Source of the DNA: Flavobacteriaceae bacterium
Lineage (GTDB): Bacteria; Bacteroidota; Bacteroidia; Flavobacteriales; Flavobacteriaceae
Length of the DNA: 64,000 nt
Assembly: GCA_004762155.1 (NCBI GenBank)
Contig: SIHP01000001.1
Coordinates: 496,001 to 560,000 of the forward strand
Direction: 5' to 3'
Shown: positions 1-64,000 of the stretch, in pieces
Numbering within the stretch: the first letter of the stretch is position 1
Layout of the letters: each line of letters begins with the position of its first letter
The notes under the pieces: generated by a model
What the model saw: the letters and a program-made list of their open reading frames with translations, nothing else
Database searches by the model: none
What the model was told of the DNA's origin: nothing
Translations under genes and position numbers: made by a program

Positions 1-522
1 TAATTTATATTTATCAGCCATTTCAAAAATCCGATCGTTTTCTTTATCAAAAACACTTCGCCAATGCCCAATAGAATCCATAAAATGTGTTGGTAAACAC
101 AGTACTTTTAAACCTAATTCTTCAACACAACGTTGCATTTCATATAAAGCTCCGTATATAAAACCAGGATGAATTACAAATCCACAAGTAAACTTATCTG
201 GATGATCTCGTTGTACTTTAGCATTAAAATCATTTTGGAAACGCAATGCTTTTTTCATTTCTTCCAAGCGCAATCCGTTACCATATAATTGCGATAGATT
301 TAAAACTACTGCATGATCTAAGCGATTTTTCTCCATCCAACGTAACTTTTCATCCAAGAAAAAACTTGAATCGGTTACTGGTCTTTTCCAACCTTTTTGC
401 AGCATGTGCTTGCGCTCATCATCTACCCAAAAAATTTCCTTTTCTTTCATAAACTGAGGAATTTCCTCAGGATAAGGTAACAAATGTGAATGTCCGTTAA
501 TACGTAGTTTACGCTTCATCAT
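1..522 (-). CDS. 2-amino-3-carboxymuconate-6-semialdehyde decarboxylase (ACMSD), 3' end outside window
   Basis: Reading from the ATG at 522 (a second ATG follows at once at 519) gives 174 residues that run off the window edge without a stop, so about half of a normal ~330-residue enzyme is present. The start has the amidohydrolase metal motif H11-S-H13 followed by LLPYPEEIPQF, typical of ACMSD. Family knowledge: a zinc-dependent cytosolic decarboxylase turning ACMS into 2-aminomuconate semialdehyde, diverting carbon from quinolinate/NAD synthesis to degradation. It is the last gene seen of the minus-strand kynurenine cluster, 22 nt after the alpha/beta hydrolase gene, so probably in the same transcript. 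Confidence 0.9.
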   Translation of the reverse strand, partial: MMKRKLRINGHSHLLPYPEEIPQFMKEKEIFWVDDERKHMLQKGWKRPVTDSSFFLDEKLRWMEKNRLDHAVVLNLSQLYGNGLRLEEMKKALRFQNDFNAKVQRDHPDKFTCGFVIHPGFIYGALYEMQRCVEELGLKVLCLPTHFMDSIGHWRSVFDKENDRIFEMADKYKL

Positions 523-544
523 GGTTGGTTTTTTAATTTGTTTT

Positions 545-1432
545 TCAATTTATACTTAATTCAGCAATTATTTCACTTAGCGCTAACTTTGCTTCTTTTA
601 AAACAGGTAAGAAAGGCCAAATATGTGGCATTCCTTCACCTAGAATAACTTTATGTTTTATATTACTTTCTTTTAATTTTCTTACCATTATTTGTTCATC
701 TGGATACATAATATCTTGTGTTCCTAAAAACAATATAGTTTCAGAAAAATGGTTGAAACTACCGTTTATAGGTGATAATTTTGGTGTATCCAAATTATTA
801 TTTTCAGCACACATTTTTTTTGCACTCAAAACACCTTTCTTTGCTAAGAGAATATCTTTTGCATCAATCTCATCAATTTGTGAATTGGACATAGAAGCAT
901 CTAAAACAGGAGAAATTAAAATTATTTTAGATGGTAATTCTTTCTCTTCTTTTACCAATCGTTGTACTAAAGCTATTGTTAAAGTCCCACCAACTGAATC
1001 TCCCATTAGTATAATTTCTTTATGATTATACTTTTTTAATGCTTCAGTATAAACAGCATCTATATTATCCGTTATTTGAGTAATTTTATGCTCTGGAGCT
1101 TTTGGATAATCACACAACCAAATAGTATAATTTGTTTTCTTATAAATTTCCTTTAAAGTATCCCAATGATGTGTTGTTGGTCCAGAAACGAAAGCACCTC
1201 CTGGAAAAAACAATACTATTTTTTTCTTTTTATCCGTAGAAATTAATTCAGTAATACTGCTATCTAGAATTTTAAAAGATTTCGAATTCTTTTTATAAAA
1301 ACTACTTTTTGGTTGTTTTACGTCTTCCTTTCTTAGTTTTTTGTAATCAATTGGATCTTTACTAAATATTTTTTTTAATCCTTTTAATTTTAAAACGAAT
1401 GCAACTAAATTATATGAGAAACTTCTTTTCAT
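545..1432 (-). CDS. alpha/beta hydrolase, hormone-sensitive-lipase type; candidate kynurenine formamidase
   Basis: A 295-residue alpha/beta hydrolase. Visible motifs are the nucleophile elbow G144-D-S146-V-G-G, an oxyanion-hole motif FFPGGAF at 75-81 (the usual HGG is PGG here), a probable acid D240 in GTQD, and a probable catalytic H270 in GMPHIWPF. This is the HSL/Abhydrolase_3 pattern. It sits between 3-hydroxyanthranilate dioxygenase (19 nt upstream) and ACMSD (22 nt downstream). Animal arylformamidase belongs to the same broad family, and no other formamidase is seen in the cluster, so it may hydrolyse N-formylkynurenine. That role is inference; a general esterase is equally compatible with the motifs. 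Confidence 0.85.
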   Translation of the reverse strand: MKRSFSYNLVAFVLKLKGLKKIFSKDPIDYKKLRKEDVKQPKSSFYKKNSKSFKILDSSITELISTDKKKKIVLFFPGGAFVSGPTTHHWDTLKEIYKKTNYTIWLCDYPKAPEHKITQITDNIDAVYTEALKKYNHKEIILMGDSVGGTLTIALVQRLVKEEKELPSKIILISPVLDASMSNSQIDEIDAKDILLAKKGVLSAKKMCAENNNLDTPKLSPINGSFNHFSETILFLGTQDIMYPDEQIMVRKLKESNIKHKVILGEGMPHIWPFLPVLKEAKLALSEIIAELSIN

Positions 1433-1451
1433 TTGCTTTATTAAAAATATG

Positions 1452-1979
1452 CTATAACTTATTTGGAGCTTTCATTACAGTACCACAATTATTACAAGTA
1501 CATTTTTCATTATCTGAGTAATACTTATCAAAAATTATAGGCATGTCAGTTTCTATATTATCTAACGGAAACTCTTCTCTATATAATTGCGCCCCACAGT
1601 TTTCACAATACCATTCTAAGGCATCTAACATACCTTCACTTCTAGGGTATTCAATTACTAAACCTACAGTATTTGCTTTTCGCTGTGGTGAATGTGGTAC
1701 TCCTGCTGGTAATAAATAAATATCTCCTTCGTTTATAGCAACATCTATTTGCTCTCCTTTCTCATCAATGATTTTTAAAATCATATCTCCTTCTACTTGA
1801 TAAAAGAATTCTGGTGTTTCGTTGTAATGATAGTCTTTTCTATTATTTGGACCACCAACAACCATTACTATATATTCGCCATTATCCCAAACCTGCTTAT
1901 TACCTACTGGTGGTTTTAATAAATGACGATGTTCATCTATCCACTTTTTAAAATTTAAAGGCTGTACTAAATTACTCAT
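1452..1979 (-). CDS. nbaC: 3-hydroxyanthranilate 3,4-dioxygenase
   Basis: A 175-residue cupin, the usual length of bacterial 3-HAO. The iron ligands expected for the family are visible as H51, E57 and H96, and the substrate-binding arginines as R47 and R100. A C-terminal rubredoxin-like site has C125-x2-C128 and C162-x2-C165, the second iron centre of the bacterial form. It opens the ring of 3-hydroxyanthranilate with O2 to give ACMS, the substrate of the ACMSD two genes downstream. It is probably the first gene of a sub-operon with the hydrolase and ACMSD, since a strong palindromic terminator lies upstream at 2121-2160. Confidence 0.95.
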   Translation of the reverse strand: MSNLVQPLNFKKWIDEHRHLLKPPVGNKQVWDNGEYIVMVVGGPNNRKDYHYNETPEFFYQVEGDMILKIIDEKGEQIDVAINEGDIYLLPAGVPHSPQRKANTVGLVIEYPRSEGMLDALEWYCENCGAQLYREEFPLDNIETDMPIIFDKYYSDNEKCTCNNCGTVMKAPNKL

Positions 1980-2120
1980 TCTTTGATTATTTTAAAAGAT
2001 TAGACTCTTAGTTCAAAACTTTCTAAATATACTTTAAAATACTACTTCATATCCTAATTAATCTTGATAAATTTTCAAACTAAAACTTATATTTATTTTA
2101 TTGCTTAATAACTTAAAGTA

Positions 2121-2160
2121 AAAAAGATCTTATAAGTTTTAAAACTTATAAGATCTTTTT
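2121..2160. terminator. perfect palindrome, probable bidirectional terminator
   Basis: A perfect inverted repeat with two 20-nt arms (2121-2140 and 2141-2160): a run of A, GATCTTATAAG, and T/A at the centre. The outer A/T runs give a U-tract on either strand. It lies downstream of the Tat-signal gene (stop at 2210) and upstream of the 3-HAO gene, so it should end the transcript coming from higher coordinates. The rest of 1980-2209 shows nothing recognisable. Confidence 0.75.
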
Positions 2161-2209
2161 AAAATTTCTTTTTTTTGAGAAAGAACTCTTTACTCAAAAA
2201 GCAATCCTT

Positions 2210-2794
2210 TTAACTGATAATTGACTTAGAAACAGATTTATAATTATGTAATATTATAACATTATTAAACTTGTTTTTATAAACAAATTTACTTTCTACA
2301 CCTGTTTTTTGTTTTACAACTTCTACAGGAAATGCAAAATCTGAAGTATTAATTTCCATTTCATGTTCCTTCATATTATCATGGAAATTTTTTATCAACA
2401 AATTAAATTCACTTGATAATTTTTCATTTAAAATGTAAAAATCACTTCCTTTATTTCCTTTAATTATTAGAGCAATTTCTTTTGTTTCTGCTCCTAAAAA
2501 GGATTGTTTAGATAAAGGAATTAAATAAGATGACTTGTTTAATGCATTGATACTATTTTTATCATAGATATAGCCCAATTTATCCAGTGTACTTGTTAAG
2601 CTTTCATAAGTAGTTTTTACTTCACTAGATAAATTTAAAATTGATACTGATTTAGCTTTACTGGATAAAATTTCGAATCCTTTTCCTAAGTTTGATAACG
2701 AAGTTGATGTACTATTTGTTAAAGCAAAACTTGGGAATACTGATAGCATTGCGGCACTGATTGTCCCAGATGCAATAAATTCTCTACGGTTCAT
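2210..2794 (-). CDS. hypothetical exported protein with twin-arginine signal
   Basis: A 194-residue protein of unknown function. The N-terminus MNRREFIASGT, followed by a short hydrophobic stretch and a probable cleavage site after SFA, is a Tat-type signal peptide, suggesting export in folded form. The mature part is rich in Ser, Asn and Lys, with no cysteine and no motif I recognise. It is flanked by the SDR gene upstream (133-nt gap) and the terminator at 2121-2160, and has a TAnnTTTG-like promoter at its 5' end, so it may be a single-gene unit inside the kynurenine region. Its link to tryptophan breakdown is unknown. Confidence 0.7.
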   Translation of the reverse strand: MNRREFIASGTISAAMLSVFPSFALTNSTSTSLSNLGKGFEILSSKAKSVSILNLSSEVKTTYESLTSTLDKLGYIYDKNSINALNKSSYLIPLSKQSFLGAETKEIALIIKGNKGSDFYILNEKLSSEFNLLIKNFHDNMKEHEMEINTSDFAFPVEVVKQKTGVESKFVYKNKFNNVIILHNYKSVSKSIIS

Positions 2795-2816
2795 ATTATG
2801 TGTGGTTTAGGTAAAT

Positions 2817-2824
2817 CAAAACTA
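2817..2824 (-). promoter_or_regulatory. putative -7 promoter element TAGTTTTG
   Basis: On the minus strand this octamer reads TAGTTTTG, matching the Bacteroidota TAnnTTTG consensus, and lies about 22 nt upstream of the Tat-signal gene start at 2794. I see no convincing TTTG -33 box at the usual spacing. Confidence 0.35.
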
Positions 2825-2927
2825 CAAAAAATAACTTCTCTTTTAAAATCGCTTTCTCTCAAACGTAACCTAAATGGGTATAAAAGCAATAAAAACGACC
2901 TTTAAAGACAAAAAAGAACCCTAATTA

Positions 2928-3722
2928 TTATAAGCTTTTTGTTCTACCACCATCTACAGGAACATTAATTCCATTAATATAGCTTGCTTTTTCACTGACT
3001 AAAAATGTAATAGCATCTGCGGTTTCTTCTGGTTTTGCAAAACGTTTGGCTGGTGTTGTATTTTTCATAGTTACAATAACCTCATCTATAGACAAACCTG
3101 TTTTTTCTGATTTATTTTTTATTATGGAATTTAATCGCTCAGTATCTGTAAAACCTGGTAATACATTATTTACAGTAACTCCAAATTGCCCTAATTCATT
3201 AGCTAATGTTTTTGACCAACTAGCTACGGCTCCTCTAATTGTGTTAGAAACTCCCAATCCGTCTAATGGTTGTTTTACAGATGTTGAAATTACATTTACA
3301 ATCCTTCCAAAACCTTTTTCTTTCATAAAAGGAACCAAAGCTTGTACTAAAATATGATTACATTTTAAATGTTGCGTAAAAGCATTTTCAAACTCTTCAA
3401 GTTTTGCATTAAAAATTGGCCCACCTGCTGGTCCTCCTGTATTGTTAATTAATATATGGAAGTTTAAAGCTGAAGCTTCAATCTTTTCTTTTAGCTCTTG
3501 TGGATTTGAAAAATCGGCAACAATGTAAGTATGTTCTTGCTCATGACTATGCTTGAACTGACAGTTTTCAAGTTCTTTTAAAACTTCTTTTAATTTTTCT
3601 TCATTACGTGCAACTAAAGTAATATTTGCTCCTTCATTTGCCAAAGCAATTGCTGTTGCTTTCCCTATACCTTGTGTACTTCCACATACTAAGGCATTTT
3701 TATTGTGTAATCCTAAATTCAT
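2928..3722 (-). CDS. SDR family oxidoreductase lacking the canonical YxxxK
   Basis: A 264-residue short-chain dehydrogenase/reductase fold. The cofactor motif GSTQGIG is at 14-20, and the NNAG motif appears as NNTGG near residue 93. The expected catalytic Ser is in VNVISTS, but the segment that normally reads YxxxK is SNTIR, so both Tyr and Lys are replaced. A divergent FabG-like SDR subgroup without the catalytic tetrad is known, so this is probably not a sequencing error. It lies in the kynurenine cluster, upstream of the Tat-signal gene and downstream of the cupin gene. Substrate unknown; it may not be a standard dehydrogenase. Confidence 0.85.
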   Translation of the reverse strand: MNLGLHNKNALVCGSTQGIGKATAIALANEGANITLVARNEEKLKEVLKELENCQFKHSHEQEHTYIVADFSNPQELKEKIEASALNFHILINNTGGPAGGPIFNAKLEEFENAFTQHLKCNHILVQALVPFMKEKGFGRIVNVISTSVKQPLDGLGVSNTIRGAVASWSKTLANELGQFGVTVNNVLPGFTDTERLNSIIKNKSEKTGLSIDEVIVTMKNTTPAKRFAKPEETADAITFLVSEKASYINGINVPVDGGRTKSL

Positions 3723-3730
3723 ATTAAAAA

Positions 3731-3773
3731 GCCCATCCTAACCTTCCAAAAGGGAAGGAATTCTCATTTGGGC
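3731..3773. repeat. short structured intergenic repeat
   Basis: Nested inverted repeat: outer arms GCCCA (3731-3735) and TGGGC (3769-3773), inner arms CCTTCC (3742-3747) and GGAAGG (3753-3758). It fills the gap between the SDR start and the cupin stop. It resembles the small mobile palindromes spread through flavobacterial genomes; it could also form an mRNA hairpin between the two genes. Confidence 0.5.
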
Positions 3774-3789
3774 GGATAAGAATTATTTG

Positions 3790-4140
3790 TTAGTTTTTAT
3801 ATTCTTCGTTAAATCTATCTCCTCGAGTATTCGGCTGTGAAATTACTAAAAATTCTAAATCAACAGTCTCGTCATTTCTTATTCGATGGTTTGTATTTGG
3901 TGGAATATGGATTCCGTTTCCTTCTTCAACTTCAATCTCTTCTTTTTCTATTTCAAAAATAGCTTTACCTTTTAAAATTCTAAAAAACTGTTGTGCTATT
4001 TTATGATGATGTTTTTTCTCTTGAGTATTTGGCGGCATTAATTCTTCTATAACCGATAAACTTGGTGTTTTTACCAAATGCCAACCACTACAATTATCTC
4101 CCCAATTATAATGTTCACTATTTTCTTTTAACTTTTTCAT
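3790..4140 (-). CDS. small single-domain cupin protein
   Basis: A 116-residue cupin. The first metal motif is H44-H45-H46 with Q50/Q51, and the second has H85 in PPNTNHRI, compatible with a metal-binding beta barrel. It lies 6 nt downstream of the 72-residue gene and 67 nt upstream of the SDR gene, so it is part of the same transcript. Single-domain cupins may be dioxygenases, isomerases or sensors, and nothing here fixes the substrate. Position suggests work on an intermediate after the dehydrogenase step, which is inference. Confidence 0.8.
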   Translation of the reverse strand: MKKLKENSEHYNWGDNCSGWHLVKTPSLSVIEELMPPNTQEKKHHHKIAQQFFRILKGKAIFEIEKEEIEVEEGNGIHIPPNTNHRIRNDETVDLEFLVISQPNTRGDRFNEEYKN

Positions 4141-4146
4141 ACTATT

Positions 4147-4365
4147 TTACAAGCCTTCTTCTATCATTTTTTTAATCTTGTTCGCTTTTTCAAAATGATC
4201 TAATTTATGAGTTTGAATCCACCAAGTAGCAATTTCCATTAATCCCTTTGGATTATCGTTTTTATTTTTGAAAAAAGCATAAAATGACAGACCTACATTT
4301 TCTCCTTTTTTTGCAATCTTAGCATCACAAACTTGTATTATTTTTTCTTTTATCTCTTTATTCAT
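4147..4365 (-). CDS. small conserved protein, possibly DUF6500-like
   Basis: A 72-residue cytosolic protein beginning MNKEIKEKIIQVCDAKIAKKG, with the segments GLSFYAFF and ATWWIQTHKLDHFEKA. This recalls the small family named DUF6500; I am working from memory and cannot verify it. Its start overlaps the end of the aldehyde dehydrogenase gene by 8 nt (4358-4365), indicating translational coupling, and the cupin gene follows 6 nt later. No function is known to me. Confidence 0.75.
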   Translation of the reverse strand: MNKEIKEKIIQVCDAKIAKKGENVGLSFYAFFKNKNDNPKGLMEIATWWIQTHKLDHFEKANKIKKMIEEGL

Positions 4366-5800
4366 ATTTTATACAAATATTCTTTGCTTCGGTAAAAAAA
4401 CGAAGCGCTTCAAAACCTCCTTCTCTTCCTACTCCACTTGCTTTTGTTCCGCCAAATGGTGTTCTTAAATCTCGCAGCAACCATGTATTTACCCAAACAA
4501 TTCCTGTTTTTAATTGCTTTGTTATTGTCATAGTTCTATTTAAATTATTCGTCCATAAAGTTGCTGATAATCCGTATTGGGTATCGTTTGCTAACTCTAA
4601 AGCTTCTTTTTCTGTTTTAAAAGACATTATAGTTACTACAGGACCAAATATTTCTTCTTGATTTAATCTACAATTATTGTCAGAAACTTCTATAATAGTT
4701 GGTTGTAAATAATAGCCTTTTTCACTATTTTTAACTGCAACTTCGTTACCTCCAAAAAGTGTTTTTCCGCCTTCTTGCTCGGCTATATCTATATACGATT
4801 TTACCTTTTCTAAATGTTGTTTAGATACTAATGCTCCTATGTTTGTATCAGTTTCAAACGGATTTCCTACTTTTAATTCCGATACTTTTTTAATGAAATC
4901 GGCTTTAAATCTTTCGTAAATAGTTTCTTCTACTAAGATTCTACTTCCACATAAACAAATCTGACCTTGATTGGCAAAAGAAGATTTTACTGTTGTTTCC
5001 AACATGTCTTCATAATTACAATCGTCAAAAATAATATTAGGATTTTTACCACCCAATTCTAACGATAACTTTTTAAACATTGGTGCTGCAATACTTGCAA
5101 TATGTGCTCCTGTTTTTGTACCTCCTGTAAATGAAATCGCTTTTATATCTGGATGCGACACAATTGCTTGTCCGGTTGTAATTCCTAATCCGTGAACAAT
5201 ATTTAACACGCCTTTTGGGAGGCCAGCCTCGCTACAAATTTCACCTAATAAATAAGCTGTCATTGGTGTTACTTCGCTTGGTTTTGCTACCACACAATTT
5301 CCTGCTGCAATTGCTGGTGCAATTTTCCATGTAAATAGATACAGAGGTAAATTCCATGGAGAAATACAACCAACTACTCCTATTGGTTCTCGTAACGTTA
5401 TATTTACAGCATTGAATCCAGTACTTTCATGGGCTTCAGATGAAAACTGAGTAATTGCATTGGCAAAAAACTGAAAATTAGCAGAAGCTCTTGGTATATC
5501 TATTGCTTTTGCTAAAGACAAAGGTTTTCCATTATCTTTTGATTCTGCTGTTGCTAAAAAATCGAGTTTTTCTTCTATTAAAGTGGCTATTTTAGATAAA
5601 ATCTTACTTCGTTTATCTAAACTTGTTTTTGACCAATTTGGAAATGCTTTTTTTGCAGCTTGATATGCCAAGGCAACATCTTCATTTGAAGAATTTGGTA
5701 TTTGTGAATATATTGCTCCGTTTGAAGGATTGTAATTATCTATATATTCTCCTGAAATTGGATTTATAAATTCTCCGTTGATGTAGTTTTTTATTTTCAT
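4358..5800 (-). CDS. 2-aminomuconate semialdehyde dehydrogenase (ALDH family)
   Basis: I choose the ATG at 5800 rather than 5836: MKIKNYINGEF matches usual ALDH N-termini and the extra 12 residues look unlike the family. The product is 480 residues. Visible motifs: SPWNLPLY with N150, FTGGTKTG at 224-231, general base E248 in LELGGKNP, and nucleophile C282 in NQGQICLCGSR. The CLC after the catalytic cysteine and R104 in DIPRA match the ALDH8-type enzymes that oxidise 2-aminomuconate semialdehyde with NAD+. This fits between ACMSD and the 2-aminomuconate deaminase, both in this cluster. Confidence 0.9.
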   Translation of the reverse strand: MKIKNYINGEFINPISGEYIDNYNPSNGAIYSQIPNSSNEDVALAYQAAKKAFPNWSKTSLDKRSKILSKIATLIEEKLDFLATAESKDNGKPLSLAKAIDIPRASANFQFFANAITQFSSEAHESTGFNAVNITLREPIGVVGCISPWNLPLYLFTWKIAPAIAAGNCVVAKPSEVTPMTAYLLGEICSEAGLPKGVLNIVHGLGITTGQAIVSHPDIKAISFTGGTKTGAHIASIAAPMFKKLSLELGGKNPNIIFDDCNYEDMLETTVKSSFANQGQICLCGSRILVEETIYERFKADFIKKVSELKVGNPFETDTNIGALVSKQHLEKVKSYIDIAEQEGGKTLFGGNEVAVKNSEKGYYLQPTIIEVSDNNCRLNQEEIFGPVVTIMSFKTEKEALELANDTQYGLSATLWTNNLNRTMTITKQLKTGIVWVNTWLLRDLRTPFGGTKASGVGREGGFEALRFFTEAKNICIKYE

Positions 5801-5804
5801 AATA

Positions 5805-6446
5805 TTAACAAGCTCCACAGAATAAAAATAAAACAATTCCTTTCTTCACCAAATACTTCTTTTTCTCAGCTATAAATTTATTATATAAATTTCCTTTGTC
5901 TCCTTCTAAAGTTCCCAATTCTTTAATTTTTTCCTTCATCTCTAATGATAACTTCTCTAGCTCAATTGTAAAATTCTTATTTCCCTTATAGGTTATTAAG
6001 AAGTCCATACAATATTCATTAAAGTTTAAATTCCCTAATTCTATATTTTTTAAAACATAATTTCCTTCATCAATTAAAAGATATTCTTCTTTATCTAATA
6101 AAATTAATCTATTATCTGGCACGAGGTTTAAAATTTCAGTAGCTTTAATTGATTTTATTTTTTCTACATTAATTTTTATTCCTGACTTTCTAACAGCGAA
6201 ATCAATATCCTTTATTTGTTTTATTTCTGGATAAACTTTTATTGTTCCATGACTACCTTTTCTATTTAAAAAGGAAATTAAAGACATCTCTTGAGGTTTA
6301 TATTTATCATAACTATAATAGAACACATATCCTTTTATTACTTCTTTTTCAATTTTTACATCTACTAAAAGCTTATATAAATATCCTGCATCTGCATTCA
6401 TTCTTATTGAAAGTAAAAACAAAAAAACTATTATTATTTTTTTCAT
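5805..6446 (-). CDS. hypothetical secreted protein
   Basis: A 213-residue protein with an N-terminal signal peptide (MKKIIIVFLFLLSIRMNADA) and no domain I recognise. The middle is rich in Lys, Ile and Glu. The C-terminus is odd: a short hydrophobic run GIVLFLFCGAC ending with two cysteines at the stop codon. It lies 5 nt from the next gene if the aldehyde dehydrogenase starts at 5800, and 5 nt after the membrane-protein gene upstream, so it is co-transcribed. No link to tryptophan breakdown can be shown. Confidence 0.65.
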   Translation of the reverse strand: MKKIIIVFLFLLSIRMNADAGYLYKLLVDVKIEKEVIKGYVFYYSYDKYKPQEMSLISFLNRKGSHGTIKVYPEIKQIKDIDFAVRKSGIKINVEKIKSIKATEILNLVPDNRLILLDKEEYLLIDEGNYVLKNIELGNLNFNEYCMDFLITYKGNKNFTIELEKLSLEMKEKIKELGTLEGDKGNLYNKFIAEKKKYLVKKGIVLFLFCGAC

Positions 6447-6451
6447 AAAAT

Positions 6452-6889
6452 TTATTCTTTTTTAAATAGAGATAATAAAATATTAAACGGATAAAATACC
6501 TGACCAAATACAATTAATAAAACACCAAGTGTTAGTAGAATATTAATAGTTTTAAGAGAATCTAAAAGAGTGTTAGTACTTGTGATGATATTATTGGGAA
6601 TCATAAGTGTAATTAATAATACCACTATTCCTAAAAATGTAAAACCAACATGCAATACACTCAGTATTTTAAATAACCTTTTCTTTAATTTTAAAACAAT
6701 CCAATAACCTAAACCTAATATCAGCAATAGAAAAGAAAGAAATATAACAAAATGAAACATCACTATTATAAAATAGGTGTCGTGAATATTTATATTTATG
6801 ACTTCATCAGATTTTACAAACCCCAACACTAAAAGCAATGGAATTAATCCCCAAAAAAATAAATATGGTTTATTTAAAATACTATTCAT
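6452..6889 (-). CDS. small four-helix membrane protein with an oxidase-like HDTYF motif
   Basis: I place the start at the ATG at 6889; the earlier ATG at 6910 lies inside the palindrome at 6903-6933. The product is 145 residues with four predicted membrane helices. Between helices 1 and 2 it has NIHDTYFIIVMFHFVI, which resembles the HDTYFVVAHFHY segment of heme-copper oxidase subunit I. The rest is far too short for an oxidase subunit. Function unknown; it lies 5 nt upstream of the secreted hypothetical. The likeness could mean shared ancestry or just a common helix pattern. Confidence 0.65.
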   Translation of the reverse strand: MNSILNKPYLFFWGLIPLLLVLGFVKSDEVININIHDTYFIIVMFHFVIFLSFLLLILGLGYWIVLKLKKRLFKILSVLHVGFTFLGIVVLLITLMIPNNIITSTNTLLDSLKTINILLTLGVLLIVFGQVFYPFNILLSLFKKE

Positions 6890-6902
6890 AGTAACTTTTT
6901 CA

Positions 6903-6933
6903 GACCTCACAGGTTTTGAAAACCTGTGAGGTC
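6903..6933. terminator. palindromic repeat acting as terminator (CCTCACAGG family)
   Basis: Arms GACCTCACAGGTTTT (6903-6917) and its complement (6919-6933) around one base, followed by a T run (6933-6938) on the plus strand and preceded by A/T on the minus strand. The same core occurs at 11873-11905, and a variant at 20741-20770. It lies between the PhyH-like gene and the small membrane protein gene, so it may separate two transcripts in the cluster. Confidence 0.65.
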
Positions 6934-6936
6934 TTT

Positions 6937-7632
6937 TTATTCAACCTCTTTTCTCTCCAACCATCCCATTGGGATTTCTTTATTACAAAACTCTAAATGA
7001 ATCACTCTTCTATCGAATTCTGAAATGGATTTTGATGATGCATGTAATAGTAATGGTTTCATTAACATAACTCCTCCTTTTTCTACTTCACATAAAACCT
7101 CTTCTCCAAAATTTGTTTTATTAAAATGTTCATCGATTCTAATAATTCCTTTGGTATGGGAATTTTCCAATATTCTTAAGGCTCCATTGGTTTCATCTGT
7201 TTTATCTATATGAATTCTAATAGTGATTGTGTTTTCTAAAACTTCTTTAGGTGGAATAACGCCTAATTGTCCGCTTTTATGTGTCCAGTTATTATAACCA
7301 TCATTTATTACTTTTTCTTTTACACTAATACTTAAATCTTGATGATGACTTACAAACCAATTTGACTTACTTGGTTTGTTAAAAAATATAGCTTTAGTTA
7401 AAAAATAATTTTTATCGCAAACTGAATTATATAATTCTTGAAAATTTTTATTCTTAAAAATGATGTTTTGTATTGCTGGAATTTTATTTACCAATTGGCG
7501 TATCGCATACTTTTTTTCTGAAGTATCAATCAAACTTATTAATTGTTGTAACTCTTTAGCTTCAAAAATATTTTCAGTAATTGAAAAACCTTTTTCCGTT
7601 AATTCTTTTTTACTTTGATAGGGCTTTATCAT
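6937..7632 (-). CDS. phytanoyl-CoA dioxygenase (PhyH)-like Fe(II)/2-oxoglutarate oxygenase
   Basis: A 231-residue protein with the 2-His-1-Asp iron site of the PhyH family: H97-Q-D99 in SHHQDLS, a distal H197 in LLLHASS, and an arginine (R208/R209) about ten residues later for 2-oxoglutarate. Length is a little short for the family but complete. It lies 78 nt downstream of the HAD hydrolase gene. The substrate cannot be told from sequence; membership in a tryptophan-breakdown cluster suggests an aromatic or acyl side reaction, which is inference. Confidence 0.8.
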   Translation of the reverse strand: MIKPYQSKKELTEKGFSITENIFEAKELQQLISLIDTSEKKYAIRQLVNKIPAIQNIIFKNKNFQELYNSVCDKNYFLTKAIFFNKPSKSNWFVSHHQDLSISVKEKVINDGYNNWTHKSGQLGVIPPKEVLENTITIRIHIDKTDETNGALRILENSHTKGIIRIDEHFNKTNFGEEVLCEVEKGGVMLMKPLLLHASSKSISEFDRRVIHLEFCNKEIPMGWLERKEVE

Positions 7633-7710
7633 TTTTAAACAATACTTATACTACATTAAACTGTAAATTAGTTATTCTTAAATCAAATTCTATTACCTCT
7701 TTATTATCTT

Positions 7711-8385
7711 TCAATTCAATATCAAATTCATCAATTCTAATAAATTAAAAGCACTAAAATCTGGTTGTAAATACAAAGGGTTATATATTTTTCTTTTTCT
7801 TTGAATGTAAGCAGTTTTAAAACCTACTTTTTTTGCTCCAAATAAATCCCAATCATGCGTAGCAACCATCGCTATCTCTGAAATTTGTAATTTTTCTTCT
7901 GCTGCTACTTTTAAATATACATCATTAAACGGCTTGTATTTACGAACACTATCTACAGAATAATAAGCATTAAAAAGATGTTTAATTTTAGCATTTTGCA
8001 ATTGCTCATTCATCATCTCTAAAGAAGAGTTTGAAATGGCTATTACACGAATACCTTTTTCTTTTAATAAAACAAGTGCTGGTAAAACATCATTATAAGC
8101 GGGTAATTTTTTAAAAGCTCCTAACAGTTCTGTTTTCACTTCTTCAGTAAGTACTTTATTGTTTTCAAAAAATAAATTCTCTAATGCAACTTTTGCCAAT
8201 TCTCCAAAATTTTGATATTCATTCATTATTCCCATTACAGTTGAGCTATGTAATAAATTTATAAACCAATACTTTAAAACATACTCGTTATCGAAATATT
8301 TACCAAATTGTTCTTGAAGCAAATCAAGATTCAATAAAGTTTCATTCATATCAAAAAAAACCGCTTTTATACTTTGTTTCTTCAT
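7711..8385 (-). CDS. HAD-superfamily hydrolase, haloacid dehalogenase type II-like
   Basis: A 224-residue HAD protein. Motif I is FFDMNETLL with nucleophile D12; the second Asp of DxD is Asn, as in dehalogenase-type members. Motif II is AISNSS, the conserved Lys is in KPFNDVY, and the last acidic motif is ATHDWDLFGAKKVG. It abuts the deaminase gene exactly (8385/8386), pointing to translational coupling. A haloacid or phosphate substrate cannot be chosen from sequence. In the kynurenine cluster it may act on a downstream 2-oxo acid or just be a housekeeping passenger. Confidence 0.85.
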   Translation of the reverse strand: MKKQSIKAVFFDMNETLLNLDLLQEQFGKYFDNEYVLKYWFINLLHSSTVMGIMNEYQNFGELAKVALENLFFENNKVLTEEVKTELLGAFKKLPAYNDVLPALVLLKEKGIRVIAISNSSLEMMNEQLQNAKIKHLFNAYYSVDSVRKYKPFNDVYLKVAAEEKLQISEIAMVATHDWDLFGAKKVGFKTAYIQRKRKIYNPLYLQPDFSAFNLLELMNLILN

Positions 8386-8784
8386 CTATTTACTTTTCTT
8401 ATATGCCATAACTTTTATTTCCACCACCAAATCTGGGTGTGGTAATTGATGTACTGCAACAGTTGTTCTTGTTGGTCCAGTTTCTTTGTCGAAAAATTCT
8501 GCATACGCTTTATTATATCTAGCAAAATCATTCATATTTACTAAAAATGAAGTAACATCAACGACATCTTTTAAACTTGCTCCAACAGTTTGTAAATTCT
8601 TATCAATATTTTTTAAAACTTCTCTAGTTTGCGTTTCCGCATTTAAATATTTCGTTCCCATTTCATCAATAATATCAACTCCTGCAATACTATTATCTGG
8701 TCTTCTTGAACTAGTTCCCGATACAAATATAAAATCTCCCACAACTTTTACATGTGGATATGCTCCTCTTGGTGTTACTTTCAT
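8386..8784 (-). CDS. 2-aminomuconate deaminase (RidA/YjgF family)
   Basis: A 132-residue RidA-fold protein. The segments [19 protein letters not shown] and [16 protein letters not shown] match the 2-aminomuconate deaminase branch more closely than housekeeping RidA. The Arg in GPTRTTV is at the position of the RidA substrate-binding arginine. It would release ammonia from 2-aminomuconate made by the dehydrogenase at 4358-5800. The adjoining HAD gene follows with no gap. Assignment to this branch rests on motif likeness and neighbours. Confidence 0.88.
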
Positions 8785-8877
8785 AAAAAACCCCTCTTAA
8801 TCTCCCTATTTCCAATGCGTTAAATACATACTTCCAAGGAGAAACTCTTTTTGGGTTAAGAGTTTTTGATTGTCAGG

Positions 8878-8940
8878 TCGAGCGCAGTCGAGACCTTGAT
8901 TTATATTTTCGTTAATCGATGACCTCTCGACTGCGCTCGA
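8878..8940. repeat. inverted repeat, GCGCAGTCGAGA family
   Basis: Perfect 16-nt arms TCGAGCGCAGTCGAGA (8878-8893) and its complement (8925-8940), loop 31 nt. It is GC-richer than its surroundings. Such elements are common between genes in flavobacterial genomes and are thought to be small mobile repeats. The 8785-9005 gap between the deaminase start and the DUF1697 stop holds nothing else that I recognise, apart from weakly repetitive sequence at 8785-8870. Confidence 0.7.
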
Positions 8941-9005
8941 GGAGACATTTGGTTATACTTTTTAAAATTAAACCCAATTGTTACATTATCAAATTGATAT
9001 AATAA

Positions 9006-9533
9006 TTATTTTTTCGCTAATGCTAACAACTTCATTGTTGTTTTTAAATTACGTGTAGTTGCAGTTACTCCTAATTTCTTTTCGAAAAAATTAGTATTCA
9101 GTTTTGTTTTTCCGTAACCTCCTACTGCATTTACATAAACAACATCTTCAATAATCGAAAAATCGTCTTCTTTCATATTAATGTTAGCAATATTTATCTC
9201 TTTTACCTTCGGAATTTCACTCAAAAAAGTAAAATATTGTTGTTTCGGTGCTGCTTCTTTATACGGATTATTTTCAATTGCTGTTTTCCATTCTTCCATA
9301 GTTTTTACTAAAACAGGAACCTCATAATCGAATTTATCCTTTATGGCTTCTTTTATTTTTTGACTTACAACATCTTTTCCTTCAACAGAATTCAAAATAA
9401 TATTTCCGCTTTGAATGTAGGTTTGAACATTTTCAAAATTCAACTCGTTTAATACATCACGTAAGTCTTGCATCGGAAGTTTATTCTTTCCTGATACGTT
9501 AATACCTCTTAAAATGATGATATATATTTTCAT
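9006..9533 (-). CDS. DUF1697 family protein
   Basis: A 175-residue protein. The start MKIYIIILRGINVSGKNK and the segment YIQSGNIILNS are hallmarks of DUF1697, a widespread family of unknown function and about this length. It ends with a helix and an Arg/Lys-rich region. It lies 7 nt downstream of the kynurenine 3-monooxygenase gene, so it is co-transcribed with the pathway, but the family also occurs alone in many genomes. No catalytic residues can be named. Confidence 0.85.
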   Translation of the reverse strand: MKIYIIILRGINVSGKNKLPMQDLRDVLNELNFENVQTYIQSGNIILNSVEGKDVVSQKIKEAIKDKFDYEVPVLVKTMEEWKTAIENNPYKEAAPKQQYFTFLSEIPKVKEINIANINMKEDDFSIIEDVVYVNAVGGYGKTKLNTNFFEKKLGVTATTRNLKTTMKLLALAKK

Positions 9534-9540
9534 TAATTTA

Positions 9541-10953
9541 CTATCTAAGTCCTGCTACTTTATCTTCGGCTAAAATCTCGTTAGTTGTAACCTTTACTTT
9601 ATCTAAAATAACTTTTAATTCTTCTTTGGTCATATTTACACTTGTATGAACCTCATCATCAACTATTAAATTTAATAGTGCTTTATCTTGTGCTCTTCCT
9701 TTTTTCATAGCTTCATTATAACCTATTTCTGCATTAAAAGTTACTAATGAATATTTAGAAAAATATTCGGTTGAAAATGTTTTTTCTAAATCCATTTCTA
9801 TTTTTCTTTTCTCTTTAAATAACGGATTCGCAACATGATCTCGCATTTCATAAAAATTATCTACCGCTAAATCTGCAATTGCATCGGTATCTTTTTTTCT
9901 TGTTTTTTCGTAGAGCTTGAAAACTTCTTCCCAACTTTCTAAATCTTTATCTAAAATTGCGTCAAAAACAGCTACATCTTCAAAAGAAGCATTCATTCCT
10001 TGTCCGTAAAACGGAACAATTGCATGCGAAGCATCACCTAATAAAATAGTGTTATTTTTATATGACCAAGGCGAACATTTTACAGTTCCTAAAGCACCTG
10101 TTGGATTATTTAAAAATTCTTCTTTTATACTAGGGATTAATTGCAACGCATCTGGAAATTCTTTTTCAAAAAACGTTGTTATTTGCGCTTCTGTTTTTAA
10201 ATTATTGAAATTATATTCTCCTTCGTCATAACTTAAAAATAAGGTTACCGTAAAACTTCCATCTAAATTTGGTAAAGCTATTAGCATAAAATCTCCACGT
10301 GGCCAAATATGCAAATGATCTTTACTTATTTGGTGGTTTCCTAATTTATCCGCTGGAATTTCTAATTCTTTATATCCGTGTGTTAAATAATTTTGAGAAT
10401 AACTAAACAAAAACTTTCTTTCCAAGTAATAACTTTTACGCAATATAGAACCTGCTCCGTCTGTTCCAAAAATCACATCTGCATTTACCGAAAATTCTTC
10501 GTTGGTATTATAATCTTTAAAATGAGCTATTGTATTTTCTATATCAACCGAAGTACATTTTTTATTGAAGTGTAAGGTTATATTCTGATGTTTTTCTGCT
10601 TCAGTTAATAATAATCCATTTAAATCACCTCTGGAAATAGAATTAATATATTCGTTTTCTCTTCCCGAATAATTTGAAGCAAATGTATTTCCTTTGGTGT
10701 CGTGAATTAAGCGTCCGTTCATAGGAATACAAATTTCACGTGCTTTAGCTTCTACTCCTGCTAAACGTAATGCTTTAAAGCCACGATCAGATAATGCTAA
10801 GTTGATTGATCTTCCTGCAGAAATATCTACTTTCCGTAAATCGGGTCTACTTTCATAAACATCGACTTTATAACCTCTTTGTGCTAACCGTAAGGCTAAT
10901 AAACTTCCGCATAGTCCTGCGCCTATGATTAATATGTTATCTTGTTTATTCAT
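9541..10953 (-). CDS. kmo: kynurenine 3-monooxygenase
   Basis: A 470-residue FAD-dependent aromatic hydroxylase. The FAD-binding motif GAGLCG is at 11-16 with the acidic end VYES, a central GTDGAGS is at 163-169, and GDASHAIVPFYGQGMNAS is at 306-323, all typical of KMO. It hydroxylates kynurenine to 3-hydroxykynurenine with NADPH and O2, the substrate for kynureninase encoded upstream. A C-terminal hydrophobic tail like that of the mitochondrial form is not evident, so it is probably soluble. It is followed after 7 nt by the DUF1697 gene. Confidence 0.95.
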   Translation of the reverse strand: MNKQDNILIIGAGLCGSLLALRLAQRGYKVDVYESRPDLRKVDISAGRSINLALSDRGFKALRLAGVEAKAREICIPMNGRLIHDTKGNTFASNYSGRENEYINSISRGDLNGLLLTEAEKHQNITLHFNKKCTSVDIENTIAHFKDYNTNEEFSVNADVIFGTDGAGSILRKSYYLERKFLFSYSQNYLTHGYKELEIPADKLGNHQISKDHLHIWPRGDFMLIALPNLDGSFTVTLFLSYDEGEYNFNNLKTEAQITTFFEKEFPDALQLIPSIKEEFLNNPTGALGTVKCSPWSYKNNTILLGDASHAIVPFYGQGMNASFEDVAVFDAILDKDLESWEEVFKLYEKTRKKDTDAIADLAVDNFYEMRDHVANPLFKEKRKIEMDLEKTFSTEYFSKYSLVTFNAEIGYNEAMKKGRAQDKALLNLIVDDEVHTSVNMTKEELKVILDKVKVTTNEILAEDKVAGLR

Positions 10954-11004
10954 TTTCTTTTGTCTGGTCGATTCTTATCCTACTTTTTATTATACAACTC
11001 GTAA

Positions 11005-11151
11005 TGTCAGTTCGAGTAATTTTTTATAGAGTGATAACGAAATGAAAAAATGTACTTCGGCTAAGCTCAGCAACAATCGAGAACTATTAAACAACTTCTC
11101 TATACTATATTATTCTCCATTCTACTACGAATAATTTCACTAGAAGTGACA
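11005..11151. repeat. long intergenic repeat with TGTCAGTTCGAG / AGAAGTGACA ends
   Basis: The ends TGTCAGTTCGAG and AGAAGTGACA are roughly complementary, and the inside has GAGTGATAACGA and GAGAACTA segments. A second copy of the same family lies at 32289-32400. It fills most of the gap between the kmo and racemase genes. Probably a non-coding dispersed repeat; no ORF. Confidence 0.55.
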
Positions 11152-11165
11152 CTTTAATAAAAACA

Positions 11166-11858
11166 TTACTCACTCAACATCATTTTCACAATTGCTTCTA
11201 CATGTATTTTGGTTGTATCCATTATTTGAATATTCTTAAAATCATCTTGGCTCAAAATTAATGGTAATTCTGTTCCTCCTAAAATTAAACCTTCAATTGC
11301 ATGATTTTTATATAAATCATTTACAATACTTAGTAACTCCTTTTTAGTTGATGACTTTATATTTCTAAACAGTAATTCATTGATATATTTATCATGAATA
11401 TAATTCATTTGACTTTCAGATGGAATAATAATTTCTATTCCGTATTTATTTCCTGCTTTTTGATAAAAACCACTTGTCATTGTTGAATACGTGCCTAATA
11501 ATCCTACTTTTTCAAAACCCTTAGTTTTCGTTGCCTTACAAGTTTCTTCAACAATACTAATTAAAGGAATATTCACCTCTTTACTTAACTCATCAAAAAC
11601 TATGTGTGGTGTATTAGATGCAATGGCACTAAAATCTATTTCTCCAACTTCATTTATTTTATCTTTTAAAAAGGTAATTAATGCTTTATAATCTTTACCA
11701 GAAACATATGTCAATATTTTGTTCATATCTACCGATTTTATTAAAAAATCAGGATACGAATTTGAGCCCGTTATTTCTTTAAACCTCTTTACTATTTGCA
11801 AATAATATTCAACCGTTGATTCTGGTCCAATACCACCAATTAATCCGAACTTTTTCAT
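11166..11858 (-). CDS. aspartate/glutamate racemase-like protein without the catalytic cysteines
   Basis: A 230-residue protein of the Asp/Glu racemase superfamily: start GLIGGIGPESTVEYY, first catalytic loop IASNTPH, second loop LILGGTELPLI. In classical members the loops carry Cys (CNT and GCTE). Here they are S81 and G195, so two-base racemisation by thiols is not possible. Relatives with the same Ser/Gly pattern exist in databases as I recall, so this is probably a real subgroup with another reaction. It lies between kynureninase and kmo, with palindromic repeats on both sides. Confidence 0.8.
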   Translation of the reverse strand: MKKFGLIGGIGPESTVEYYLQIVKRFKEITGSNSYPDFLIKSVDMNKILTYVSGKDYKALITFLKDKINEVGEIDFSAIASNTPHIVFDELSKEVNIPLISIVEETCKATKTKGFEKVGLLGTYSTMTSGFYQKAGNKYGIEIIIPSESQMNYIHDKYINELLFRNIKSSTKKELLSIVNDLYKNHAIEGLILGGTELPLILSQDDFKNIQIMDTTKIHVEAIVKMMLSE

Positions 11859-11872
11859 TTCTTACTATTTGT

Positions 11873-11905
11873 AAACCTCACAGGTTTTAAAAACCTGTGA
11901 GGTTT
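11873..11905. terminator. palindromic repeat, CCTCACAGG family, second copy
   Basis: Arms AAACCTCACAGGTTT (11873-11887) and complement (11891-11905) around TAA. Same core as 6903-6933. It lies 14 nt downstream of the kynureninase stop on the minus strand, with short T/A runs, so it may act as a weak terminator or as an mRNA-stabilising hairpin between kynU and the racemase gene. Confidence 0.6.
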
Positions 11906-11918
11906 AATTAATTTTACT

Positions 11919-13181
11919 CTATAAGAGGTCTTTTAATATCGAAACCATTCTATAAACATCTTCAAACGAATTATACATTGGCGTTGGTGCACAACGAATA
12001 ACATCAGGTTCCCGCCAATCGGTTATAATATGTTTTTCTGTTAATTTTTGATGTAAACTTTTATCCGCATTTTTTACTTGAATGGACAATTGACAACCTC
12101 TTTCTTTTGGATTACTTGGTGTTATTATTTTAATATCTTCTGATCCAATTTCGTTAATTAAATACTCAAAATAACCTGTTAATATTTCTGATTTTTCTCG
12201 CAATGCTTCCATTCCAACCTCAGCAAACATATCCAAAGAAGCTCTAATTGCTGCCATTGATAATATTGGCGGATTACTTAATTGCCAACCTTCTGCCCCA
12301 GACATAACATCAAATGGCATGCGCATATTAAATCGGGTTTCTTTATTATGATTCCACCAACCTGCAAAACGTGGCAAATCTTTATTTTTAGCGTGTTTTT
12401 CGTGTACAAACAAACCTGCTAAACTTCCAGGACCTGAATTTAAATATTTATAGGTACACCAAGCTGCAAAATCAACGCCACTATTATGTAAATCGGGACA
12501 AATATTTCCTGCTCCGTGTGCTAAATCAATTCCCACAAAGCAATCTTTTGCATGTCCTATCTCAGCGATTCGCTTTAAATTTAAATACTGACCTGTATAA
12601 TAATTTACGCCACCAATTAGTAACAACGCTATTTCATCTCCTTGTTCAGAAACTATAGTTTCCAAATCTTCTATATTTAGTAATTCTTCTCCCGCTCTCG
12701 GTTTCCATTCAATTAATCCTTCTTTTGCATCAAAACCATGGAAGTTTAACTGTGATTCTACCGCGTATCTATCCGATGGAAACGCATCACTTTCTATAAC
12801 AATTTTGTATTTCTTTTTTGTAGGTTGATAAAACGAAACCATTAACAAATGTAAGTTTGTAGTAAGTGTATTCATTACCACAACTTCTATGGGTTTTGCA
12901 CCAACTATATTTGCCATATTTTCAGCTAAAAACTCATGGTATGATAACCAAGGATTTTTAGCTTCAAAATGCCCTTCTACCCCTAATCTTGCCCAATCAT
13001 TTAATTCTTGTTGAATATATTTTTGAGTTTGCTTTGGTTGTAAACCTAAAGAATTCCCTGTAAAATACAACCACGGGTTTCCGTTATCGTCTTTTGGAAT
13101 ATGGAATTGTTCTCGTAAATACGAAAGTTTATCTTCTTTATCTAATTGTTGCGCGTATGTTAAATTGTTTTGATAACTCAT
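11919..13181 (-). CDS. kynU: kynureninase
   Basis: I start at the ATG at 13181; the codon before it is TTG. The product is 420 residues, normal for the family. The N-terminus has YFTGNSLGLQP, and the PLP lysine is K245 in WCTYKYLNSGPGS; the PLP-binding Asp is in GIDLAHGAGN. It cleaves 3-hydroxykynurenine (or kynurenine) to 3-hydroxyanthranilate and alanine, feeding the dioxygenase at 1452-1979. It is the promoter-proximal gene of the cluster, divergent from the heme-c lipoprotein, with a TAnnTTTG element at 13204-13211. Confidence 0.95.
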   Translation of the reverse strand: MSYQNNLTYAQQLDKEDKLSYLREQFHIPKDDNGNPWLYFTGNSLGLQPKQTQKYIQQELNDWARLGVEGHFEAKNPWLSYHEFLAENMANIVGAKPIEVVVMNTLTTNLHLLMVSFYQPTKKKYKIVIESDAFPSDRYAVESQLNFHGFDAKEGLIEWKPRAGEELLNIEDLETIVSEQGDEIALLLIGGVNYYTGQYLNLKRIAEIGHAKDCFVGIDLAHGAGNICPDLHNSGVDFAAWCTYKYLNSGPGSLAGLFVHEKHAKNKDLPRFAGWWNHNKETRFNMRMPFDVMSGAEGWQLSNPPILSMAAIRASLDMFAEVGMEALREKSEILTGYFEYLINEIGSEDIKIITPSNPKERGCQLSIQVKNADKSLHQKLTEKHIITDWREPDVIRCAPTPMYNSFEDVYRMVSILKDLL

Positions 13182-13203
13182 CAATAAAAAATAGGATTCC
13201 TTC

Positions 13204-13211
13204 CAAAGATA
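13204..13211 (-). promoter_or_regulatory. putative -7 promoter element TATCTTTG of the kynurenine cluster
   Basis: Minus-strand TATCTTTG matches the Bacteroidota TAnnTTTG consensus and lies 23 nt upstream of the kynU ATG. A TTG occurs further upstream (13240-13242) but the spacer of about 28 nt is long. This would start the transcript close to the first gene of the cluster. Confidence 0.45.
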
Positions 13212-13372
13212 AAAACAATATACTTTAAAAATGTTATTGCAATAACTTTTATAATTCTCTTGTGATATTTAAAGCAACCTTTATACTCTTTTTTATTACT
13301 CTTATGCCTTTTAAAGAACTATAGTATTAACTGAAAGTGTAACTTCACTTACAATTAACAAAACTCTATATC

Positions 13373-14806
13373 ATGAAAAACATAAAATTACTTTCCTTTT
13401 TTTTATGCATACTATTCTTTGTAGGATGTAATCATAAAAAAAAATCTAAAGACAAACATTCAACAGCATATAGTACTGTAGATTATTCTTACCCTGCAGA
13501 CTCTACTGTAATTAACAAATGGATTAAGCATAATAATTTTAAAGCTATGTACAAACATAGCTGGTCTATTTGGCAACACTTGACAAATCCTGCTGGAGAC
13601 GGAAAACTAGAATACCAAACATGGGCAAGTCCAACTGAAATTATAGAAAAAACGAATAACCCAGGAAAAAATATCACACAAGAACATTTATTTAATAAGC
13701 CTTCTCAATTTGGTCATGCTCTAAAAAAACAAAAAACTTTTGATGATACTGATATTGTTGAAGTTGTTGCTTATAACAAAGCTTCTGAAAAATTTGCTAT
13801 TGAAAATAAAATTTTCTACTTATCAACTTTAAAAGCTTTACAAGAACAAGATGGTAAATACGCTAAAATTCCTGATTTCCCTTCTGATGCAATTAATATA
13901 AAGCCTGTATATAAAATTATTACAGAAGCTAAATTAGATGGTGATATTTACACAATGTCTGCATGGAATGGCCCTGAATATCATGACGAAGGATATCCTG
14001 AAAGCGCTTGGAATTCTTGTGTTCATGTTGATATTTCTGAAAGCAATAGTGAAAACCCTAATGGACGTAAAGATTACACTTGCAATACTATAGCTGGTAA
14101 AAATGCTGAAAACACTTACTTTTTAAATGACTTTATTCACTTTAAAATTTCTGATGCTCAAGCGACTACTTATAATGCAGAAATAAAAGGTAATCTTAAA
14201 TCTGAATTAAAAAAAGGCACAATAACTCAACATCAATACGATAAACGTTTTAATTTAATGAAATCAAAAGCTGGTGACATTGCTCTTTTAGTAGGAATGC
14301 ATGTTACTTCTAAAGAAATTAAACGTTGGGTTTGGCAATCTTATTGGTGGTCACCTACTCCTTTAACTCCAAACTCACCTAGTTCTACTGATATTGCTTC
14401 TGCAAGAAATGGCATTAAATTACAAGGCGCAGCTAATCATTATGCAATGGGTGTTGCTTACTCAATGTTAATTCCTGCTCAACCTTATGAAGGTGGTAAA
14501 AATGAAGGAGAATTGGTTGTTGCTTTTAATCCTTATTTAGAATCTGGATTTGGAGAAGATACTTTTACGGGTTCTACAAGTTACGTTTACAATAGAGGTG
14601 AAAAAATTGAAACAGACTTAGGAGTAACCACGAATTGTATGTCTTGCCATATGGGAGCGATTGTTGATGCTACTCATTACAATTCCAAAGCTGGTGGTAT
14701 TTATTATGGAGATACATACATAAGCTATAAAGACCCTATTTTTAGAGACAAATTAATGTTAGACTTTGCATGGTCTATACAATCTAATATTGACACTTTA
14801 AGATAA
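13373..14806 (+). CDS. lipoprotein with one c-type heme site
   Basis: A 477-residue lipoprotein: signal peptide with lipobox LFFVGC (C19). Near the C-terminus is a CxxCH heme-binding site, C422-M-S-C425-H426, in NCMSCHMGA. The large N-terminal part has many Trp and Tyr (SIWQHL, QSYWWSPTPL, ESAWNSCVHVD) and no catalytic family I can name. A heme lipoprotein suggests periplasmic or surface electron transfer or a mono-heme oxidase. It is divergent from kynU and ends in a strong terminator, so it is a single-gene unit. Confidence 0.8.
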   Translation: MKNIKLLSFFLCILFFVGCNHKKKSKDKHSTAYSTVDYSYPADSTVINKWIKHNNFKAMYKHSWSIWQHLTNPAGDGKLEYQTWASPTEIIEKTNNPGKNITQEHLFNKPSQFGHALKKQKTFDDTDIVEVVAYNKASEKFAIENKIFYLSTLKALQEQDGKYAKIPDFPSDAINIKPVYKIITEAKLDGDIYTMSAWNGPEYHDEGYPESAWNSCVHVDISESNSENPNGRKDYTCNTIAGKNAENTYFLNDFIHFKISDAQATTYNAEIKGNLKSELKKGTITQHQYDKRFNLMKSKAGDIALLVGMHVTSKEIKRWVWQSYWWSPTPLTPNSPSSTDIASARNGIKLQGAANHYAMGVAYSMLIPAQPYEGGKNEGELVVAFNPYLESGFGEDTFTGSTSYVYNRGEKIETDLGVTTNCMSCHMGAIVDATHYNSKAGGIYYGDTYISYKDPIFRDKLMLDFAWSIQSNIDTLR

Positions 14807-14812
14807 TATGAT

Positions 14813-14857
14813 AAAAAAAGAGGCTGTTTAAATAATTTTAAACAGCCTCTTTTTTTA
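14813..14857. terminator. strong intrinsic terminator
   Basis: Perfect 14-nt arms AGAGGCTGTTTAAA (14819-14832) and complement (14837-14850), loop TAAT, followed by a T run on the plus strand and preceded by an A run (T run on the minus strand). It can stop both the lipoprotein transcript and the converging serine biosynthesis transcript. Confidence 0.9.
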
Positions 14858-14897
14858 TTTTAGTAAAGTTATAAATAACCTTGGCTATACTCAGTAA

Positions 14898-16790
14898 TTA
14901 ATACAATACTCTAAAACGTATTGTTCCTTCAACTGCTTTTAATTCTTTCATTACATCTTGATTGTATTCCTTATCTAAATCGATAATTACATAACCAACT
15001 TTAGGATCAGTAGATAAGTATTGTCCCGAAATATTTAATTCATACTCTGCTAATACCTTATTTATTTTTGCCATAATTCCTGGTACATTTTGGTGAATAT
15101 GTAAGAATCTATGAGCATTTTGTTGTTTTGGTAAACGAACATTAGGGAAATTTACAGCATCTACAGTATTTCCTGCATTAATATATGCCATAATTTTACC
15201 TGGTACAAAATCTGCAATATCTCTTTGCGCCTCTTCTGTACTTCCTCCAACGTGAGGTGTTAAAATTACATTTGGTAATCCTTTTAAATCTGTGTAAAAA
15301 TCTCCATTTTTTCTTGGCTCTTCAGGATAAACATCAACTGCTGCTCCTGCTATTTTTCCACTTTTTAAAGCAACTGTAAGTGCAGGAATATCTACTACAA
15401 ATCCACGAGAAAGGTTTATTAAATGCACACCATCTTTCATTTGTGCAATTTCTTTTTCGCCAATATAATTTTTATTTAACTGATTATCATCAACATGTAA
15501 GGAAACAACATCTGAAAGTCCTAGTAACTCAGATAAGGTATTTACTTTAGTTGCATTACCTAAAGCTAATTTATCTTCAACATCATAATAATAAACATCC
15601 ATTCCCAAACCTTCTGCTATTACAGAAAGTTGTTTACCAATGTTACCATAACCAACGATACCTAATTTTTTACCACGAACTTCTTTAGAACCTTGCGCTG
15701 TTTTATTCCACTCGCCATTATGAATTTCTGTACTACGTTGAAAAACACTACGCATTAACATAATAATTTCTCCAATAGCTAATTCTACTACAGAACGTGT
15801 ATTACTATAAGGTGCGTTAAAAACAATAATTCCGTTTTCTTTACACGTTTCTAAGTCAATTTGTTTTGTTCCAATACAAAAAGCTCCAACAGCCAATAAT
15901 TTTGGTGCACTTTCAACTACCTTTTTAGTAATTTGAGTTTTTGAACGAATACCAATTACATGAACATCTTGCAACTTTGCAATTAATTCTTCTTCTGGCA
16001 AACTTCCTGAAACAGTTTCAACAGTAAATCCGTCATTTGTAAACTTCTCGAACGCATCTGGATGTATATTTTCTAATAATAAAATCTTGATACGGTTTTT
16101 TGGGTATGATATATTTCTTGGCAAATCGTTTATGTATAAAAATTCGTCTAAATTCGGTGTTATATGGTCAGCATTTTTTATTGTTTTCTGGCGTGTTACA
16201 TTTTCTGTATAAGCAAAAAATGTATCTGCAACACCTGCTTCTCGTGTTACATAATCACTATAACCATCTCCTATCATTTGTACTTCACCTTCTAAATTCA
16301 TGTCTCTTAAACATTGAATTTTTCCGTTTGTTTTAGAAAGTACATTATCTCTATCAAAACCAATAATCTCATCATTTTCATTAAACACAAAAGTATTGGC
16401 ATATACTTTTTCTGCAGGAATATTATATTCAGCTACAATAGGAATTATAAATTCTTTAAATCCAGCGGAAATCACATAAATATGTTCTCCGTAATTTTGA
16501 AAAAACTCTTTATTTCTCTCGATGGACGAGGAAACATGCTTTCTTAATTCTTTAACCAGTAATGATAAATCAGATTTTTTAGCATTTAATTGCTTAATTC
16601 TTCTTTCTAAAGATTCTGGGAAAGAAATTTCACCATCAATACCTAAATTGGTAATATTTATAATTTCTTCAATTATTTCATTTTTTCTAGGATTATTAGC
16701 CAATGTTATTTCTGCTAATACATCTAAACCTTCAACACTTGTTAAGGTACTATCAAAATCGAAAACAAATTTTTTATGGTGCTCACTCAT
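14898..16790 (-). CDS. phosphoserine phosphatase / D-3-phosphoglycerate dehydrogenase fusion (SerB-SerA)
   Basis: Start taken at the ATG at 16790 (MSEHHKKFVFDFDST); an upstream ATG at 16877 adds a non-homologous stretch. The 630-residue product has a HAD phosphatase domain at 1-205 (D11-F-D13 ST, SAG at 108-110, MIGDGYSD at 172-179) followed by a phosphoglycerate dehydrogenase at 235-550 (GIVGYGNIGKQ at 377-387, INLSRG, H513 in TPHVGGST) and a C-terminal ACT domain at about 560-630. The first and third enzymes of serine biosynthesis are thus in one chain, with the transaminase absent from the window. The ACT domain suggests serine feedback. Confidence 0.9.
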   Translation of the reverse strand: MSEHHKKFVFDFDSTLTSVEGLDVLAEITLANNPRKNEIIEEIINITNLGIDGEISFPESLERRIKQLNAKKSDLSLLVKELRKHVSSSIERNKEFFQNYGEHIYVISAGFKEFIIPIVAEYNIPAEKVYANTFVFNENDEIIGFDRDNVLSKTNGKIQCLRDMNLEGEVQMIGDGYSDYVTREAGVADTFFAYTENVTRQKTIKNADHITPNLDEFLYINDLPRNISYPKNRIKILLLENIHPDAFEKFTNDGFTVETVSGSLPEEELIAKLQDVHVIGIRSKTQITKKVVESAPKLLAVGAFCIGTKQIDLETCKENGIIVFNAPYSNTRSVVELAIGEIIMLMRSVFQRSTEIHNGEWNKTAQGSKEVRGKKLGIVGYGNIGKQLSVIAEGLGMDVYYYDVEDKLALGNATKVNTLSELLGLSDVVSLHVDDNQLNKNYIGEKEIAQMKDGVHLINLSRGFVVDIPALTVALKSGKIAGAAVDVYPEEPRKNGDFYTDLKGLPNVILTPHVGGSTEEAQRDIADFVPGKIMAYINAGNTVDAVNFPNVRLPKQQNAHRFLHIHQNVPGIMAKINKVLAEYELNISGQYLSTDPKVGYVIIDLDKEYNQDVMKELKAVEGTIRFRVLY

Positions 16791-16924
16791 TATAAAAAGC
16801 TGATTTTTAAAGACGAAAGTACAAAAGCTTTTTAGAGTAAAAGGAGTTTGAAGATTAGAAAAATCAACTTTTATCAAATAACTTTTTAATTCCCTTTTTT
16901 GTTAAAAAAAAATCAAAAAAACTT

Positions 16925-17746
16925 TTATTTTTTGATAATTACAAAAAGTAAAATCAACCAGAACACAGGAATAGCTTCCACCCAAAAAGATGCATAATAT
17001 TTAGTTTGCTTTCTTTTAGCACGTTGCAATAAGATTAACAACATAAAAAATATAATTATAAATACTGTTTTAAAATTTGCATTTGGTGTAATAAAAAACT
17101 CTAATAAAATAGTTAAAGCCAACAAAACAAAACCAAATTTCTTTACGCGTGCTACACCCAAAATTTGTGGTAATGTTTGTAAATTTTTATGATCAAATTG
17201 TAAATCTCTAATATCAAACGGTATTGTTAATACAATTACAAATAACATTCTTTGAATTGCTTGGAAGATTGTATTAGAAGTTAAAACCAATTCTGCATCT
17301 ATAACGGGTAATAAAACTGTAGTTATTGCCCAAATCATAGCTATTAAAATTATTTTTATAGAAGCTACATTTCTTAAGTTTTGGGTTAATCCATTTAAAA
17401 AGGGAATGGCATACAACAAGGTTACTAAACCTAAAGGTATAAAAAACACTAACGTTGTTAGTTTTAATCGTGTTGCATAAAACAACATCAAAACAAAACA
17501 AACAAGCGAAAAAACTTGAATGATTTTAAGGTTTTCAGTTAAACTTTTATGATGCAATTTTGCTATCCCAGCATACTTTATAAAATTATATCCTGTAATT
17601 GTACCAAAAAAAATAAAATAATTTAAATTTTCATTGTGAGGTAAACCTAAATAAAGTTCTGTTATTCTTACCAAAGCATATACCGCCAAAGCAACATGAA
17701 TACTGGAATTTATATAAAAATCAAATAAAACTTTTAACATCTTCAT
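16925..17746 (-). CDS. UbiA-like prenyltransferase family membrane protein
   Basis: A 273-residue protein with about eight membrane helices. The second acidic motif DIRDLQFD and following NLQTLPQILG resemble the second Asp-rich motif of UbiA prenyltransferases. At the place of the first motif (NDxxD) I see GYNFIKYAG with no aspartates, so activity is doubtful. A CAAAAATA at 17751-17758 reads TATTTTTG on the minus strand and may be its promoter. The gene lies upstream of the serine fusion gene with 134 nt between. Substrate unknown. Confidence 0.65.
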   Translation of the reverse strand: MKMLKVLFDFYINSSIHVALAVYALVRITELYLGLPHNENLNYFIFFGTITGYNFIKYAGIAKLHHKSLTENLKIIQVFSLVCFVLMLFYATRLKLTTLVFFIPLGLVTLLYAIPFLNGLTQNLRNVASIKIILIAMIWAITTVLLPVIDAELVLTSNTIFQAIQRMLFVIVLTIPFDIRDLQFDHKNLQTLPQILGVARVKKFGFVLLALTILLEFFITPNANFKTVFIIIFFMLLILLQRAKRKQTKYYASFWVEAIPVFWLILLFVIIKK

Positions 17747-17833
17747 AAAACAAAAATAACCTTTTGTTTATAACCACTCAAAACAGTTAATAAGTTACTT
17801 ATTTTATTAACTAAATATATGTACAGATTTGGC

Positions 17834-17841
17834 TATTTTTG
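17834..17841 (+). promoter_or_regulatory. putative -7 promoter element TATTTTTG for gcvP
   Basis: TATTTTTG fits TAnnTTTG and lies 25 nt upstream of the gcvP ATG. No good -33 box is seen. Confidence 0.4.
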
Positions 17842-17865
17842 AGCAACAAAATAACTAACATATAA

Positions 17866-20715
17866 ATGAATACAAATTCGTTTCAACTAAGACATATTGG
17901 GCCTCGTAAAAACGAGCAAGAAACTATGCTTAACACTATAAATGTTAAGAATTTAGAACAACTGATTTACGAAACCATACCCGATGATATTCGCTTAACA
18001 AATACGTTAGATTTGGCTCCTGCCATGAGTGAATATGAATACTTAAATCACATCAACCAATTAGGTGCAAAAAACAAAGTTTTTAAAAGTTATATTGGTT
18101 TAGGATATCATGAAGCTATTTTACCTAGTGTAATCCAAAGAAACATTTTAGAAAACCCAAGTTGGTATACTGCCTACACACCTTATCAAGCAGAGATTGC
18201 ACAAGGTCGTTTGGAAGCTCTTTTAAATTACCAAACCATGGTTTGTGATTTAACAGGAATGGAATTAGCAAACGCTTCTTTATTAGATGAAGGAACTGCT
18301 GCTGCTGAAGCTATGGCTTTATTATTTGACGTACGTGAACGTGCTAAGAAAAAAGCTGGAGCTTCTAAATTCTTTGTTTCTGAAGAAATTTTACCACAAA
18401 CGTTATCGGTATTAAAAACACGTGCCATTCCTATTGGTGTAGAGCTAGTGATTGGAAATCATCAAAAGTTTAAATTTTCTGATGATTTTTTTGGTGCTAT
18501 TTTGCAATATCCTGGTAAACACGGGCAAGTTTTTGATTATGCTGAGTTTGTAAGTAATGCAAATAACAACAATATTAAAGTTGCCGTTGCTGCCGATATT
18601 TTATCTTTAGCTACCTTAAAAGCTCCAGGAGAATTTGGTGTTGATGTAGTTGTTGGTACTACACAACGTTTTGGAATTCCTTTAGGTTATGGTGGACCAC
18701 ATGCTGGCTATTTTGCTACTAAAGAAGCATACAAACGTAGTATTCCAGGACGTATTATTGGTGTTACAAAAGATGTAAATGATGGTCGTGCTCTTCGTAT
18801 GGCTTTACAAACACGTGAGCAACATATTAAACGTGAACGTGCAACCTCTAACATTTGTACTGCACAAGTTTTATTAGCTGTAATGGCAGGAATGTACGCA
18901 GTTTATCATGGTAAAGACGGAATTGAATTTATTGCAAACAAAGTTCATACTACTACCAAAACTTTAGCAGCTTCTTTAGATCGATTAGGCTTTAAAAATA
19001 AAAACACAACGTATTTTGATACTTTATTAATTGAAGTTGAAGCAGAAATTTTACGTCCAGTTGCAGAAGCTAAAAACATCAACTTTAATTATGTAGATAA
19101 AAACCATGTTTCTATTGCTATAAATGAAACTGTTGGATTAAATGAGATAAATACTATTGTTGATTGTTTTGAACAAGCTTTTAATATTCAAGACATTATT
19201 GTTACTGAATTCACTACTGATGAAGTAATTCCTGATGCTTTAAAAAGAAATACTTCTTTTCTAGAAAATGATGTATTTAACACGTATCAATCTGAAACTG
19301 ATATGATGCGTTATATTAAAAAACTAGAACGTAAAGATTTAGCGTTAAATCATTCTATGATTTCTTTAGGTTCTTGTACAATGAAGCTTAATGCAGCTTC
19401 TGAAATGTTACCATTAAGCAATCCACAATGGGGAAACATTCATCCTTTTGTACCTTTAAATCAAGCTGAAGGTTATCAAATTGTACTACGTAATTTAGAG
19501 AAGCAACTTAATGTTGTTACTGGTTTTGCTGGTACTTCTTTACAACCTAATTCTGGCGCACAAGGAGAATTTGCTGGTTTAATGGTTATTAGAGCATATC
19601 ATTTAGCTAATGGAGATTCACACAGAAATATTTGCATCATTCCTGCATCTGCACACGGAACAAATCCTGCATCAGCAGTAATGGCTGGTATGAAAGTAGT
19701 AGTTACCAAAACGGATGAAAAAGGTAATATTGATGTTAGTGATTTACGTGAAAAAGTTGAAATCCATAAAGATAATTTAGCGGCTTTAATGGTAACATAT
19801 CCTTCTACTCATGGAGTATTTGAAAAAGCAATTAAAGAAATTACGCAAGTTATTCACGATAATGGCGGACAAGTATATATGGATGGTGCAAACATGAATG
19901 CTCAAGTTGGATTAACAAATCCTGCTACAATTGGTGCAGATGTTTGTCACTTAAACCTACATAAAACATTCGCTATTCCTCACGGAGGAGGTGGACCTGG
20001 TGTTGGACCAATTTGTGTTGCTCCACAATTAGTTCCGTTTTTACCTACAAATCCTATAGTTAAAACTGGAGGCAAAAATGCAATCACTGCAATTTCAGCA
20101 GCTCCTTGGGGTTCTGCTTTAGCTTGTTTGATTTCTTACGGATACATAACCATGTTAGGTGCTCAAGGATTAACAAATGCTACCGAAAATGCTATTTTAA
20201 ATGCCAATTATATTAAAGAACGCTTACAAGGTCATTTTGATACGCTGTATACCGGAGAAATGGGACGCGCTGCTCATGAAATGATTATTGATTGTCGTGC
20301 TTTTAAAGAAAAAGGTATTGAAGTTGTTGATATTGCAAAACGTTTAATGGATTATGGTTTTCATGCGCCAACTGTATCTTTTCCAGTTGCTGGAACCATG
20401 ATGATTGAACCTACAGAAAGTGAAAGCCTAGCGGAGTTAGATCGTTTTTGTGATGCTTTAATAAGCATTCGTACTGAGATTAACGAAGCCTCTAAAGACC
20501 TCACTAATAATATTTTAAAAAACGCTCCACATACACAAGCTATGTTAACTGCTGATGAATGGGATTTTCCATATTCTCGTAAACAAGCTGCTTTTCCTTT
20601 AGATTATATTGCTGAAAATAAATTTTGGCCTTCTGTAAGAAGAGTAAATGACGCTTATGGAGACAGAAATTTAATTTGTTCTTGTAATCCTATTGAAGAT
20701 TATATAGACGCATAA
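17866..20715 (+). CDS. gcvP: glycine dehydrogenase (decarboxylating), P-protein
   Basis: A 949-residue single-chain P-protein, the usual full length. The start FQLRHIGPRKNEQ, the segment TPYQAEIAQGRLEAL, and the PLP lysine K700 in HLNLHKTFAIPHGGGGPG are diagnostic. It decarboxylates glycine with PLP and passes the aminomethyl group to lipoylated GcvH; GcvT and GcvH are elsewhere. It connects with the neighbouring serine biosynthesis gene through one-carbon metabolism, but the genes are divergent and not an operon. A hairpin terminator follows. Confidence 0.97.
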   Translation: MNTNSFQLRHIGPRKNEQETMLNTINVKNLEQLIYETIPDDIRLTNTLDLAPAMSEYEYLNHINQLGAKNKVFKSYIGLGYHEAILPSVIQRNILENPSWYTAYTPYQAEIAQGRLEALLNYQTMVCDLTGMELANASLLDEGTAAAEAMALLFDVRERAKKKAGASKFFVSEEILPQTLSVLKTRAIPIGVELVIGNHQKFKFSDDFFGAILQYPGKHGQVFDYAEFVSNANNNNIKVAVAADILSLATLKAPGEFGVDVVVGTTQRFGIPLGYGGPHAGYFATKEAYKRSIPGRIIGVTKDVNDGRALRMALQTREQHIKRERATSNICTAQVLLAVMAGMYAVYHGKDGIEFIANKVHTTTKTLAASLDRLGFKNKNTTYFDTLLIEVEAEILRPVAEAKNINFNYVDKNHVSIAINETVGLNEINTIVDCFEQAFNIQDIIVTEFTTDEVIPDALKRNTSFLENDVFNTYQSETDMMRYIKKLERKDLALNHSMISLGSCTMKLNAASEMLPLSNPQWGNIHPFVPLNQAEGYQIVLRNLEKQLNVVTGFAGTSLQPNSGAQGEFAGLMVIRAYHLANGDSHRNICIIPASAHGTNPASAVMAGMKVVVTKTDEKGNIDVSDLREKVEIHKDNLAALMVTYPSTHGVFEKAIKEITQVIHDNGGQVYMDGANMNAQVGLTNPATIGADVCHLNLHKTFAIPHGGGGPGVGPICVAPQLVPFLPTNPIVKTGGKNAITAISAAPWGSALACLISYGYITMLGAQGLTNATENAILNANYIKERLQGHFDTLYTGEMGRAAHEMIIDCRAFKEKGIEVVDIAKRLMDYGFHAPTVSFPVAGTMMIEPTESESLAELDRFCDALISIRTEINEASKDLTNNILKNAPHTQAMLTADEWDFPYSRKQAAFPLDYIAENKFWPSVRRVNDAYGDRNLICSCNPIEDYIDA

Positions 20716-20740
20716 TTTTATAAAAACCTTTATCATTACA

Positions 20741-20776
20741 AACCTCACATACTTTTACATATGTGAGGTTTTTCAT
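20741..20776 (+). terminator. intrinsic terminator of gcvP
   Basis: Arms AACCTCACATA (20741-20751) and complement (20760-20770), loop 8 nt, then TTTTTC. The stem is a variant of the CCTCACAGG palindromes at 6903 and 11873. Confidence 0.8.
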
Positions 20777-20811
20777 TCAAATAATAAAGTAAAAATAATA
20801 GAAGACAACTA

Positions 20812-21942
20812 TTATCTTTTACCTATTCCCATTACCAATTGAAAAGTTAATCCACTATTGGCATTATTTATGTTTCCATAATTATAAAAATGATTTAATC
20901 TAATTCTTGTATGCGGAGAAACCACATAAGATAAACTGTTTACCAAATTACCTTTTGTTCCTGTTCCATTATCATTATTAGGAAAATTAAAAAGAACCGC
21001 ATTAGATGTATTAAAGATGAACGTACCATTTAGGTAAAATTCAAAATTATTCTGAAAAGCTAAATCAATACTATTCTCTCTTTCCATATATGAATTAGGA
21101 CCTCCATGCACCTGCGCTTCAAATTTTACTTTTTCTCCTACTTTTTTTACCATATCAACTCCTAACCTTGTAAAATATCTTTCATCAATTCCTTGACCAA
21201 CTTTACCAGTCATAGCAATGATTCCGTATTCAAAAGACTTAAATAAAGGCGAACCTATCCTTGCTGTTATTAAACACGATGCTTTATAATCAGAATTAAA
21301 AAACTCAAAAGTATCTGTTGTCATTTTTTCTTCTTCTGTAAGATTTGGAGAATACGTAACCATTGCCCCTCTTAACAAACCTCCTGTATAAATAGCCGCT
21401 TCAAAATCGTATTTTTCTGAAATAGCTGTTTTAAAAGAAACTCCCAAATCTTGAGTAAAACCAAGATCCAAGCTTAAACTATTAGCTATAAAAGAAGTTA
21501 CAGGATCTATTTTAGGGTTATGTCCTAATTTAATATTAGAATACCCAACAAAAAAACTAGTCCTATCCCACTTTGTTCCAAAAGACCATCCTACGTTTTG
21601 TAATTTTAGTTGATAACTAAAAGAAGAGCTTTCATTTAAAGAACCTAAAAAATCTAATGAAACTCTAGATTTAAAACTTTTTAAAGCTACACTTCGTATG
21701 TATCCTTTTTGTAATAAACGTTGGTTTTTTGCATAATATTGATATACCAACCTGTTCTTAGGACCAGAGGTTGACAAATCAAAACGAGTTACATCATCAT
21801 CAAACAAAAAACCTGCATGAATATTTGCTTGTAAATAATGAAATCTATGGGTTTGTTTTGATCTTTTTAATGAACTTTGAGCATTTGTTTTTGTAAATAA
21901 AAGGCATAGAACACCTGCAAGTATATACTTGTATATTTTCAT
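20812..21942 (-). CDS. outer-membrane beta-barrel protein, porin-like
   Basis: A 376-residue protein with signal peptide (cleavage after TNA, QSSLKR). The rest alternates polar and hydrophobic residues with aromatic ends on strands, and finishes LTFQLVMGIGKR; it has features of a porin (ANIHAGFLFDDDVTRFDLS, GYSNIKLGH). I cannot name the substrate; phosphate-selective porins are one similar family. It lies 31 nt downstream of the lipoprotein gene at 21974-23542, so the two are likely expressed together. Confidence 0.7.
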   Translation of the reverse strand: MKIYKYILAGVLCLLFTKTNAQSSLKRSKQTHRFHYLQANIHAGFLFDDDVTRFDLSTSGPKNRLVYQYYAKNQRLLQKGYIRSVALKSFKSRVSLDFLGSLNESSSFSYQLKLQNVGWSFGTKWDRTSFFVGYSNIKLGHNPKIDPVTSFIANSLSLDLGFTQDLGVSFKTAISEKYDFEAAIYTGGLLRGAMVTYSPNLTEEEKMTTDTFEFFNSDYKASCLITARIGSPLFKSFEYGIIAMTGKVGQGIDERYFTRLGVDMVKKVGEKVKFEAQVHGGPNSYMERENSIDLAFQNNFEFYLNGTFIFNTSNAVLFNFPNNDNGTGTKGNLVNSLSYVVSPHTRIRLNHFYNYGNINNANSGLTFQLVMGIGKR

Positions 21943-21973
21943 TTTGTAGTAAATTTAAGTAAGTTGATTTTTT

Positions 21974-23542
21974 TTAATAATTGTAAAGCTGACTTCTAAT
22001 ACGCACTTTTTCCCTTAATTCTTTAGGCAATTTTACACTACCCATCCATAAAGGAATGATTCGTTCGTAAGAAACCAAATACACATCTAAAACATCTTTT
22101 TCTAAGGTTGGATACGTTAAATAAACTTTACTTAATCCTTTCTTAAAATTATCAACCCATTTACCAGTATTTGCATCTGTCATAAGCACAGATTGCTCGT
22201 ATTCCTTTGGCATTAAATCATTATCAAATGATATTGTAGGTTGCGAAGGATTATACCTACGCCCTTTTGGATACACATTAAAACCAAAATGCATTCCATA
22301 TAACTTCTGCTCCTGAATCATTGCCAAATCTACATTCGTTAATGTTACTGCAAACGGAGCCCACTTTCCTGTAATTTTTATTTCACTTAAACAATCTGTA
22401 TCCGTTATATCAATTGAACTTATAGATATTTCATCTAAATACTGAAGCCAATTCATATCAAAAGTTAATGCTGTTTTAGGAGAATAAAAACCTTCATCTC
22501 TAAACTGAGCTAATTTTAATGGCTGTTTTGCTGGATCTAAAATACTCTTGTAAGTTTCCTTAGCAATACTCGTTAATCCTTGATCAAGAAATAAACCATA
22601 TTCAATTTTATAATGCTCTTCCATATCCAACAACTCAAGAGGTCTTTCCGATTTATGACCAACTTCTAGCATTTCTGTTTTCCATACTTTTTGAATAGGA
22701 TTTCTTAATTCATCAAAGTTAATAACCACTTCTTCTGATTTTTCAGACAAAGCTTCATAATCAAAACCAGCCAAATCAACACCTTCTATAATAGTATTTG
22801 GATTTTTAAAAGCGATTAAACTTTTATAAAAATCCTTCTCTAATACAAACCAAGAATGCGCTAAAATTTTTGACTGATTGTAATTTACAGGATTATGTAA
22901 TCGTTTATCAAAATCAGAGAAATCTTCTGTATTTAAATTAAACTCCCACTTACCTGCAGACAAACAACCATTAGTAATACTTGCGCGATACACTCTACTT
23001 AGCGCTTTTTTACATGTATCTGTTGCTAATTCACATGGAAGTAATTGAAACTCTTGAAATTCTTTTCTTAAGCTTACTCCGTACCTATTGAACTCTTCTA
23101 AAAGTAATTCTGGATAAAGGTGTTCTCCTTTAGTATTAAAAGAAGGAACAATTCTAAGTAAATCGAAATCTGACACTAGCACTTTATTTCCTTTTCCATC
23201 TTTAAAAGTAAAATCTACTAATACAGATCCTACTGGCATAGAATCTTTTAATTTTAATTCTACTTCATTAAAATGCATTGCTAAACTATCTTTAGCATAC
23301 ACTTTATCTTTTTCCCAAGCATCATAATTGTAGTTTTCACTTGGGCTTATTCCTTTGATACGCATTGTTTGATTCGGAAGCTTATCAAAAAATGTTTTAA
23401 TAACTTCTGGAGCGCTACTTACTTCATTACTTAATTTATTGTTCCACCTGTAAGAATAACATCCTACCAATAAAAAAGTTAACAAAAAGATCGCTGTTTT
23501 AAGCACTAGAATTCTAGCACCATGTTTTTCATAAAAAATCAT
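21974..23542 (-). CDS. large hypothetical lipoprotein
   Basis: A 522-residue protein with signal peptide and lipobox LLVGC (C28), so probably anchored in the outer membrane. The mature part is mixed alpha/beta in composition, with four scattered Cys, and has no repeats or motif I recognise. It is the upstream partner of the barrel protein gene (31-nt gap). A barrel plus a lipoprotein suggests an envelope complex. Whether it is surface-exposed or periplasmic cannot be told. Confidence 0.6.
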   Translation of the reverse strand: MIFYEKHGARILVLKTAIFLLTFLLVGCYSYRWNNKLSNEVSSAPEVIKTFFDKLPNQTMRIKGISPSENYNYDAWEKDKVYAKDSLAMHFNEVELKLKDSMPVGSVLVDFTFKDGKGNKVLVSDFDLLRIVPSFNTKGEHLYPELLLEEFNRYGVSLRKEFQEFQLLPCELATDTCKKALSRVYRASITNGCLSAGKWEFNLNTEDFSDFDKRLHNPVNYNQSKILAHSWFVLEKDFYKSLIAFKNPNTIIEGVDLAGFDYEALSEKSEEVVINFDELRNPIQKVWKTEMLEVGHKSERPLELLDMEEHYKIEYGLFLDQGLTSIAKETYKSILDPAKQPLKLAQFRDEGFYSPKTALTFDMNWLQYLDEISISSIDITDTDCLSEIKITGKWAPFAVTLTNVDLAMIQEQKLYGMHFGFNVYPKGRRYNPSQPTISFDNDLMPKEYEQSVLMTDANTGKWVDNFKKGLSKVYLTYPTLEKDVLDVYLVSYERIIPLWMGSVKLPKELREKVRIRSQLYNY

Positions 23543-23884
23543 AGTTTGTAAAGGGTAATTTAGTTAGTTAATTTGTTAAAATAAATTTCAACTCGTGCTA
23601 ATGTAACAATTAAACGAATACGATTTGTTAAAAAACGTTAATTAAATAACATAATCACTTTAAAAATGTTAATATATATTAAAATAATACAATTAACATA
23701 ATTATTTTTCTCGTGAAAATATATTAATTCAAAACAGCACCACCTATTTAAAAAATCTATAAAAAAAAACACCTAACTACATTGAAACAAGAACTATCTT
23801 GTATATGTTTTTTTTATAAATACTATAAAGGCCTTCGAAAATTTATTATTGTAGTCTTGCTATATTTTATATTTGTCATAAAAC
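23543..23884. other. divergent intergenic region
   Basis: 342 nt, AT-rich, between the lipoprotein gene and the zinc-ribbon gene. I see no hairpin or ORF apart from the promoter-like TATATTTG at 23868-23875. The minus-strand promoter is not evident. Confidence 0.4.
23868..23875 (+). promoter_or_regulatory. putative -7 promoter element TATATTTG
   Basis: TATATTTG fits TAnnTTTG; a TTG lies at 23849-23851, 16 nt upstream, close to the -33 spacing. The ATG of the following gene is only 10 nt downstream, so the mRNA leader would be very short. Confidence 0.5.
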
Positions 23885-24223
23885 ATGAAATTACACACAA
23901 ATTGTAAATCCTGTAAAGAAGACATTAAAATAACTTCAAGTGCTGAAACTAGGCCTGATTTACAAATGGAAAAAGGAAGTGAGTTTAAAGTAAATTGTAC
24001 AAACTGTGGAAAGTTTGATAAAAAACATGTTAACGACATAAGTGCTAGCCCCAACAAAACAATGCTACTTACTGGTATTATTCTTGGTATTTTTGCTACT
24101 ATTGTTTTGTGGTTTTTTTACGGAGCAATTGGAGCTGCAAGTTTAACGATACCTTTTTTGTTTTGGCAACAACAAGTTAAAGCTACTCATGCTTTTAATT
24201 CTTATATGATAAGACGAAAATAA
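23885..24223 (+). CDS. small zinc-ribbon membrane protein
   Basis: A 112-residue protein. The N-terminal half has two CxxC pairs, in TNCKSCKED and VNCTNCGKF, 28 residues apart, a zinc-ribbon pattern. The C-terminal half has two membrane helices (residues about 60-95) and ends IRRK. Function unknown; small proteins of this build occur widely in flavobacteria. The gene stands alone, convergent with the AAA/VWA genes, with a hairpin at 24498-24528 between. Confidence 0.65.
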   Translation: MKLHTNCKSCKEDIKITSSAETRPDLQMEKGSEFKVNCTNCGKFDKKHVNDISASPNKTMLLTGIILGIFATIVLWFFYGAIGAASLTIPFLFWQQQVKATHAFNSYMIRRK

Positions 24224-24288
24224 AGACTAGTCTGTTTTATTTAATACGATTTACATATAAATATTTCGTATTTAATTATTGTTTATGT

Positions 24289-24370
24289 GTCATTGCGATA
24301 GAAGAACGGAAGAAGCAATCTATTTACAACAAACAGATTACTTCTCTACATTTCATTTTGATCGGATGAC
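24289..24370. repeat. intergenic palindromic repeat (GTCAT...ATGAC, GAAGCAATCT)
   Basis: Nested inverted repeat: outer GTCAT (24289-24293)/ATGAC (24366-24370), inner GAAGCAATCT (24312-24321)/AGATTACTTC (24335-24344) with one mismatch. Similar TCATTGCG...AAGCAATCT elements are common in Bacteroidota intergenic regions. The remainder of 24224-24560 has only the terminator below. Confidence 0.6.
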
Positions 24371-24497
24371 GTTTTACAAAATAGCTTTCCTTGAAGCAAA
24401 GAACTCACTATAGAAATTCGGATTTAACACAAAAAACAAATGTAAATTGTATAACATTATTTCTATAGAGTAGAAATAACTGTATAAACTGAAAATA

Positions 24498-24528
24498 CCT
24501 TGTGGTTTACTCCACAAGGCATTTTTTC
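24498..24528. terminator. intrinsic terminator
   Basis: Arms CCTTGTGG (24498-24505) and CCACAAGG (24512-24519), loop 6 nt, followed by CATTTTTTC. It is oriented to end plus-strand transcription after the zinc-ribbon gene; the A-tract on the other side is weak. Confidence 0.7.
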
Positions 24529-24560
24529 TAAATATTTTATAATCTTTCTGTAAAACTTAA

Positions 24561-26024
24561 CTATATACCTTTCATATAGTTTGCTAACGGATCGTTAAAT
24601 TGAAATCCTTTTGTAAATCGTTCTTTATTTAAAATTTTTAATTCTACCAATGCCCACAAAACAAACTCTTTTACAAAATAAATATCTTTCTCATTATAAT
24701 CTGGATAATATTTTTTTATAAGTGCATTTAGAGGCTTAATTGCATCCAACTGATTTTGAAAATAACCATCATCCATATCGTCTAACAATTCTACAGCTTC
24801 TTCTTTGTAAAACCATTCTCTTATCCCGTCATACGGAGATTCATCTGTTGCTTTGGTCAATTTTTTAACCTCTGGAAAATGCTCTAAAAAAATAGTTTTT
24901 ATTGCGTTGGTAATTATTATTTGTGCTACTGCTCCTGCTCCTTCTTGCTCTCCTTCGTACACCAATTCTACTTTACCTGTTATTGCAGGAATAGTTCCCA
25001 AGAAATCTAATAAACGAACACTTGTAGTTACATTTTCTGTGAGTAAACTTCTACGCTCTGCTGTACTTAATAAGTTTTCAAAAATAGAAATACTCATACG
25101 TGCACTTACACCACTTTTTGCATCAATATACTCGCTATTTCTAGCTTCAAATCCTATTTGTTCTACCAAACGCTTTGCTAATTCAGGAATATAAATAGCT
25201 GATTTTTGGTTTGCTAATAAATTAGCTTCTTGTTCAGTAATTTTTTGAGCTATTGTAACATTCTCTGGATAATGAGTTAAAATTTGAGATCCAATTCTAT
25301 CTTTTAAAGGTGTTACAATACTTCCTCTGTTGGTGTAATCTTCTGGGTTTGCTGTAAACACAAACTGAATATCTAAAGGCAAACGTAATTTAAAACCTCT
25401 TATTTGAATATCTCCTTCTTGTAGTATATTAAATAACGATACTTGAATACGTGCTTGTAAATCTGGAATTTCATTAATTACAAAAATACAACGGTTTGCA
25501 CGAGGTATCATACCAAAATGAATTACACGATCATCTGCATAACTTAATTTTAAATTCGCTGCTTTTATAGGATCAACATCTCCAATTAAATCTGCCACCG
25601 TTACATCTGGTGTTGCTAATTTTTCCGCAAAACGTTCGTCTCTATGCAACCAGGTAATTGGAGTTTCATCTCCTTTTTCTTTTAATAATTCTGTTGCATA
25701 ACGCGATAATGGTTGAAATGGATCGTCATTAATCTCTGAACCAGCAACAACTGGTATATACTCGTCTAACAAAGTAACCATTAAACGTGCTAAACGTGTT
25801 TTTGCTTGTCCACGTAAACCTAATAAATTAATATTATGACGTGATAAAATAGCAGTTTCTAGCTCTGGAATTACGGTGTTTTCATAACCCCAAACTCCTT
25901 CAAAAACAGTTTCATTATTTTTTAATTTCTGAATTAAGTTTTTTCTTAATTCGTCTTTAATTGAAATTGATTGATATCCTGCTTCTTTTAAAGCTCCAAA
26001 TGTTTTGATATTTTGTATCTCCAT
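24561..26024 (-). CDS. MoxR/magnesium-chelatase-like AAA+ ATPase
   Basis: A 487-residue AAA+ ATPase. Walker A is G69-LRGQAKT76, Walker B is CIFVINEI at 179-186, and sensor/arginine segments ANPEDYTNRG and PLKDRIGSQ follow, as in magnesium chelatase ChlI/MoxR ATPases. The C-terminal third is helical. The neighbouring upstream gene (219-nt gap) encodes a VWA-domain protein, the standard partner. Such pairs act as chaperones that insert metals or remodel complexes; the client is unknown. No chlorophyll genes occur, so a true Mg chelatase is unlikely. Confidence 0.85.
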   Translation of the reverse strand: MEIQNIKTFGALKEAGYQSISIKDELRKNLIQKLKNNETVFEGVWGYENTVIPELETAILSRHNINLLGLRGQAKTRLARLMVTLLDEYIPVVAGSEINDDPFQPLSRYATELLKEKGDETPITWLHRDERFAEKLATPDVTVADLIGDVDPIKAANLKLSYADDRVIHFGMIPRANRCIFVINEIPDLQARIQVSLFNILQEGDIQIRGFKLRLPLDIQFVFTANPEDYTNRGSIVTPLKDRIGSQILTHYPENVTIAQKITEQEANLLANQKSAIYIPELAKRLVEQIGFEARNSEYIDAKSGVSARMSISIFENLLSTAERRSLLTENVTTSVRLLDFLGTIPAITGKVELVYEGEQEGAGAVAQIIITNAIKTIFLEHFPEVKKLTKATDESPYDGIREWFYKEEAVELLDDMDDGYFQNQLDAIKPLNALIKKYYPDYNEKDIYFVKEFVLWALVELKILNKERFTKGFQFNDPLANYMKGI

Positions 26025-26133
26025 TCTTTTATTTTTTTTGCGTTAGGGATTGTAGTGGCATCCTTTTTATTTTTTTATAAAAAGATATAACGAAAAGCCC
26101 GACCTTTAGGAAACGACCTTATTTTGGTTGTTG

Positions 26134-26220
26134 GCTTCGACTCCGCTCAGCCACCAAATAACTTTTCAACTTTTACTTTTTGCTTATTTGCTTCGACTCC
26201 GCTCAGCCACCGAATAACTT
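26134..26220. repeat. direct repeat, two 31-nt copies
   Basis: Copies at 26134-26164 and 26190-26220 differ at one base; each starts GCTTCGACTCCGCTCAGCCA. The spacer is 25 nt. The sequence resembles the flavobacterial TTCGACTCCGCTCAG repeats. They lie in the 26025-26243 gap between the AAA and VWA genes. Two copies only, so not a CRISPR array. Confidence 0.75.
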
Positions 26221-26243
26221 GATATTCTATACTAAACACTTTA

Positions 26244-27371
26244 CTATATTCCTCTAATTCTTTTTTTTCTATTTTGTTCGTAATCTTCAAAAATCATTTC
26301 ACCTAATCCTTTTAAACCAGTATAAAATGCTTTTCCTTGATTTGCTTTGGTAAACGATTTTACAAATTGCATTAAATACGGATCTTGGGCAATCATAAAT
26401 GTAGTTATTGGTATGTGTAATTTTCGTGCTTGACTTGCCATATTGTAACACTTTTCTACAATATGAGTATCCAAACCATTACTGTTTTTATAATATGTTC
26501 CATCTGGTAAACGCAAGCAACTTGGTTTTCCGTCGGTAATCATAAAAATTTGTTTGTTGGTATTTCGTTTTCTACGCAATAAATCCAATCCTAATTGCAA
26601 ACCTGCAACTGTATTTGTATGATACGGACCTACTTTTAAATAAGGTAATTCTTGAATGGAAATTGGCCAAGCGTCGTTACCAAAAACCAAAATATCTAAG
26701 GTATCTTTTGGATAACGTGTTGTAATTAATTCTGCAAGTGCCATAGCTACTTTTTTGGCTGGCGTAATACGATCTTCTCCATACAAAATCATACTATGGC
26801 TAATATCTATCATTAATACCGTACTCATTTGTGCTTTAAAACTTGTATCTTCCACTACCAAGTTACTTTCATTTAGCATAAAATCGCCAATACCATTTTG
26901 TATTTGGGCATTTTTTATGCTTTCTGTCATAGAAATTTTATCTAGCGCATCTCCAAAATGATAGTTTCTAAACTCACCAGTGTGTTCATCACCTGTTCCA
27001 ATTTGTTTGGTTTTATGATTTCCTCCTTTGCTTTTGCGTAAATTCCCAAAAATTTGATTTAATGCTTTTTGACGAATTGCTTGTTCAGTTTTTGCTGTAA
27101 TCTTTAACTTTCCGTCTCCATTTGGAGTATCAATCTCTTCTTTTAGATATCCTTTTTTCTTTAGGTCTTCTAAAAAATCATCTAATGTATATTCTGGAGT
27201 TGTTAAACTATATTCAACATCCAATTGTTGTAACCATTCAAAAGCTTCATCAAAATCACCAGAAGTATAGATTATTAATTCTTTAAAGATATCAAACAAC
27301 TTATCAAAAGGCGATTGGTATGGCGCTTCGTATTTCTTAAACCGTAATCCTTTTTTAAATTCGTAACTCAT
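26244..27371 (-). CDS. VWA-domain protein, partner of the AAA+ ATPase
   Basis: I start at the ATG at 27371 (MSYEFKKGLR); an ATG at 27386 is also possible. The 375-residue product has a C-terminal von Willebrand A domain with the MIDAS motif D189-I-S191-H-S193, and later MITDGKPS. The N-terminal ~180 residues are charged, with a Lys/Gly-rich linker. VWA/AAA pairs bind a metal ion through MIDAS and pass force from the ATPase to the substrate. Transcription probably continues into the ATPase gene, with repeats in the gap. Confidence 0.85.
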   Translation of the reverse strand: MSYEFKKGLRFKKYEAPYQSPFDKLFDIFKELIIYTSGDFDEAFEWLQQLDVEYSLTTPEYTLDDFLEDLKKKGYLKEEIDTPNGDGKLKITAKTEQAIRQKALNQIFGNLRKSKGGNHKTKQIGTGDEHTGEFRNYHFGDALDKISMTESIKNAQIQNGIGDFMLNESNLVVEDTSFKAQMSTVLMIDISHSMILYGEDRITPAKKVAMALAELITTRYPKDTLDILVFGNDAWPISIQELPYLKVGPYHTNTVAGLQLGLDLLRRKRNTNKQIFMITDGKPSCLRLPDGTYYKNSNGLDTHIVEKCYNMASQARKLHIPITTFMIAQDPYLMQFVKSFTKANQGKAFYTGLKGLGEMIFEDYEQNRKKRIRGI

Positions 27372-27923
27372 GTTATAAAAATACAATAAATATTTTCTGA
27401 TGTAAATTCCGTAAACAAGTTTATGTCTATTTTATAATCAATATTAATTATAGCGATTTTTAATACTTCTAACTTTTGAAAATTTACTTTTTTGTGTTAT
27501 AAGACCTTCTCATTTGACGTAATTTCATTTTTACTTCTTAACAATTTATTAACCCTTAGTTTACAATAAAAAATATTCTCCAACACTTCTAATGTTTCTG
27601 ATAAAACCAAGAGAAAACAACTAAACCTAACAAACTTATTATCAACTAAAATCATTTATTTTAAGACCAATACTTAGATTATTCAGCAGAAAAAAACTCC
27701 TTTTCCTTTATTAAGATTCTCTTAAAAAAACACCTCTATTTTATTAATACTACATTTTTTTTTATTTTAATTTTTCTTTTTAATAAAAATAAAAAACAAA
27801 GAACTCAAAAACAAAACATTACCTCTACTTACATTAAATTAACATTAAACGGATGAAATTGTAATCCCCAAAATCTTCCTCCTTTTTATATTTACTTCCT
27901 AATAATTTTAATCAAAAAAACTT
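27372..27923. other. long AT-rich intergenic region upstream of the alginate lyase gene
   Basis: About 550 nt between divergent genes. I find no ORF, no clear hairpin and no full TAnnTTTG box; it contains poly-T/poly-A stretches (for example near 27750-27790). Probably holds both promoters and regulator sites for the lyase gene. Confidence 0.4.
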
Positions 27924-29969
27924 ATGAAAACTATTTTTTCTAAATTAAACCAAAAGAACATTTGGTTTAACCTAAGTATTGCAACCGCATTACTTTTTTC
28001 AGCTTGTGCTGAAAATGAAATTATCAATAATGCAAATACTATTGCTTCAAAATCTTCTAAATCTGTTGAAATACCCATTCATGGTATTGTTTCTGACACC
28101 GAACAACATAAAGATAGTTATATTGACTTAGCAATTGACGACGATGAAGATTCTAAATGGTTAGCATATGGAGATGAGATTTATGTTGATTTAGACTTAA
28201 ACTATATTCAATTAATAGATTATGTTAATGTTTCTTTTTATAATGGTGATGATAAAGCTCACAAATTTGAAGTTTATGCATTAGTAAATGGTTCATTTGA
28301 GAAAATTGGCACTAAAACAAGTTCAGGAACTAACACAAAATTAATCACTTACGACTTAACCAATGCAGAAACCAATATTCTAAGATTTAAATTTAAAGGA
28401 AACGATGTTGACCTTGCAAACGGAGTTAATGATATTGAAGTTTGGGGAACACTCTTAAATAAAGACGTTACACCTGTTAGCACTCAAAACGCTTTTATTA
28501 CTGATACTTCTGATGCTGATACTGGAGAATTAAGATTAGGTTTAAGCGAAAGTATTGCTGTTGGAAAAATGGCAGTAACAATAAGTAAAGAGGCAACTCA
28601 AGATGGTTTTATTAACTTATCTGGTACTTCTACTTCTCGTTCAAATGCTTTAATAGATATAAGAATTGATGATTCTAATGGATACGAGTTTACTGAATCT
28701 GGAGCTTCTGTAAATGCAATTGCAAACTTTCCTAGTTTTGTAAACAACGAACTTGTAGACGTAGTAATTTCTTGGGATGCTACAAACGCTGCTAGTACAT
28801 TAGTTTCTGTTACTATTGATGGACAAGCGGTAACGGACGAAGCTTTTCTTTCTGAATCATTAAATCAAATTGCAATTGCAAACGGAGTAAAAACTGTTCA
28901 ATTTAGGTTAGGTGGTAACAGTTCTTTGGATGCTTCTGGTGCAGGAATGTTAGTTGATAACTTAAAGATATATGATACTTCTTCTGGTACTGATGTAATT
29001 GTTTTTGAAGATGATTTTGAAAACTACACTGTAGGATATTCTTTAGATCCTGATTCTGCAATAGCTATTCCTGTTGCTAATACTCCATATAAAAACAACT
29101 CTTTTCAAGCAACAGTCCAACCTACAGGAACAATTGTTGATCCAGTAATTCCTACAGTTCCAACTGATGGTTATGGAGCACCAGATGCTGCTATTGGAGA
29201 TATTACTTGGAAAAACTGGTATTTATCTGTTCCAATTGATCGTGCAGATGGATCTGGAAAAGCTACTTCTATTTACTATTCTGATATTGAAGCTAACGAT
29301 TTAACAGATGAAGAAAGAACGTATTTTGATTTTAATACAGATGGTTCTTTTAAAATGAATAGTAAATTTACTGGATATACTACTTCTGGTTATTATGAAA
29401 GTTTTGCAAGCAAATACTGTAGAACAGAATTAAGAGAATACTGGAAAGGTAACCAAACTACTAGTGATAATTGGTATATGGATGAAGGTATCCATAGTTT
29501 AGAAACTACTTTATCTGTTCAAAAAGCAGAAGGTGAAGGAAAAGTTTATGTTGCTCAAATACACGGAACATCAGGAACTTCTTTATCTGGAGTTGAATTA
29601 ACAAAAGGTCCTGCTACAGTTAAAGTGCAATGGTATAATGATAATATTATTTTAGAATACTATACTATTGATGGTGTTGTTGATGGTGAATGGACAAGTG
29701 CTTCTGGTACTGTTGGTAAAGTTACTGTTGGTGAAGTTGGAAATAATAAATTTACAATTCGTTTAAAAACTGAAGCTGGTAAACTTTATATGGCAGTTTA
29801 TTGTGAAGCTACTGGTTTAGATACTGGTTTTGTTGAATATTATGATTACTTAGGTAATGGTTATGAATACCAAAACTACTTTAAAACAGGAAACTACTTC
29901 CGTCATGACGAAGATTATACTTCTGTTTCTGAAGTAACTCTTTACAGCGCGATAACATACCATAACTAA
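27924..29969 (+). CDS. alginate lyase, polysaccharide lyase family 7, multidomain lipoprotein
   Basis: A 681-residue lipoprotein (lipobox FSAC, C28). Residues about 50-180 look like an F5/8-type C (CBM32-like) sandwich, 190-380 like a laminin-G/CBM-type domain with FEDDFENYTVG, and 420-681 are the PL7 lyase. Visible lyase motifs are RTELREY (about 500-506), QIH (about 545-547) and YFKTGNY (about 652-658). QIH at the middle site is usually tied to guluronate preference. It should cut alginate outside the cell. No alginate PUL partner is near; it is a lone gene with a terminator at 29995-30030. Confidence 0.92.
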   Translation: MKTIFSKLNQKNIWFNLSIATALLFSACAENEIINNANTIASKSSKSVEIPIHGIVSDTEQHKDSYIDLAIDDDEDSKWLAYGDEIYVDLDLNYIQLIDYVNVSFYNGDDKAHKFEVYALVNGSFEKIGTKTSSGTNTKLITYDLTNAETNILRFKFKGNDVDLANGVNDIEVWGTLLNKDVTPVSTQNAFITDTSDADTGELRLGLSESIAVGKMAVTISKEATQDGFINLSGTSTSRSNALIDIRIDDSNGYEFTESGASVNAIANFPSFVNNELVDVVISWDATNAASTLVSVTIDGQAVTDEAFLSESLNQIAIANGVKTVQFRLGGNSSLDASGAGMLVDNLKIYDTSSGTDVIVFEDDFENYTVGYSLDPDSAIAIPVANTPYKNNSFQATVQPTGTIVDPVIPTVPTDGYGAPDAAIGDITWKNWYLSVPIDRADGSGKATSIYYSDIEANDLTDEERTYFDFNTDGSFKMNSKFTGYTTSGYYESFASKYCRTELREYWKGNQTTSDNWYMDEGIHSLETTLSVQKAEGEGKVYVAQIHGTSGTSLSGVELTKGPATVKVQWYNDNIILEYYTIDGVVDGEWTSASGTVGKVTVGEVGNNKFTIRLKTEAGKLYMAVYCEATGLDTGFVEYYDYLGNGYEYQNYFKTGNYFRHDEDYTSVSEVTLYSAITYHN

Positions 29970-29994
29970 TTATTAGCTTACATTATTTACCTTA

Positions 29995-30030
29995 AAAGAG
30001 ATTGACTTTATCGTCAATCTCTTTTTTTTA
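29995..30030 (+). terminator. intrinsic terminator of the alginate lyase gene
   Basis: Arms AAAGAGATTGAC (29995-30006) and complement (30013-30024), loop TTTATC, then a run of T. Confidence 0.88.
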
Positions 30031-30159
30031 TTTACTAATCGAAAAACTAAGTATCAAGACTTTAATTTTCAGACATTCACATAGTGGAAACTTATTTTTA
30101 ACTTTTTAAATTGTTACATTTCACTTAATTACTCGTTGTATACTATACAATTGTTTATT

Positions 30160-31332
30160 ATGAGCGAAACTCAAGAAGAAAAAAACAACATCCTTTGGAC
30201 GGTTGCTGGTTTTAAAAAAGAAATTATTAAAGACTGTAAAGCAGATGCACATCATGCAACTATGATAGGTGTATTATTAATTATTGTAGGTATTTATGCT
30301 GCAATTGCCTGGACGCTATTTTTCTTATCTGTTATAAACAACTTCTTTTTTGCTATTCCATTAGGAATTTTTATGGGCTTTTTCATTTTCTTTTTAGATA
30401 GGGCTTTAATTGCTTCATTAGCCAAAACAAAACAAGATTTTTCTTTGCGTTTTTTAATTTCTTCAGGATTTAGAATTTTATTAGCACTTTTAATAGGTTA
30501 TGTTTTAGCGGAACCTGTAGTAAATGCAATTTATAGTAAAGACATTGAACGAGAAGCTAAATTTTTAATCAACAAAAAGAATAGTGAATTAAAAACACAA
30601 TTAGAAACTGAATACGCCAAGGAAATAACAAATCTTACAACAAAGAAAAATACATTAACAAACGAACTAGATCGTCTTGAAGAAACTGCACAAACTGCTT
30701 CTGATGCTTTTTTAAAAGAAATAGATGGTTCTGGTGGTTCTGGTAATAGAGGTTATAAAACTATAGCCAAGAAAAAAGAACAAGTAAGTATTGATAAAAA
30801 TAACGAATACACAAAATTACAAAGCCTTTACCAACCTAAAATTGAAAATATTGATCTTCAAATTTCTAAACTAGAAGAGCAAATAACTAAAGATTATAAC
30901 AATTATAAAGAAGAAACCTCAGCTATTGGACCTTTACTACAATCTGAAGCGTTACAATCTTTAAAAAAGAAAGACAATACCAACACTCTTAAATACAAAC
31001 ACTGGCTACTACTAGCCATTTTAGCTTTAATTGAATTATCTGCTTTTATTGTAAAACTTATTTACACCACAAAAAGTTATACTTCTAAAATTGAAACTAT
31101 AAATATAGAAGAGCAAAACTTGCATCAAATTCAACAAGAAATAACTTTAGAAAAGCAAAAACTATATAAAGAAGTTGCCATTAAAAACGAACATCAATTA
31201 ATGCATACTTTTTTTGATGAAACAGAAACTAAAGGAAAAGAAAAGATTAAGGAACTCGTTAATAATTGGAAAACGGAAAGACATAGCCTACACAATTTAT
31301 GGCTACAATTTAAACGTAATTTTAGGTATTAA
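30160..31332 (+). CDS. DUF4407 membrane protein with coiled coil
   Basis: Start at the ATG at 30160 (MSETQEEK); the ATG at 30136 gives an unrelated hydrophobic extension. The 390-residue product has three N-terminal helices (about 40-120), a long charged coiled coil (about 135-270), and a fourth helix near 285-305, the DUF4407 layout; FFIFFLDRALIAS is typical. It also has a glycine-rich break (GSGGSGNRG). Function unknown; the coiled coil probably faces the periplasm or cytosol as a tether. Single gene. Confidence 0.8.
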   Translation: MSETQEEKNNILWTVAGFKKEIIKDCKADAHHATMIGVLLIIVGIYAAIAWTLFFLSVINNFFFAIPLGIFMGFFIFFLDRALIASLAKTKQDFSLRFLISSGFRILLALLIGYVLAEPVVNAIYSKDIEREAKFLINKKNSELKTQLETEYAKEITNLTTKKNTLTNELDRLEETAQTASDAFLKEIDGSGGSGNRGYKTIAKKKEQVSIDKNNEYTKLQSLYQPKIENIDLQISKLEEQITKDYNNYKEETSAIGPLLQSEALQSLKKKDNTNTLKYKHWLLLAILALIELSAFIVKLIYTTKSYTSKIETINIEEQNLHQIQQEITLEKQKLYKEVAIKNEHQLMHTFFDETETKGKEKIKELVNNWKTERHSLHNLWLQFKRNFRY

Positions 31333-31437
31333 ATAGTTTGGTTTTGCTCCTCTGTTGCTTTTATCATCTTCCACAGATAACGAAATCATTATTATAATAA
31401 CGTTGTATTTATCAAAAAACATACAGATAACATCTTT

Positions 31438-31499
31438 CTGAACTTGTTTCTAATTCCCATGTAACAATGTACAACTATAAGAAACAGAAACAAGTTCAG
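31438..31499. repeat. inverted repeat CTGAACTTGTTTCT
   Basis: Perfect 14-nt arms CTGAACTTGTTTCT (31438-31451) and complement (31486-31499), loop 34 nt. The same GAACTTGTTTC motif is widely dispersed in flavobacterial genomes. It lies in the 31333-31647 gap and has no gene. Confidence 0.7.
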
Positions 31500-31551
31500 T
31501 TTGATAAATTTAAAACCTTTCTTTTAAAACAAAAAAATGTTAGCTAGAAAC

Positions 31552-31592
31552 AACCTACGAACACATAGTTATTACTTGTGTTATGACACAAA
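31552..31592 (-). promoter_or_regulatory. conserved 3' element, copy 1
   Basis: A 41-nt sequence identical at 39 positions to 34648-34688. Each copy lies about 40-55 nt downstream (minus strand) of one of two paralogous small genes. Inside is TTGTGT-TATG-ACACAA, a 6-bp hairpin. It may be an RNA 3' structure or protein site kept with the gene. Confidence 0.6.
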
Positions 31593-31647
31593 TAAATATT
31601 CTCTTAAAATCTTTTTATTTTTGTAAGTACATTAATAAAATCAATTA

Positions 31648-31932
31648 TTATGCCACGCTAACTATTCTTGCTAAAGGAATAGTAATAGAATTTTTAAGTA
31701 CTACAGCTTTTTGAGTAACAGCTTTAATTGTAGCTTCTATTTTTTTTAAATTGGTAGTGTCGTCAGAAAAAACAATTTTAGTCTTGTCTCGTTTTAAATC
31801 ATTTAAATACAACGCTTTGTGTAGCTCTACAAAACGACATATTTTTTCGTTCTTATCACTTAAAACATCTTCTTTAGGGAATTTTAAAGACTTAATTTCT
31901 GTTCTCTTAACAGTTTGAATATTTGCACTCAT
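31648..31932 (-). CDS. hypothetical 94-residue protein, paralog of 34727-35014
   Basis: A small soluble protein. Compared with the gene at 34727-35014 it shares a KFPKEDVL segment near the N-terminus, a central ALYLNDL/ALYLGNL, and the end IPLARIVSVA/IPLARIISVA. The pattern (two short beta-rich halves, T-x-A-V-T-x-K-A-V-x-L-K) suggests an OB- or Sm-like small barrel, but I cannot assign it. The paralogs and their common 3' element show a duplicated gene unit. Possibly an RNA- or DNA-binding regulator; that is only a guess. Confidence 0.7.
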   Translation of the reverse strand: MSANIQTVKRTEIKSLKFPKEDVLSDKNEKICRFVELHKALYLNDLKRDKTKIVFSDDTTNLKKIEATIKAVTQKAVVLKNSITIPLARIVSVA

Positions 31933-32288
31933 TTTGAAGGGGATTTAGGGAATTATTTTTTACTGCTTAAATTACAGCATCAACATTTCAAATATATAAA
32001 ATTTATGAATATAACAAAGCAACATATGTTAATTGCTTTATTAAAAAACTATTTTTAGTTTAACAAACTACTTACTTCTTTTGTTACTTTTCAATAGTAA
32101 ATAAAGTTCCTCAATGCAAGAACTCTTGGCTATCGCCTCGCGATTAAAGTTTTTAATTCAAAAATTATAATAACACGAAATATCAAAAACTTATTTACAA
32201 CAATATAATTGCTACTTTTTGCTACTTTAAATCCTTTACCTAATTTCAATTCATCTCTTATATTATTTACGAAATTTAAATTCGCATA

Positions 32289-32400
32289 TGTTAGTTCGAG
32301 TAATTTTATGACGAGAAAAAAATTATCGAGAACAATTTGATGGCTTCTCGATATAAAATCATTTTTCATTGTATTACAAATAATTTCACTTGAAGTGACA
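32289..32400. repeat. intergenic repeat, second copy of the 11005-11151 family
   Basis: Begins TGTTAGTTCGAGTAATTTT and ends CACTTGAAGTGACA, matching the ends of 11005-11151. A 79-residue minus-strand ORF across it is considered an artefact. It is one of several repeats in 31933-33250. Confidence 0.55.
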
Positions 32401-32532
32401 ATAACATTATTTACAAAATAAAAAAACGCAAATAATATTATTCCAAAAGAGGTACAAATGAAAGAGTCTATTTCTCGATTGACAGATTATTTCGCTTCAT
32501 TGCTTTTCATTCTAAACGACTGAAAACATAAA

Positions 32533-32567
32533 AAAACCACAGTTCTATACTTTAGAAAAGTGGTTTT
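32533..32567 (-). terminator. hairpin oriented as minus-strand terminator
   Basis: Arms AAAACCAC (32533-32540) and GTGGTTTT (32560-32567). On the minus strand the second arm is followed by a T run. No protein gene lies upstream of it on that strand within 600 nt, so it may end a non-coding transcript or be a relic. Confidence 0.45.
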
Positions 32568-32867
32568 AGATTCAAACTAACCAAACTGTAAAAATATTTT
32601 TATAACACTATCATCAACTTCTATTGATATAACTTCTATAAGAAGCTTAGAACGTAAATGTGGATAAGAAATAATTCGTGAATTATATGAAAGCTTATAA
32701 CTAATAAAAATTCATCTAAATATCTACCAAAAACATTAACACAATTACACATAACTTTAACTAAAAACACAAGCTTTTACTAAAAAACAGTTAAGAATTA
32801 AGTCTTATACGCTATAGATGTGGTTTTTAGATTACCTTGTTCAATATTTATTTTTTTACTTGTTAGA

Positions 32868-32971
32868 TAGGTTTGTTTTAATAGTATGGGGATAATGTTT
32901 AAACCGCCTATTTATTTACAAGCAGCGTAGTTGTTAATTTCTTAAACACACTGCGCTGCTTTTTCTTTTTC
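32868..32971 (+). ncRNA. candidate small RNA or short leader ORF with own promoter and terminator
   Basis: TAGGTTTG at 32868-32875 fits the TAnnTTTG promoter box. About 50 nt later a strong hairpin has arms at 32920-32931 and 32950-32961 (AAGCAGCG...CGCTGCTT, one mismatch) and is followed by TTTTTCTTTTT. The transcript would be about 90 nt. It contains a 14-codon ORF from the ATG at 32886 (MGIMFKPPIYLQAA) whose stop codon is in the hairpin's first arm. No larger gene is present from 31933 to 33250. Seen: promoter-like and terminator-like signals; inferred: a small RNA or micro-protein gene. Confidence 0.45.
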
Positions 32972-33250
32972 AAAAACCAACTTAAATTATACGTTTTACC
33001 TTAATTTTTTAGTAGTAAAGTTTCTTGATGTAGGCATACGAGGTATTTCAAAGAATAAATACTTTTTCACTTTTCAATACAAGCATTGGCTATCGCCTTG
33101 CGATTAAATAACGTGTAATTCTTTACAAAAAACGATCAGTATATGACAAATAAGAGTCTATGTAAAAATTACATCTTCTTAAAATATTTCATAATTTTAA
33201 CGTTATGTAAGTATCAAACAACTTTTAAACCTTATAAAATCTCATTTATT

Positions 33251-34630
33251 ATGAAAAAAAAATATGCCTTTCTTTTTTTTACCTTCCTTTTTATAAACCT
33301 AAATTTTGCTCAAGAATTATTAAACTATGGATACAACTATGGTACACTTCCCACCAACATCAACATCTCAGATGTTACTACTGCATATACTACTTGGAAA
33401 AATTCTTTTACAGAAAGCTGTGGAGATGATCGTATCCGTGTAAAATTTGACGTTTCAACACAAACAGTTTCCGAAGGAATCGGCTACGGAATGTTAATTG
33501 CTGCATACGCTGGAGATCAAGATTTACTGGATGGATTATGGAATTATTATACTGATTTCCTTAACAACAATGGAGTTATGCATTGGAAAATTGATGGATG
33601 CTCTTCTGTTCTTGGACAAAATGGTGCTTCTGATGCTGAATTAGATGCAGCTATGGCCTTAATTATTGCCTCTCACAGATGGGGAAATACTAGCACTATT
33701 AATTATGAAACTGCAGCAAGCAATTTAATTGCAACAATAAAAACTTATGAAATAGAAACTGGTACAAATGTTTTAAAACCTGGAGATGCTTGGGGAGGAT
33801 CTAACACTACAAATATTTCTTATTTTTCTCCTGGCTATTATAGAGCCTATAATTCTCATACAAACAATACAAGTTGGAATGCAATTGCTGATAAAAGTTA
33901 CGATATTATTGCTTTAAACCAATCTACAACTGGTGCTGTTTTTAATTTAGTTTCTGATTGGTGTAAGGCTGACGGGAATTTTTCAACAGAAGTTAGTTGG
34001 GCAACAAATCAAGGGAAAACATATAGCTATGATGCAGCGAGGACTCCTTGGAGAATTGCTATAGATTATTTATGGTATGGAAATACTGATGCATTAGCAT
34101 ATAGCAATTCTTGTATTGATTTTATAAATAATAAAAACGGTTTAGACAATATTTATCCTGGCTATAATTTAAATGGTAGCGCTTTTGAACAAAGCTATAA
34201 AGATGTTACATTTACAGGAGCTTATGCTGTAGCTGCTATGGCATCTACTGATCAAAATTTTGTAAATGATGCTTATGACAAAGTAGTAAGTATGGCTACA
34301 ACTGCTTATTTCGGATCTACTTTACGTGTTTTATACCTATTAACAATGAGTGGTAATTTTTATGGACCAGATCAGTTTGCGTCTTTAAGTATAGATAACG
34401 CAAGTTTTGCAAAAAATATAGGTAGCTATCCTAATCCTGTTAAAGATATTATTCATATTACTTTTGAAAAAGAAAGCAATAACACAATTAAAATACACGA
34501 TACAAACGGTAAATTAGTTATGCATAAAGTTCTTGATGAAAAATCGAGCACTTTAAATCTTAATACCTTAACAGAAGGATTATATATTATTAGCTTAAAT
34601 AAAAAGAATTATAAATTGATAAAAAAATAA
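33251..34630 (+). CDS. secreted glycoside hydrolase family 8 with T9SS sorting domain
   Basis: I start at the ATG at 33251 (MKKKYAFLFF, signal peptide ending NFAQ) rather than 33143, which adds 36 residues before the signal. The 459-residue product has the GH8 acid E75 in VSEGIGYGM and D128 in GASDAELD, with (alpha/alpha)6-type segments. The last ~75 residues (GSYPNPVKD ... YKLIKK) are a type A T9SS sorting domain, so it is secreted and anchored by the type IX system. GH8 enzymes cut cellulose, lichenan, xylan or chitosan; the exact substrate is open. It is not in the PUL. Confidence 0.9.
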   Translation: MKKKYAFLFFTFLFINLNFAQELLNYGYNYGTLPTNINISDVTTAYTTWKNSFTESCGDDRIRVKFDVSTQTVSEGIGYGMLIAAYAGDQDLLDGLWNYYTDFLNNNGVMHWKIDGCSSVLGQNGASDAELDAAMALIIASHRWGNTSTINYETAASNLIATIKTYEIETGTNVLKPGDAWGGSNTTNISYFSPGYYRAYNSHTNNTSWNAIADKSYDIIALNQSTTGAVFNLVSDWCKADGNFSTEVSWATNQGKTYSYDAARTPWRIAIDYLWYGNTDALAYSNSCIDFINNKNGLDNIYPGYNLNGSAFEQSYKDVTFTGAYAVAAMASTDQNFVNDAYDKVVSMATTAYFGSTLRVLYLLTMSGNFYGPDQFASLSIDNASFAKNIGSYPNPVKDIIHITFEKESNNTIKIHDTNGKLVMHKVLDEKSSTLNLNTLTEGLYIISLNKKNYKLIKK

Positions 34631-34647
34631 AAGATAACTATAATACA

Positions 34648-34688
34648 AACCTATGAACGCATAGTTATTACTTGTGTTATGACACAAA
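34648..34688 (-). promoter_or_regulatory. conserved 3' element, copy 2
   Basis: 39 of 41 bases match 31552-31592, with the same TTGTGT/ACACAA hairpin, 39 nt downstream of the stop of the second paralog. Sequence around it is otherwise poorly conserved. Confidence 0.6.
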
Positions 34689-34726
34689 ATAAAAAAAGTT
34701 AAGAAAATCTTTATATTTTAATAATT

Positions 34727-35014
34727 TTAAGCAACACTTATGATTCTAGCAAGAGGAATAATTGTTGCTTTTTTAAGAATTACAGCTTTATCTGTAACTC
34801 CCCATATAGTGGTTTCTACTCTTTTAAGACCTCTATCGTCTTGAAATGTTATTCTTACTTTTTCATGCTCTAAATTTCCTAAATACAAAGCTCTACTTAA
34901 ATCTATAGAACGGTTAATAATATCGTTCTTTTTATTTAATACATCTTCTTTTGGAAATTTTAAAAACTTGATTTGTTCTTTTTCTACAATTTGAGCACGG
35001 GGAATTAAATTCAT
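34727..35014 (-). CDS. hypothetical 95-residue protein, paralog of 31648-31932
   Basis: A 95-residue protein with KFPKEDVLNKKND, ALYLGNLEHEK and the end IPLARIISVA in common with its paralog. It lies convergently behind the GH8 gene and about 270 nt before the RNA element at 35288. It is followed by the conserved 3' element at 34648-34688. Function unknown to me; a small beta-rich fold is likely. Not part of the peptide system by any direct evidence. Confidence 0.7.
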   Translation of the reverse strand: MNLIPRAQIVEKEQIKFLKFPKEDVLNKKNDIINRSIDLSRALYLGNLEHEKVRITFQDDRGLKRVETTIWGVTDKAVILKKATIIPLARIISVA

Positions 35015-35287
35015 AAGTTTAGGGATTTTGGGGATTAAACTTCATTGATTAAATTATCAAATCAACATTATAAAGATATAAAAAATACCAACATTATAAA
35101 TTAACATATGTTAAATTAACAAATCACAACTAAAAGTATGCTTTTTATAAACTGCACACTATAAACAAAAAACAACTAAAAAAACAATTAAACTTTAATT
35201 ATATTAGTGACTAAAATTTAATTAAAAGCTTTTAAAAAAAATAACACTTCTTAAAAACATTGACTAAACATAATGTTTTATCACAAT

Positions 35288-35339
35288 ATTCTTTCGCGAA
35301 GAATAGACAGAAGCCTTAAATGTCTTTAAACAATTAGGG
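35288..35339 (+). promoter_or_regulatory. conserved pseudoknot RNA element, copy A
   Basis: Three pairings: a first hairpin ATTCT/AGAAT (35288-35292 and 35300-35304), S1 AGACA/TGTCT (35305-35309 and 35321-35325), and S2 CCTTAA/TTAGGG (35314-35319 in the S1 loop with 35334-35339). The ATG of the peptide gene is 23 nt downstream. Other copies at 59499, 62436, 62766 (partial) and 63050 have different S2 sequences that still pair. Confidence 0.7.
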
Positions 35340-35362
35340 ATAATTAACTTTAAATTTTAATA

Positions 35363-35548
35363 ATGAAAAAATCAATTTTAAATTTAGGAAAACCCCTAAA
35401 CAAAAAAGAACAACAAACTATTAATGGTGGTACTTACTATTGTTCAAATGGAAGCCAAGCTTTAGTAGCATGTATAAATGGTGAATTTGTAGGTTTTTGC
35501 CGTAATGGAGGTATATTTTCATACGTTATCGCTCCTTATTGTCCATAA
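35363..35548 (+). CDS. double-glycine leader peptide, 4 cysteines
   Basis: A 61-residue peptide with a 23-residue leader (MKKSILNLGK ... EQQTINGG) and a 38-residue core with 4 Cys. The leader is nearly identical to those of the seven other peptides in the window, and GG at 22-23 is the processing site of C39-peptidase exporters. The core is rich in Gly, aromatic and small residues and has no match I know. It lies 20+ kb from the exporter at 60207. Likely secreted as a bacteriocin-like or signalling peptide; that is inference. Confidence 0.85.
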   Translation: MKKSILNLGKPLNKKEQQTINGGTYYCSNGSQALVACINGEFVGFCRNGGIFSYVIAPYCP

Positions 35549-35576
35549 ACCTTAAACAACTTTTAAATTATTTATT

Positions 35577-35735
35577 ATGAAAAAATCAATTTTAAACTTA
35601 GGAAAAAGCCTAAACAAAAAAGAACAACAAACTATTAACGGAGGAAGATTAGACTGTATTGGTTATATTAACGGATATCGTACATGTATAGATTTTGGTC
35701 TACAATGTGCTCAATTTGAATGTCAAATACTTTAA
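35577..35735 (+). CDS. double-glycine leader peptide, 4 cysteines, short
   Basis: A 52-residue peptide missed by length filters. The leader has the same MKKSILNLGK start and INGG end; the 29-residue core RLDCIGYINGYRTC...CQIL has 4 Cys. It follows the preceding peptide gene by 28 nt with no RNA element of its own, so the two are one transcript. The terminator at 35760-35795 ends it. Core unlike the neighbour, consistent with two products from one message. Confidence 0.8.
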   Translation: MKKSILNLGKSLNKKEQQTINGGRLDCIGYINGYRTCIDFGLQCAQFECQIL

Positions 35736-35759
35736 TCTTTTATTTAAACGATAAAAAGA

Positions 35760-35795
35760 AAAGTGAGAGAAGTATTTCTCTCACTTTCTATTTTT
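35760..35795 (+). terminator. terminator of the two-peptide transcript
   Basis: Arms AAAGTGAGAGAA (35760-35771) and complement (35776-35787), loop GTAT, then a T-rich stretch (CTATTTTT). Its GTGAG stem resembles the hairpin ending the peptide run at 63574. Confidence 0.85.
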
Positions 35796-35891
35796 AAATA
35801 TATTTTTTATTTCCACAAACTATACAATAAGCTTTTTCACATTGTTTTTCAGACAGCAAAAGCTTATTCATTTAATATTAAAATATCTATT

Positions 35892-37526
35892 TTACATTAA
35901 ATTAATATCCTCAATACTTTGTATTCTATTTCTTTCTAAAAAAGCATCAATCGTTTCAAAATGCTCTATGACACGTTTGTTTTTAAACTCAAATACTTTT
36001 TGAGACAAACCTTGTAAGAAATCACGATCATGAGAAACTAAAATTAAAGTCCCATCAAATTCTAATAATGCTTCTTTTAAAACATCTTTTGACTTTAAAT
36101 CTAAATGATTCGTAGGCTCATCTAAAATTAACAAATTTACAGGCTCTAATAATAACTTTACCATTGCCAATCTTGTTTTTTCTCCTCCAGATAAAACACT
36201 TACCTTTTTTTCTAAATCATCTCCAGAAAACATAAAACGTCCTAAGATATTTTTTATTTGAGTTCGAACATCACCTTCAGCAACCTCATCAACTGTTTGG
36301 AATATAGTTAACTTAGGATCTAATAACGAAGCTTGATTTTGTGCAAAATACCCAACCTTAACATTATGTCCTAACTGACACGTACCTTCGACTTCTATTT
36401 CATTTAAAACAGCTTTAATCATTGTTGATTTTCCTTCACCATTTCTTCCAACAAAACAAACTTTCTCTCCTCTAGCAATAGACATATTAGCATCTTTAAA
36501 AACAACAGTCTCGCCATAAGATTTAGCAACATCTTTTACTGTTACTGGATAATCTCCTGATCTTGGTGATGGCGGAAAACGTAATTTTAATGCCGAGTTA
36601 TCAACTTCGTCAATTTCTATAATTTGTAACTTCTCTAACATGCGTTCTCTTGAAGAAACTTGATTTGTTTTAGAATATGTTCCTTTAAAACGTTCTATAA
36701 AAGCTTTATTATCTGCTATAAATTTTTGTTGTTCTTGGTAAGCTTTTATTTGATGCGATCTTCTTTCTTCTCGTAATTGTAAATAATGTGTATAATTTGC
36801 TTTATAATCATAAATACGTCCCATAGTAACCTCAATAGTTCTATTGGTTATGTTATCTATAAAAGCTCTATCGTGTGAAATTACCATTACGGCATTGGCT
36901 TTATTTACTAAAAAATCTTCTAGCCAAATAACAGACTCTATATCTATATGATTTGTTGGCTCATCTAATAAAATCAAATCAGGTTTTTGTAGTAAAATTT
37001 TTGCCAACTCTATTCGCATACGCCAACCACCACTAAACTCTTTTGTTTGTCTGGTAAAATCTTCTTGTTTGAACCCTAAACCTTTTAAAGCCTTTTCAAC
37101 CTCAGCATCATAATTAACTTCTTCCAAAGCATAAAACTTTTCTCCTAAATCCGATACCTTTTCTATAATTTTCATATAAGAATCACTCTCATAATCAGTA
37201 CGTGTTTCCAATTCTTTGTTTAAAGCATCCATTTCATCACGCATTTCAAAAACTTGTTTAAATGCTTTAGCTGCTTCTTCAAAAACTGTACAATCGTCTT
37301 CCGTTAACAAATGTTGTGGCAAATATGCAATTACTGCTTCTTTTGGAGTTCTTACATGACCTCTTGTAGCTTTTTGAGCTCCAGCCACAATTTTCATCAT
37401 GGTAGATTTCCCTGCTCCGTTTTTACCCATTAAAGCAATTTTATCTGTAGGATTTATAACAAAATTAACATCGCTAAACAAAGTGGTTCCGCTAAATTCC
37501 ACGGCTAAATTATCAACTGAAATCAT
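35892..37526 (-). CDS. ABC-F family ATPase
   Basis: A 544-residue protein with two ATPase domains and no membrane segment. Domain 1: Walker A GKNGAGKST, signature FSGGWRMR, Walker B LILLDEPTNHID. Domain 2: GRNGEGKST, LSGGEKTR, LLILDEPTNHLD. ABC-F proteins act on the ribosome (translation factors such as EttA or YbiT) or give antibiotic protection. The linker and C-terminus do not look like an antibiotic-resistance type, so a housekeeping factor is more likely. Independent transcription. Confidence 0.93.
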   Translation of the reverse strand: MISVDNLAVEFSGTTLFSDVNFVINPTDKIALMGKNGAGKSTMMKIVAGAQKATRGHVRTPKEAVIAYLPQHLLTEDDCTVFEEAAKAFKQVFEMRDEMDALNKELETRTDYESDSYMKIIEKVSDLGEKFYALEEVNYDAEVEKALKGLGFKQEDFTRQTKEFSGGWRMRIELAKILLQKPDLILLDEPTNHIDIESVIWLEDFLVNKANAVMVISHDRAFIDNITNRTIEVTMGRIYDYKANYTHYLQLREERRSHQIKAYQEQQKFIADNKAFIERFKGTYSKTNQVSSRERMLEKLQIIEIDEVDNSALKLRFPPSPRSGDYPVTVKDVAKSYGETVVFKDANMSIARGEKVCFVGRNGEGKSTMIKAVLNEIEVEGTCQLGHNVKVGYFAQNQASLLDPKLTIFQTVDEVAEGDVRTQIKNILGRFMFSGDDLEKKVSVLSGGEKTRLAMVKLLLEPVNLLILDEPTNHLDLKSKDVLKEALLEFDGTLILVSHDRDFLQGLSQKVFEFKNKRVIEHFETIDAFLERNRIQSIEDINLM

Positions 37527-37674
37527 AGTATTGTTTTAAAGTTGCAAAACTACTTGATACACTTATAATCCGCAAACTTTTTACATATCACTATTTTATA
37601 AATAACCTATAAAAAAATCACTACCTATAAAAAAGGTAATGAATTGGTTATATTATAATACAGAAAGGCTTCTA

Positions 37675-38810
37675 CTAAATTTTTAAGAATATTCTTTTTT
37701 TGTAGAGTAAATTCAAGAAAAGAAATAATACTATTAAAAAAGAACAAGTAAACGCAAAAGAACTCCATTTAGGATTTGAAATAAAATACTTGAAAAATTC
37801 GTAACCAAACATACGTATTGATAATTCTTTAGCTATTAACATATCAAAAACAGGTATTAACATATTACTTAACATAAAAGCCACAATTGCGTTAGCTCCA
37901 TATACTATAAACGGATAAAGTATTTTTTTAGTAACCAAATACTTTGTTAATAAAAAACGTATGAAAGCCAACAACAATATAGAAAAACCACTGCTTAATA
38001 ATACAAAACTACTTGTCCATATTTTTTTTATTGCAGGCATTACATTAAAATAATCTAAACTAAAACCTAAGAGAAGTAAAAATGCACCCAATACAAAAAG
38101 TAGTCTAGTTGTATATTGATTTTTATTTCTGGTATAAAAAACACCTATTATTAATCCAAATATAACATTAACACTAGCAGGAAATGTAGCTAAAAGACCT
38201 TCAGGATCGTAGGTTACTTTTCCATTTGTAGTTCCGTATTCCCATAAATGATGAACTCCAAAAATGTTTTGATCTATAATAACTGGCCAAGAATTATATG
38301 AGTTATCACCAGTTACACCAATTCCTGACACAGGAATATGATATAATACCCAATTAAAATGAATATTGATAAAATGATTAGCCATAACTCTACTCTAATT
38401 ACTTTTTTATATTTTAAAAGTAACCATACACTTGCTACAATAAAATAACACAAAGCAATACGTTGTAAAACTCCTGGGATTCTAATATTTTGAAAATTGT
38501 AAAACGGAAAACCATTGACTAAAAGCCCGAAAAGAAAAAGTAAAATTGTTCTTTTTATAACTTTTGCAAACAACTTAGTATTATCATATTTTTCTTTTTT
38601 ATGAAAAGAGATCACCATAGAAAGACCAACACAAAACAAAAAACTAGGAAATATCATATCTGAAAGCGGATATCCGTGCCATGCAACATGATTCATCCAT
38701 TCAAATCTATGAGACCAATTTCCTGGAGTAATGACTAATATCATTCCTAGAATACTTAAGCCTCTTAGAACATCTAATTCAAGTATCCTTTTTTTTATTT
38801 TAGATAATAT
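37675..38810 (-). pseudogene. nagX-like (DUF5009/heparan-alpha-glucosaminide N-acetyltransferase) gene, frameshifted
   Basis: Two overlapping frames carry one protein. The N-terminal part, from about 38810 to 38313, has ELDVLRGLSILGM, TPGNWS, WHGYPLSDMIFPSFLF and IRIPGVLQRIAL; the C-terminal part (38385-37675) has IPVSGIGV and membrane helices to the end. They join near 38340 only with a one-base shift. In addition, the conserved N-terminus has no ATG in frame: ATA stands at 38808-38810, and the first ATG falls inside LSILGM. Two lesions suggest an inactivated gene, or a sequencing error plus a rare start. Confidence 0.75.
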
Positions 38811-38938
38811 TTATATGGTTTTTCAAAACTTCTTAAAAAACAAAACGATTTTTATTCTCCCGTCTTTCAATGCGATTTATATCAACCACTTAACTATTAA
38901 CACACCAATAATTCAACACATCTCTTTTAAAACTTTAT

Positions 38939-40762
38939 TTACTTTTTATCATTATAATACTTCTGTAGTACATAAAAAGCTTTTTTCTTTTCTCCTTTTT
39001 CCGACATTAATCCTTTTCTATTCCAACCATCTTGTATTTCTGGCAATACTCGTCTTGGCGATTTAAAATCAACCAAAACCCATGGAGAAACACCTCTTAG
39101 TTGTTTTACTTTATCTATCATCTTTAAGGTTTCTTGATACAAATACTCTTGGTATTCTTCATTCCATCTAGCATCTTTTTCGCCATGCAAACCAAACTTA
39201 GCTCCTGCTCCAAATTCAGAAATCATCACAGGTTTATCATATTCAATATTCCAACTGATTGTTTTACATTTTTCTATACCACCATCATACCAACCAATGT
39301 ATTGATTGAAACTTAAAATATCTACCACTTCTGCAAATGAATCATGAATAGTTCTCACTTTTGGATTCCCTTTATAATCACTTTGTTCTAAAGCAGCACT
39401 AATTAAACGTGTTGGATCTTCTTGTTTGGTATATGTTGCTAATTTGTTTAAAAAAGCATTTCGCGCATCGCTTGTAGGTGTTTCGTTTGCCATTGACCAA
39501 ATAATTACGCTTGCTCTATTTTTATCTCTTGCAATTACTTCTGACAATTGATTTTTTGCATTTAAAAAAGTAGCTTCATTATCCCAAGAAATTGTCCAAT
39601 ACACAGGATTTTCTTCCCAAACTAACATTCCCATTTTATCTGCCAAACGCACCATATGTTCGTTATGCGGATAATGTGCCAAGCGAACATAATTACAGCC
39701 TAATTCTTTCGCCCAAAGCAGTAAAGTTTCAGCATCTTTTTTAGAATTTCCTCTTCCTCCGTTAACAGGACTTTCTTCATGAATAGAAATCCCTTTTAAA
39801 AACACAGACTTATCATTTAATAAAATATCAGCACCTTTTGTTTTTATAGTTCTAAAACCAATTTGATCCGTTACTTCATCATCTTTTGTACTTAGTGTTA
39901 CCGAATACAAATACGGATTTTCCAAAGACCAATATTTTATTTTACTAGAGGCAATACTAAAATCAATCTTTCCTTTATTATTAACTGTATAGGTTTCTTT
40001 TATTTTTAATTCAGGAATATTTACTGTAACCTTTTCATATTTTTTGCTCTTTCTATTTAAAGTAATTTCCCCACTTATCTTTTTTTTATCCTTAGGATCC
40101 AATTGAATAAAATAATCTTGTATAAATCCTTCGCTTGTTTCTACCAACTTTACATCTCTTGTAATTCCTCCATAGTTCCACCAATCTGTATTTAAGGTTG
40201 GCACCGCATCTTTATGTCTTTTATTATCTACTTTTACAACTAAAAAATTATCTTTTTCTTTTAATAATTCCGTTATTTCAAAATTAAAAGGCGTGAATCC
40301 ACCAATATGTTTCCCTAGTTTTTTTCCGTTTAAATACACATCTGTTTCGTAATTTGAAGCTCCGAAATACACGAAAACACGATTTTGTTTTTCTGATTTA
40401 TTATAGTTAAATGACTTTTTAAACCAAACCGTTCCTTCATAATATAACAAGTTTTCTTTTTGAGTATTCCAATCACCAGGAATAGTAATACTACCCATTT
40501 TATCAAAATCATACTCAATTAAGTCTGATTTTTTTTTAGCCTTAGAATTCGTGAAAAATGCTGAAGTACTAGGTTCTTTTTGATTTTCAAATGGTTGATA
40601 CCTGTAATTATAAAAACCGTTTTCATAAGGATCAATAATATATTTCCATTGTCCGTTTAACGATGTAGTTTCACGATTATACGTGTTTATTATTAACTTT
40701 TCTTGTGCGTAAATAGTTACACTCTTCCATAAAATTATAAAGAGAATATATTGTAGTTTCAT
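38939..40762 (-). CDS. glycoside hydrolase family 2
   Basis: A 607-residue protein with signal peptide (ending YAQ). It has the GH2 sugar-binding domain, Ig-like middle domain and TIM barrel. Acid/base E427 in WSMANETP and nucleophile E516 in ISEFGAG are visible, as well as the conserved RLAHYPHNE. Similar to beta-glucuronidase or beta-galactosidase type GH2; length is short, without extra C-terminal domains. Last intact gene of the PUL, 119 nt after the GH16 gene. Its substrate in a beta-glucan locus is unclear. Confidence 0.9.
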   Translation of the reverse strand: MKLQYILFIILWKSVTIYAQEKLIINTYNRETTSLNGQWKYIIDPYENGFYNYRYQPFENQKEPSTSAFFTNSKAKKKSDLIEYDFDKMGSITIPGDWNTQKENLLYYEGTVWFKKSFNYNKSEKQNRVFVYFGASNYETDVYLNGKKLGKHIGGFTPFNFEITELLKEKDNFLVVKVDNKRHKDAVPTLNTDWWNYGGITRDVKLVETSEGFIQDYFIQLDPKDKKKISGEITLNRKSKKYEKVTVNIPELKIKETYTVNNKGKIDFSIASSKIKYWSLENPYLYSVTLSTKDDEVTDQIGFRTIKTKGADILLNDKSVFLKGISIHEESPVNGGRGNSKKDAETLLLWAKELGCNYVRLAHYPHNEHMVRLADKMGMLVWEENPVYWTISWDNEATFLNAKNQLSEVIARDKNRASVIIWSMANETPTSDARNAFLNKLATYTKQEDPTRLISAALEQSDYKGNPKVRTIHDSFAEVVDILSFNQYIGWYDGGIEKCKTISWNIEYDKPVMISEFGAGAKFGLHGEKDARWNEEYQEYLYQETLKMIDKVKQLRGVSPWVLVDFKSPRRVLPEIQDGWNRKGLMSEKGEKKKAFYVLQKYYNDKK

Positions 40763-40810
40763 TTAATTTAAATTTTGAGTCTTAAAAAAATAGTTTGATT
40801 AAATTATTTA

Positions 40811-40862
40811 TAAAAAAAACATTCATTAAACTATTTTACTTTTAGCATAATGAATGTTTTTT
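40811..40862 (-). terminator. minus-strand terminator after the GH16 gene
   Basis: Arms AAACATTCATTA (40817-40828) and complement (40848-40859), followed by a T run when read on the minus strand. The transcript from SusC to GH16 may partly end here, leaving GH2 to a weaker read-through or own promoter. Confidence 0.75.
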
Positions 40863-40881
40863 ATATTAGGGGTTTTTATTT

Positions 40882-41679
40882 TTAAATGTTATAAACCCTT
40901 ATGTAGTCTATTTGAAAATCTTTTGGAAAAATAGACTCATCAACTTCTGGGCCTCCAAAATTTCCTCCAATAGCCATATTTAAAATAAGATAAAAAGGTT
41001 TGTTATAAGGCCAAGTTTTGTCATTCTTGTCTTTAGGCGCGTATTGATAAACTTCTTTATTATCTATAAAAAAAGTAATAGCATCTTTAGTCCAATTCAT
41101 CTTATACACATGAAAACCTTCTTCTATATTTTGAATTGAGGTTTGTTTTGAATTAACAGTATTACCAAAACTTGAAGATGTATGCATTGACGTATAAATA
41201 ACACTCGGTTTTTTACCAACATACTCCATAACATCAATTTCACCACAAGCTGGCCAACCTTTTGTATCAATATCATTTCCTAACATCCAAATTGCTGGCC
41301 ATAAACCATGACCTGTTGGCAGCTTTGCTTTTACCTCAACAGTACCATATTGAAACTCGAAATTTTTCTTTGTATGAATTTTCCCTGAATAATATAACGA
41401 ATCTCGTTTTGTAGCTTCTATAAGAAGTTTCCCGTCTGATAATGTTACATTTTCTTTACTATACAATTGACGTTCATTATTTCCCCAACCACAAAGGTTA
41501 GGACAACCATCTCCTAAATCATAATTCCAAGTTGCTGTATTTAATAAGGAATCATTAAATTCTTCTTCAAAAATCAACAACCGTTCTTGCTTAACTTCTT
41601 CTTTACTTGCTGTCTTTTCTTTTTCGTTACATGAAAACAAAAAAACACCTAATAATAGTATTACATAACTTACTTTCAT
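40882..41679 (-). CDS. GH16 beta-glucanase (laminarinase-like), lipoprotein
   Basis: A 265-residue lipoprotein (lipobox FSC, C17). The GH16 catalytic motif is E147-I-D149-V-M-E152, within WMLGNDID...CGEIDVMEYVG, the laminarinase form. It follows GH3 with a 4-nt ATGA overlap, a tight translational link. Predicted to hydrolyse beta-1,3(-1,4) glucan at the surface or in the periplasm. A second, larger GH16 in this PUL (44099) suggests stepwise attack on the polymer. Confidence 0.92.
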   Translation of the reverse strand: MKVSYVILLLGVFLFSCNEKEKTASKEEVKQERLLIFEEEFNDSLLNTATWNYDLGDGCPNLCGWGNNERQLYSKENVTLSDGKLLIEATKRDSLYYSGKIHTKKNFEFQYGTVEVKAKLPTGHGLWPAIWMLGNDIDTKGWPACGEIDVMEYVGKKPSVIYTSMHTSSSFGNTVNSKQTSIQNIEEGFHVYKMNWTKDAITFFIDNKEVYQYAPKDKNDKTWPYNKPFYLILNMAIGGNFGGPEVDESIFPKDFQIDYIRVYNI

Positions 41680-44015
41680 TGTATTTTAATGTTTGTTTCT
41701 AATGCTGTTTTAGAACTTCCTCCAACAAAAACTGTAAATGCTCCAGGTTCGAAAACAAACTTTCCTTGATTATTGAAAAAACCTAATTCAGTTTCAGTTA
41801 AATTAAAGGTAACTGTTTTTGTTTCATTAGGATTTAATGTTAGTAATTCAAAACCTTTCAACTCTTTAACTGGTCTTGTTACACTTCCAATTAAGTCTCT
41901 AATGTACAACTGAACTACTTCTTTCCCTTTTACTTTTCCCGTATTTGTTATTGCTACTTTTACAGTTACTTCTTTACCATTTATTGTTGTTGATAAATTA
42001 TTATATGCAAATGTTGTATAACTTAATCCGTAACCAAAAGGATATAAAGCTTCATTTGTTTCATCTTGATAATGCGACCAAAAAACCTCTTCTTTAGGAC
42101 CTGGTCTTCCAGTATGCTTATAATTATAATACAACGGAACTTGTGCTACAGATTTTGGAAAAGTCATTGGTAATTTTCCACTTGGATTATAATCACCATA
42201 TAAAACCTCTGCAATTGCGTTACCCGCTTGAGAACCTAATTGCCAAGCCTCTACAATAGCTGGAATGTTTTTATCTGCCCAATTTATTGCCAAAGGCCTT
42301 CCATTGTTTAACACTAAAACAATATTTTTATTTACTTTAAAAACAGCTTCTAATAATTGTTGCTGAACACCTGGCAAACCTAAATCCGCTCTACTTCTTC
42401 CTTCTCCACTCTGATACCCTAATTCACCTAAAACCATAACTACTACATCTGATTTTTTTGCTAATTGAATAGCTTCATTAAATTTAGATGTATCTGTTGT
42501 ATTTATAGTTAACTCTCTTGTAAATTGAGTTTTCCCAATAGAGACAGCACCTCCTTCTGCATATAAAATTTTATTTTTTGAAGATTGTTGTGCGCCTTCA
42601 ATAACAGGAACAGCTACACCATCAACTAAGATTTCTCTTTCTGAATAAGACTGCATTGCTTCTAGAACAGAAACAGCTGTATCATCTTTTGCTGCTAACC
42701 TCCAGTTTCCTAAAGGACTATTTTTATCCGATGCTAGCGCACCTATTAAGGCTATCTTTTGTCCTGTCTTTTTTAAAGGAAGTATGTTGTTTTCATTTTT
42801 TAGCAATACAATAGATTTTTTTGCCATATCTAAGGCTGCATCATGTATTTCTTTACTTCCAATAACTTCTTTTTCTCTTTGTTCGTTACAATATTTAAAG
42901 GGATCATCAAATAAACCTAACTCAAATTTTACTTTTAAAATTCTTCTTGCTGCATCATTTATTAAATCTTCTGAAACCTTTCCTTCGTTTACTAACGTTT
43001 TTAAATTCTTAACATAGGCATAAGATTCCATATCCATATCTGAACCTGCAATTACTGCCAATTCTGCTGCATGTTTTTTGTCGCTTGCATATCCATGATC
43101 TATCATTTCCATAATCGATCCCCAGTCAGAAACTACAAAGCCATCAAAACCCCATTCACCTTTTAAAAGTTCTCGCTGTAAAAAAACATCTCCTGTTGCA
43201 GGAATTCCATTTAATTCATTAAAAGAATTCATGAATGTTTTTACACCTGCATCACTAACTGCCTTAAATGGTGGTAAAACAGTATTGTATAACGTTGACA
43301 AGCCAATATCAGCGGTATTATAATCTTTTCCACCTTCGGCAAATCCATATGCTGCAAAATGCTTTGCACAAGCCGCAATACTATTAGCACTAGTTAAATC
43401 TTCTCCTTGAAAACCTTTTACTCTTGCTACAGCTATTTTACTTCCTAAAAAAGCATCTTCTCCTGCTCCCTCCATTACTCTTCCCCAGCGAGCATCTCTT
43501 GATATATCAACCATTGGCGCAAATGTCCAATTTATACCAGCTGCTGCTGCTTCTTTTGCAGCCATTTCTGCTGACTTTTTAATCGCCTCTAAATCCCAAC
43601 TTGCAGATTCTGCTAGAGGTATTGGACTTTGAGTTTCATAACCATGAATCACATCAAAACCAATAATTAAAGGAATTCCTAAACGTGTTTCTTCTACTGC
43701 TATTTTTTGAACCTTACGTACATTTGCTACACCTCTTACATTAAGCATAGAACCTACCAAGCCACTTTTTAAATGCTCGTATTTATTTGCTGCATCTCCA
43801 TTATTTGGTGCAGGACCTGTAAGATCCCAAAAACCATTATACTGATTCATTTGACCTATCTTTTCTTCCAAGGTCATTAAATTTAAAACTGAATCAACTT
43901 TTTTATCGATAGTTGTTTTTACTACAATATCACCATTGCTTTTAGGTGCTTTTGAAGTAGTACAACTTGATACCAATAATGATAAGACACATATGAATAG
44001 TGCTAATTTTTTCAT
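41676..44015 (-). CDS. bglX: GH3 beta-glucosidase, lipoprotein
   Basis: A 779-residue lipoprotein (lipobox VSSC, C18). It has the GH3 barrel with KHFAAYG (218-224), nucleophile D297 in FVVSDWGS, the alpha/beta sandwich domain, and the C-terminal fibronectin III-like domain. Length and order match BglX-type beta-glucosidases. It would split oligosaccharides made by the GH16 enzymes into glucose. It precedes the GH16 gene with a 4-nt overlap. The symbol is for family likeness. Confidence 0.92.
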   Translation of the reverse strand: MKKLALFICVLSLLVSSCTTSKAPKSNGDIVVKTTIDKKVDSVLNLMTLEEKIGQMNQYNGFWDLTGPAPNNGDAANKYEHLKSGLVGSMLNVRGVANVRKVQKIAVEETRLGIPLIIGFDVIHGYETQSPIPLAESASWDLEAIKKSAEMAAKEAAAAGINWTFAPMVDISRDARWGRVMEGAGEDAFLGSKIAVARVKGFQGEDLTSANSIAACAKHFAAYGFAEGGKDYNTADIGLSTLYNTVLPPFKAVSDAGVKTFMNSFNELNGIPATGDVFLQRELLKGEWGFDGFVVSDWGSIMEMIDHGYASDKKHAAELAVIAGSDMDMESYAYVKNLKTLVNEGKVSEDLINDAARRILKVKFELGLFDDPFKYCNEQREKEVIGSKEIHDAALDMAKKSIVLLKNENNILPLKKTGQKIALIGALASDKNSPLGNWRLAAKDDTAVSVLEAMQSYSEREILVDGVAVPVIEGAQQSSKNKILYAEGGAVSIGKTQFTRELTINTTDTSKFNEAIQLAKKSDVVVMVLGELGYQSGEGRSRADLGLPGVQQQLLEAVFKVNKNIVLVLNNGRPLAINWADKNIPAIVEAWQLGSQAGNAIAEVLYGDYNPSGKLPMTFPKSVAQVPLYYNYKHTGRPGPKEEVFWSHYQDETNEALYPFGYGLSYTTFAYNNLSTTINGKEVTVKVAITNTGKVKGKEVVQLYIRDLIGSVTRPVKELKGFELLTLNPNETKTVTFNLTETELGFFNNQGKFVFEPGAFTVFVGGSSKTALETNIKIQ

Positions 44016-44036
44016 ATAATTTGAAAGGATTTAAAA

Positions 44037-44073
44037 AGAGATTGGTAATTAATAACTACATATTACCAACCTC
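44037..44073. repeat. hairpin between GH16 and GH3 genes
   Basis: Arms AGAGATTGGTAAT (44037-44049) and the near complement (44062-44074) with one mismatch, loop 12 nt. No T run, so more likely an mRNA processing or stability hairpin than a terminator. Confidence 0.5.
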
Positions 44074-44098
44074 TACTACTTAAACATAAAATTATTTT

Positions 44099-45748
44099 TT
44101 ATTGATACACTCTTACATAATCAATTTCCATTACATCTTCTGAAAATGCAGGATCAATATCTCCACCTAAAGTACCTCCCATTGCTATATTTAGTATAAA
44201 AAAGAAATCAGCATTAAATGGTAAACTACTTGTATTTAGGTATGAAAAAACCACTTGATCATCTACTGAAAATGTAATTGTTTCTTCCGTCCATTCAACA
44301 GCATAATTATTATACGCTGTTGTTGAAGTAGTATTATCAATATCACTGGTTGGCGCATCTCCTCCAGAATTACCTTCAAAATGCAATGCAGAAGAAGTTT
44401 TCGTTTTATCCCAACCAGTTTGCTCCATAATATCTATTTCTCCACAAGTTGGCCAACCAACAGTTTCAAAATTTGAACCTAACATCCATATTGCTGGCCA
44501 TGTTCCTTGAGACGCTGGTAATTTAGCACGAACTTCTATTTTACCATATGTAAATGATTGTAATCCTTGTGACTTTAATCTAGCAGAAGTATATCCTCCA
44601 CTACCATCAGCTTTAGCTATAATTTTTAAAACCCCATCCTCAACTATTACATTTTCAGCATCACTTGTATAAGTTTGCACTTCTTGGTTTCCCCAACCAC
44701 CTGCACCTAAATCATAGGTCCAATTAGCTGCATCTGGAGTTCCGTTAGTATCAAACTCATCAGACCAAACCAGTGTATTAAAATTACTTGCTGGTATTTC
44801 ATTTGGATTTTGTGTTTGAAAATTACAATACCAAGCATTTCCACCATCTTCTACACGAACACTTAAAGTTGTATCTGTTATAGTTATAATTTCAAAATTA
44901 CTATTATCTACATACCAACTCATAAACCCATTATCTGAAAACTGTATTGTAGTACCTAAATATGTAGGTTCAACCGCATCTTCAGTTGCTGGTGATGATG
45001 ATGATATTAATGCTACATTATATTGATTCCCAAGAGAAGGCACTAAATCTGTACCATAACAGGTATCTCCATCTACTCCTAAAACACCTGCCTGAGAGCC
45101 AGGAAGATAAGCAGAACCAACTGTTTGTTGAAATGTTAGATTTCCATCTCCATCTTGTGTAAAAACCATTTCTGCGTCATACATACAAAGTTTATCATCA
45201 TGGAAAGCATTAGAAGAAAACCATGCTGGATACGTATGAGTTCCATCAACCTGAACTTCATTTGGTCCTAAACCAATATTCCCTGCTTTATCAGCAGCCC
45301 AATACCATGTTTTACTGCTATTTGCTCCTCCACTTAAAAAATCTTTAGTAACAGGATCATCAAAAGAACTGAATACATCTATTTGTAAAGACGACGTTGA
45401 TGTAACACCCCCTGTACCATTTGCTGTTATAATTACGGTGTAAGAATTAACACCTACTTTGGTATACAAATGAGAAATTTCTCCTGTTAATGAAACTTCA
45501 GAAACACCATCTCCAAAGTTAAAATTATACGAAATTGCATTTTCTGCAGTAGCTATTAAATCAACAAATCCTGAACCATCTCCATATGCTAAATCGGGAT
45601 CAGTTGCGTCTTGTCCTATAATATTTGCAGCTACTTGAATATTAGTTGGAGTGATAATATCTCCAAACTCATATTTCTCTTCTTCACAACTTACCAAAAT
45701 AGATAAGACGAGAACTAAACTTAATATATATTTTATATTTTTCATCAT
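44099..45748 (-). CDS. PKD + GH16 beta-glucanase lipoprotein
   Basis: A 549-residue lipoprotein (lipobox LVSC, C21); start ATGATG, either codon is possible. Residues 35-125 form a PKD-like domain (FNFGDGVSEVSL), 130-320 an unassigned region, and 325-549 the GH16 domain with E437-I-D439-I-M-E442 and WSDEFDTNG. PKD plus GH16 enzymes are found in laminarin loci. Surface anchoring and endo-activity on long beta-glucan are inferred. Follows the binding protein gene by 18 nt. Confidence 0.9.
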   Translation of the reverse strand: MMKNIKYILSLVLVLSILVSCEEEKYEFGDIITPTNIQVAANIIGQDATDPDLAYGDGSGFVDLIATAENAISYNFNFGDGVSEVSLTGEISHLYTKVGVNSYTVIITANGTGGVTSTSSLQIDVFSSFDDPVTKDFLSGGANSSKTWYWAADKAGNIGLGPNEVQVDGTHTYPAWFSSNAFHDDKLCMYDAEMVFTQDGDGNLTFQQTVGSAYLPGSQAGVLGVDGDTCYGTDLVPSLGNQYNVALISSSSPATEDAVEPTYLGTTIQFSDNGFMSWYVDNSNFEIITITDTTLSVRVEDGGNAWYCNFQTQNPNEIPASNFNTLVWSDEFDTNGTPDAANWTYDLGAGGWGNQEVQTYTSDAENVIVEDGVLKIIAKADGSGGYTSARLKSQGLQSFTYGKIEVRAKLPASQGTWPAIWMLGSNFETVGWPTCGEIDIMEQTGWDKTKTSSALHFEGNSGGDAPTSDIDNTTSTTAYNNYAVEWTEETITFSVDDQVVFSYLNTSSLPFNADFFFILNIAMGGTLGGDIDPAFSEDVMEIDYVRVYQ

Positions 45749-45766
45749 ACTTTATGTTTTAAGGTC

Positions 45767-47815
45767 TTAATTTTGGTTGATATCATCAATATAAATCGTG
45801 TAATCTGAAGAACCATCTCCACCAGTTCCATTATCCATAATTAAAACAAGGTTATACCAATCTATACTTGTATCTACTCCTGCAAAATCAAATGTTAATG
45901 TTTCCCATTGATTCGCTACAGTTGTTGTTGCTGTTATTTCTGCTGTTGCAGATACATCTGGCCAAGGCACATCATCTTCAAACTTTAACAATAGATTTAA
46001 GCCTGCTCTTGGTGACCAAACTTTTACCGTAATTGTAGTTCCTGAAGAGAAATCAAAAATTGTTGGAAATGTTATCTTAGAACCTGCCCATGTTTGCCCA
46101 CTTCCTTTTACCATTTGAGCCGCCATACTTGATGTATTTCCATTTGTATCTGGATTTGCTACTACAGAAATATCACCTCCATCAAAACTACTTAAAGTAA
46201 ATTCTGGTTCGAAATCTAATAAAGGGTTAGAAGAAATATCATCTACATAAATTGTGTAATCTGATGAACCATCTCCTCCGGTTCCATTATCCATAATCAA
46301 CACAAGATTATACCAATTAACACTTATATCTACACCTGTAAAATCAAACGTTAATGTTTCCCATTGATTTGCAACTGTTGTAGTTGCTGTTATCTCTGCT
46401 GTTGCAGATACATCTGGCCAAGGCACATCATCTTCAAACTTTAATAATAAGTTTAAACCTGCTCTTGGTGACCAAACTTTAGCTGTAATAACTGCATTAG
46501 TAGAAAAATCGAAAGGAGTTGGTACAGTTATTTTAGAACCTGCCCAAGTTTGCCCACTTCCTTTTACCATTTGAGCCACCATACTTGATGTATTTCCATT
46601 TGTATCTGGATTTGCTACTACAGAAATATCACCTCCATCAAAACTACTTAATGAGTATTCAGTCTCAAAATCAACTGGCGTTATACCATCTGTTGGAGTT
46701 GTGCTTTCTTTATAAAAATAAATATTATCTATAAATACTGTTCCTGCTGCCCAAGGAATTCCTACAAACTTTAATTGTAAGATTTCATCTACAGTTAAAC
46801 CTTGATCAGTATATTCTGAAATTGGAATATTTATACTCGTCCATCCGTTTGGAGTTAAATCTGTTGTTACTGGTGCTTCTGTTGCTCCACTTCCATCCGC
46901 TGGAATATTAATTATTGATGTTTCTATTTGCTCTACTGATGTTGTCCAAACATCTAAATGTAAAAACTCCATACCAGAAACATCTTGTGTTGCACCAAAT
47001 TGAATTCCTTGATAACTTAGATTAATATATTGTAACATTGTATCTCCATCCAAATCAAACTCTGTCCATCCACTTCCCTGACCAGCTTGTCCCCAATCTG
47101 GAAAAGTATCTGTACCTGCTACATTTGTATATGAACTACCATAAATAGAAATAACATCTGTATCAATTCTATTTGGTTGTGTTGGTGCTGAATTTATTGG
47201 TTGTTCAATTGAAGTTACTTCAAAATCTTCAGTATAATTTGTAGTTTCAATTGCAGCACCTTTTGCTACAATCTCAACTGTATAAACTCCAGCTTCTTCA
47301 TATTGATATGTTATTGTTTCTCCTATATTACCTGTTGCTACTGGTTGATCAACGCCAGTTTCTCCAGAGTAAAACTCATACATAGTTGCATAATCTGCAT
47401 CTGCTGTAACTTCTACCTGTTTAGACACCGACTCGCTATTAGCTATTGTTGCTACTAAATTTTCTGGTGATTTAAATGAAACTTGTAACTCTTGTGTTAT
47501 TTCCGCTTCATCTCCTTTTAAATTGAAGGCCTGAACAACTATGTTGTATATTCCTTCTTCATAAATATGATCTACACTTTCTCCAGCACTTAATTCTGCT
47601 GCTTCAGTTGTATTATCACCAAAATATACAAAGAACTTTGATGCTCCTTCTGCTGTTGGTGATATGGTTACTAAACCTGTATTATCTTGTGTAATATTAT
47701 ATGCTGCTGCAAGATTTGTTGGCATCTCTATAGAATCTATAAAAGATAAATCTCTTTCTTCTGTACAAGCCACAAAAATTACTAAAATGATAAGTATGTT
47801 ATATATTTTCTTCAT
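45767..47815 (-). CDS. surface glycan-binding lipoprotein with PKD and duplicated carbohydrate-binding modules
   Basis: I start at the ATG at 47815 (MKKIYNILII, lipobox FVAC, C17); an earlier ATG at 47854 lies in the SusD gene. The 682-residue product has PKD-like domains in its first ~180 residues, a CBM-like beta-sandwich at about 220-370, and then two nearly identical ~150-residue modules (FDGGDISVVANPDTNGN ... KVWSPRAGLNLLLKFEDD) at the C-terminus. It occupies the SusE/F place of the PUL, so it probably captures the glucan at the cell surface. The duplication is described separately. Confidence 0.85.
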   Translation of the reverse strand: MKKIYNILIILVIFVACTEERDLSFIDSIEMPTNLAAAYNITQDNTGLVTISPTAEGASKFFVYFGDNTTEAAELSAGESVDHIYEEGIYNIVVQAFNLKGDEAEITQELQVSFKSPENLVATIANSESVSKQVEVTADADYATMYEFYSGETGVDQPVATGNIGETITYQYEEAGVYTVEIVAKGAAIETTNYTEDFEVTSIEQPINSAPTQPNRIDTDVISIYGSSYTNVAGTDTFPDWGQAGQGSGWTEFDLDGDTMLQYINLSYQGIQFGATQDVSGMEFLHLDVWTTSVEQIETSIINIPADGSGATEAPVTTDLTPNGWTSINIPISEYTDQGLTVDEILQLKFVGIPWAAGTVFIDNIYFYKESTTPTDGITPVDFETEYSLSSFDGGDISVVANPDTNGNTSSMVAQMVKGSGQTWAGSKITVPTPFDFSTNAVITAKVWSPRAGLNLLLKFEDDVPWPDVSATAEITATTTVANQWETLTFDFTGVDISVNWYNLVLIMDNGTGGDGSSDYTIYVDDISSNPLLDFEPEFTLSSFDGGDISVVANPDTNGNTSSMAAQMVKGSGQTWAGSKITFPTIFDFSSGTTITVKVWSPRAGLNLLLKFEDDVPWPDVSATAEITATTTVANQWETLTFDFAGVDTSIDWYNLVLIMDNGTGGDGSSDYTIYIDDINQN
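45773..46672 (-). repeat. tandem duplication within the glycan-binding gene
   Basis: Unit 1 (about 46217-46672) and unit 2 (about 45773-46216) have a period of about 456 nt (152 codons) and long identical blocks, for example the stretch around TCTGGCCAAGGCACATC. The high nucleotide identity indicates a recent event. Unit boundaries are approximate. Confidence 0.85.
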
Positions 47816-47829
47816 AATGCTTGTTTTTA

Positions 47830-49305
47830 TTAGTATCCTGTATTTTGTTCCCAATTACCATTGGCAAACTGAATTTCTTCAAAAGGTATTGGAAATAATT
47901 CATTTTTATTCGTTGTAAACCCAGGAATAGAAGCGCCATTTCCTATTCTTACTAAATCAAAAAAGCGGTGTCCTTCTCCAACAAGCTCCAGTCTTCTTTC
48001 ATTGAAAATTGCTTGTGTAAGATTACTTCCGGTAACTAAAACATCATGGTCATTATTACCAAAAGCTCTTGCTCTTACTCTATTGAGATAAATCTGCGCT
48101 CTACTATCATCAATACTACCTCTATTTAATGCTTCCGCTGCCATTAATAAGACGTCAGCAAAACGAATTGATCTATAATTATTTGGATTAGTTAAGTTTG
48201 CATCACCAGTATTTAAGTCTCCTTGTCTTGCTATATACTTTCTATTATAATATCCTGTATGCTCATAACCTACCCCAAATGTTGCCCCCGTATCTGTAGC
48301 CCACTCATTAATATTTAGAATAGCCACATCTCTTCTGATATCCTCATCCTCAAAAGCATCATAAACATCTTGTATTGGCACATTAAAACTAAATCCAGAA
48401 TCAAAGGTTGGACCACTATAATTCCTTATCCCGTTAAACCCTACAGCCACATTACCTTCACTGCATTGTAAACATTCAAAACCAGCACCTTCAGTATCCG
48501 TATACTGAACCTCAAACACAGATTCAACTCCATTCTCGCCTTCATTTTCAAATATTAAATTATAATCATCTACCAAATCATAAGGTCCATTGTTTATTAA
48601 ATTTTCTAAAACAATAGCAGCTTCGTTAAATTTTTCTTGATATAATAATGCTTTTCCTAATAATGCTTGAGCAGAACCTTTATTAGCTCTACCAACCTGA
48701 ACTGAAGTATAAGATAAATTATCAACCGCATATTGTAAATCAGACTCTATTAAAGCATACACTTCTCCTATTGATGATCTAGGAATCGTAAGCTCATCTC
48801 CTGTTTGAAATCTTTGATCATCTTTTATAGGAATTCCTCCAAACCATTTTACCAGTTCAAAATGATAATAAGCCCTTAAAAATCTTGTTTCTGCTATAAT
48901 TATATTTTTTCCATCAAAATCTGTTTTATCTTTAAACTCTAGAATATAGTTTGCTCTGTTAACACCAGCAAACATCCAATTCCATATATCTCGTAAATTA
49001 CTATTAACAGGGTTATGAGTCATATCGTCAACCTGTTGAAACCCTATAACATCAGTTGCGCTCTCTCCTCCACATAAAGTATTATCAGACGCAATTTCAC
49101 CTAAAAGAACATTAACATAGGTAGATTGTAGTATATCGTACGTACCTATTAAGGCTTGATTATAATCATCTTCTGAATTAAAGAAGTTTTCAGAATCAAT
49201 ATTAAACTCTTCTACTTCATCTAAAAAACTATCTGAGCAACTAGTATAAAAAGTAAGGCTTATTAAAACTATTGCAAAAACTATTATTTTATTATATTTT
49301 ATCAT
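47830..49305 (-). CDS. SusD/RagB family glycan-binding lipoprotein
   Basis: A 491-residue lipoprotein (lipobox YTSC, C23). The start DSFLDEVEEFNIDSENFF, TPR-like region with RFLRAYYHFELVKWFGGIP, and the end FNERRLELVGEGHRFFDLVR...NPGY-like NTGY are typical. It works as the lid of the SusC transporter. It follows SusC by 10 nt and is followed by the binding protein after 14 nt. Complete and unremarkable. Confidence 0.95.
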   Translation of the reverse strand: MIKYNKIIVFAIVLISLTFYTSCSDSFLDEVEEFNIDSENFFNSEDDYNQALIGTYDILQSTYVNVLLGEIASDNTLCGGESATDVIGFQQVDDMTHNPVNSNLRDIWNWMFAGVNRANYILEFKDKTDFDGKNIIIAETRFLRAYYHFELVKWFGGIPIKDDQRFQTGDELTIPRSSIGEVYALIESDLQYAVDNLSYTSVQVGRANKGSAQALLGKALLYQEKFNEAAIVLENLINNGPYDLVDDYNLIFENEGENGVESVFEVQYTDTEGAGFECLQCSEGNVAVGFNGIRNYSGPTFDSGFSFNVPIQDVYDAFEDEDIRRDVAILNINEWATDTGATFGVGYEHTGYYNRKYIARQGDLNTGDANLTNPNNYRSIRFADVLLMAAEALNRGSIDDSRAQIYLNRVRARAFGNNDHDVLVTGSNLTQAIFNERRLELVGEGHRFFDLVRIGNGASIPGFTTNKNELFPIPFEEIQFANGNWEQNTGY

Positions 49306-49315
49306 TTCTTAATTT

Positions 49316-52300
49316 TTAAAAAGCTAAATTTAAACCTAATAAATACTGACGTGATACTGGATAAACTCCATTATCAATTCCTCTTCCTATCGGACTTACT
49401 GACCCATCGTCATTTTGACTACCTCCACTCGAAGCTGGGTCATAACCTTTATAGTTAGTAAACGTAAATAGATTATTTACAGTTGTGTATAAACGAACTT
49501 TAGAAAAACCTATTTTACTCAAAACACTTTCTGGCAAACTATACCCTAATTGTACATTTTGTATTCTTAAAAAAGAAGCATCTTCAACGTAAAAGCTTGA
49601 AAAAAGTTTATTATTTGTTGCTCCTGTTGTTGCTCTAGGGACTTCGTTACTTGTTCCTTGCCCCGTCCATCTATTCAAATAATAAGCTAACCTGTTTACA
49701 TTTGGCTGATCCCTTTCATAATTTCTAACCATATCTTTATTTAGCTCAGAATACATATAAGTTGTAAAATCCCAATTTTTGTAGTTGAAACCTAAATTAA
49801 GCCCCATAATAAATTCTGGTTGAGGATTACCTATAAAAGTTCTGTCATTAAAATCTATAACACCATCCTGATTTGTATCTACGAACTTTATATCTCCTGG
49901 TGCTGCATCAATACCTAATAAACCCGATTGAGATGGAGCATTATTAACTTCTTCAACTGTTTGAAAAACACCTTCTGTTTGTAACCCATAAAAATACCCT
50001 ATTGGTTGACCTACCTCCATTCTTGAAGGTGCTAACTGACCAACACCGAAACCTCCACCTTCAATCACAACATCTCCATTAATTTTTGTAACCTCACCCT
50101 TTATTGTTGTAAAGTTATAATTAAGATTATAATAAAAATCTTCACCTATTTGATCTTTATAATTAATAGAAAACTCAAATCCTTTTACCTTAGTTGTACC
50201 CGCATTAACAGTTGGACTTGAAGACCCTGGCGCTTCAGCTCCAAGAATACCAGACACAGGTATATTTGACACTAATAAATCATTTCTATCTTCTATAAAA
50301 TAGTCTCCAACAATTTCTAGTTTTTTACTAAATAGATTTAAATCAAAACCAATGTCTAACTTTTCTGCTCTTTCCCATGTTGCATTTTCATTTGGTAAAT
50401 CTCCTATAGCTAATCCATTCACAATTACACCATCTAAAACATAGGTTGCTTCTCCATCTAGGTCTGCTCTAAACAAATTCCCTCCAGTATTATTACCTAA
50501 AATACCATAACTACCACGTATCTTAAAAAAATCTATAAACTCAATATTTTCCATAAATGATTCTTCCGACACTTTCCACCCTCCTGTAACAGAAGGAAAA
50601 TAATCTACTCTATTATTTGCTGTAAAATCTGATGCTGCATCTCTACGTATCATTCCTGAAAGTAAATACTTACCATTATAATCGTACTGTAGTCGAGCAA
50701 AATAAGACAATAGTCTATTATCAAAAACATAAGCACTATTAGATAGCCCATCGTTCGTACCAGTAGTTAAACTTATATCTGCAAAATCATATGAATTATT
50801 TGGAACATCAAAACCCGTAGCATATAAACCATCTCCCCAACTTTTCTGAATACTCGTACCTAATGTAGCTTCTAGTTTATGTACATTGCTGAATAGCTTT
50901 TTATAATTTACAAAGGTTTCCCAATTATAATTATTTGAAGTAGTTCTATTTTGATCAACCTGACTTCTATCTCTGTTAAACACTTTCCCCGACCCATAAT
51001 CAACAATTGGTAAGAAATCTTTAGACTTATCGTTAAATGACTTATAACCAACACGTGTTGTAACTTTTAAATCATCAGTTGGTTTATAGTCCAAAGTAAT
51101 TGCTCCTTCAAGGTTCTTTCCATAATTTTCATTGTAAGTATCTCTTATTTGAGATAAAGGGTTTATAACCTCGTTCCCTAAAAAACCATCTTCATCCTCT
51201 TGATCTAAAGAAAAAGTAGGAGAATAATTCAATGCATTAAACAACACAGACCCCAAACCATTATCAGATAATGTTTTCGTCTCAAATGTAGTGTAATTTG
51301 TAGTTGATGTTAATCTGAACTTATCACTCAAGTCAACACCAAGAGTTAATCTAACATTATTTCTAATAAAATTAGATTTATCTGGTGAAATTATTCCATC
51401 TTGTTCTAATCTTGAAGCTCCTATATAATAATTAACTCTCTCTGAACCTCCAGAAACCCCAACATTATGATTTATCATAAAAGCAGTTGAGAAAATTTCA
51501 TCTTGCCAATCTGTTCCTTCACCAAGGCTACCTATATTAGCAAAAGGTAATGTTTGCCCGCCAGCTGCATAACCTTCATTTAACAAAAGTGCATATTCAG
51601 TTGCATTTAAATAATTCAATTTCTTTGTTGTCTCCTGAACACCTGTATAACCATCATAAGTTATTTTGATTTTTGTGTTTTTTCTACCAGATTTTGTTTT
51701 TACCAATACAACACCATTAGCTCCTTGAATACCATATATAGCTGCTTGCGCATCTTTTAGTACTGATATTGATTCTATATCATTAGGATTTAAAGTATTT
51801 AAATCTGCTCCTGCTAACCCATCTATAACAACTAAAGGTTGATTGTTCCCATTTGAACTTATACCTCTAATATTAATATCAAACCTGCTACCTGGTGCAG
51901 ATGATGGTGTGTTAATAGTAACACCAGATGTAGTACCTTGAAGAGCTAAACTTGCATCTACAGGTTTTAATTCTTCAATAGTTTCAGAACTAACAAGTGA
52001 CACAGCACCTGTAACATCTTTTTTTGCTTTACTACCGTAACCTATGACAACAACTTCTCCAAGTTGTTCTAAATCTTCATCAAGCATAACATTAATAACA
52101 GATTTATCTACTGTTATTTTTTTTGTTGTATACCCCAAAGAACTAAATTCAAGAACTTCTCCTTTAGCACTTTCTATTGTATACTTTCCATCAAAATCTG
52201 CTTGCGCTCCTTTTGAAGAATTTAAAATAAGTACTATTGCTCCTGGAATTGGCTCTCCTGTTAGAGCATCTGTTATAGTACCTGTTACATTAATTTTCTG

Positions 52301-52354
52301 TGCTTGTATTAGACTGCACATTAATATGGATAATAATAAAATTAGTTTTCTCAT
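49316..52354 (-). CDS. SusC/RagA-type TonB-dependent receptor
   Basis: A 1012-residue outer-membrane protein: signal peptide (ending IQA), carboxypeptidase-regulatory-like domain (about 23-100), plug domain starting after VVIGYGSKAKKDVTGAV with GVTINTPSSAPGS, and a 22-strand barrel ending with a terminal aromatic (GLNLAF). Imports oligosaccharides with energy from TonB/ExbBD. With SusD it defines the PUL. Upstream 52382-52552 is an intergenic spacer whose promoter I cannot place. Confidence 0.95.
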   Translation of the reverse strand: MRKLILLLSILMCSLIQAQKINVTGTITDALTGEPIPGAIVLILNSSKGAQADFDGKYTIESAKGEVLEFSSLGYTTKKITVDKSVINVMLDEDLEQLGEVVVIGYGSKAKKDVTGAVSLVSSETIEELKPVDASLALQGTTSGVTINTPSSAPGSRFDINIRGISSNGNNQPLVVIDGLAGADLNTLNPNDIESISVLKDAQAAIYGIQGANGVVLVKTKSGRKNTKIKITYDGYTGVQETTKKLNYLNATEYALLLNEGYAAGGQTLPFANIGSLGEGTDWQDEIFSTAFMINHNVGVSGGSERVNYYIGASRLEQDGIISPDKSNFIRNNVRLTLGVDLSDKFRLTSTTNYTTFETKTLSDNGLGSVLFNALNYSPTFSLDQEDEDGFLGNEVINPLSQIRDTYNENYGKNLEGAITLDYKPTDDLKVTTRVGYKSFNDKSKDFLPIVDYGSGKVFNRDRSQVDQNRTTSNNYNWETFVNYKKLFSNVHKLEATLGTSIQKSWGDGLYATGFDVPNNSYDFADISLTTGTNDGLSNSAYVFDNRLLSYFARLQYDYNGKYLLSGMIRRDAASDFTANNRVDYFPSVTGGWKVSEESFMENIEFIDFFKIRGSYGILGNNTGGNLFRADLDGEATYVLDGVIVNGLAIGDLPNENATWERAEKLDIGFDLNLFSKKLEIVGDYFIEDRNDLLVSNIPVSGILGAEAPGSSSPTVNAGTTKVKGFEFSINYKDQIGEDFYYNLNYNFTTIKGEVTKINGDVVIEGGGFGVGQLAPSRMEVGQPIGYFYGLQTEGVFQTVEEVNNAPSQSGLLGIDAAPGDIKFVDTNQDGVIDFNDRTFIGNPQPEFIMGLNLGFNYKNWDFTTYMYSELNKDMVRNYERDQPNVNRLAYYLNRWTGQGTSNEVPRATTGATNNKLFSSFYVEDASFLRIQNVQLGYSLPESVLSKIGFSKVRLYTTVNNLFTFTNYKGYDPASSGGSQNDDGSVSPIGRGIDNGVYPVSRQYLLGLNLAF

Positions 52355-52552
52355 ATATAGAGTGGTTTTAAACTTTCCATAAAAATAATGTGTTTTTATT
52401 GCATTTTAACAAAAAAACAACAATACAAAAAACATACATCTTAAAATTTTATGATTTTCTTTAGAAAGCCAAAGAAAAAAAAGCAGTTTTAATGTTAAGA
52501 AAAAGCAAATGTTGTGGTTATGTATGGTTAACAAAACCATATTGTAGTGTTG

Positions 52553-55354
52553 TTAAATTTCTAAAATGTAAGATGTTAAGTTTACATCATGCGGCAAGTT
52601 CATCTTTTTTCGTAAACGATAACGTTTTACCTCTACACTTCTTGAAGATATGTTAAGCAAAGGAGCTATTTCCTTAGAGGATAGATTTAACCTAAGATAC
52701 GCACACAATCTTAAATCATTTGGAGTTAACGTATCGTGAAGATTTTTAATTTTATTTATGAAATCTTTATCAGCATTATTAAAAGCAGTCTCAAACATTT
52801 CCCAATCATCTGTATTGTTTAAATTTTTATCAATAATTTTGATAACATTCTGTATACTTCGCTGATCAGTCTTGTTTACTATTTCTTTCTTAATAGAATT
52901 TAACAATTCATTCTTTTTAATCATACTCATTGTAGAAACTGCTAATTCTCTATTTTTGCTTTCTACATCTTGATTCAATTGTTTATTTCTCATTTCAATT
53001 AATTCTTTTTCATTTGCTAATGTTTTTAATTGAAATTCTTTTTCTTTCTTATCTAATAAAGCTTCTCTTTGTCTTCTATAATAACGCTTATAAATTCTAT
53101 CCATAAAAAATGAAAACATTATCAATAAAACTAAATAAATTAAAATAGCAGCATTTGAAAAATACCAAACCCTATTTATAGAAAAAGAATACGTTGGAAC
53201 GTGACCAATTATATTACCCCCAATCTTTGCTCTTACTTTAAACACATAATCACCAGAGGAAATATTATCAAACAAAATTTGATGTTCATCAGTCCAGTCA
53301 CTCCAATTATTCATATAACCTCCTAATTGGTATTGATATTTTACATTAATATCTTTTGAAAAATAAGGAACACTATAAGAAAACTGAAGATTGTTACTTC
53401 TGGGTGATAACTCAACATATTCATTTAAATTTAAAAATATTTGTTTCCCATTAACTGCATGATTCTTTATTGAGTTTATTTCTAATTTATATTCTCTTTC
53501 GTTTTTTACACTAAGATCTAAAACTGTATAACCATTCAATGTTCCTATTAAATAACTATCATTTTTTAATCTTTTAATATTTTCAAATCCTACGGTTCCT
53601 TTGATAAGGTCATTTGAGATTCCTTTTTTAACTATTATTGAATTAGAGCTAAACTTATCAGGCCTTAGGTAATTAATATTCTGTTTTGAAAAACTAAACA
53701 ACCTATTAGACTCTTTTTCATAAATTAACCTACCAGATAAAAAGTGTTTCTTATCAAGAAGCTTATTAAGAAGAGTATCTTTAATAAAACATTTTGATTT
53801 ATCGTGATACCTATAAACGCCATCTTTATAAGAGTAAATAATATTATTTTGAAACTTTAATAAACCAGAGTGAATACCTTTAGGGACAGTTGTATCAATT
53901 TCAGAAGCTATAACATTCTCAAAATCAGAATCAACTTTCAACCTGTAAACCCCTTTATATTCGTGATTTACAAAAACTGTATTATTATGATATAATTCAA
54001 AATACCTTGTAGAACGATTAAAACCTTTTACTTTATTTTTTACATTCCATTTTTTATTTTTTTTCTCTAGAACATAAAGACCATCATAATTACCTTGTAA
54101 AAGTCTATTGCTACTCAATTTTTTAATCTCCCAGGCTCCTTGAATATTACTAATTTTATTCACAACACCACCTTCCACAATAAAAGTACCCGCATTATGA
54201 CCACAAAAAAGAACTCCATCAATTGTTTTTAAACTCCAAACTTGACCTTGTGTGTTCTTTATAAATTTAAAATTATCTTTTGAAGAATACTTCTTATAAA
54301 ACAATCCTTGGTTAGTTCCTAAATACAAATTCCCATTAAACAAACACGATGCATATACAGTACCCAAAGCCCCATCAATATCTTTGTATGTTTTTACTGA
54401 TGATGAAATATCAATTTTATTAATTCCATTATCTAAGCCTAACCAAATATCATTATTAAAGTCTTCAAAAGTTGTTAATACTGTATTATTAATCAAACCT
54501 TTTCGTTGATTCAATTTAAAATCTATAACACCATCTTTGGTTACATAAACTGCTCCATTTGAAATTGTACCTATAATAAAACTACCATTTCCAAGTTCTT
54601 TAGCTGTATAAATTGTTTTATCAGAAAGATATTTTGATAATTCATCATTACCTAAAGAGTATGGCTTATCAACTAAAAAAAAGCCTTTATCACTTGTCAA
54701 AAAAACTAATTGATTATTTTTTTCAAAAGCAAGCACAATAACAGTATGCTTAAAAACATCAGCATTAGAAACTAATAGAGGAATTCCTTTTTCTATTTTA
54801 AAAATTCCTTTTCCTGTTTCCTGAAAATAAACACTACCACCAACTTTAAACATTTTAGTTATAACAGCCTGAGGTCCTGAATTGATTTTCTTTATTAAAC
54901 CTGTTTCTAAATTATAGATGTAGATTCTTTGCAACGATTGGAAAAGAACCCAACCATCTAATTCTATAATATTCCAAAATTGCTCATCTTCCAATAAGGA
55001 AACTTTTTTTTCCTTTACGAGTGATGTATAATTTAATGACCCAAAACCATCTTTAGTCCAAAAACCAAAATCCATATAAAAACCAGTAAAAACCTTATCA
55101 TTAAAGGTTTTTACTGATCTCATTATAGTTTCATTTGGTGTTGGATATAATTTCCAAGCAGCTCCGTTAAATTCTAATAACCCACTATTATTTGCTACGT
55201 AAATAAAACCATCGTCTGCTTGACTAATTGACCAATTTTGTGATTCAGCTTTATAATCTTCAGGATAAAATTGATTTATTAACGGTAATTCTTGAGCATT
55301 CAAATAAAGAACACTAAAAAATAAAATTAAAAGATGTTTTTTTAATTGTTTCAA
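52553..55354 (-). CDS. membrane-anchored Y_Y_Y/LuxR-type one-component regulator
   Basis: A 933-residue protein: signal peptide (ending LNAQ), beta-propeller blades (about 30-600) like those of hybrid two-component PUL regulators, a Y_Y_Y domain (about 640-720, YQLGGYMNNWSDW), one membrane helix near 735, a charged coiled coil (about 750-850), and a LuxR HTH at the end (NDLRLCAYLRLNLSSKEIAPLL ... SSRSVEVKRYRLRKK). No kinase or receiver is seen, so sensing must pass to DNA directly. It sits between the symporter (adjacent, 0-nt gap) and SusC, and probably turns on the PUL when oligosaccharide binds. Confidence 0.9.
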   Translation of the reverse strand: MKQLKKHLLILFFSVLYLNAQELPLINQFYPEDYKAESQNWSISQADDGFIYVANNSGLLEFNGAAWKLYPTPNETIMRSVKTFNDKVFTGFYMDFGFWTKDGFGSLNYTSLVKEKKVSLLEDEQFWNIIELDGWVLFQSLQRIYIYNLETGLIKKINSGPQAVITKMFKVGGSVYFQETGKGIFKIEKGIPLLVSNADVFKHTVIVLAFEKNNQLVFLTSDKGFFLVDKPYSLGNDELSKYLSDKTIYTAKELGNGSFIIGTISNGAVYVTKDGVIDFKLNQRKGLINNTVLTTFEDFNNDIWLGLDNGINKIDISSSVKTYKDIDGALGTVYASCLFNGNLYLGTNQGLFYKKYSSKDNFKFIKNTQGQVWSLKTIDGVLFCGHNAGTFIVEGGVVNKISNIQGAWEIKKLSSNRLLQGNYDGLYVLEKKNKKWNVKNKVKGFNRSTRYFELYHNNTVFVNHEYKGVYRLKVDSDFENVIASEIDTTVPKGIHSGLLKFQNNIIYSYKDGVYRYHDKSKCFIKDTLLNKLLDKKHFLSGRLIYEKESNRLFSFSKQNINYLRPDKFSSNSIIVKKGISNDLIKGTVGFENIKRLKNDSYLIGTLNGYTVLDLSVKNEREYKLEINSIKNHAVNGKQIFLNLNEYVELSPRSNNLQFSYSVPYFSKDINVKYQYQLGGYMNNWSDWTDEHQILFDNISSGDYVFKVRAKIGGNIIGHVPTYSFSINRVWYFSNAAILIYLVLLIMFSFFMDRIYKRYYRRQREALLDKKEKEFQLKTLANEKELIEMRNKQLNQDVESKNRELAVSTMSMIKKNELLNSIKKEIVNKTDQRSIQNVIKIIDKNLNNTDDWEMFETAFNNADKDFINKIKNLHDTLTPNDLRLCAYLRLNLSSKEIAPLLNISSRSVEVKRYRLRKKMNLPHDVNLTSYILEI

Positions 55355-57010
55355 TTAAGAGAAATATATATAAATAAAGATAACGATTATACAAATTAGA
55401 GCTCCAGCTTGTTTTGTATATTTCCATGGAGTAATATCTACTTGTTTACTTTCTTTTTGAACATATGCCACTTTCTTTGGATTAAATTTACCAATTAAAA
55501 TCATAAGTACACTATTTAACACAAAAAGTATTGCCATAACATGTAAAAAATGTGGATAGGCAGTGGCTCCAGCTAAAGCTATAACCTCTTCTGAACCACC
55601 CAAGCCTTTTGCTTCTGCAATAGCACTATTAACAAAAGATGGCCTAAGAAAAAACTCACTTATTATATATAATATTGATCCTGAAAACAGCCCTATTTTA
55701 GCAGCAATTGCTGGTACTTTTTTAGTTACAAAACCAACAAAAATTATAGTTAAAATAGGAATACTATACACACCGTTTACTTGTTGTAAATAAGAGAATA
55801 TACTTTCTAAGCTAGATAAAAAAGGAGCAATAATCATTGCAGTAATAGCTAAAATTATACCGAAAGTTTTCCCATACTTAACAACCGTTTTTTCATCGGC
55901 CTGTTCATTAATATGTTGTTTATAAATATCAATTCCAAATAAAGTTACAGAACTATTTAACACACTATTAAAAGAACTTAAAATTGCACCAAAAATTACT
56001 GCTGCAAAAAAACCAACTAACTCTTTTGGTAAAATTTTCCTTACTAATTCTCCATAAGCTTCATCTGGAGAGCTAACATTTAAAGTTCCATTTAAAGACA
56101 TATAATAAGCTACAACTCCAGGCAAAACAACAATAAGCGGTCCTAATATTTTAATTGACGCCCCTAATAACAATCCTTTTTGTCCTTCTTGAAGATTCTT
56201 AGCTCCTAATGCACGTTGTATAATTTGTTGATTTGTTCCCCAATAAAAAACTTGTACTAACATCATTCCTGTAAAAATTGTTGCAAATGGTACAGATGCA
56301 GATGCACTTCCTATTGAATTGAAATGAGCTGGAATTTTTTCTTGCAACAATGAAATACCATCCATAACACTTCCGTTTCCAACAAATAAAAGTCCAAAAA
56401 ATGGAATTAAAATTCCACCAATTAACAAACCTACTGCATTTATTGAATCTGAAACTGCAACCGCTTTTAAGCCACCAAATACTGCGTAAATAGAACCAAT
56501 AATTCCAATAGACCATACACACAACCACAAGGCAGTACTTTTTGATACTCCCAACAAAGCTGGAACATCAAACATACCGCTAATTGCTAGGGAACCTGAA
56601 TATAAAATTGTTGGTAAAAGTACTACTGCATAGCCGGTTAAAAACAATGACGAGGTTAGTGTTTTTGTTGTAACATCAAATCTTTCGGCTAAAAACTGAG
56701 GTATGGTTATTAAACCACTTTTTAAATACCTTGGCAATAAGAATACGGCTGTAAAAACCATGGCAATAGCTGCTAATGTTTCCCAAGCCATTACTAGTAT
56801 ACCTTCAGAAAAAGCTGCTCCATTAAGACCAACTATTTGTTCTGTAGATAAGTTTGTTAGTAAAAGCGAACCAGCAATTACACCTGCTGTTAGACTTCTA
56901 CCGCCTAGAAAATAACCTTCGGAAGTTTCTTCGTTTGTTTTTCTTGTTGCATACCACGATACAACCGCTACAATTATTGTAAAGCCTAAAAAAGATAAAA
57001 TTCCTAACAT
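55355..57010 (-). CDS. sodium/solute symporter (SSS family)
   Basis: A 551-residue inner-membrane protein with about 14 helices. SSS motifs include EGYFLGGRSL, SLLLTNLSTEQIVGLNG and FYWGTNQQIIQRALGAK. It likely takes up a sugar (glucose or oligosaccharide) with Na+. Its stop is directly before the regulator start (55355/55354), so the two genes are coupled. Upstream region 57011-57850 has no clear minus-strand promoter. Family membership is clear; substrate is by context. Confidence 0.92.
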   Translation of the reverse strand: MLGILSFLGFTIIVAVVSWYATRKTNEETSEGYFLGGRSLTAGVIAGSLLLTNLSTEQIVGLNGAAFSEGILVMAWETLAAIAMVFTAVFLLPRYLKSGLITIPQFLAERFDVTTKTLTSSLFLTGYAVVLLPTILYSGSLAISGMFDVPALLGVSKSTALWLCVWSIGIIGSIYAVFGGLKAVAVSDSINAVGLLIGGILIPFFGLLFVGNGSVMDGISLLQEKIPAHFNSIGSASASVPFATIFTGMMLVQVFYWGTNQQIIQRALGAKNLQEGQKGLLLGASIKILGPLIVVLPGVVAYYMSLNGTLNVSSPDEAYGELVRKILPKELVGFFAAVIFGAILSSFNSVLNSSVTLFGIDIYKQHINEQADEKTVVKYGKTFGIILAITAMIIAPFLSSLESIFSYLQQVNGVYSIPILTIIFVGFVTKKVPAIAAKIGLFSGSILYIISEFFLRPSFVNSAIAEAKGLGGSEEVIALAGATAYPHFLHVMAILFVLNSVLMILIGKFNPKKVAYVQKESKQVDITPWKYTKQAGALICIIVIFIYIYFS

Positions 57011-57850
57011 AAGATTTGATTTATTTAATCAATGAAAATAGTAATTAATTAATGTTTTTTTTACAATATTAATAACTGTATGGTTTTTATATAGGTATTA
57101 ATTACTCAAAAACACAACAAAAAAACACTATAATACTCTGTTAAAAAGAAACTTAGAGTCAACTATAAAAAAACTAATGTATAGTTCTTTTTTCAATGTG
57201 AATTGTTTTTTAAATTTAAAAATCTTACGAATTTAATAAAAAAACACTTAAAAATTAACACATACACTACAAAAAAACATCTATTTTATCAATTTAAAAA
57301 CCAAACCAAACAAGAACTAAGAATACCTAACATTTAACACCACATTTAATATAGATTTTACCGAATACACATTACTCCTACTTTTAAATAATTAAGCATC
57401 AAATATTAGTGCAAAAAATAAAATGCTTTTCACAATCAATTTAAACACTATAAAAACAAAATTCTATTCTTAAGTAAAACAGGAAAGAACTAAATAATTT
57501 AAAAAAGAGTGTGTATCAAATTTAACTTTTACAAATAACTTATCAAATACCTAAGAAAAACTAATCTATTTTCAAATTTCACTTACATGTTAAAACAAAA
57601 AAGTATTGATTTAAAATTATAATATTTTATTTGCGTTTCAACTTCTAATTTTAAACAAAAATTCATTTTAACAAAAAAAAAACAACCATTTACACTATTT
57701 ATAATCATTTTAATGAACAACAATAAACACAATTATACATAACAAAAAAGGTTAAAACCTGTTAATTATTAAAAAATATAGGGTTTTTAATAAAAATAAT
57801 ATATTTTTGTATACAACTACTATCTATATTTAATTTAAATAAAAATCGTT
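57011..57850. other. 840-nt AT-rich divergent spacer
   Basis: Between the PUL and the peptide locus. I see no ORF, repeats or hairpins worth naming; the TATTTTTG at 57802-57809 is the only promoter-like box. Composition changes little from neighbours. Confidence 0.5.
57802..57809 (+). promoter_or_regulatory. putative -7 promoter element TATTTTTG of the peptide locus
   Basis: Matches TAnnTTTG and lies 41 nt upstream of the TTG start of the VKOR fusion gene. A -33 box is not visible. Confidence 0.4.
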
Positions 57851-59449
57851 TTGAAAAGCAACTTAACTTATCTAGTACAAAAGTTACTATCGAAGAATAA
57901 GATTCCTTTTGACAAAGAGGAACTTTCATTTCAAATTCAGAGTCACCCGTCTTACCCTAGCTTACATGCTATTACAGGTGTCCTAGATCATTTTAACATA
58001 GAAAACATTGCAGCTGATGTACCAGCAACTTCTGAAGTACTTCAACAATTACCCAATTACTTTATAGCGCAAGTCTCAAACGACAATAGTTCAGACCTTG
58101 CTCTTGTTGAGAAAAAGAAAGAAAAATATATTATTTATCTTTCTGACAATCAAAAAGAAACAGTATCTGAAGGCGAATTCATCATAAAATTCACAGGAAT
58201 TATTGTTGCTGTTGAAAAATCTGAAGAAGAAGAAAAAAACAACTTAAAAATAAAAAGCAGCATATGGAAGAACATTTCTATAGCTATTTTAAGCCTTTTT
58301 GCATTAGCTTTCATCTATCAAAAAGGTGCCTCATTATATACTATTACTTATTTAATTCTTTCTGTTATTGGTTTTACAGCAAGTATTGCTATTATAAAAC
58401 AAGAACTTGGATTAAAAACAACTATTGGAGATGCTTTTTGCTCAGGTGCAAATGACAAAAAGGATTGTGATGCTGTTTTAACTTCAAAAGGTGCTGAAAT
58501 AATTAAAGGCTACAAACTAAGTGATTTTAGTCTTCTTTATTTTTCTGGAATTTTGTTATTAACGTTTACACAAATTATTAACCCTGTAATTCCTTTCACT
58601 TTTAGTTTAATAGCTATCCCAATAACATTATACTCTATATATTACCAATATGCTGTAGTAAAAAAATGGTGTATGTTATGTTTAACAATTGTTGGCGTAC
58701 TATGGTTACAAGCTTTAATTCCAGTACTAACTAATAGCTATATCACTACATTTATCACCAATGATATTATTGTTTTTGGATTAGTATCTTTTACTATTCT
58801 TTTAGCCTGGAATTATCTAAAGCCATTAATTACTGATGTTAATCAGCTGAAGAAAGAAAAAATAGAGAATGTGAAATTTAAAAGAAATTACACACTTTTC
58901 GAAAGCTTACTTCAAAAATCTTCTACAATAGACACAAACATAATCAATGGAAGAGAAATTATTTTTGGAAACAATAATGCTGATTTAGAAATAACAGTGA
59001 TTACGAATCCTTTTTGTGGACATTGTAAACCTGTTCATTCTCATATTGATGAAATATTACACAGATACAAAAACCAAGTAAAAATTAAAGTTCGTTTTAA
59101 CATTAATACCCAAGATTTAAATAGTGACGCCGTTAAAATAACTTCTAGACTTTTAGAATTATTTGAAACAAAAGGAGAGGTTGAATGTTTAAAAGCTATG
59201 GATGACATATATGGTGGTGAAACCCCTGAAAATTGGTTTAAAAAATGGGGAGAATGTATTGCTATTAAAACATATAACGAAGAATTGGAAAAAGAAAACA
59301 CATGGTGTAAAGACAATGCTATTAACTTTACCCCTGAAATTCTTATTAATGGAAAATCTTATCCTAAAGAATACAACAGATCTGATTTAATCTTTTTTAT
59401 TGAAGATATACACGAAAATACTACTAATAATACAGTTATTAATCTGTAA
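57851..59449 (+). CDS. C39-like / VKOR / thioredoxin fusion protein
   Basis: A 532-residue membrane protein that starts at TTG; there is no closer ATG that keeps the domain. Residues 1-125 resemble a C39 peptidase but have no catalytic Cys (HPSYPSLHA at 32-40). Residues 140-325 form a VKOR domain with several helices, loop cysteines C197 and C206, and the active CxxC C274-M-L-C277. Residues 350-532 are a DsbA/thioredoxin-like domain with C389-G-H-C392. It should oxidise thiols outside the cytosol. Placed beside Cys-rich peptides and their exporter, it may form their disulfides. Confidence 0.88.
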   Translation: MKSNLTYLVQKLLSKNKIPFDKEELSFQIQSHPSYPSLHAITGVLDHFNIENIAADVPATSEVLQQLPNYFIAQVSNDNSSDLALVEKKKEKYIIYLSDNQKETVSEGEFIIKFTGIIVAVEKSEEEEKNNLKIKSSIWKNISIAILSLFALAFIYQKGASLYTITYLILSVIGFTASIAIIKQELGLKTTIGDAFCSGANDKKDCDAVLTSKGAEIIKGYKLSDFSLLYFSGILLLTFTQIINPVIPFTFSLIAIPITLYSIYYQYAVVKKWCMLCLTIVGVLWLQALIPVLTNSYITTFITNDIIVFGLVSFTILLAWNYLKPLITDVNQLKKEKIENVKFKRNYTLFESLLQKSSTIDTNIINGREIIFGNNNADLEITVITNPFCGHCKPVHSHIDEILHRYKNQVKIKVRFNINTQDLNSDAVKITSRLLELFETKGEVECLKAMDDIYGGETPENWFKKWGECIAIKTYNEELEKENTWCKDNAINFTPEILINGKSYPKEYNRSDLIFFIEDIHENTTNNTVINL

Positions 59450-59464
59450 TGATTTATAAAGAAC

Positions 59465-59486
59465 AAAGCTCCTTGCGGAGCTTTGA
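59465..59486 (+). terminator. hairpin after the VKOR fusion gene
   Basis: Perfect arms AAAGCTCC (59465-59472) and GGAGCTTT (59477-59484), loop TTGC; a weak T stretch follows (GACTTTTG). Probably a terminator that lets the following peptide have its own transcript, or an attenuator. Confidence 0.65.
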
Positions 59487-59498
59487 CTTTTGAACAAA

Positions 59499-59550
59499 AT
59501 TCTCTCGCGAAGAATAGACACACTCAGTGAGTGTCTTTAAATGTTCGCTG
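59499..59550 (+). promoter_or_regulatory. conserved pseudoknot RNA element, copy B
   Basis: First hairpin ATTCT/AGAAT (59499-59503/59511-59515), S1 AGACAC/GTGTCT (59516-59521/59531-59536), S2 CAGTGA/TCGCTG (59525-59530/59545-59550, one G-U pair). S2 differs in most positions from the CCTTGA/TCAAGG copies yet pairs. The ATG is 25 nt downstream. Confidence 0.75.
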
Positions 59551-59575
59551 CAAATATAATTTTATATTTTTAATA

Positions 59576-59785
59576 ATGAAAAAATCAATCTTAAAACTTG
59601 GAAAAGCTTTAAAAAAGGCTGACCAAAAGGAAGTGTTTGGAGGAGCGCCCTCTCTCTCTTGCTATGGAAAAACCCCAGGAAGTTCTTGTGGTACAAGTAC
59701 AGGATATGTTTGTTGCTACCCTAGATATACTACTGATTATCTTTACTGTACAAGTCTTAGCTCTAGTAATTGTCTTTTACCTTAG
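59576..59785 (+). CDS. double-glycine leader peptide, 6 cysteines
   Basis: A 69-residue peptide starting at the ATG at 59576; longer starts upstream lie in the RNA element. Leader MKKSILKLGK ... EVFGG with GG at 22-23; core of 46 residues with 6 Cys, one pair adjacent (VCC). The leader is slightly divergent (KADQKEVF). First peptide after the VKOR gene. The high Cys number and the neighbouring oxidase domain support disulfide bonds. Target or activity unknown. Confidence 0.88.
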   Translation: MKKSILKLGKALKKADQKEVFGGAPSLSCYGKTPGSSCGTSTGYVCCYPRYTTDYLYCTSLSSSNCLLP

Positions 59786-59897
59786 GACCTTAACAAAACA
59801 TCAAACTCGTTACAAAACTATTATTTGATTTAAATATTCAATTCATAAATTTAATTATAATAATAATTTGTTATTAATTTTAAAACTAAAATTTATC

Positions 59898-60119
59898 ATG
59901 AAAAAATCAATTTTAAAACTTGGAAAAGCATTAGACAAAAAAGAACAAAAAGAAGTAAATGGTGGTTCATTAACATCTTTTTGCCAATATACATGTAGCG
60001 GTACAACAGCTAGACTTGCTTCTGGAAGTAGCACATACTGCTTATTAAATTACCCAGCAATAATTCGTGATTCTCCAATGTGCGGAGGAGGTGGCGGTGG
60101 AATTGATATTTGGGCATAG
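59898..60119 (+). CDS. double-glycine leader peptide, 4 cysteines, glycine-rich tail
   Basis: A 73-residue peptide; ATG at 59898 chosen because the leader MKKSILKLGK ... EVNGG starts there. The core has 4 Cys and a run of six glycines (CGGGGGGIDIWA) near the end. It lacks the RNA element, has a 112-nt spacer from the previous peptide, and is followed by a hairpin and then the exporter gene. The glycine run is not found in the other cores. Confidence 0.85.
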   Translation: MKKSILKLGKALDKKEQKEVNGGSLTSFCQYTCSGTTARLASGSSTYCLLNYPAIIRDSPMCGGGGGGIDIWA

Positions 60120-60159
60120 AATTTTCTTCTAAAAAAAAACAATCAATCCATTAAAAAAC

Positions 60160-60184
60160 AACTGGAAAGTTTAACTTTCCAGTT
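60160..60184 (+). terminator. hairpin between peptide and exporter genes
   Basis: Arms AACTGGAAAG (60160-60169) and complement (60175-60184), loop TTTAA. It has few T after it, and the exporter's TTG start is 23 nt downstream. It may be a partial terminator or an RNA structure lowering exporter expression relative to peptides. Confidence 0.6.
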
Positions 60185-60206
60185 ATTTAATAAAACAAAA
60201 AATTCC

Positions 60207-62393
60207 TTGAAAAAATTTCCAAATTACCAACAAACAGAAGCTAAAGATTGTGGCCCAACATGTATTAAAATAATCGCCAAACATTATGGTAAAACAATTA
60301 ATACACAACAACTCCGTAAACTTAGCGAAACAACTAGAGAAGGTAGTAGCCTACTTGGCTTAAGTGAAGCTGTCGAATCTGTTGGCTTTAAATCACTTGG
60401 AATTAAACTTGCTTTTAATAAATTTTTAGAAGCTCCCTTACCCTGTATTGTTCATTGGAACAAAAACCACTACGTAGTAGTGTATAAAATAAAGAAAGGC
60501 ATTGTATATGTATCTGATCCTGCTCATGGATTAATTACATATACTATTAAAGAATTTTTAAAATTTTGGATTGGTAATAATGCCGATGAAAACACTGAAG
60601 ATGGTATTGCACTATTAATTGAACCTACTCCTAAATTTTACCAAGAAGATTTTGAAGATGATGAAAAGTTTGGATTCTCATTCATCTTTAAATATCTTTT
60701 TAAATACAAAAAATTTATTGTTCAATTAATTATTGGACTTTTAGCCGGAAGTATACTACAATTAATTCTTCCTTTCTTAACTCAGAGTGTTGTTGATGTT
60801 GGTATTAAAAATCAAGACATTAACTTTGTATATCTAATTCTTTTTGCACAACTATTCCTTTTCATTGGAAAAGCTTCTTTAGAAATTATTCGTAGCTGGA
60901 TTTTACTACACTTAAGCACAAGAATTAACATCTCTTTAATTTCTGATTTCTTTATAAAGTTAATGAAACTACCTATTTCTTATTTTGATGTAAGAATGAC
61001 TGGAGATTTATTACAACGAATTAATGATCATAAACGTATTGAACGAATACTTACAACCTCTTCATTAACCGTATTATTTTCTTTCTTTAATCTTATTATT
61101 TTCAGCTTAGTTTTAGGCTATTATAGTGTACAGATTTTTGGAGTTTTTGTACTTGGTAGTGTTTTATATTTTGGTTGGGTATTATTTTTCTTTAAAAAAC
61201 GTAAAGAATTAGATTACAAACGATTTTCGGAGGTCAGCCAAGAACAAAGTAAAGTTATTGAGCTAATTAACGGAATGCAAGAAATTAAACTTCATAACGC
61301 TGAAAAACGAATGCGTTGGAACTGGGAATATGTACAAGCTCGTTTATTTAAAGTTGCCACAAAAAGTTTAGCCTTAGAGCAAACACAAAGTGTTGGATCT
61401 AATTTTATCAATGAACTTAAAAACATGTTCATTACTATTTTATCTGCAAAACTAGTAATTGATGGTGATATCACTTTAGGTATGATGATGGCTATTAGCT
61501 ATATCGTTGGTCAATTAAACGGTCCTATTGTACAACTTATTAATTTTATGAGAGATGTACAAGATGCTCAAATATCATTAGACAGACTTGGTGAAATCCA
61601 TAACATGGAAGATGAAGAAAAACCTGGAGATGAAAAACTAACAACTATTCCTGATAATGCAGCTATAAAATTAAATAATATCTCTTTCAGATATACTGGC
61701 GGATTAGAACCTGTTTTAAACAACCTTTCTCTGGAAATACCAGCAAACAAAATAACTGCTATTGTTGGTGTAAGCGGAAGTGGAAAAACAACCTTAATGA
61801 AGTTGTTATTAGGGTTTTATCATGTTGATAAAGGTGATATTATGATCAATAATTTCAACTTAAAAAACATCTCTCAAAAAGAATGGAGAAGAAACTGTGG
61901 AGTGGTTATGCAAGAAGGATATATTTTTAACGATTCTATTGCTAAAAACATTGCTGTTGGTGAAGACTATGTAGACAAAGAAAAACTTGCTCACGCAATT
62001 GACGTTGCTAATATTGCTGATTATATTGAAGGTTTGCCTTTAGGATACAACACTAAAATAGGGGCTGAAGGTTCTGGATTAAGTACTGGACAAAAACAAC
62101 GATTATTAATTGCACGTTCTGTATATAAAAATCCTAAATTCTTATTCTTTGATGAAGCGACTTCAGCATTAGATGCCAATAACGAAAAAGTAATTATGGG
62201 GAAATTAAATGAATTTTTCTCTAATAAAACAGCTGTAGTTATTGCTCACAGATTAAGCACTGTAAAAAACGCACATCAAATTGTAGTATTAGATAAAGGA
62301 CAAATTGTTGAACAAGGAAGTCATGAAGATCTTATAAAATTAAAAGGAAGTTATTACCATCTAGTTAAAAACCAACTAGACTTGGGTAAATAA
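60207..62393 (+). CDS. C39-peptidase ABC exporter (PCAT)
   Basis: A 728-residue exporter that starts at TTG. The N-terminal C39 peptidase has the triad C15 (in KDCGPTC), H88 (in NHYVVVYK) and D104 (SDP), plus Q9 for the oxyanion hole. Six membrane helices follow (about 170-450), and the C-terminal ATPase has Walker A GVSGSGKTTL (~520), a signature LSTGQ instead of LSGGQ, and FDEATSALD. It cleaves after GG of leaders and pumps the cores out. The eight leader peptides in the window fit its substrates. Confidence 0.95.
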   Translation: MKKFPNYQQTEAKDCGPTCIKIIAKHYGKTINTQQLRKLSETTREGSSLLGLSEAVESVGFKSLGIKLAFNKFLEAPLPCIVHWNKNHYVVVYKIKKGIVYVSDPAHGLITYTIKEFLKFWIGNNADENTEDGIALLIEPTPKFYQEDFEDDEKFGFSFIFKYLFKYKKFIVQLIIGLLAGSILQLILPFLTQSVVDVGIKNQDINFVYLILFAQLFLFIGKASLEIIRSWILLHLSTRINISLISDFFIKLMKLPISYFDVRMTGDLLQRINDHKRIERILTTSSLTVLFSFFNLIIFSLVLGYYSVQIFGVFVLGSVLYFGWVLFFFKKRKELDYKRFSEVSQEQSKVIELINGMQEIKLHNAEKRMRWNWEYVQARLFKVATKSLALEQTQSVGSNFINELKNMFITILSAKLVIDGDITLGMMMAISYIVGQLNGPIVQLINFMRDVQDAQISLDRLGEIHNMEDEEKPGDEKLTTIPDNAAIKLNNISFRYTGGLEPVLNNLSLEIPANKITAIVGVSGSGKTTLMKLLLGFYHVDKGDIMINNFNLKNISQKEWRRNCGVVMQEGYIFNDSIAKNIAVGEDYVDKEKLAHAIDVANIADYIEGLPLGYNTKIGAEGSGLSTGQKQRLLIARSVYKNPKFLFFDEATSALDANNEKVIMGKLNEFFSNKTAVVIAHRLSTVKNAHQIVVLDKGQIVEQGSHEDLIKLKGSYYHLVKNQLDLGK

Positions 62394-62435
62394 ATAAAAC
62401 TGGTTAGACGTAATCGAAACCATAATATTAAAAAT

Positions 62436-62488
62436 ATTCTCTCGCGAAGAATAGACACAAACCTTGAGTGTCTTTAAATATTTCAAGG
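62436..62488 (+). promoter_or_regulatory. conserved pseudoknot RNA element, copy C
   Basis: First hairpin ATTCT/AGAAT (62436-62440/62448-62452), S1 AGACAC/GTGTCT (62453-62458/62468-62473), S2 CCTTGA/TCAAGG (62462-62467/62483-62488). Loop 1 is AAA, loop 3 is 9 nt, good geometry for an H-type pseudoknot. The ATG is 30 nt downstream. Confidence 0.8.
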
Positions 62489-62518
62489 ATTTAATTAAAT
62501 ATTTTAAATCAATTTATT

Positions 62519-62695
62519 ATGAAAAAATCAATTTTAAATTTAGGAAAAACTTTAGCTAAAAAAGAACAAAAAAGCATCAATGGTGGTTTTGGAACTTGTT
62601 TTTGTTTATTACAGGACAGACAAGGAAATTTTTATGCTGAAATTGTAGACTGCTATAGTACTTGTCCTAATGGCACAGATCCTTTACAATACTAA
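62519..62695 (+). CDS. double-glycine leader peptide, 4 cysteines
   Basis: A 58-residue peptide missed by length filters. Leader MKKSILNLGK ... KSINGG, core of 35 residues with 4 Cys (GTCFC and DCYSTC). It follows the exporter gene by 125 nt, with the RNA element in between. A long hairpin at 62708-62745 follows. Core unlike the others; predicted secreted, disulfide-bonded. Confidence 0.85.
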   Translation: MKKSILNLGKTLAKKEQKSINGGFGTCFCLLQDRQGNFYAEIVDCYSTCPNGTDPLQY

Positions 62696-62707
62696 AAATC
62701 AGAAAAA

Positions 62708-62745
62708 CATAATAGTAGTATAATTTTATTAATACTACTATTATG
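62708..62745 (+). terminator. hairpin after a peptide gene
   Basis: Arms CATAATAGTAGTAT (62708-62721) and complement (62732-62745), loop 10 nt. A T-poor tail (GCTTTGTA) makes it a weak terminator. Confidence 0.55.
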
Positions 62746-62765
62746 CTTTGTATTAATTGTAAAAG

Positions 62766-62800
62766 TGACATAAATCTTGAGTGTCTTTAAATATTTCAAG
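62766..62800 (+). promoter_or_regulatory. pseudoknot RNA element, copy D, without first hairpin
   Basis: S1 GACAT/GTGTC (62767-62771/62781-62785, one G-U), S2 CTTGA/TCAAG (62776-62780/62796-62800). The 5' hairpin found in other copies is missing. The ATG is 25 nt downstream. Confidence 0.6.
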
Positions 62801-62825
62801 TTTTAAATTATATAAACAATTTATT

Positions 62826-63023
62826 ATGAAAAAAACAATTTTAGACTTAGGAAAATCACTAAATAAAACAGAACAAAAAAAAATAAAAGGAGGTAACTAT
62901 CCCGACCACGGATCTTGTATGATTGCATGTAGATCAATATATGGTTTTTACGGAGTCTGTTGCCCTGAATCAGGTGAACATGTTTGCTATGACGGCATGG
63001 CTTCAGGCCCAAAAGGATGTTAA
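62826..63023 (+). CDS. double-glycine leader peptide, 6 cysteines
   Basis: A 65-residue peptide; the ATG at 62826 is chosen, as the leader MKKTILDLGK ... KKIKGG starts there. The core has 6 Cys, with one CC pair (GVCC) and the end PKGC. The pattern is broadly similar to the peptide at 59576 (six Cys with a CC) but no sequence likeness otherwise. The RNA element copy lacks the first hairpin. Probably a disulfide-stabilised secreted peptide. Confidence 0.88.
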   Translation: MKKTILDLGKSLNKTEQKKIKGGNYPDHGSCMIACRSIYGFYGVCCPESGEHVCYDGMASGPKGC

Positions 63024-63049
63024 CATACTTAAAACAAAAAACATAAAGA

Positions 63050-63099
63050 AATCTCGAGAAGATTAGACACAAACCTTGAGTGTCTTTAATCATTCAAGG
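63050..63099 (+). promoter_or_regulatory. conserved pseudoknot RNA element, copy E
   Basis: First hairpin AATCT/AGATT (63050-63054/63060-63064), which differs from ATTCT/AGAAT of other copies by compensated changes. S1 AGACAC/GTGTCT (63065-63070/63080-63085), S2 CCTTGA/TCAAGG (63074-63079/63094-63099). The ATG is 29 nt downstream. Confidence 0.78.
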
Positions 63100-63128
63100 A
63101 TTTAATTAACTTATTAAATCAATTTATT

Positions 63129-63299
63129 ATGACAAAATCAATTTTAAATTTAGGAAAAACTTTAAACAAAGTAGAACAAAAATCAATTAACGGTGGATAC
63201 AGTAGATGTACAACTGACAGTGATTGTCAACTTGGTTATAAATGCTATGTATATGCCCAAAATACTTGCCAAGATCCTGACTATCCTACACAGTACTAA
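63129..63299 (+). CDS. double-glycine leader peptide, 4 cysteines
   Basis: A 56-residue peptide missed by length filters. Leader MTKSILNLGK ... KSINGG; core of 33 residues with 4 Cys (SRCTTDSDCQLGYKC...TCQDP). The spacing C-x5-C-x5-C-x7-C resembles a small knot, though I cannot claim a family. The RNA element is upstream and the next peptide 70 nt downstream. Confidence 0.85.
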   Translation: MTKSILNLGKTLNKVEQKSINGGYSRCTTDSDCQLGYKCYVYAQNTCQDPDYPTQY

Positions 63300-63369
63300 T
63301 TTCACTAAAACAAAAATAAATATCTTTAATATTTCAAAAATTAAAGAAACTTATTAAATCTATATTATT

Positions 63370-63549
63370 ATGAAAAAATCAATTTTAGATCTAGGAAAGC
63401 CTTTAGGCAAAAAAGAACAAAAATCAATTAATGGAGGATTTGATAGCCCTTGCTATGATTCTCCTGTAAGCAATGTAAACTGCGTAAGCCCCTGGATTTA
63501 CGCACCTGGTTGTGGATGGATTTGCTTAATAGAACCTATAACTCCTTAA
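63370..63549 (+). CDS. double-glycine leader peptide, 4 cysteines
   Basis: A 59-residue peptide missed by length filters. Leader MKKSILDLGK ... KSINGG; core of 36 residues with 4 Cys and two Trp (SPWIYAPGCGWICL). Upstream 63300-63369 has only a remnant of the element (TCTTTAATATTTCAA) without the pairing arms, so it is probably co-transcribed with the previous peptide. Terminator at 63574. Confidence 0.85.
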   Translation: MKKSILDLGKPLGKKEQKSINGGFDSPCYDSPVSNVNCVSPWIYAPGCGWICLIEPITP

Positions 63550-63573
63550 ATTTCACTCAATTTAAAGAATATT

Positions 63574-63601
63574 AGTGAGGGATAATATCCCTCACTTTTA
63601 A
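63574..63601 (+). terminator. terminator of the peptide run
   Basis: Arms AGTGAGGGAT (63574-63583) and complement (63587-63596), loop AAT, followed by TTTTA. The stem resembles the GTGAGAGAA terminator at 35760, at the end of the other peptide pair. Confidence 0.8.
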
Positions 63602-63650
63602 AATAATTGTAGATCTTTGAACAAATCAATTAACAACTATATAATACATA

Positions 63651-64000
63651 ATGCCACAAACTAGTAACCAAGACATAGAAATTAGAAGCGAAGAAGTACA
63701 AGAAATACTTACTAAAGTACCAAATTGGATGATTCGCTACGGAAATACACTGTTTTTAATACTAATAGTGATGTTGCTATTCATTTCTTGGTTTATAAAA
63801 TACCCTGATGTTATTTCTTCTGAAATAATGGTTACTACATCCTATCCTCCTGAAAAAATATATGCCAAATCTTCTGGTCAATTTGAAGTCTTTTTAACAG
63901 CTGATGAACAATCTGTTTCTAAAAACCAAATATTAGCCGTTATTGAAAATAGCGCTTCTTATAAAGATGTTCTATTACTTAAAAGTATTGTTGACACTAT
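63651..64000 (+). CDS. HlyD-type membrane fusion protein, 3' end outside window
   Basis: Starts at the ATG at 63651; 116 residues are present and it runs off the window. The N-terminus is cytosolic (~30 residues), then one membrane helix (TLFLILIVMLLFISWFI), then a periplasmic start with VISSEIMVTTSYPPEKIYAKSSGQ and a biotinyl-lipoyl-like segment. This is the usual adaptor for C39 ABC exporters, bridging to an outer-membrane channel. It completes the export set with the transporter at 60207. Confidence 0.85.
   Translation, partial: MPQTSNQDIEIRSEEVQEILTKVPNWMIRYGNTLFLILIVMLLFISWFIKYPDVISSEIMVTTSYPPEKIYAKSSGQFEVFLTADEQSVSKNQILAVIENSASYKDVLLLKSIVDT

Follow-up and report, generated by a model that had tools for sequence, protein, structure and literature searches.

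The preQ1-I and SAM-II riboswitches are H-type pseudoknots, and riboswitches of this kind work through the 3' strand of the pseudoknot, which covers the ribosome-binding site or directs a terminator. In the operator of phage T4 gene 32, the pseudoknot precedes a leader that is A/U-rich and unstructured and contains the start site, and mRNA processing or stabilising structures form a further class, lying between cistrons. SAM-V has likewise been described as an H-type pseudoknot riboswitch (PMC6061858), the gene 32 translational operator as an mRNA pseudoknot (PMC535899), and the STAXI motif as a pseudoknot that occurs in tandem repeats close to genes whose products bind or handle DNA (Weinberg 2010; PMC2864571).

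The element described here is about 52 bases long, with a predicted fold consisting of a 5' hairpin and an H-type pseudoknot (helices S1 and S2), and it occurs five times in the window, by which we mean the whole stretch of 64,000 nucleotides that was analysed (Table 1). As in T4 gene 32, the stretch between pseudoknot and start codon is an unstructured, A/U-rich leader. However, gene 32 encodes a single-strand-binding protein that acts as the repressor of its own mRNA, whereas the genes downstream here encode small double-glycine peptides rather than an RNA-binding repressor, and the element is present in many copies per genome, often between cistrons. A small H-type pseudoknot within an mRNA leader is also what the riboswitches offer, but here S2 stands well clear of the ATG, the start region is uncovered and the genes are non-metabolic. 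STAXI, as its source presents it, is similarly a pseudoknot motif from comparative genomics, but differs in its tandem arrangement beside DNA-binding or DNA-handling genes. The processing and stabilising structures are comparable in lying between cistrons and, for a subclass, in having a hairpin upstream, a stretch rich in A and a structured 5' part; the conserved pseudoknot sequence and the fixed start-codon spacing set the present element apart from them.

Table 1. Predicted elements and neighbouring features in the window
Feature	Position	Strand	Details
Element 1	35288..35339	+	hairpin 35288-35304; S1 35305-35309/35321-35325; S2 35314-35319/35334-35339
Double-glycine peptide gene, 61 aa, behind element 1	35363..35548	+	ATG 23 nt past S2
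Second double-glycine peptide gene, 28 nt after the first, no element	35577..35735	+	sequence
VKOR-thioredoxin protein with C39-like N-terminal part	57851..59449	+	Pfam PF07884 E 2.8e-13, PF13462 E 2.4e-7
GC-rich hairpin 5' of element 2, CAAAGCTCC/GGAGCTTTG	59464..59485	+	GAACA flank, the mark of subclass A
Element 2	59499..59550	+	hairpin 59499-59515; S1 59516-59521/59531-59536; S2 59525-59530/59545-59550
Double-glycine peptide gene, 69 aa, behind element 2	59576..59785	+	
Double-glycine peptide gene, 73 aa, without element	59898..60119	+	
C39 peptidase ABC exporter, listed start TTG	60207..62393	+	PF03412 E 8.1e-36, PF00664, PF00005
Element 3	62436..62488	+	hairpin 62436-62452; S1 62453-62458/62468-62473; S2 62462-62467/62483-62488
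Double-glycine peptide gene, 58 aa, behind element 3	62519..62695	+	
Element 4 (reduced)	62767..62800	+	S1 62767-62771/62781-62785; S2 62776-62780/62796-62800; without 5' hairpin
Double-glycine peptide gene, 65 aa, behind element 4	62826..63023	+	
Element 5	63050..63099	+	hairpin 63050-63064; S1 63065-63070/63080-63085; S2 63074-63079/63094-63099
Double-glycine peptide gene, 56 aa, behind element 5	63129..63299	+	
Double-glycine peptide gene, 59 aa, without intact element	63370..63549	+	
HlyD-like secretion protein (weak assignment), 5' part, cut by window end	63651..63998	+	TIGR03794 E 0.028, below cut-off

When the whole window, with site 1 in it, was scanned against Rfam 15 (4227 families) at gathering thresholds, Flavo-1 (26035-26108) was the only family returned. 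At more permissive settings, three sub-threshold models were obtained for 59000-63700 (E <=5), none overlapping the elements, and nine loci from relatives yielded a single miRNA model below its cut-off (E 0.89 in a search at E <=1). The preQ1-I, SAM-II and SAM-V families were not among the matches in these scans of the window and the nine loci. The comparison with Rfam proposed in an earlier, sequence-only reading of this DNA has thus been made, and the element copies covered by it match no family; on this basis the element would represent a structured RNA family that Rfam 15 lacks.

That reading had placed five sites in front of five leader-peptide genes at 23-30 nt, and all were located where it had put them (site 4 as 62766-62800), with the ATG following the end of S2 by 23, 25, 30, 25 and 29 nt in sites 1 to 5. 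Its S1, AGACAC/GTGTCT or variants, is complete in sites 2, 3 and 5, but only 5 bp could be confirmed in site 1 (AGACA/TGTCT, the sixth position being unpaired) and site 4 (GACAT/GTGTC). The S2 strands are as it had described them: CCTTAA/TTAGGG in site 1, CAGTGA/TCGCTG in site 2, CCTTGA/TCAAGG in sites 3 and 5, and the 5-bp CTTGA/TCAAG in site 4. Since sites 3 and 5 are identical in both helices, the five copies alone provide few independent changes. Single-sequence folding without pseudoknots gave mixed folds (z-scores -0.03 to -2.29), which is expected and was not counted as evidence.

A covariance model, as had been suggested, was built, here from nine copies and with S2 ignored. Its search of the window's genome recovered the nine seed copies and one more, and each of these 10 copies, nine of them seeds, is followed by a double-glycine peptide gene. 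Element 1, itself in the model, scored 70.3 bits (E 3.9e-10); E values were 1.6e-9, 4.6e-12 and 1.1e-8 for elements 2, 3 and 5, and 1.4e-5 for element 4 (match 62758-62800). In total, 231 places were collected, mostly in Flavobacteriaceae and with only identical sequences removed as duplicates. The element was found in 34 genomes, with a maximum of 19 copies in one. For the genome comparison, four of the 34 were left out as weak (G058, G076, G205 and G246), and seven of the 30 element-free comparison genomes come from one genus (g128), so that the rows are not independent.

A lack of covariation in homologues, named by the sequence-only reading as one refuting result, was not observed: in a structure-free alignment of 184 sequences (those of 230 that differ at more than two positions), 10 of the 12 proposed S1/S2 pairs fall within the top 16 of 1378 column pairs ranked by covariation. 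In an alignment of 98 distinct sequences made without fitting to S2, each of the six S2 pairs has changes in both partners. The cells with changes on both sides number 199, against 54.8 +/- 5.7 after shuffling, and only 17-42 remain when the partner strand is slid. Pairing is thus kept while the bases change, and even the nine copies of the window's genome contain four double-changed pairs against 1.2 on shuffling. The compensation noted earlier in the 5' hairpin extends to relatives (ATTCT/AGAAT, AATCT/AGATT, ATCTT/AAGAT, TCCT/AGGA, AGTTT/AGACT), where 5/5 pairs change on both sides among the 98 sequences, although the fitting of this alignment to the hairpin and S1 makes the counts for those two helices lean upward. 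Tree-based nulls gave E <0.05 for only three pairs with 99 sequences and one with 184; the top six S1/S2 pairs had E of 0 to 0.84 in the former, and the ten in the top 16 had E of 0 to 30 in the latter. These nulls are rough and differ from each other, and the ranks and the shuffled and slid counts were relied on instead.

It is barely credible that the similarity is functionless and was simply inherited with duplicated peptide genes. The copies are related, and some genomes contain identical ones, but the compensated changes far exceed both controls, and pairing is weaker beside damaged genes: all 12 S1/S2 pairs are standard in 170 of the 217 places with an ORF and in 3/9 with the gene broken or lost (p 0.006), classes assigned by hand after the sequences were viewed, with contig-end places (L104:36, L103:5, L093:21, L164:3013) and a weak ORF-less hit (L168) excluded.

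Full 6/6 pairing is seen for S1 in 190/231 and for S2 in 211/231 places, counts that lean upward because the placement script seeks the best pairing. Among the 225 places with at least five pairs per helix, placed by this search with the junction restricted to 0 or 1 nt, the loops L1 and L3 most often measure 3 nt (184 places) and 8 nt (178 places), and the junction is 0 nt in 224. Two interleaved covarying helices, a short L1 and a longer L3 characterise H-type pseudoknot RNAs and are present here; the loop geometry first proposed from the window copies agrees with that of the relatives. From these alignments, the hairpin plus H-type pseudoknot structure is well supported; that S1 and S2 coexist in one fold is an inference, and they could be alternatives.

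S1 and S2 are maintained by G-C, A-U and G-U pairs, and the last of these point to RNA. Action at the DNA level, whether as a palindromic operator combined with parts of a promoter or as a site of recombination through which peptide cassettes spread, is very improbable. The dispersed copies would suit it, as would the hairpin tip, whose tetraloop is self-complementary in 116/198 copies (97 of them CGCG) and whose columns 8-11 covary at rank 6 among the 184 sequences; however, interleaved pairing, G-U pairs and free base changes are unexpected for protein-DNA sites, the distance to the ATG is constant, and no conserved promoter motif was found. Judged by sequence, the self-complementary loops might possibly form a kissing dimer, yet 97 of the 116 are a single loop, and TCGC (50), CGCA (7) and other loops also occur among the hairpins.

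An ORF of at least 30 aa begins within 60 nt of the element in 217/231 places, and 200 of these 217 ORFs have a Gly-Gly close to their N-terminus (the pattern used was permissive; 102 places were read by eye), which upholds the proposed link to double-glycine peptides. Such peptides are likely exported, and probably bacteriocin- or signal-like. The start codon lies 25-31 nt past S2 in 203/217 places (median 28), a constancy that could be partly inherited. The linker contains 2% G and 12% GC, with A at -3 in 182/198 and at -12 in 176/198. It folds more weakly than its own shuffles in 152/201 cases and more strongly in 48, and an A/U hairpin is possible in sites 2, 4 and 5 (-0.2 to -1.6 kcal/mol).

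The element is likely a new cis-acting RNA leader, for which we infer control of the translation (or stability) of the peptide cistron. In our preferred reading, held tentatively and at slightly under even confidence, each of the five sites is an instance of a recurrent leader, predicted to fold into a hairpin and an H-type pseudoknot, which lies about 28 nt before double-glycine peptide genes and would set how often ribosomes start there. The element would be carried on an mRNA, often a polycistronic exporter-peptide mRNA, with the pseudoknot standing just 5' of the initiating 30S subunit and keeping the A/U-rich linker open; the peptide cistron would be uncoupled from the exporter cistron and the peptide made in excess. 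Translation as such can do without the element, since it precedes 0/47 peptide genes that closely follow another peptide gene, and these have a similar start context with slightly more G and fewer A. It is present before 8/21 peptide genes lying 200-500 nt behind another. Of 113 genes scored as element-free, 11 start inside L3 according to the ORF finder and actually have the element.

A regulated switch, with the pseudoknot as the recognition site of a small molecule or an RNA-binding protein and all the peptides under joint control, is decidedly doubtful. The unpaired bases A24 (182/184), A41 (180/184) and A42 (183/184) are near-invariant, and the many copies per genome, nearly all before one gene class, resemble a regulon. 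However, a static pseudoknot would also be expected to have invariant A's, owing to loop-groove contacts, the distance of S2 from the ATG reveals no masking of the start site, and the linker has too little G and C for a terminator-like hairpin; an intrinsic terminator (GC-rich hairpin with T-run) was not seen in the element itself either.

The nearest upstream open frame is on the same strand in 199/221 cases, divergent in 16 and absent in six. Behind C39-ABC-like or HlyD-like genes, no more than 15 nt separate the start of the element from the stop codon in 37/42 cases, and the element thus sits between cistrons; where the gap to the end of an exporter gene is only a few nucleotides, RNA 5' ends located past the element are therefore unlikely. 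The 16 copies following divergent genes must have their own promoter, which was not recognised, and single promoters at individual copies are possible. In the 221 upstream stretches, pattern counts against shuffles revealed no conserved promoter motif, with sigma-54-like and CGT patterns at the shuffled level. A fixed-place sigma-A promoter was rejected as a general feature, TAnnTTTG occurring in 18/221 stretches, where 20 shuffles gave 29.9 on average.

The translation role alone leaves the 5' hairpin, the A-rich flank and the upstream GC hairpin of one subclass unexplained. It is possible, though unlikely, that the element is instead a processing or stability structure, the exporter-peptide mRNA being cut in the upstream A-rich stretch and the new 5' end shielded by the hairpin and pseudoknot, so that the peptide mRNA outlives the exporter part. 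The place between cistrons and the sharp 5' conservation boundary at -5, with A-rich bases, are consistent with this, and in copies with a GAAC flank an upstream fold (<= -8 kcal/mol in 40/45) could protect the upstream part at its 3' end; the last stem of this fold ends 7-12 nt before the element in 36/45, and no T-run longer than two occurs in the next 8 nt in 41/45, a stretch shorter than 8 nt in a few copies. A fixed start-codon distance and a G-poor linker would not be needed, however.

To our knowledge, the determinants of strong start sites in Bacteroidota are only partly known. Bacteroidota ribosomes are described as making no conventional use of Shine-Dalgarno pairing (PMC6847099, PMC9976891). 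The element may represent a new class of translation-initiation element for ribosomes that ignore Shine-Dalgarno sequences, a folded RNA landmark one 30S footprint before the start codon giving high output of exported peptide inside exporter operons and possibly acting as a regulon-wide switch; we regard this wider proposal as somewhat unlikely. The fixed-distance pseudoknot and G-poor linker make start-site strength in Bacteroidota testable with simple reporters. If correct, the reading adds to the families beyond Rfam 15 a structured RNA with strong covariation that is tied to one gene class in marine Flavobacteriaceae. The element also provides a search handle for short peptide genes: no match was obtained for three of the double-glycine peptides against Pfam or for seven against NCBIfam.

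Within the window, the VKOR-thioredoxin protein is probably exporter-associated, its C39 match reaching 20 bits against a cut-off of 22. The GC-rich hairpin before element 2 is followed by TTTT (59488-59491), and from its sequence is a possible weak terminator. Across the collection, a GAACA flank is associated with TGTTC in L3/S2b (37/40 vs 82/183, p 1e-8); L039 combines GAACG with CGTTC, and L085, L088 and L114 have CGTTC without GAACG. A switch based on alternative flank/L3 pairing is no more than a possibility: re-pairing the flanks over the whole set is not significant (30/200 shuffles reach the observed mean), and the association could simply reflect a subclass. A small number of copies stand before genes of other kinds, to which names were given by eye: lipoprotein-like genes (L045, L160), a secreted-looking 114-aa protein (L165), a membrane-peptidase-like gene (L059) and, behind a degenerate element, a transporter-like gene (L155).

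The five sites (table below) were re-inspected in the sequence and lie where the sequence-only reading had placed them; as it had also proposed, all five can form the interleaved helices S1 and S2 of an H-type pseudoknot, and in each case a double-glycine peptide gene has its ATG 23-30 nt past S2. The 5' hairpin is present at four of the five. Nine copies, the five from the window and four found by pattern or reading, went into a covariance model (R1) that had only the hairpin and S1 as paired columns; S2 was left unpaired because it was to be tested apart. In the window's 4.69-Mb genome, R1 has 10 matches at E<=1 (weakest 7.8e-5), namely the nine seeds and one additional copy, and a double-glycine peptide ORF lies 23-30 nt past S2 in all 10. 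No Rfam family fits the elements. No description of a pseudoknot or structured RNA in flavobacteria linked to bacteriocin or double-glycine genes was found in the literature searched, which included a 2010 survey by terms only; a 2017 survey of 224 candidate RNAs might contain one.

Features in the window, by position
Feature	Coordinates	Strand	Remarks
Flavo-1 RNA (RF01705)	26035-26108		60.7 bits; known family, no relation to the elements
Site 1	35288-35339	+	
VKOR-thioredoxin protein	57851-59449		C39-like N-terminal stretch, under family cut-off
GAAC-flank subclass (example)	59464-59498		
Site 2	59499-59550	+	
Site 3	62436-62488	+	
Site 4	62766-62800	+	no hairpin; both helices 5-bp
Site 5	63050-63099	+	

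R1 matches at E<=0.05 were detected in 34 of 299 family genomes, own genome counted, with a maximum of 19 per genome. A second model (R2), made from these matches, found matches at E<=0.001 in 7 of 395 phylum genomes and 12 of 395 order genomes, two overlapping samples searched with filters that miss weak matches. These matches are mainly within the same family; other families are represented by L165 and L166 (order) and L145 (class), and a further candidate, L168, appears false. Scanning named genomes for an exact pattern yielded 52 stretches, from Tenacibaculum, Polaribacter, Winogradskyella, Lutibacter, Bizionia, Aquimarina, Dokdonia, Mangrovimonas, Gelidibacter, Croceitalea, Pontimicrobium, Flavivirga and Roseivirga, among others, and from unnamed Flavobacteriaceae. 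In total, 231 distinct places were gathered.

Covariation was examined in MAFFT alignments blind to structure. With 99 sequences (1326 column pairs), the top six covarying pairs all belong to S1 or S2; with 184 sequences differing at more than two positions (1378 column pairs), the top 16 include 10 of the 12 S1/S2 pairs (hypergeometric 8e-20, a test that treats pairs as independent). Under tree-based nulls, only three (99 sequences) and one (184 sequences) of these S1/S2 pairs have E below 0.05. In an alignment fitted to the hairpin and S1 and not to S2, 95.7% of cells are paired vs 84.1% when shuffled, and 199 cells are changed on both sides vs 54.8; when the partner strand is slid by 1-3 columns, a control that keeps relatedness as shuffling does not, 17-42 are left. 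Both-side changes occur in 6/6 S2 pairs, 4/6 S1 pairs and 5/5 hairpin pairs, and S2 variants include CCTTGA/TCAAGG, CTGTGA/TCACAG, CAGTGA/TCGCTG, CCTCAA/TTGGGG and CTGTAC/GTACAG. Loop L1 is mainly 3 nt and L3 mainly 8 nt, with loop bases A24, A41 and A42 nearly invariant, and the geometry suggests that S1 and S2 would coexist. The hairpin tip is commonly a self-complementary tetraloop (CGCG or TGCA, rarely TCGA, TATA or AGCT), whose first and last bases covary. In many relatives (e.g. L029, L035, L069) L3 is commonly AAATGTTC, whose ATG in some cases shares the frame of the peptide gene and gives a longer ORF.

At 217 of the 231 places an ORF of 30 aa or longer begins within 60 nt, and a permissive pattern finds Gly-Gly in 200 of these ORFs. 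Of the other 17, 12 carry by eye a comparable leader in which one Gly is replaced or flanked by another residue; five do not (L059, L131:1954, L155, L160, L165). One ORF, at L045, matches the pattern yet encodes a 175-aa lipoprotein-like protein with no double-glycine leader, and the element at L160:2250 likewise precedes a lipoprotein-like gene. At L165 the next gene encodes a secreted-looking 114-aa protein, and at L155 the element is degenerate and the next gene is a C39/VKOR-like transporter. Among the 14 ORF-less places, four are cut by contig ends, one is the apparently false L168, and at nine the gene is broken or lost; the full set of 12 pairs is standard at 3 of these nine vs 170 of the 217 with an ORF. 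Five peptide genes without a called element (L024:2253, L066:1722, L095:3721, L098:6266, L118:5153) have, by eye, an apparent decayed copy upstream. The C39 peptidase domain was detected in 27 of 30 searched element-bearing genomes vs 14 of 30 without the element (Fisher p 6e-4, rows not independent), and the latter count means that this exporter type occurs without the element too. The VKOR-thioredoxin protein of the window may bind leaders without cutting them.

Upstream sequence suffices at 221 places; the nearest upstream open frame is on the same strand at 199 of them, divergent at 16 and absent at 6. With upstream gene types assigned from tail motifs read off the same loci, elements follow a C39-ABC-like gene at 22 places (18 within 15 nt of the stop), an HlyD-like gene at 20 (19 within 15 nt) and a VKOR-Dsb-like gene at 31 (8 within 15 nt, median 38). 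In gaps within 15 nt a promoter cannot fit outside coding sequence. Conservation stops at about -5 upstream of the element, and TAnnTTTG, the flavobacterial -7 box (PMC9723704), is not enriched upstream of elements. Of the peptide genes with sufficient sequence upstream, 281 in number and all from loci selected for containing elements, 168 were scored as having an element, and 11 of those scored element-less actually have one. By gap to the preceding peptide gene, the counts are 0/47 under 45 nt, 1/12 at 45-80, 14/25 at 80-120, 18/26 at 120-200, 8/21 at 200-500 and 38/42 at 500 nt or more, with 89/108 where no peptide gene precedes; the short gaps are too small for the element.

Because of its pairing, the class of gene that it precedes, its place and its spacing, all of them shown here, the element is likely to be carried by RNA, where it would control translation of the peptide gene in cis. 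Control at this level is preferred since it accounts for the set start-codon distance (25-31 nt from S2 to ATG at 203 of 217 places) and the open linker, which in 152 of 201 cases folds more weakly than shuffled versions of itself and in 48 more strongly (mean -1.2 vs -1.9 kcal/mol). The closest alternative is a role in processing or stability, which might operate jointly with translation control. A regulated switch is also possible, as the loop-base conservation would suffice for recognition, but masking of the start region is not visible. The linker is A/U-rich (2% G), with A at -3 and at -12/-11. This agrees with the start-codon context published for F. johnsoniae (PMC6847099), in which the positions are reportedly the same.

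A GAAC-flank subclass comprises 45 of the 231 places, 40 of them with a strong upstream hairpin. This hairpin is terminator-like on the minus strand, since an A-run often precedes it; no T-run above 2 stands behind it at 41 of the 45. The linker starts with C[ACT]A[AT][TG] at 35 of the 45 places vs 32 of the other 186.
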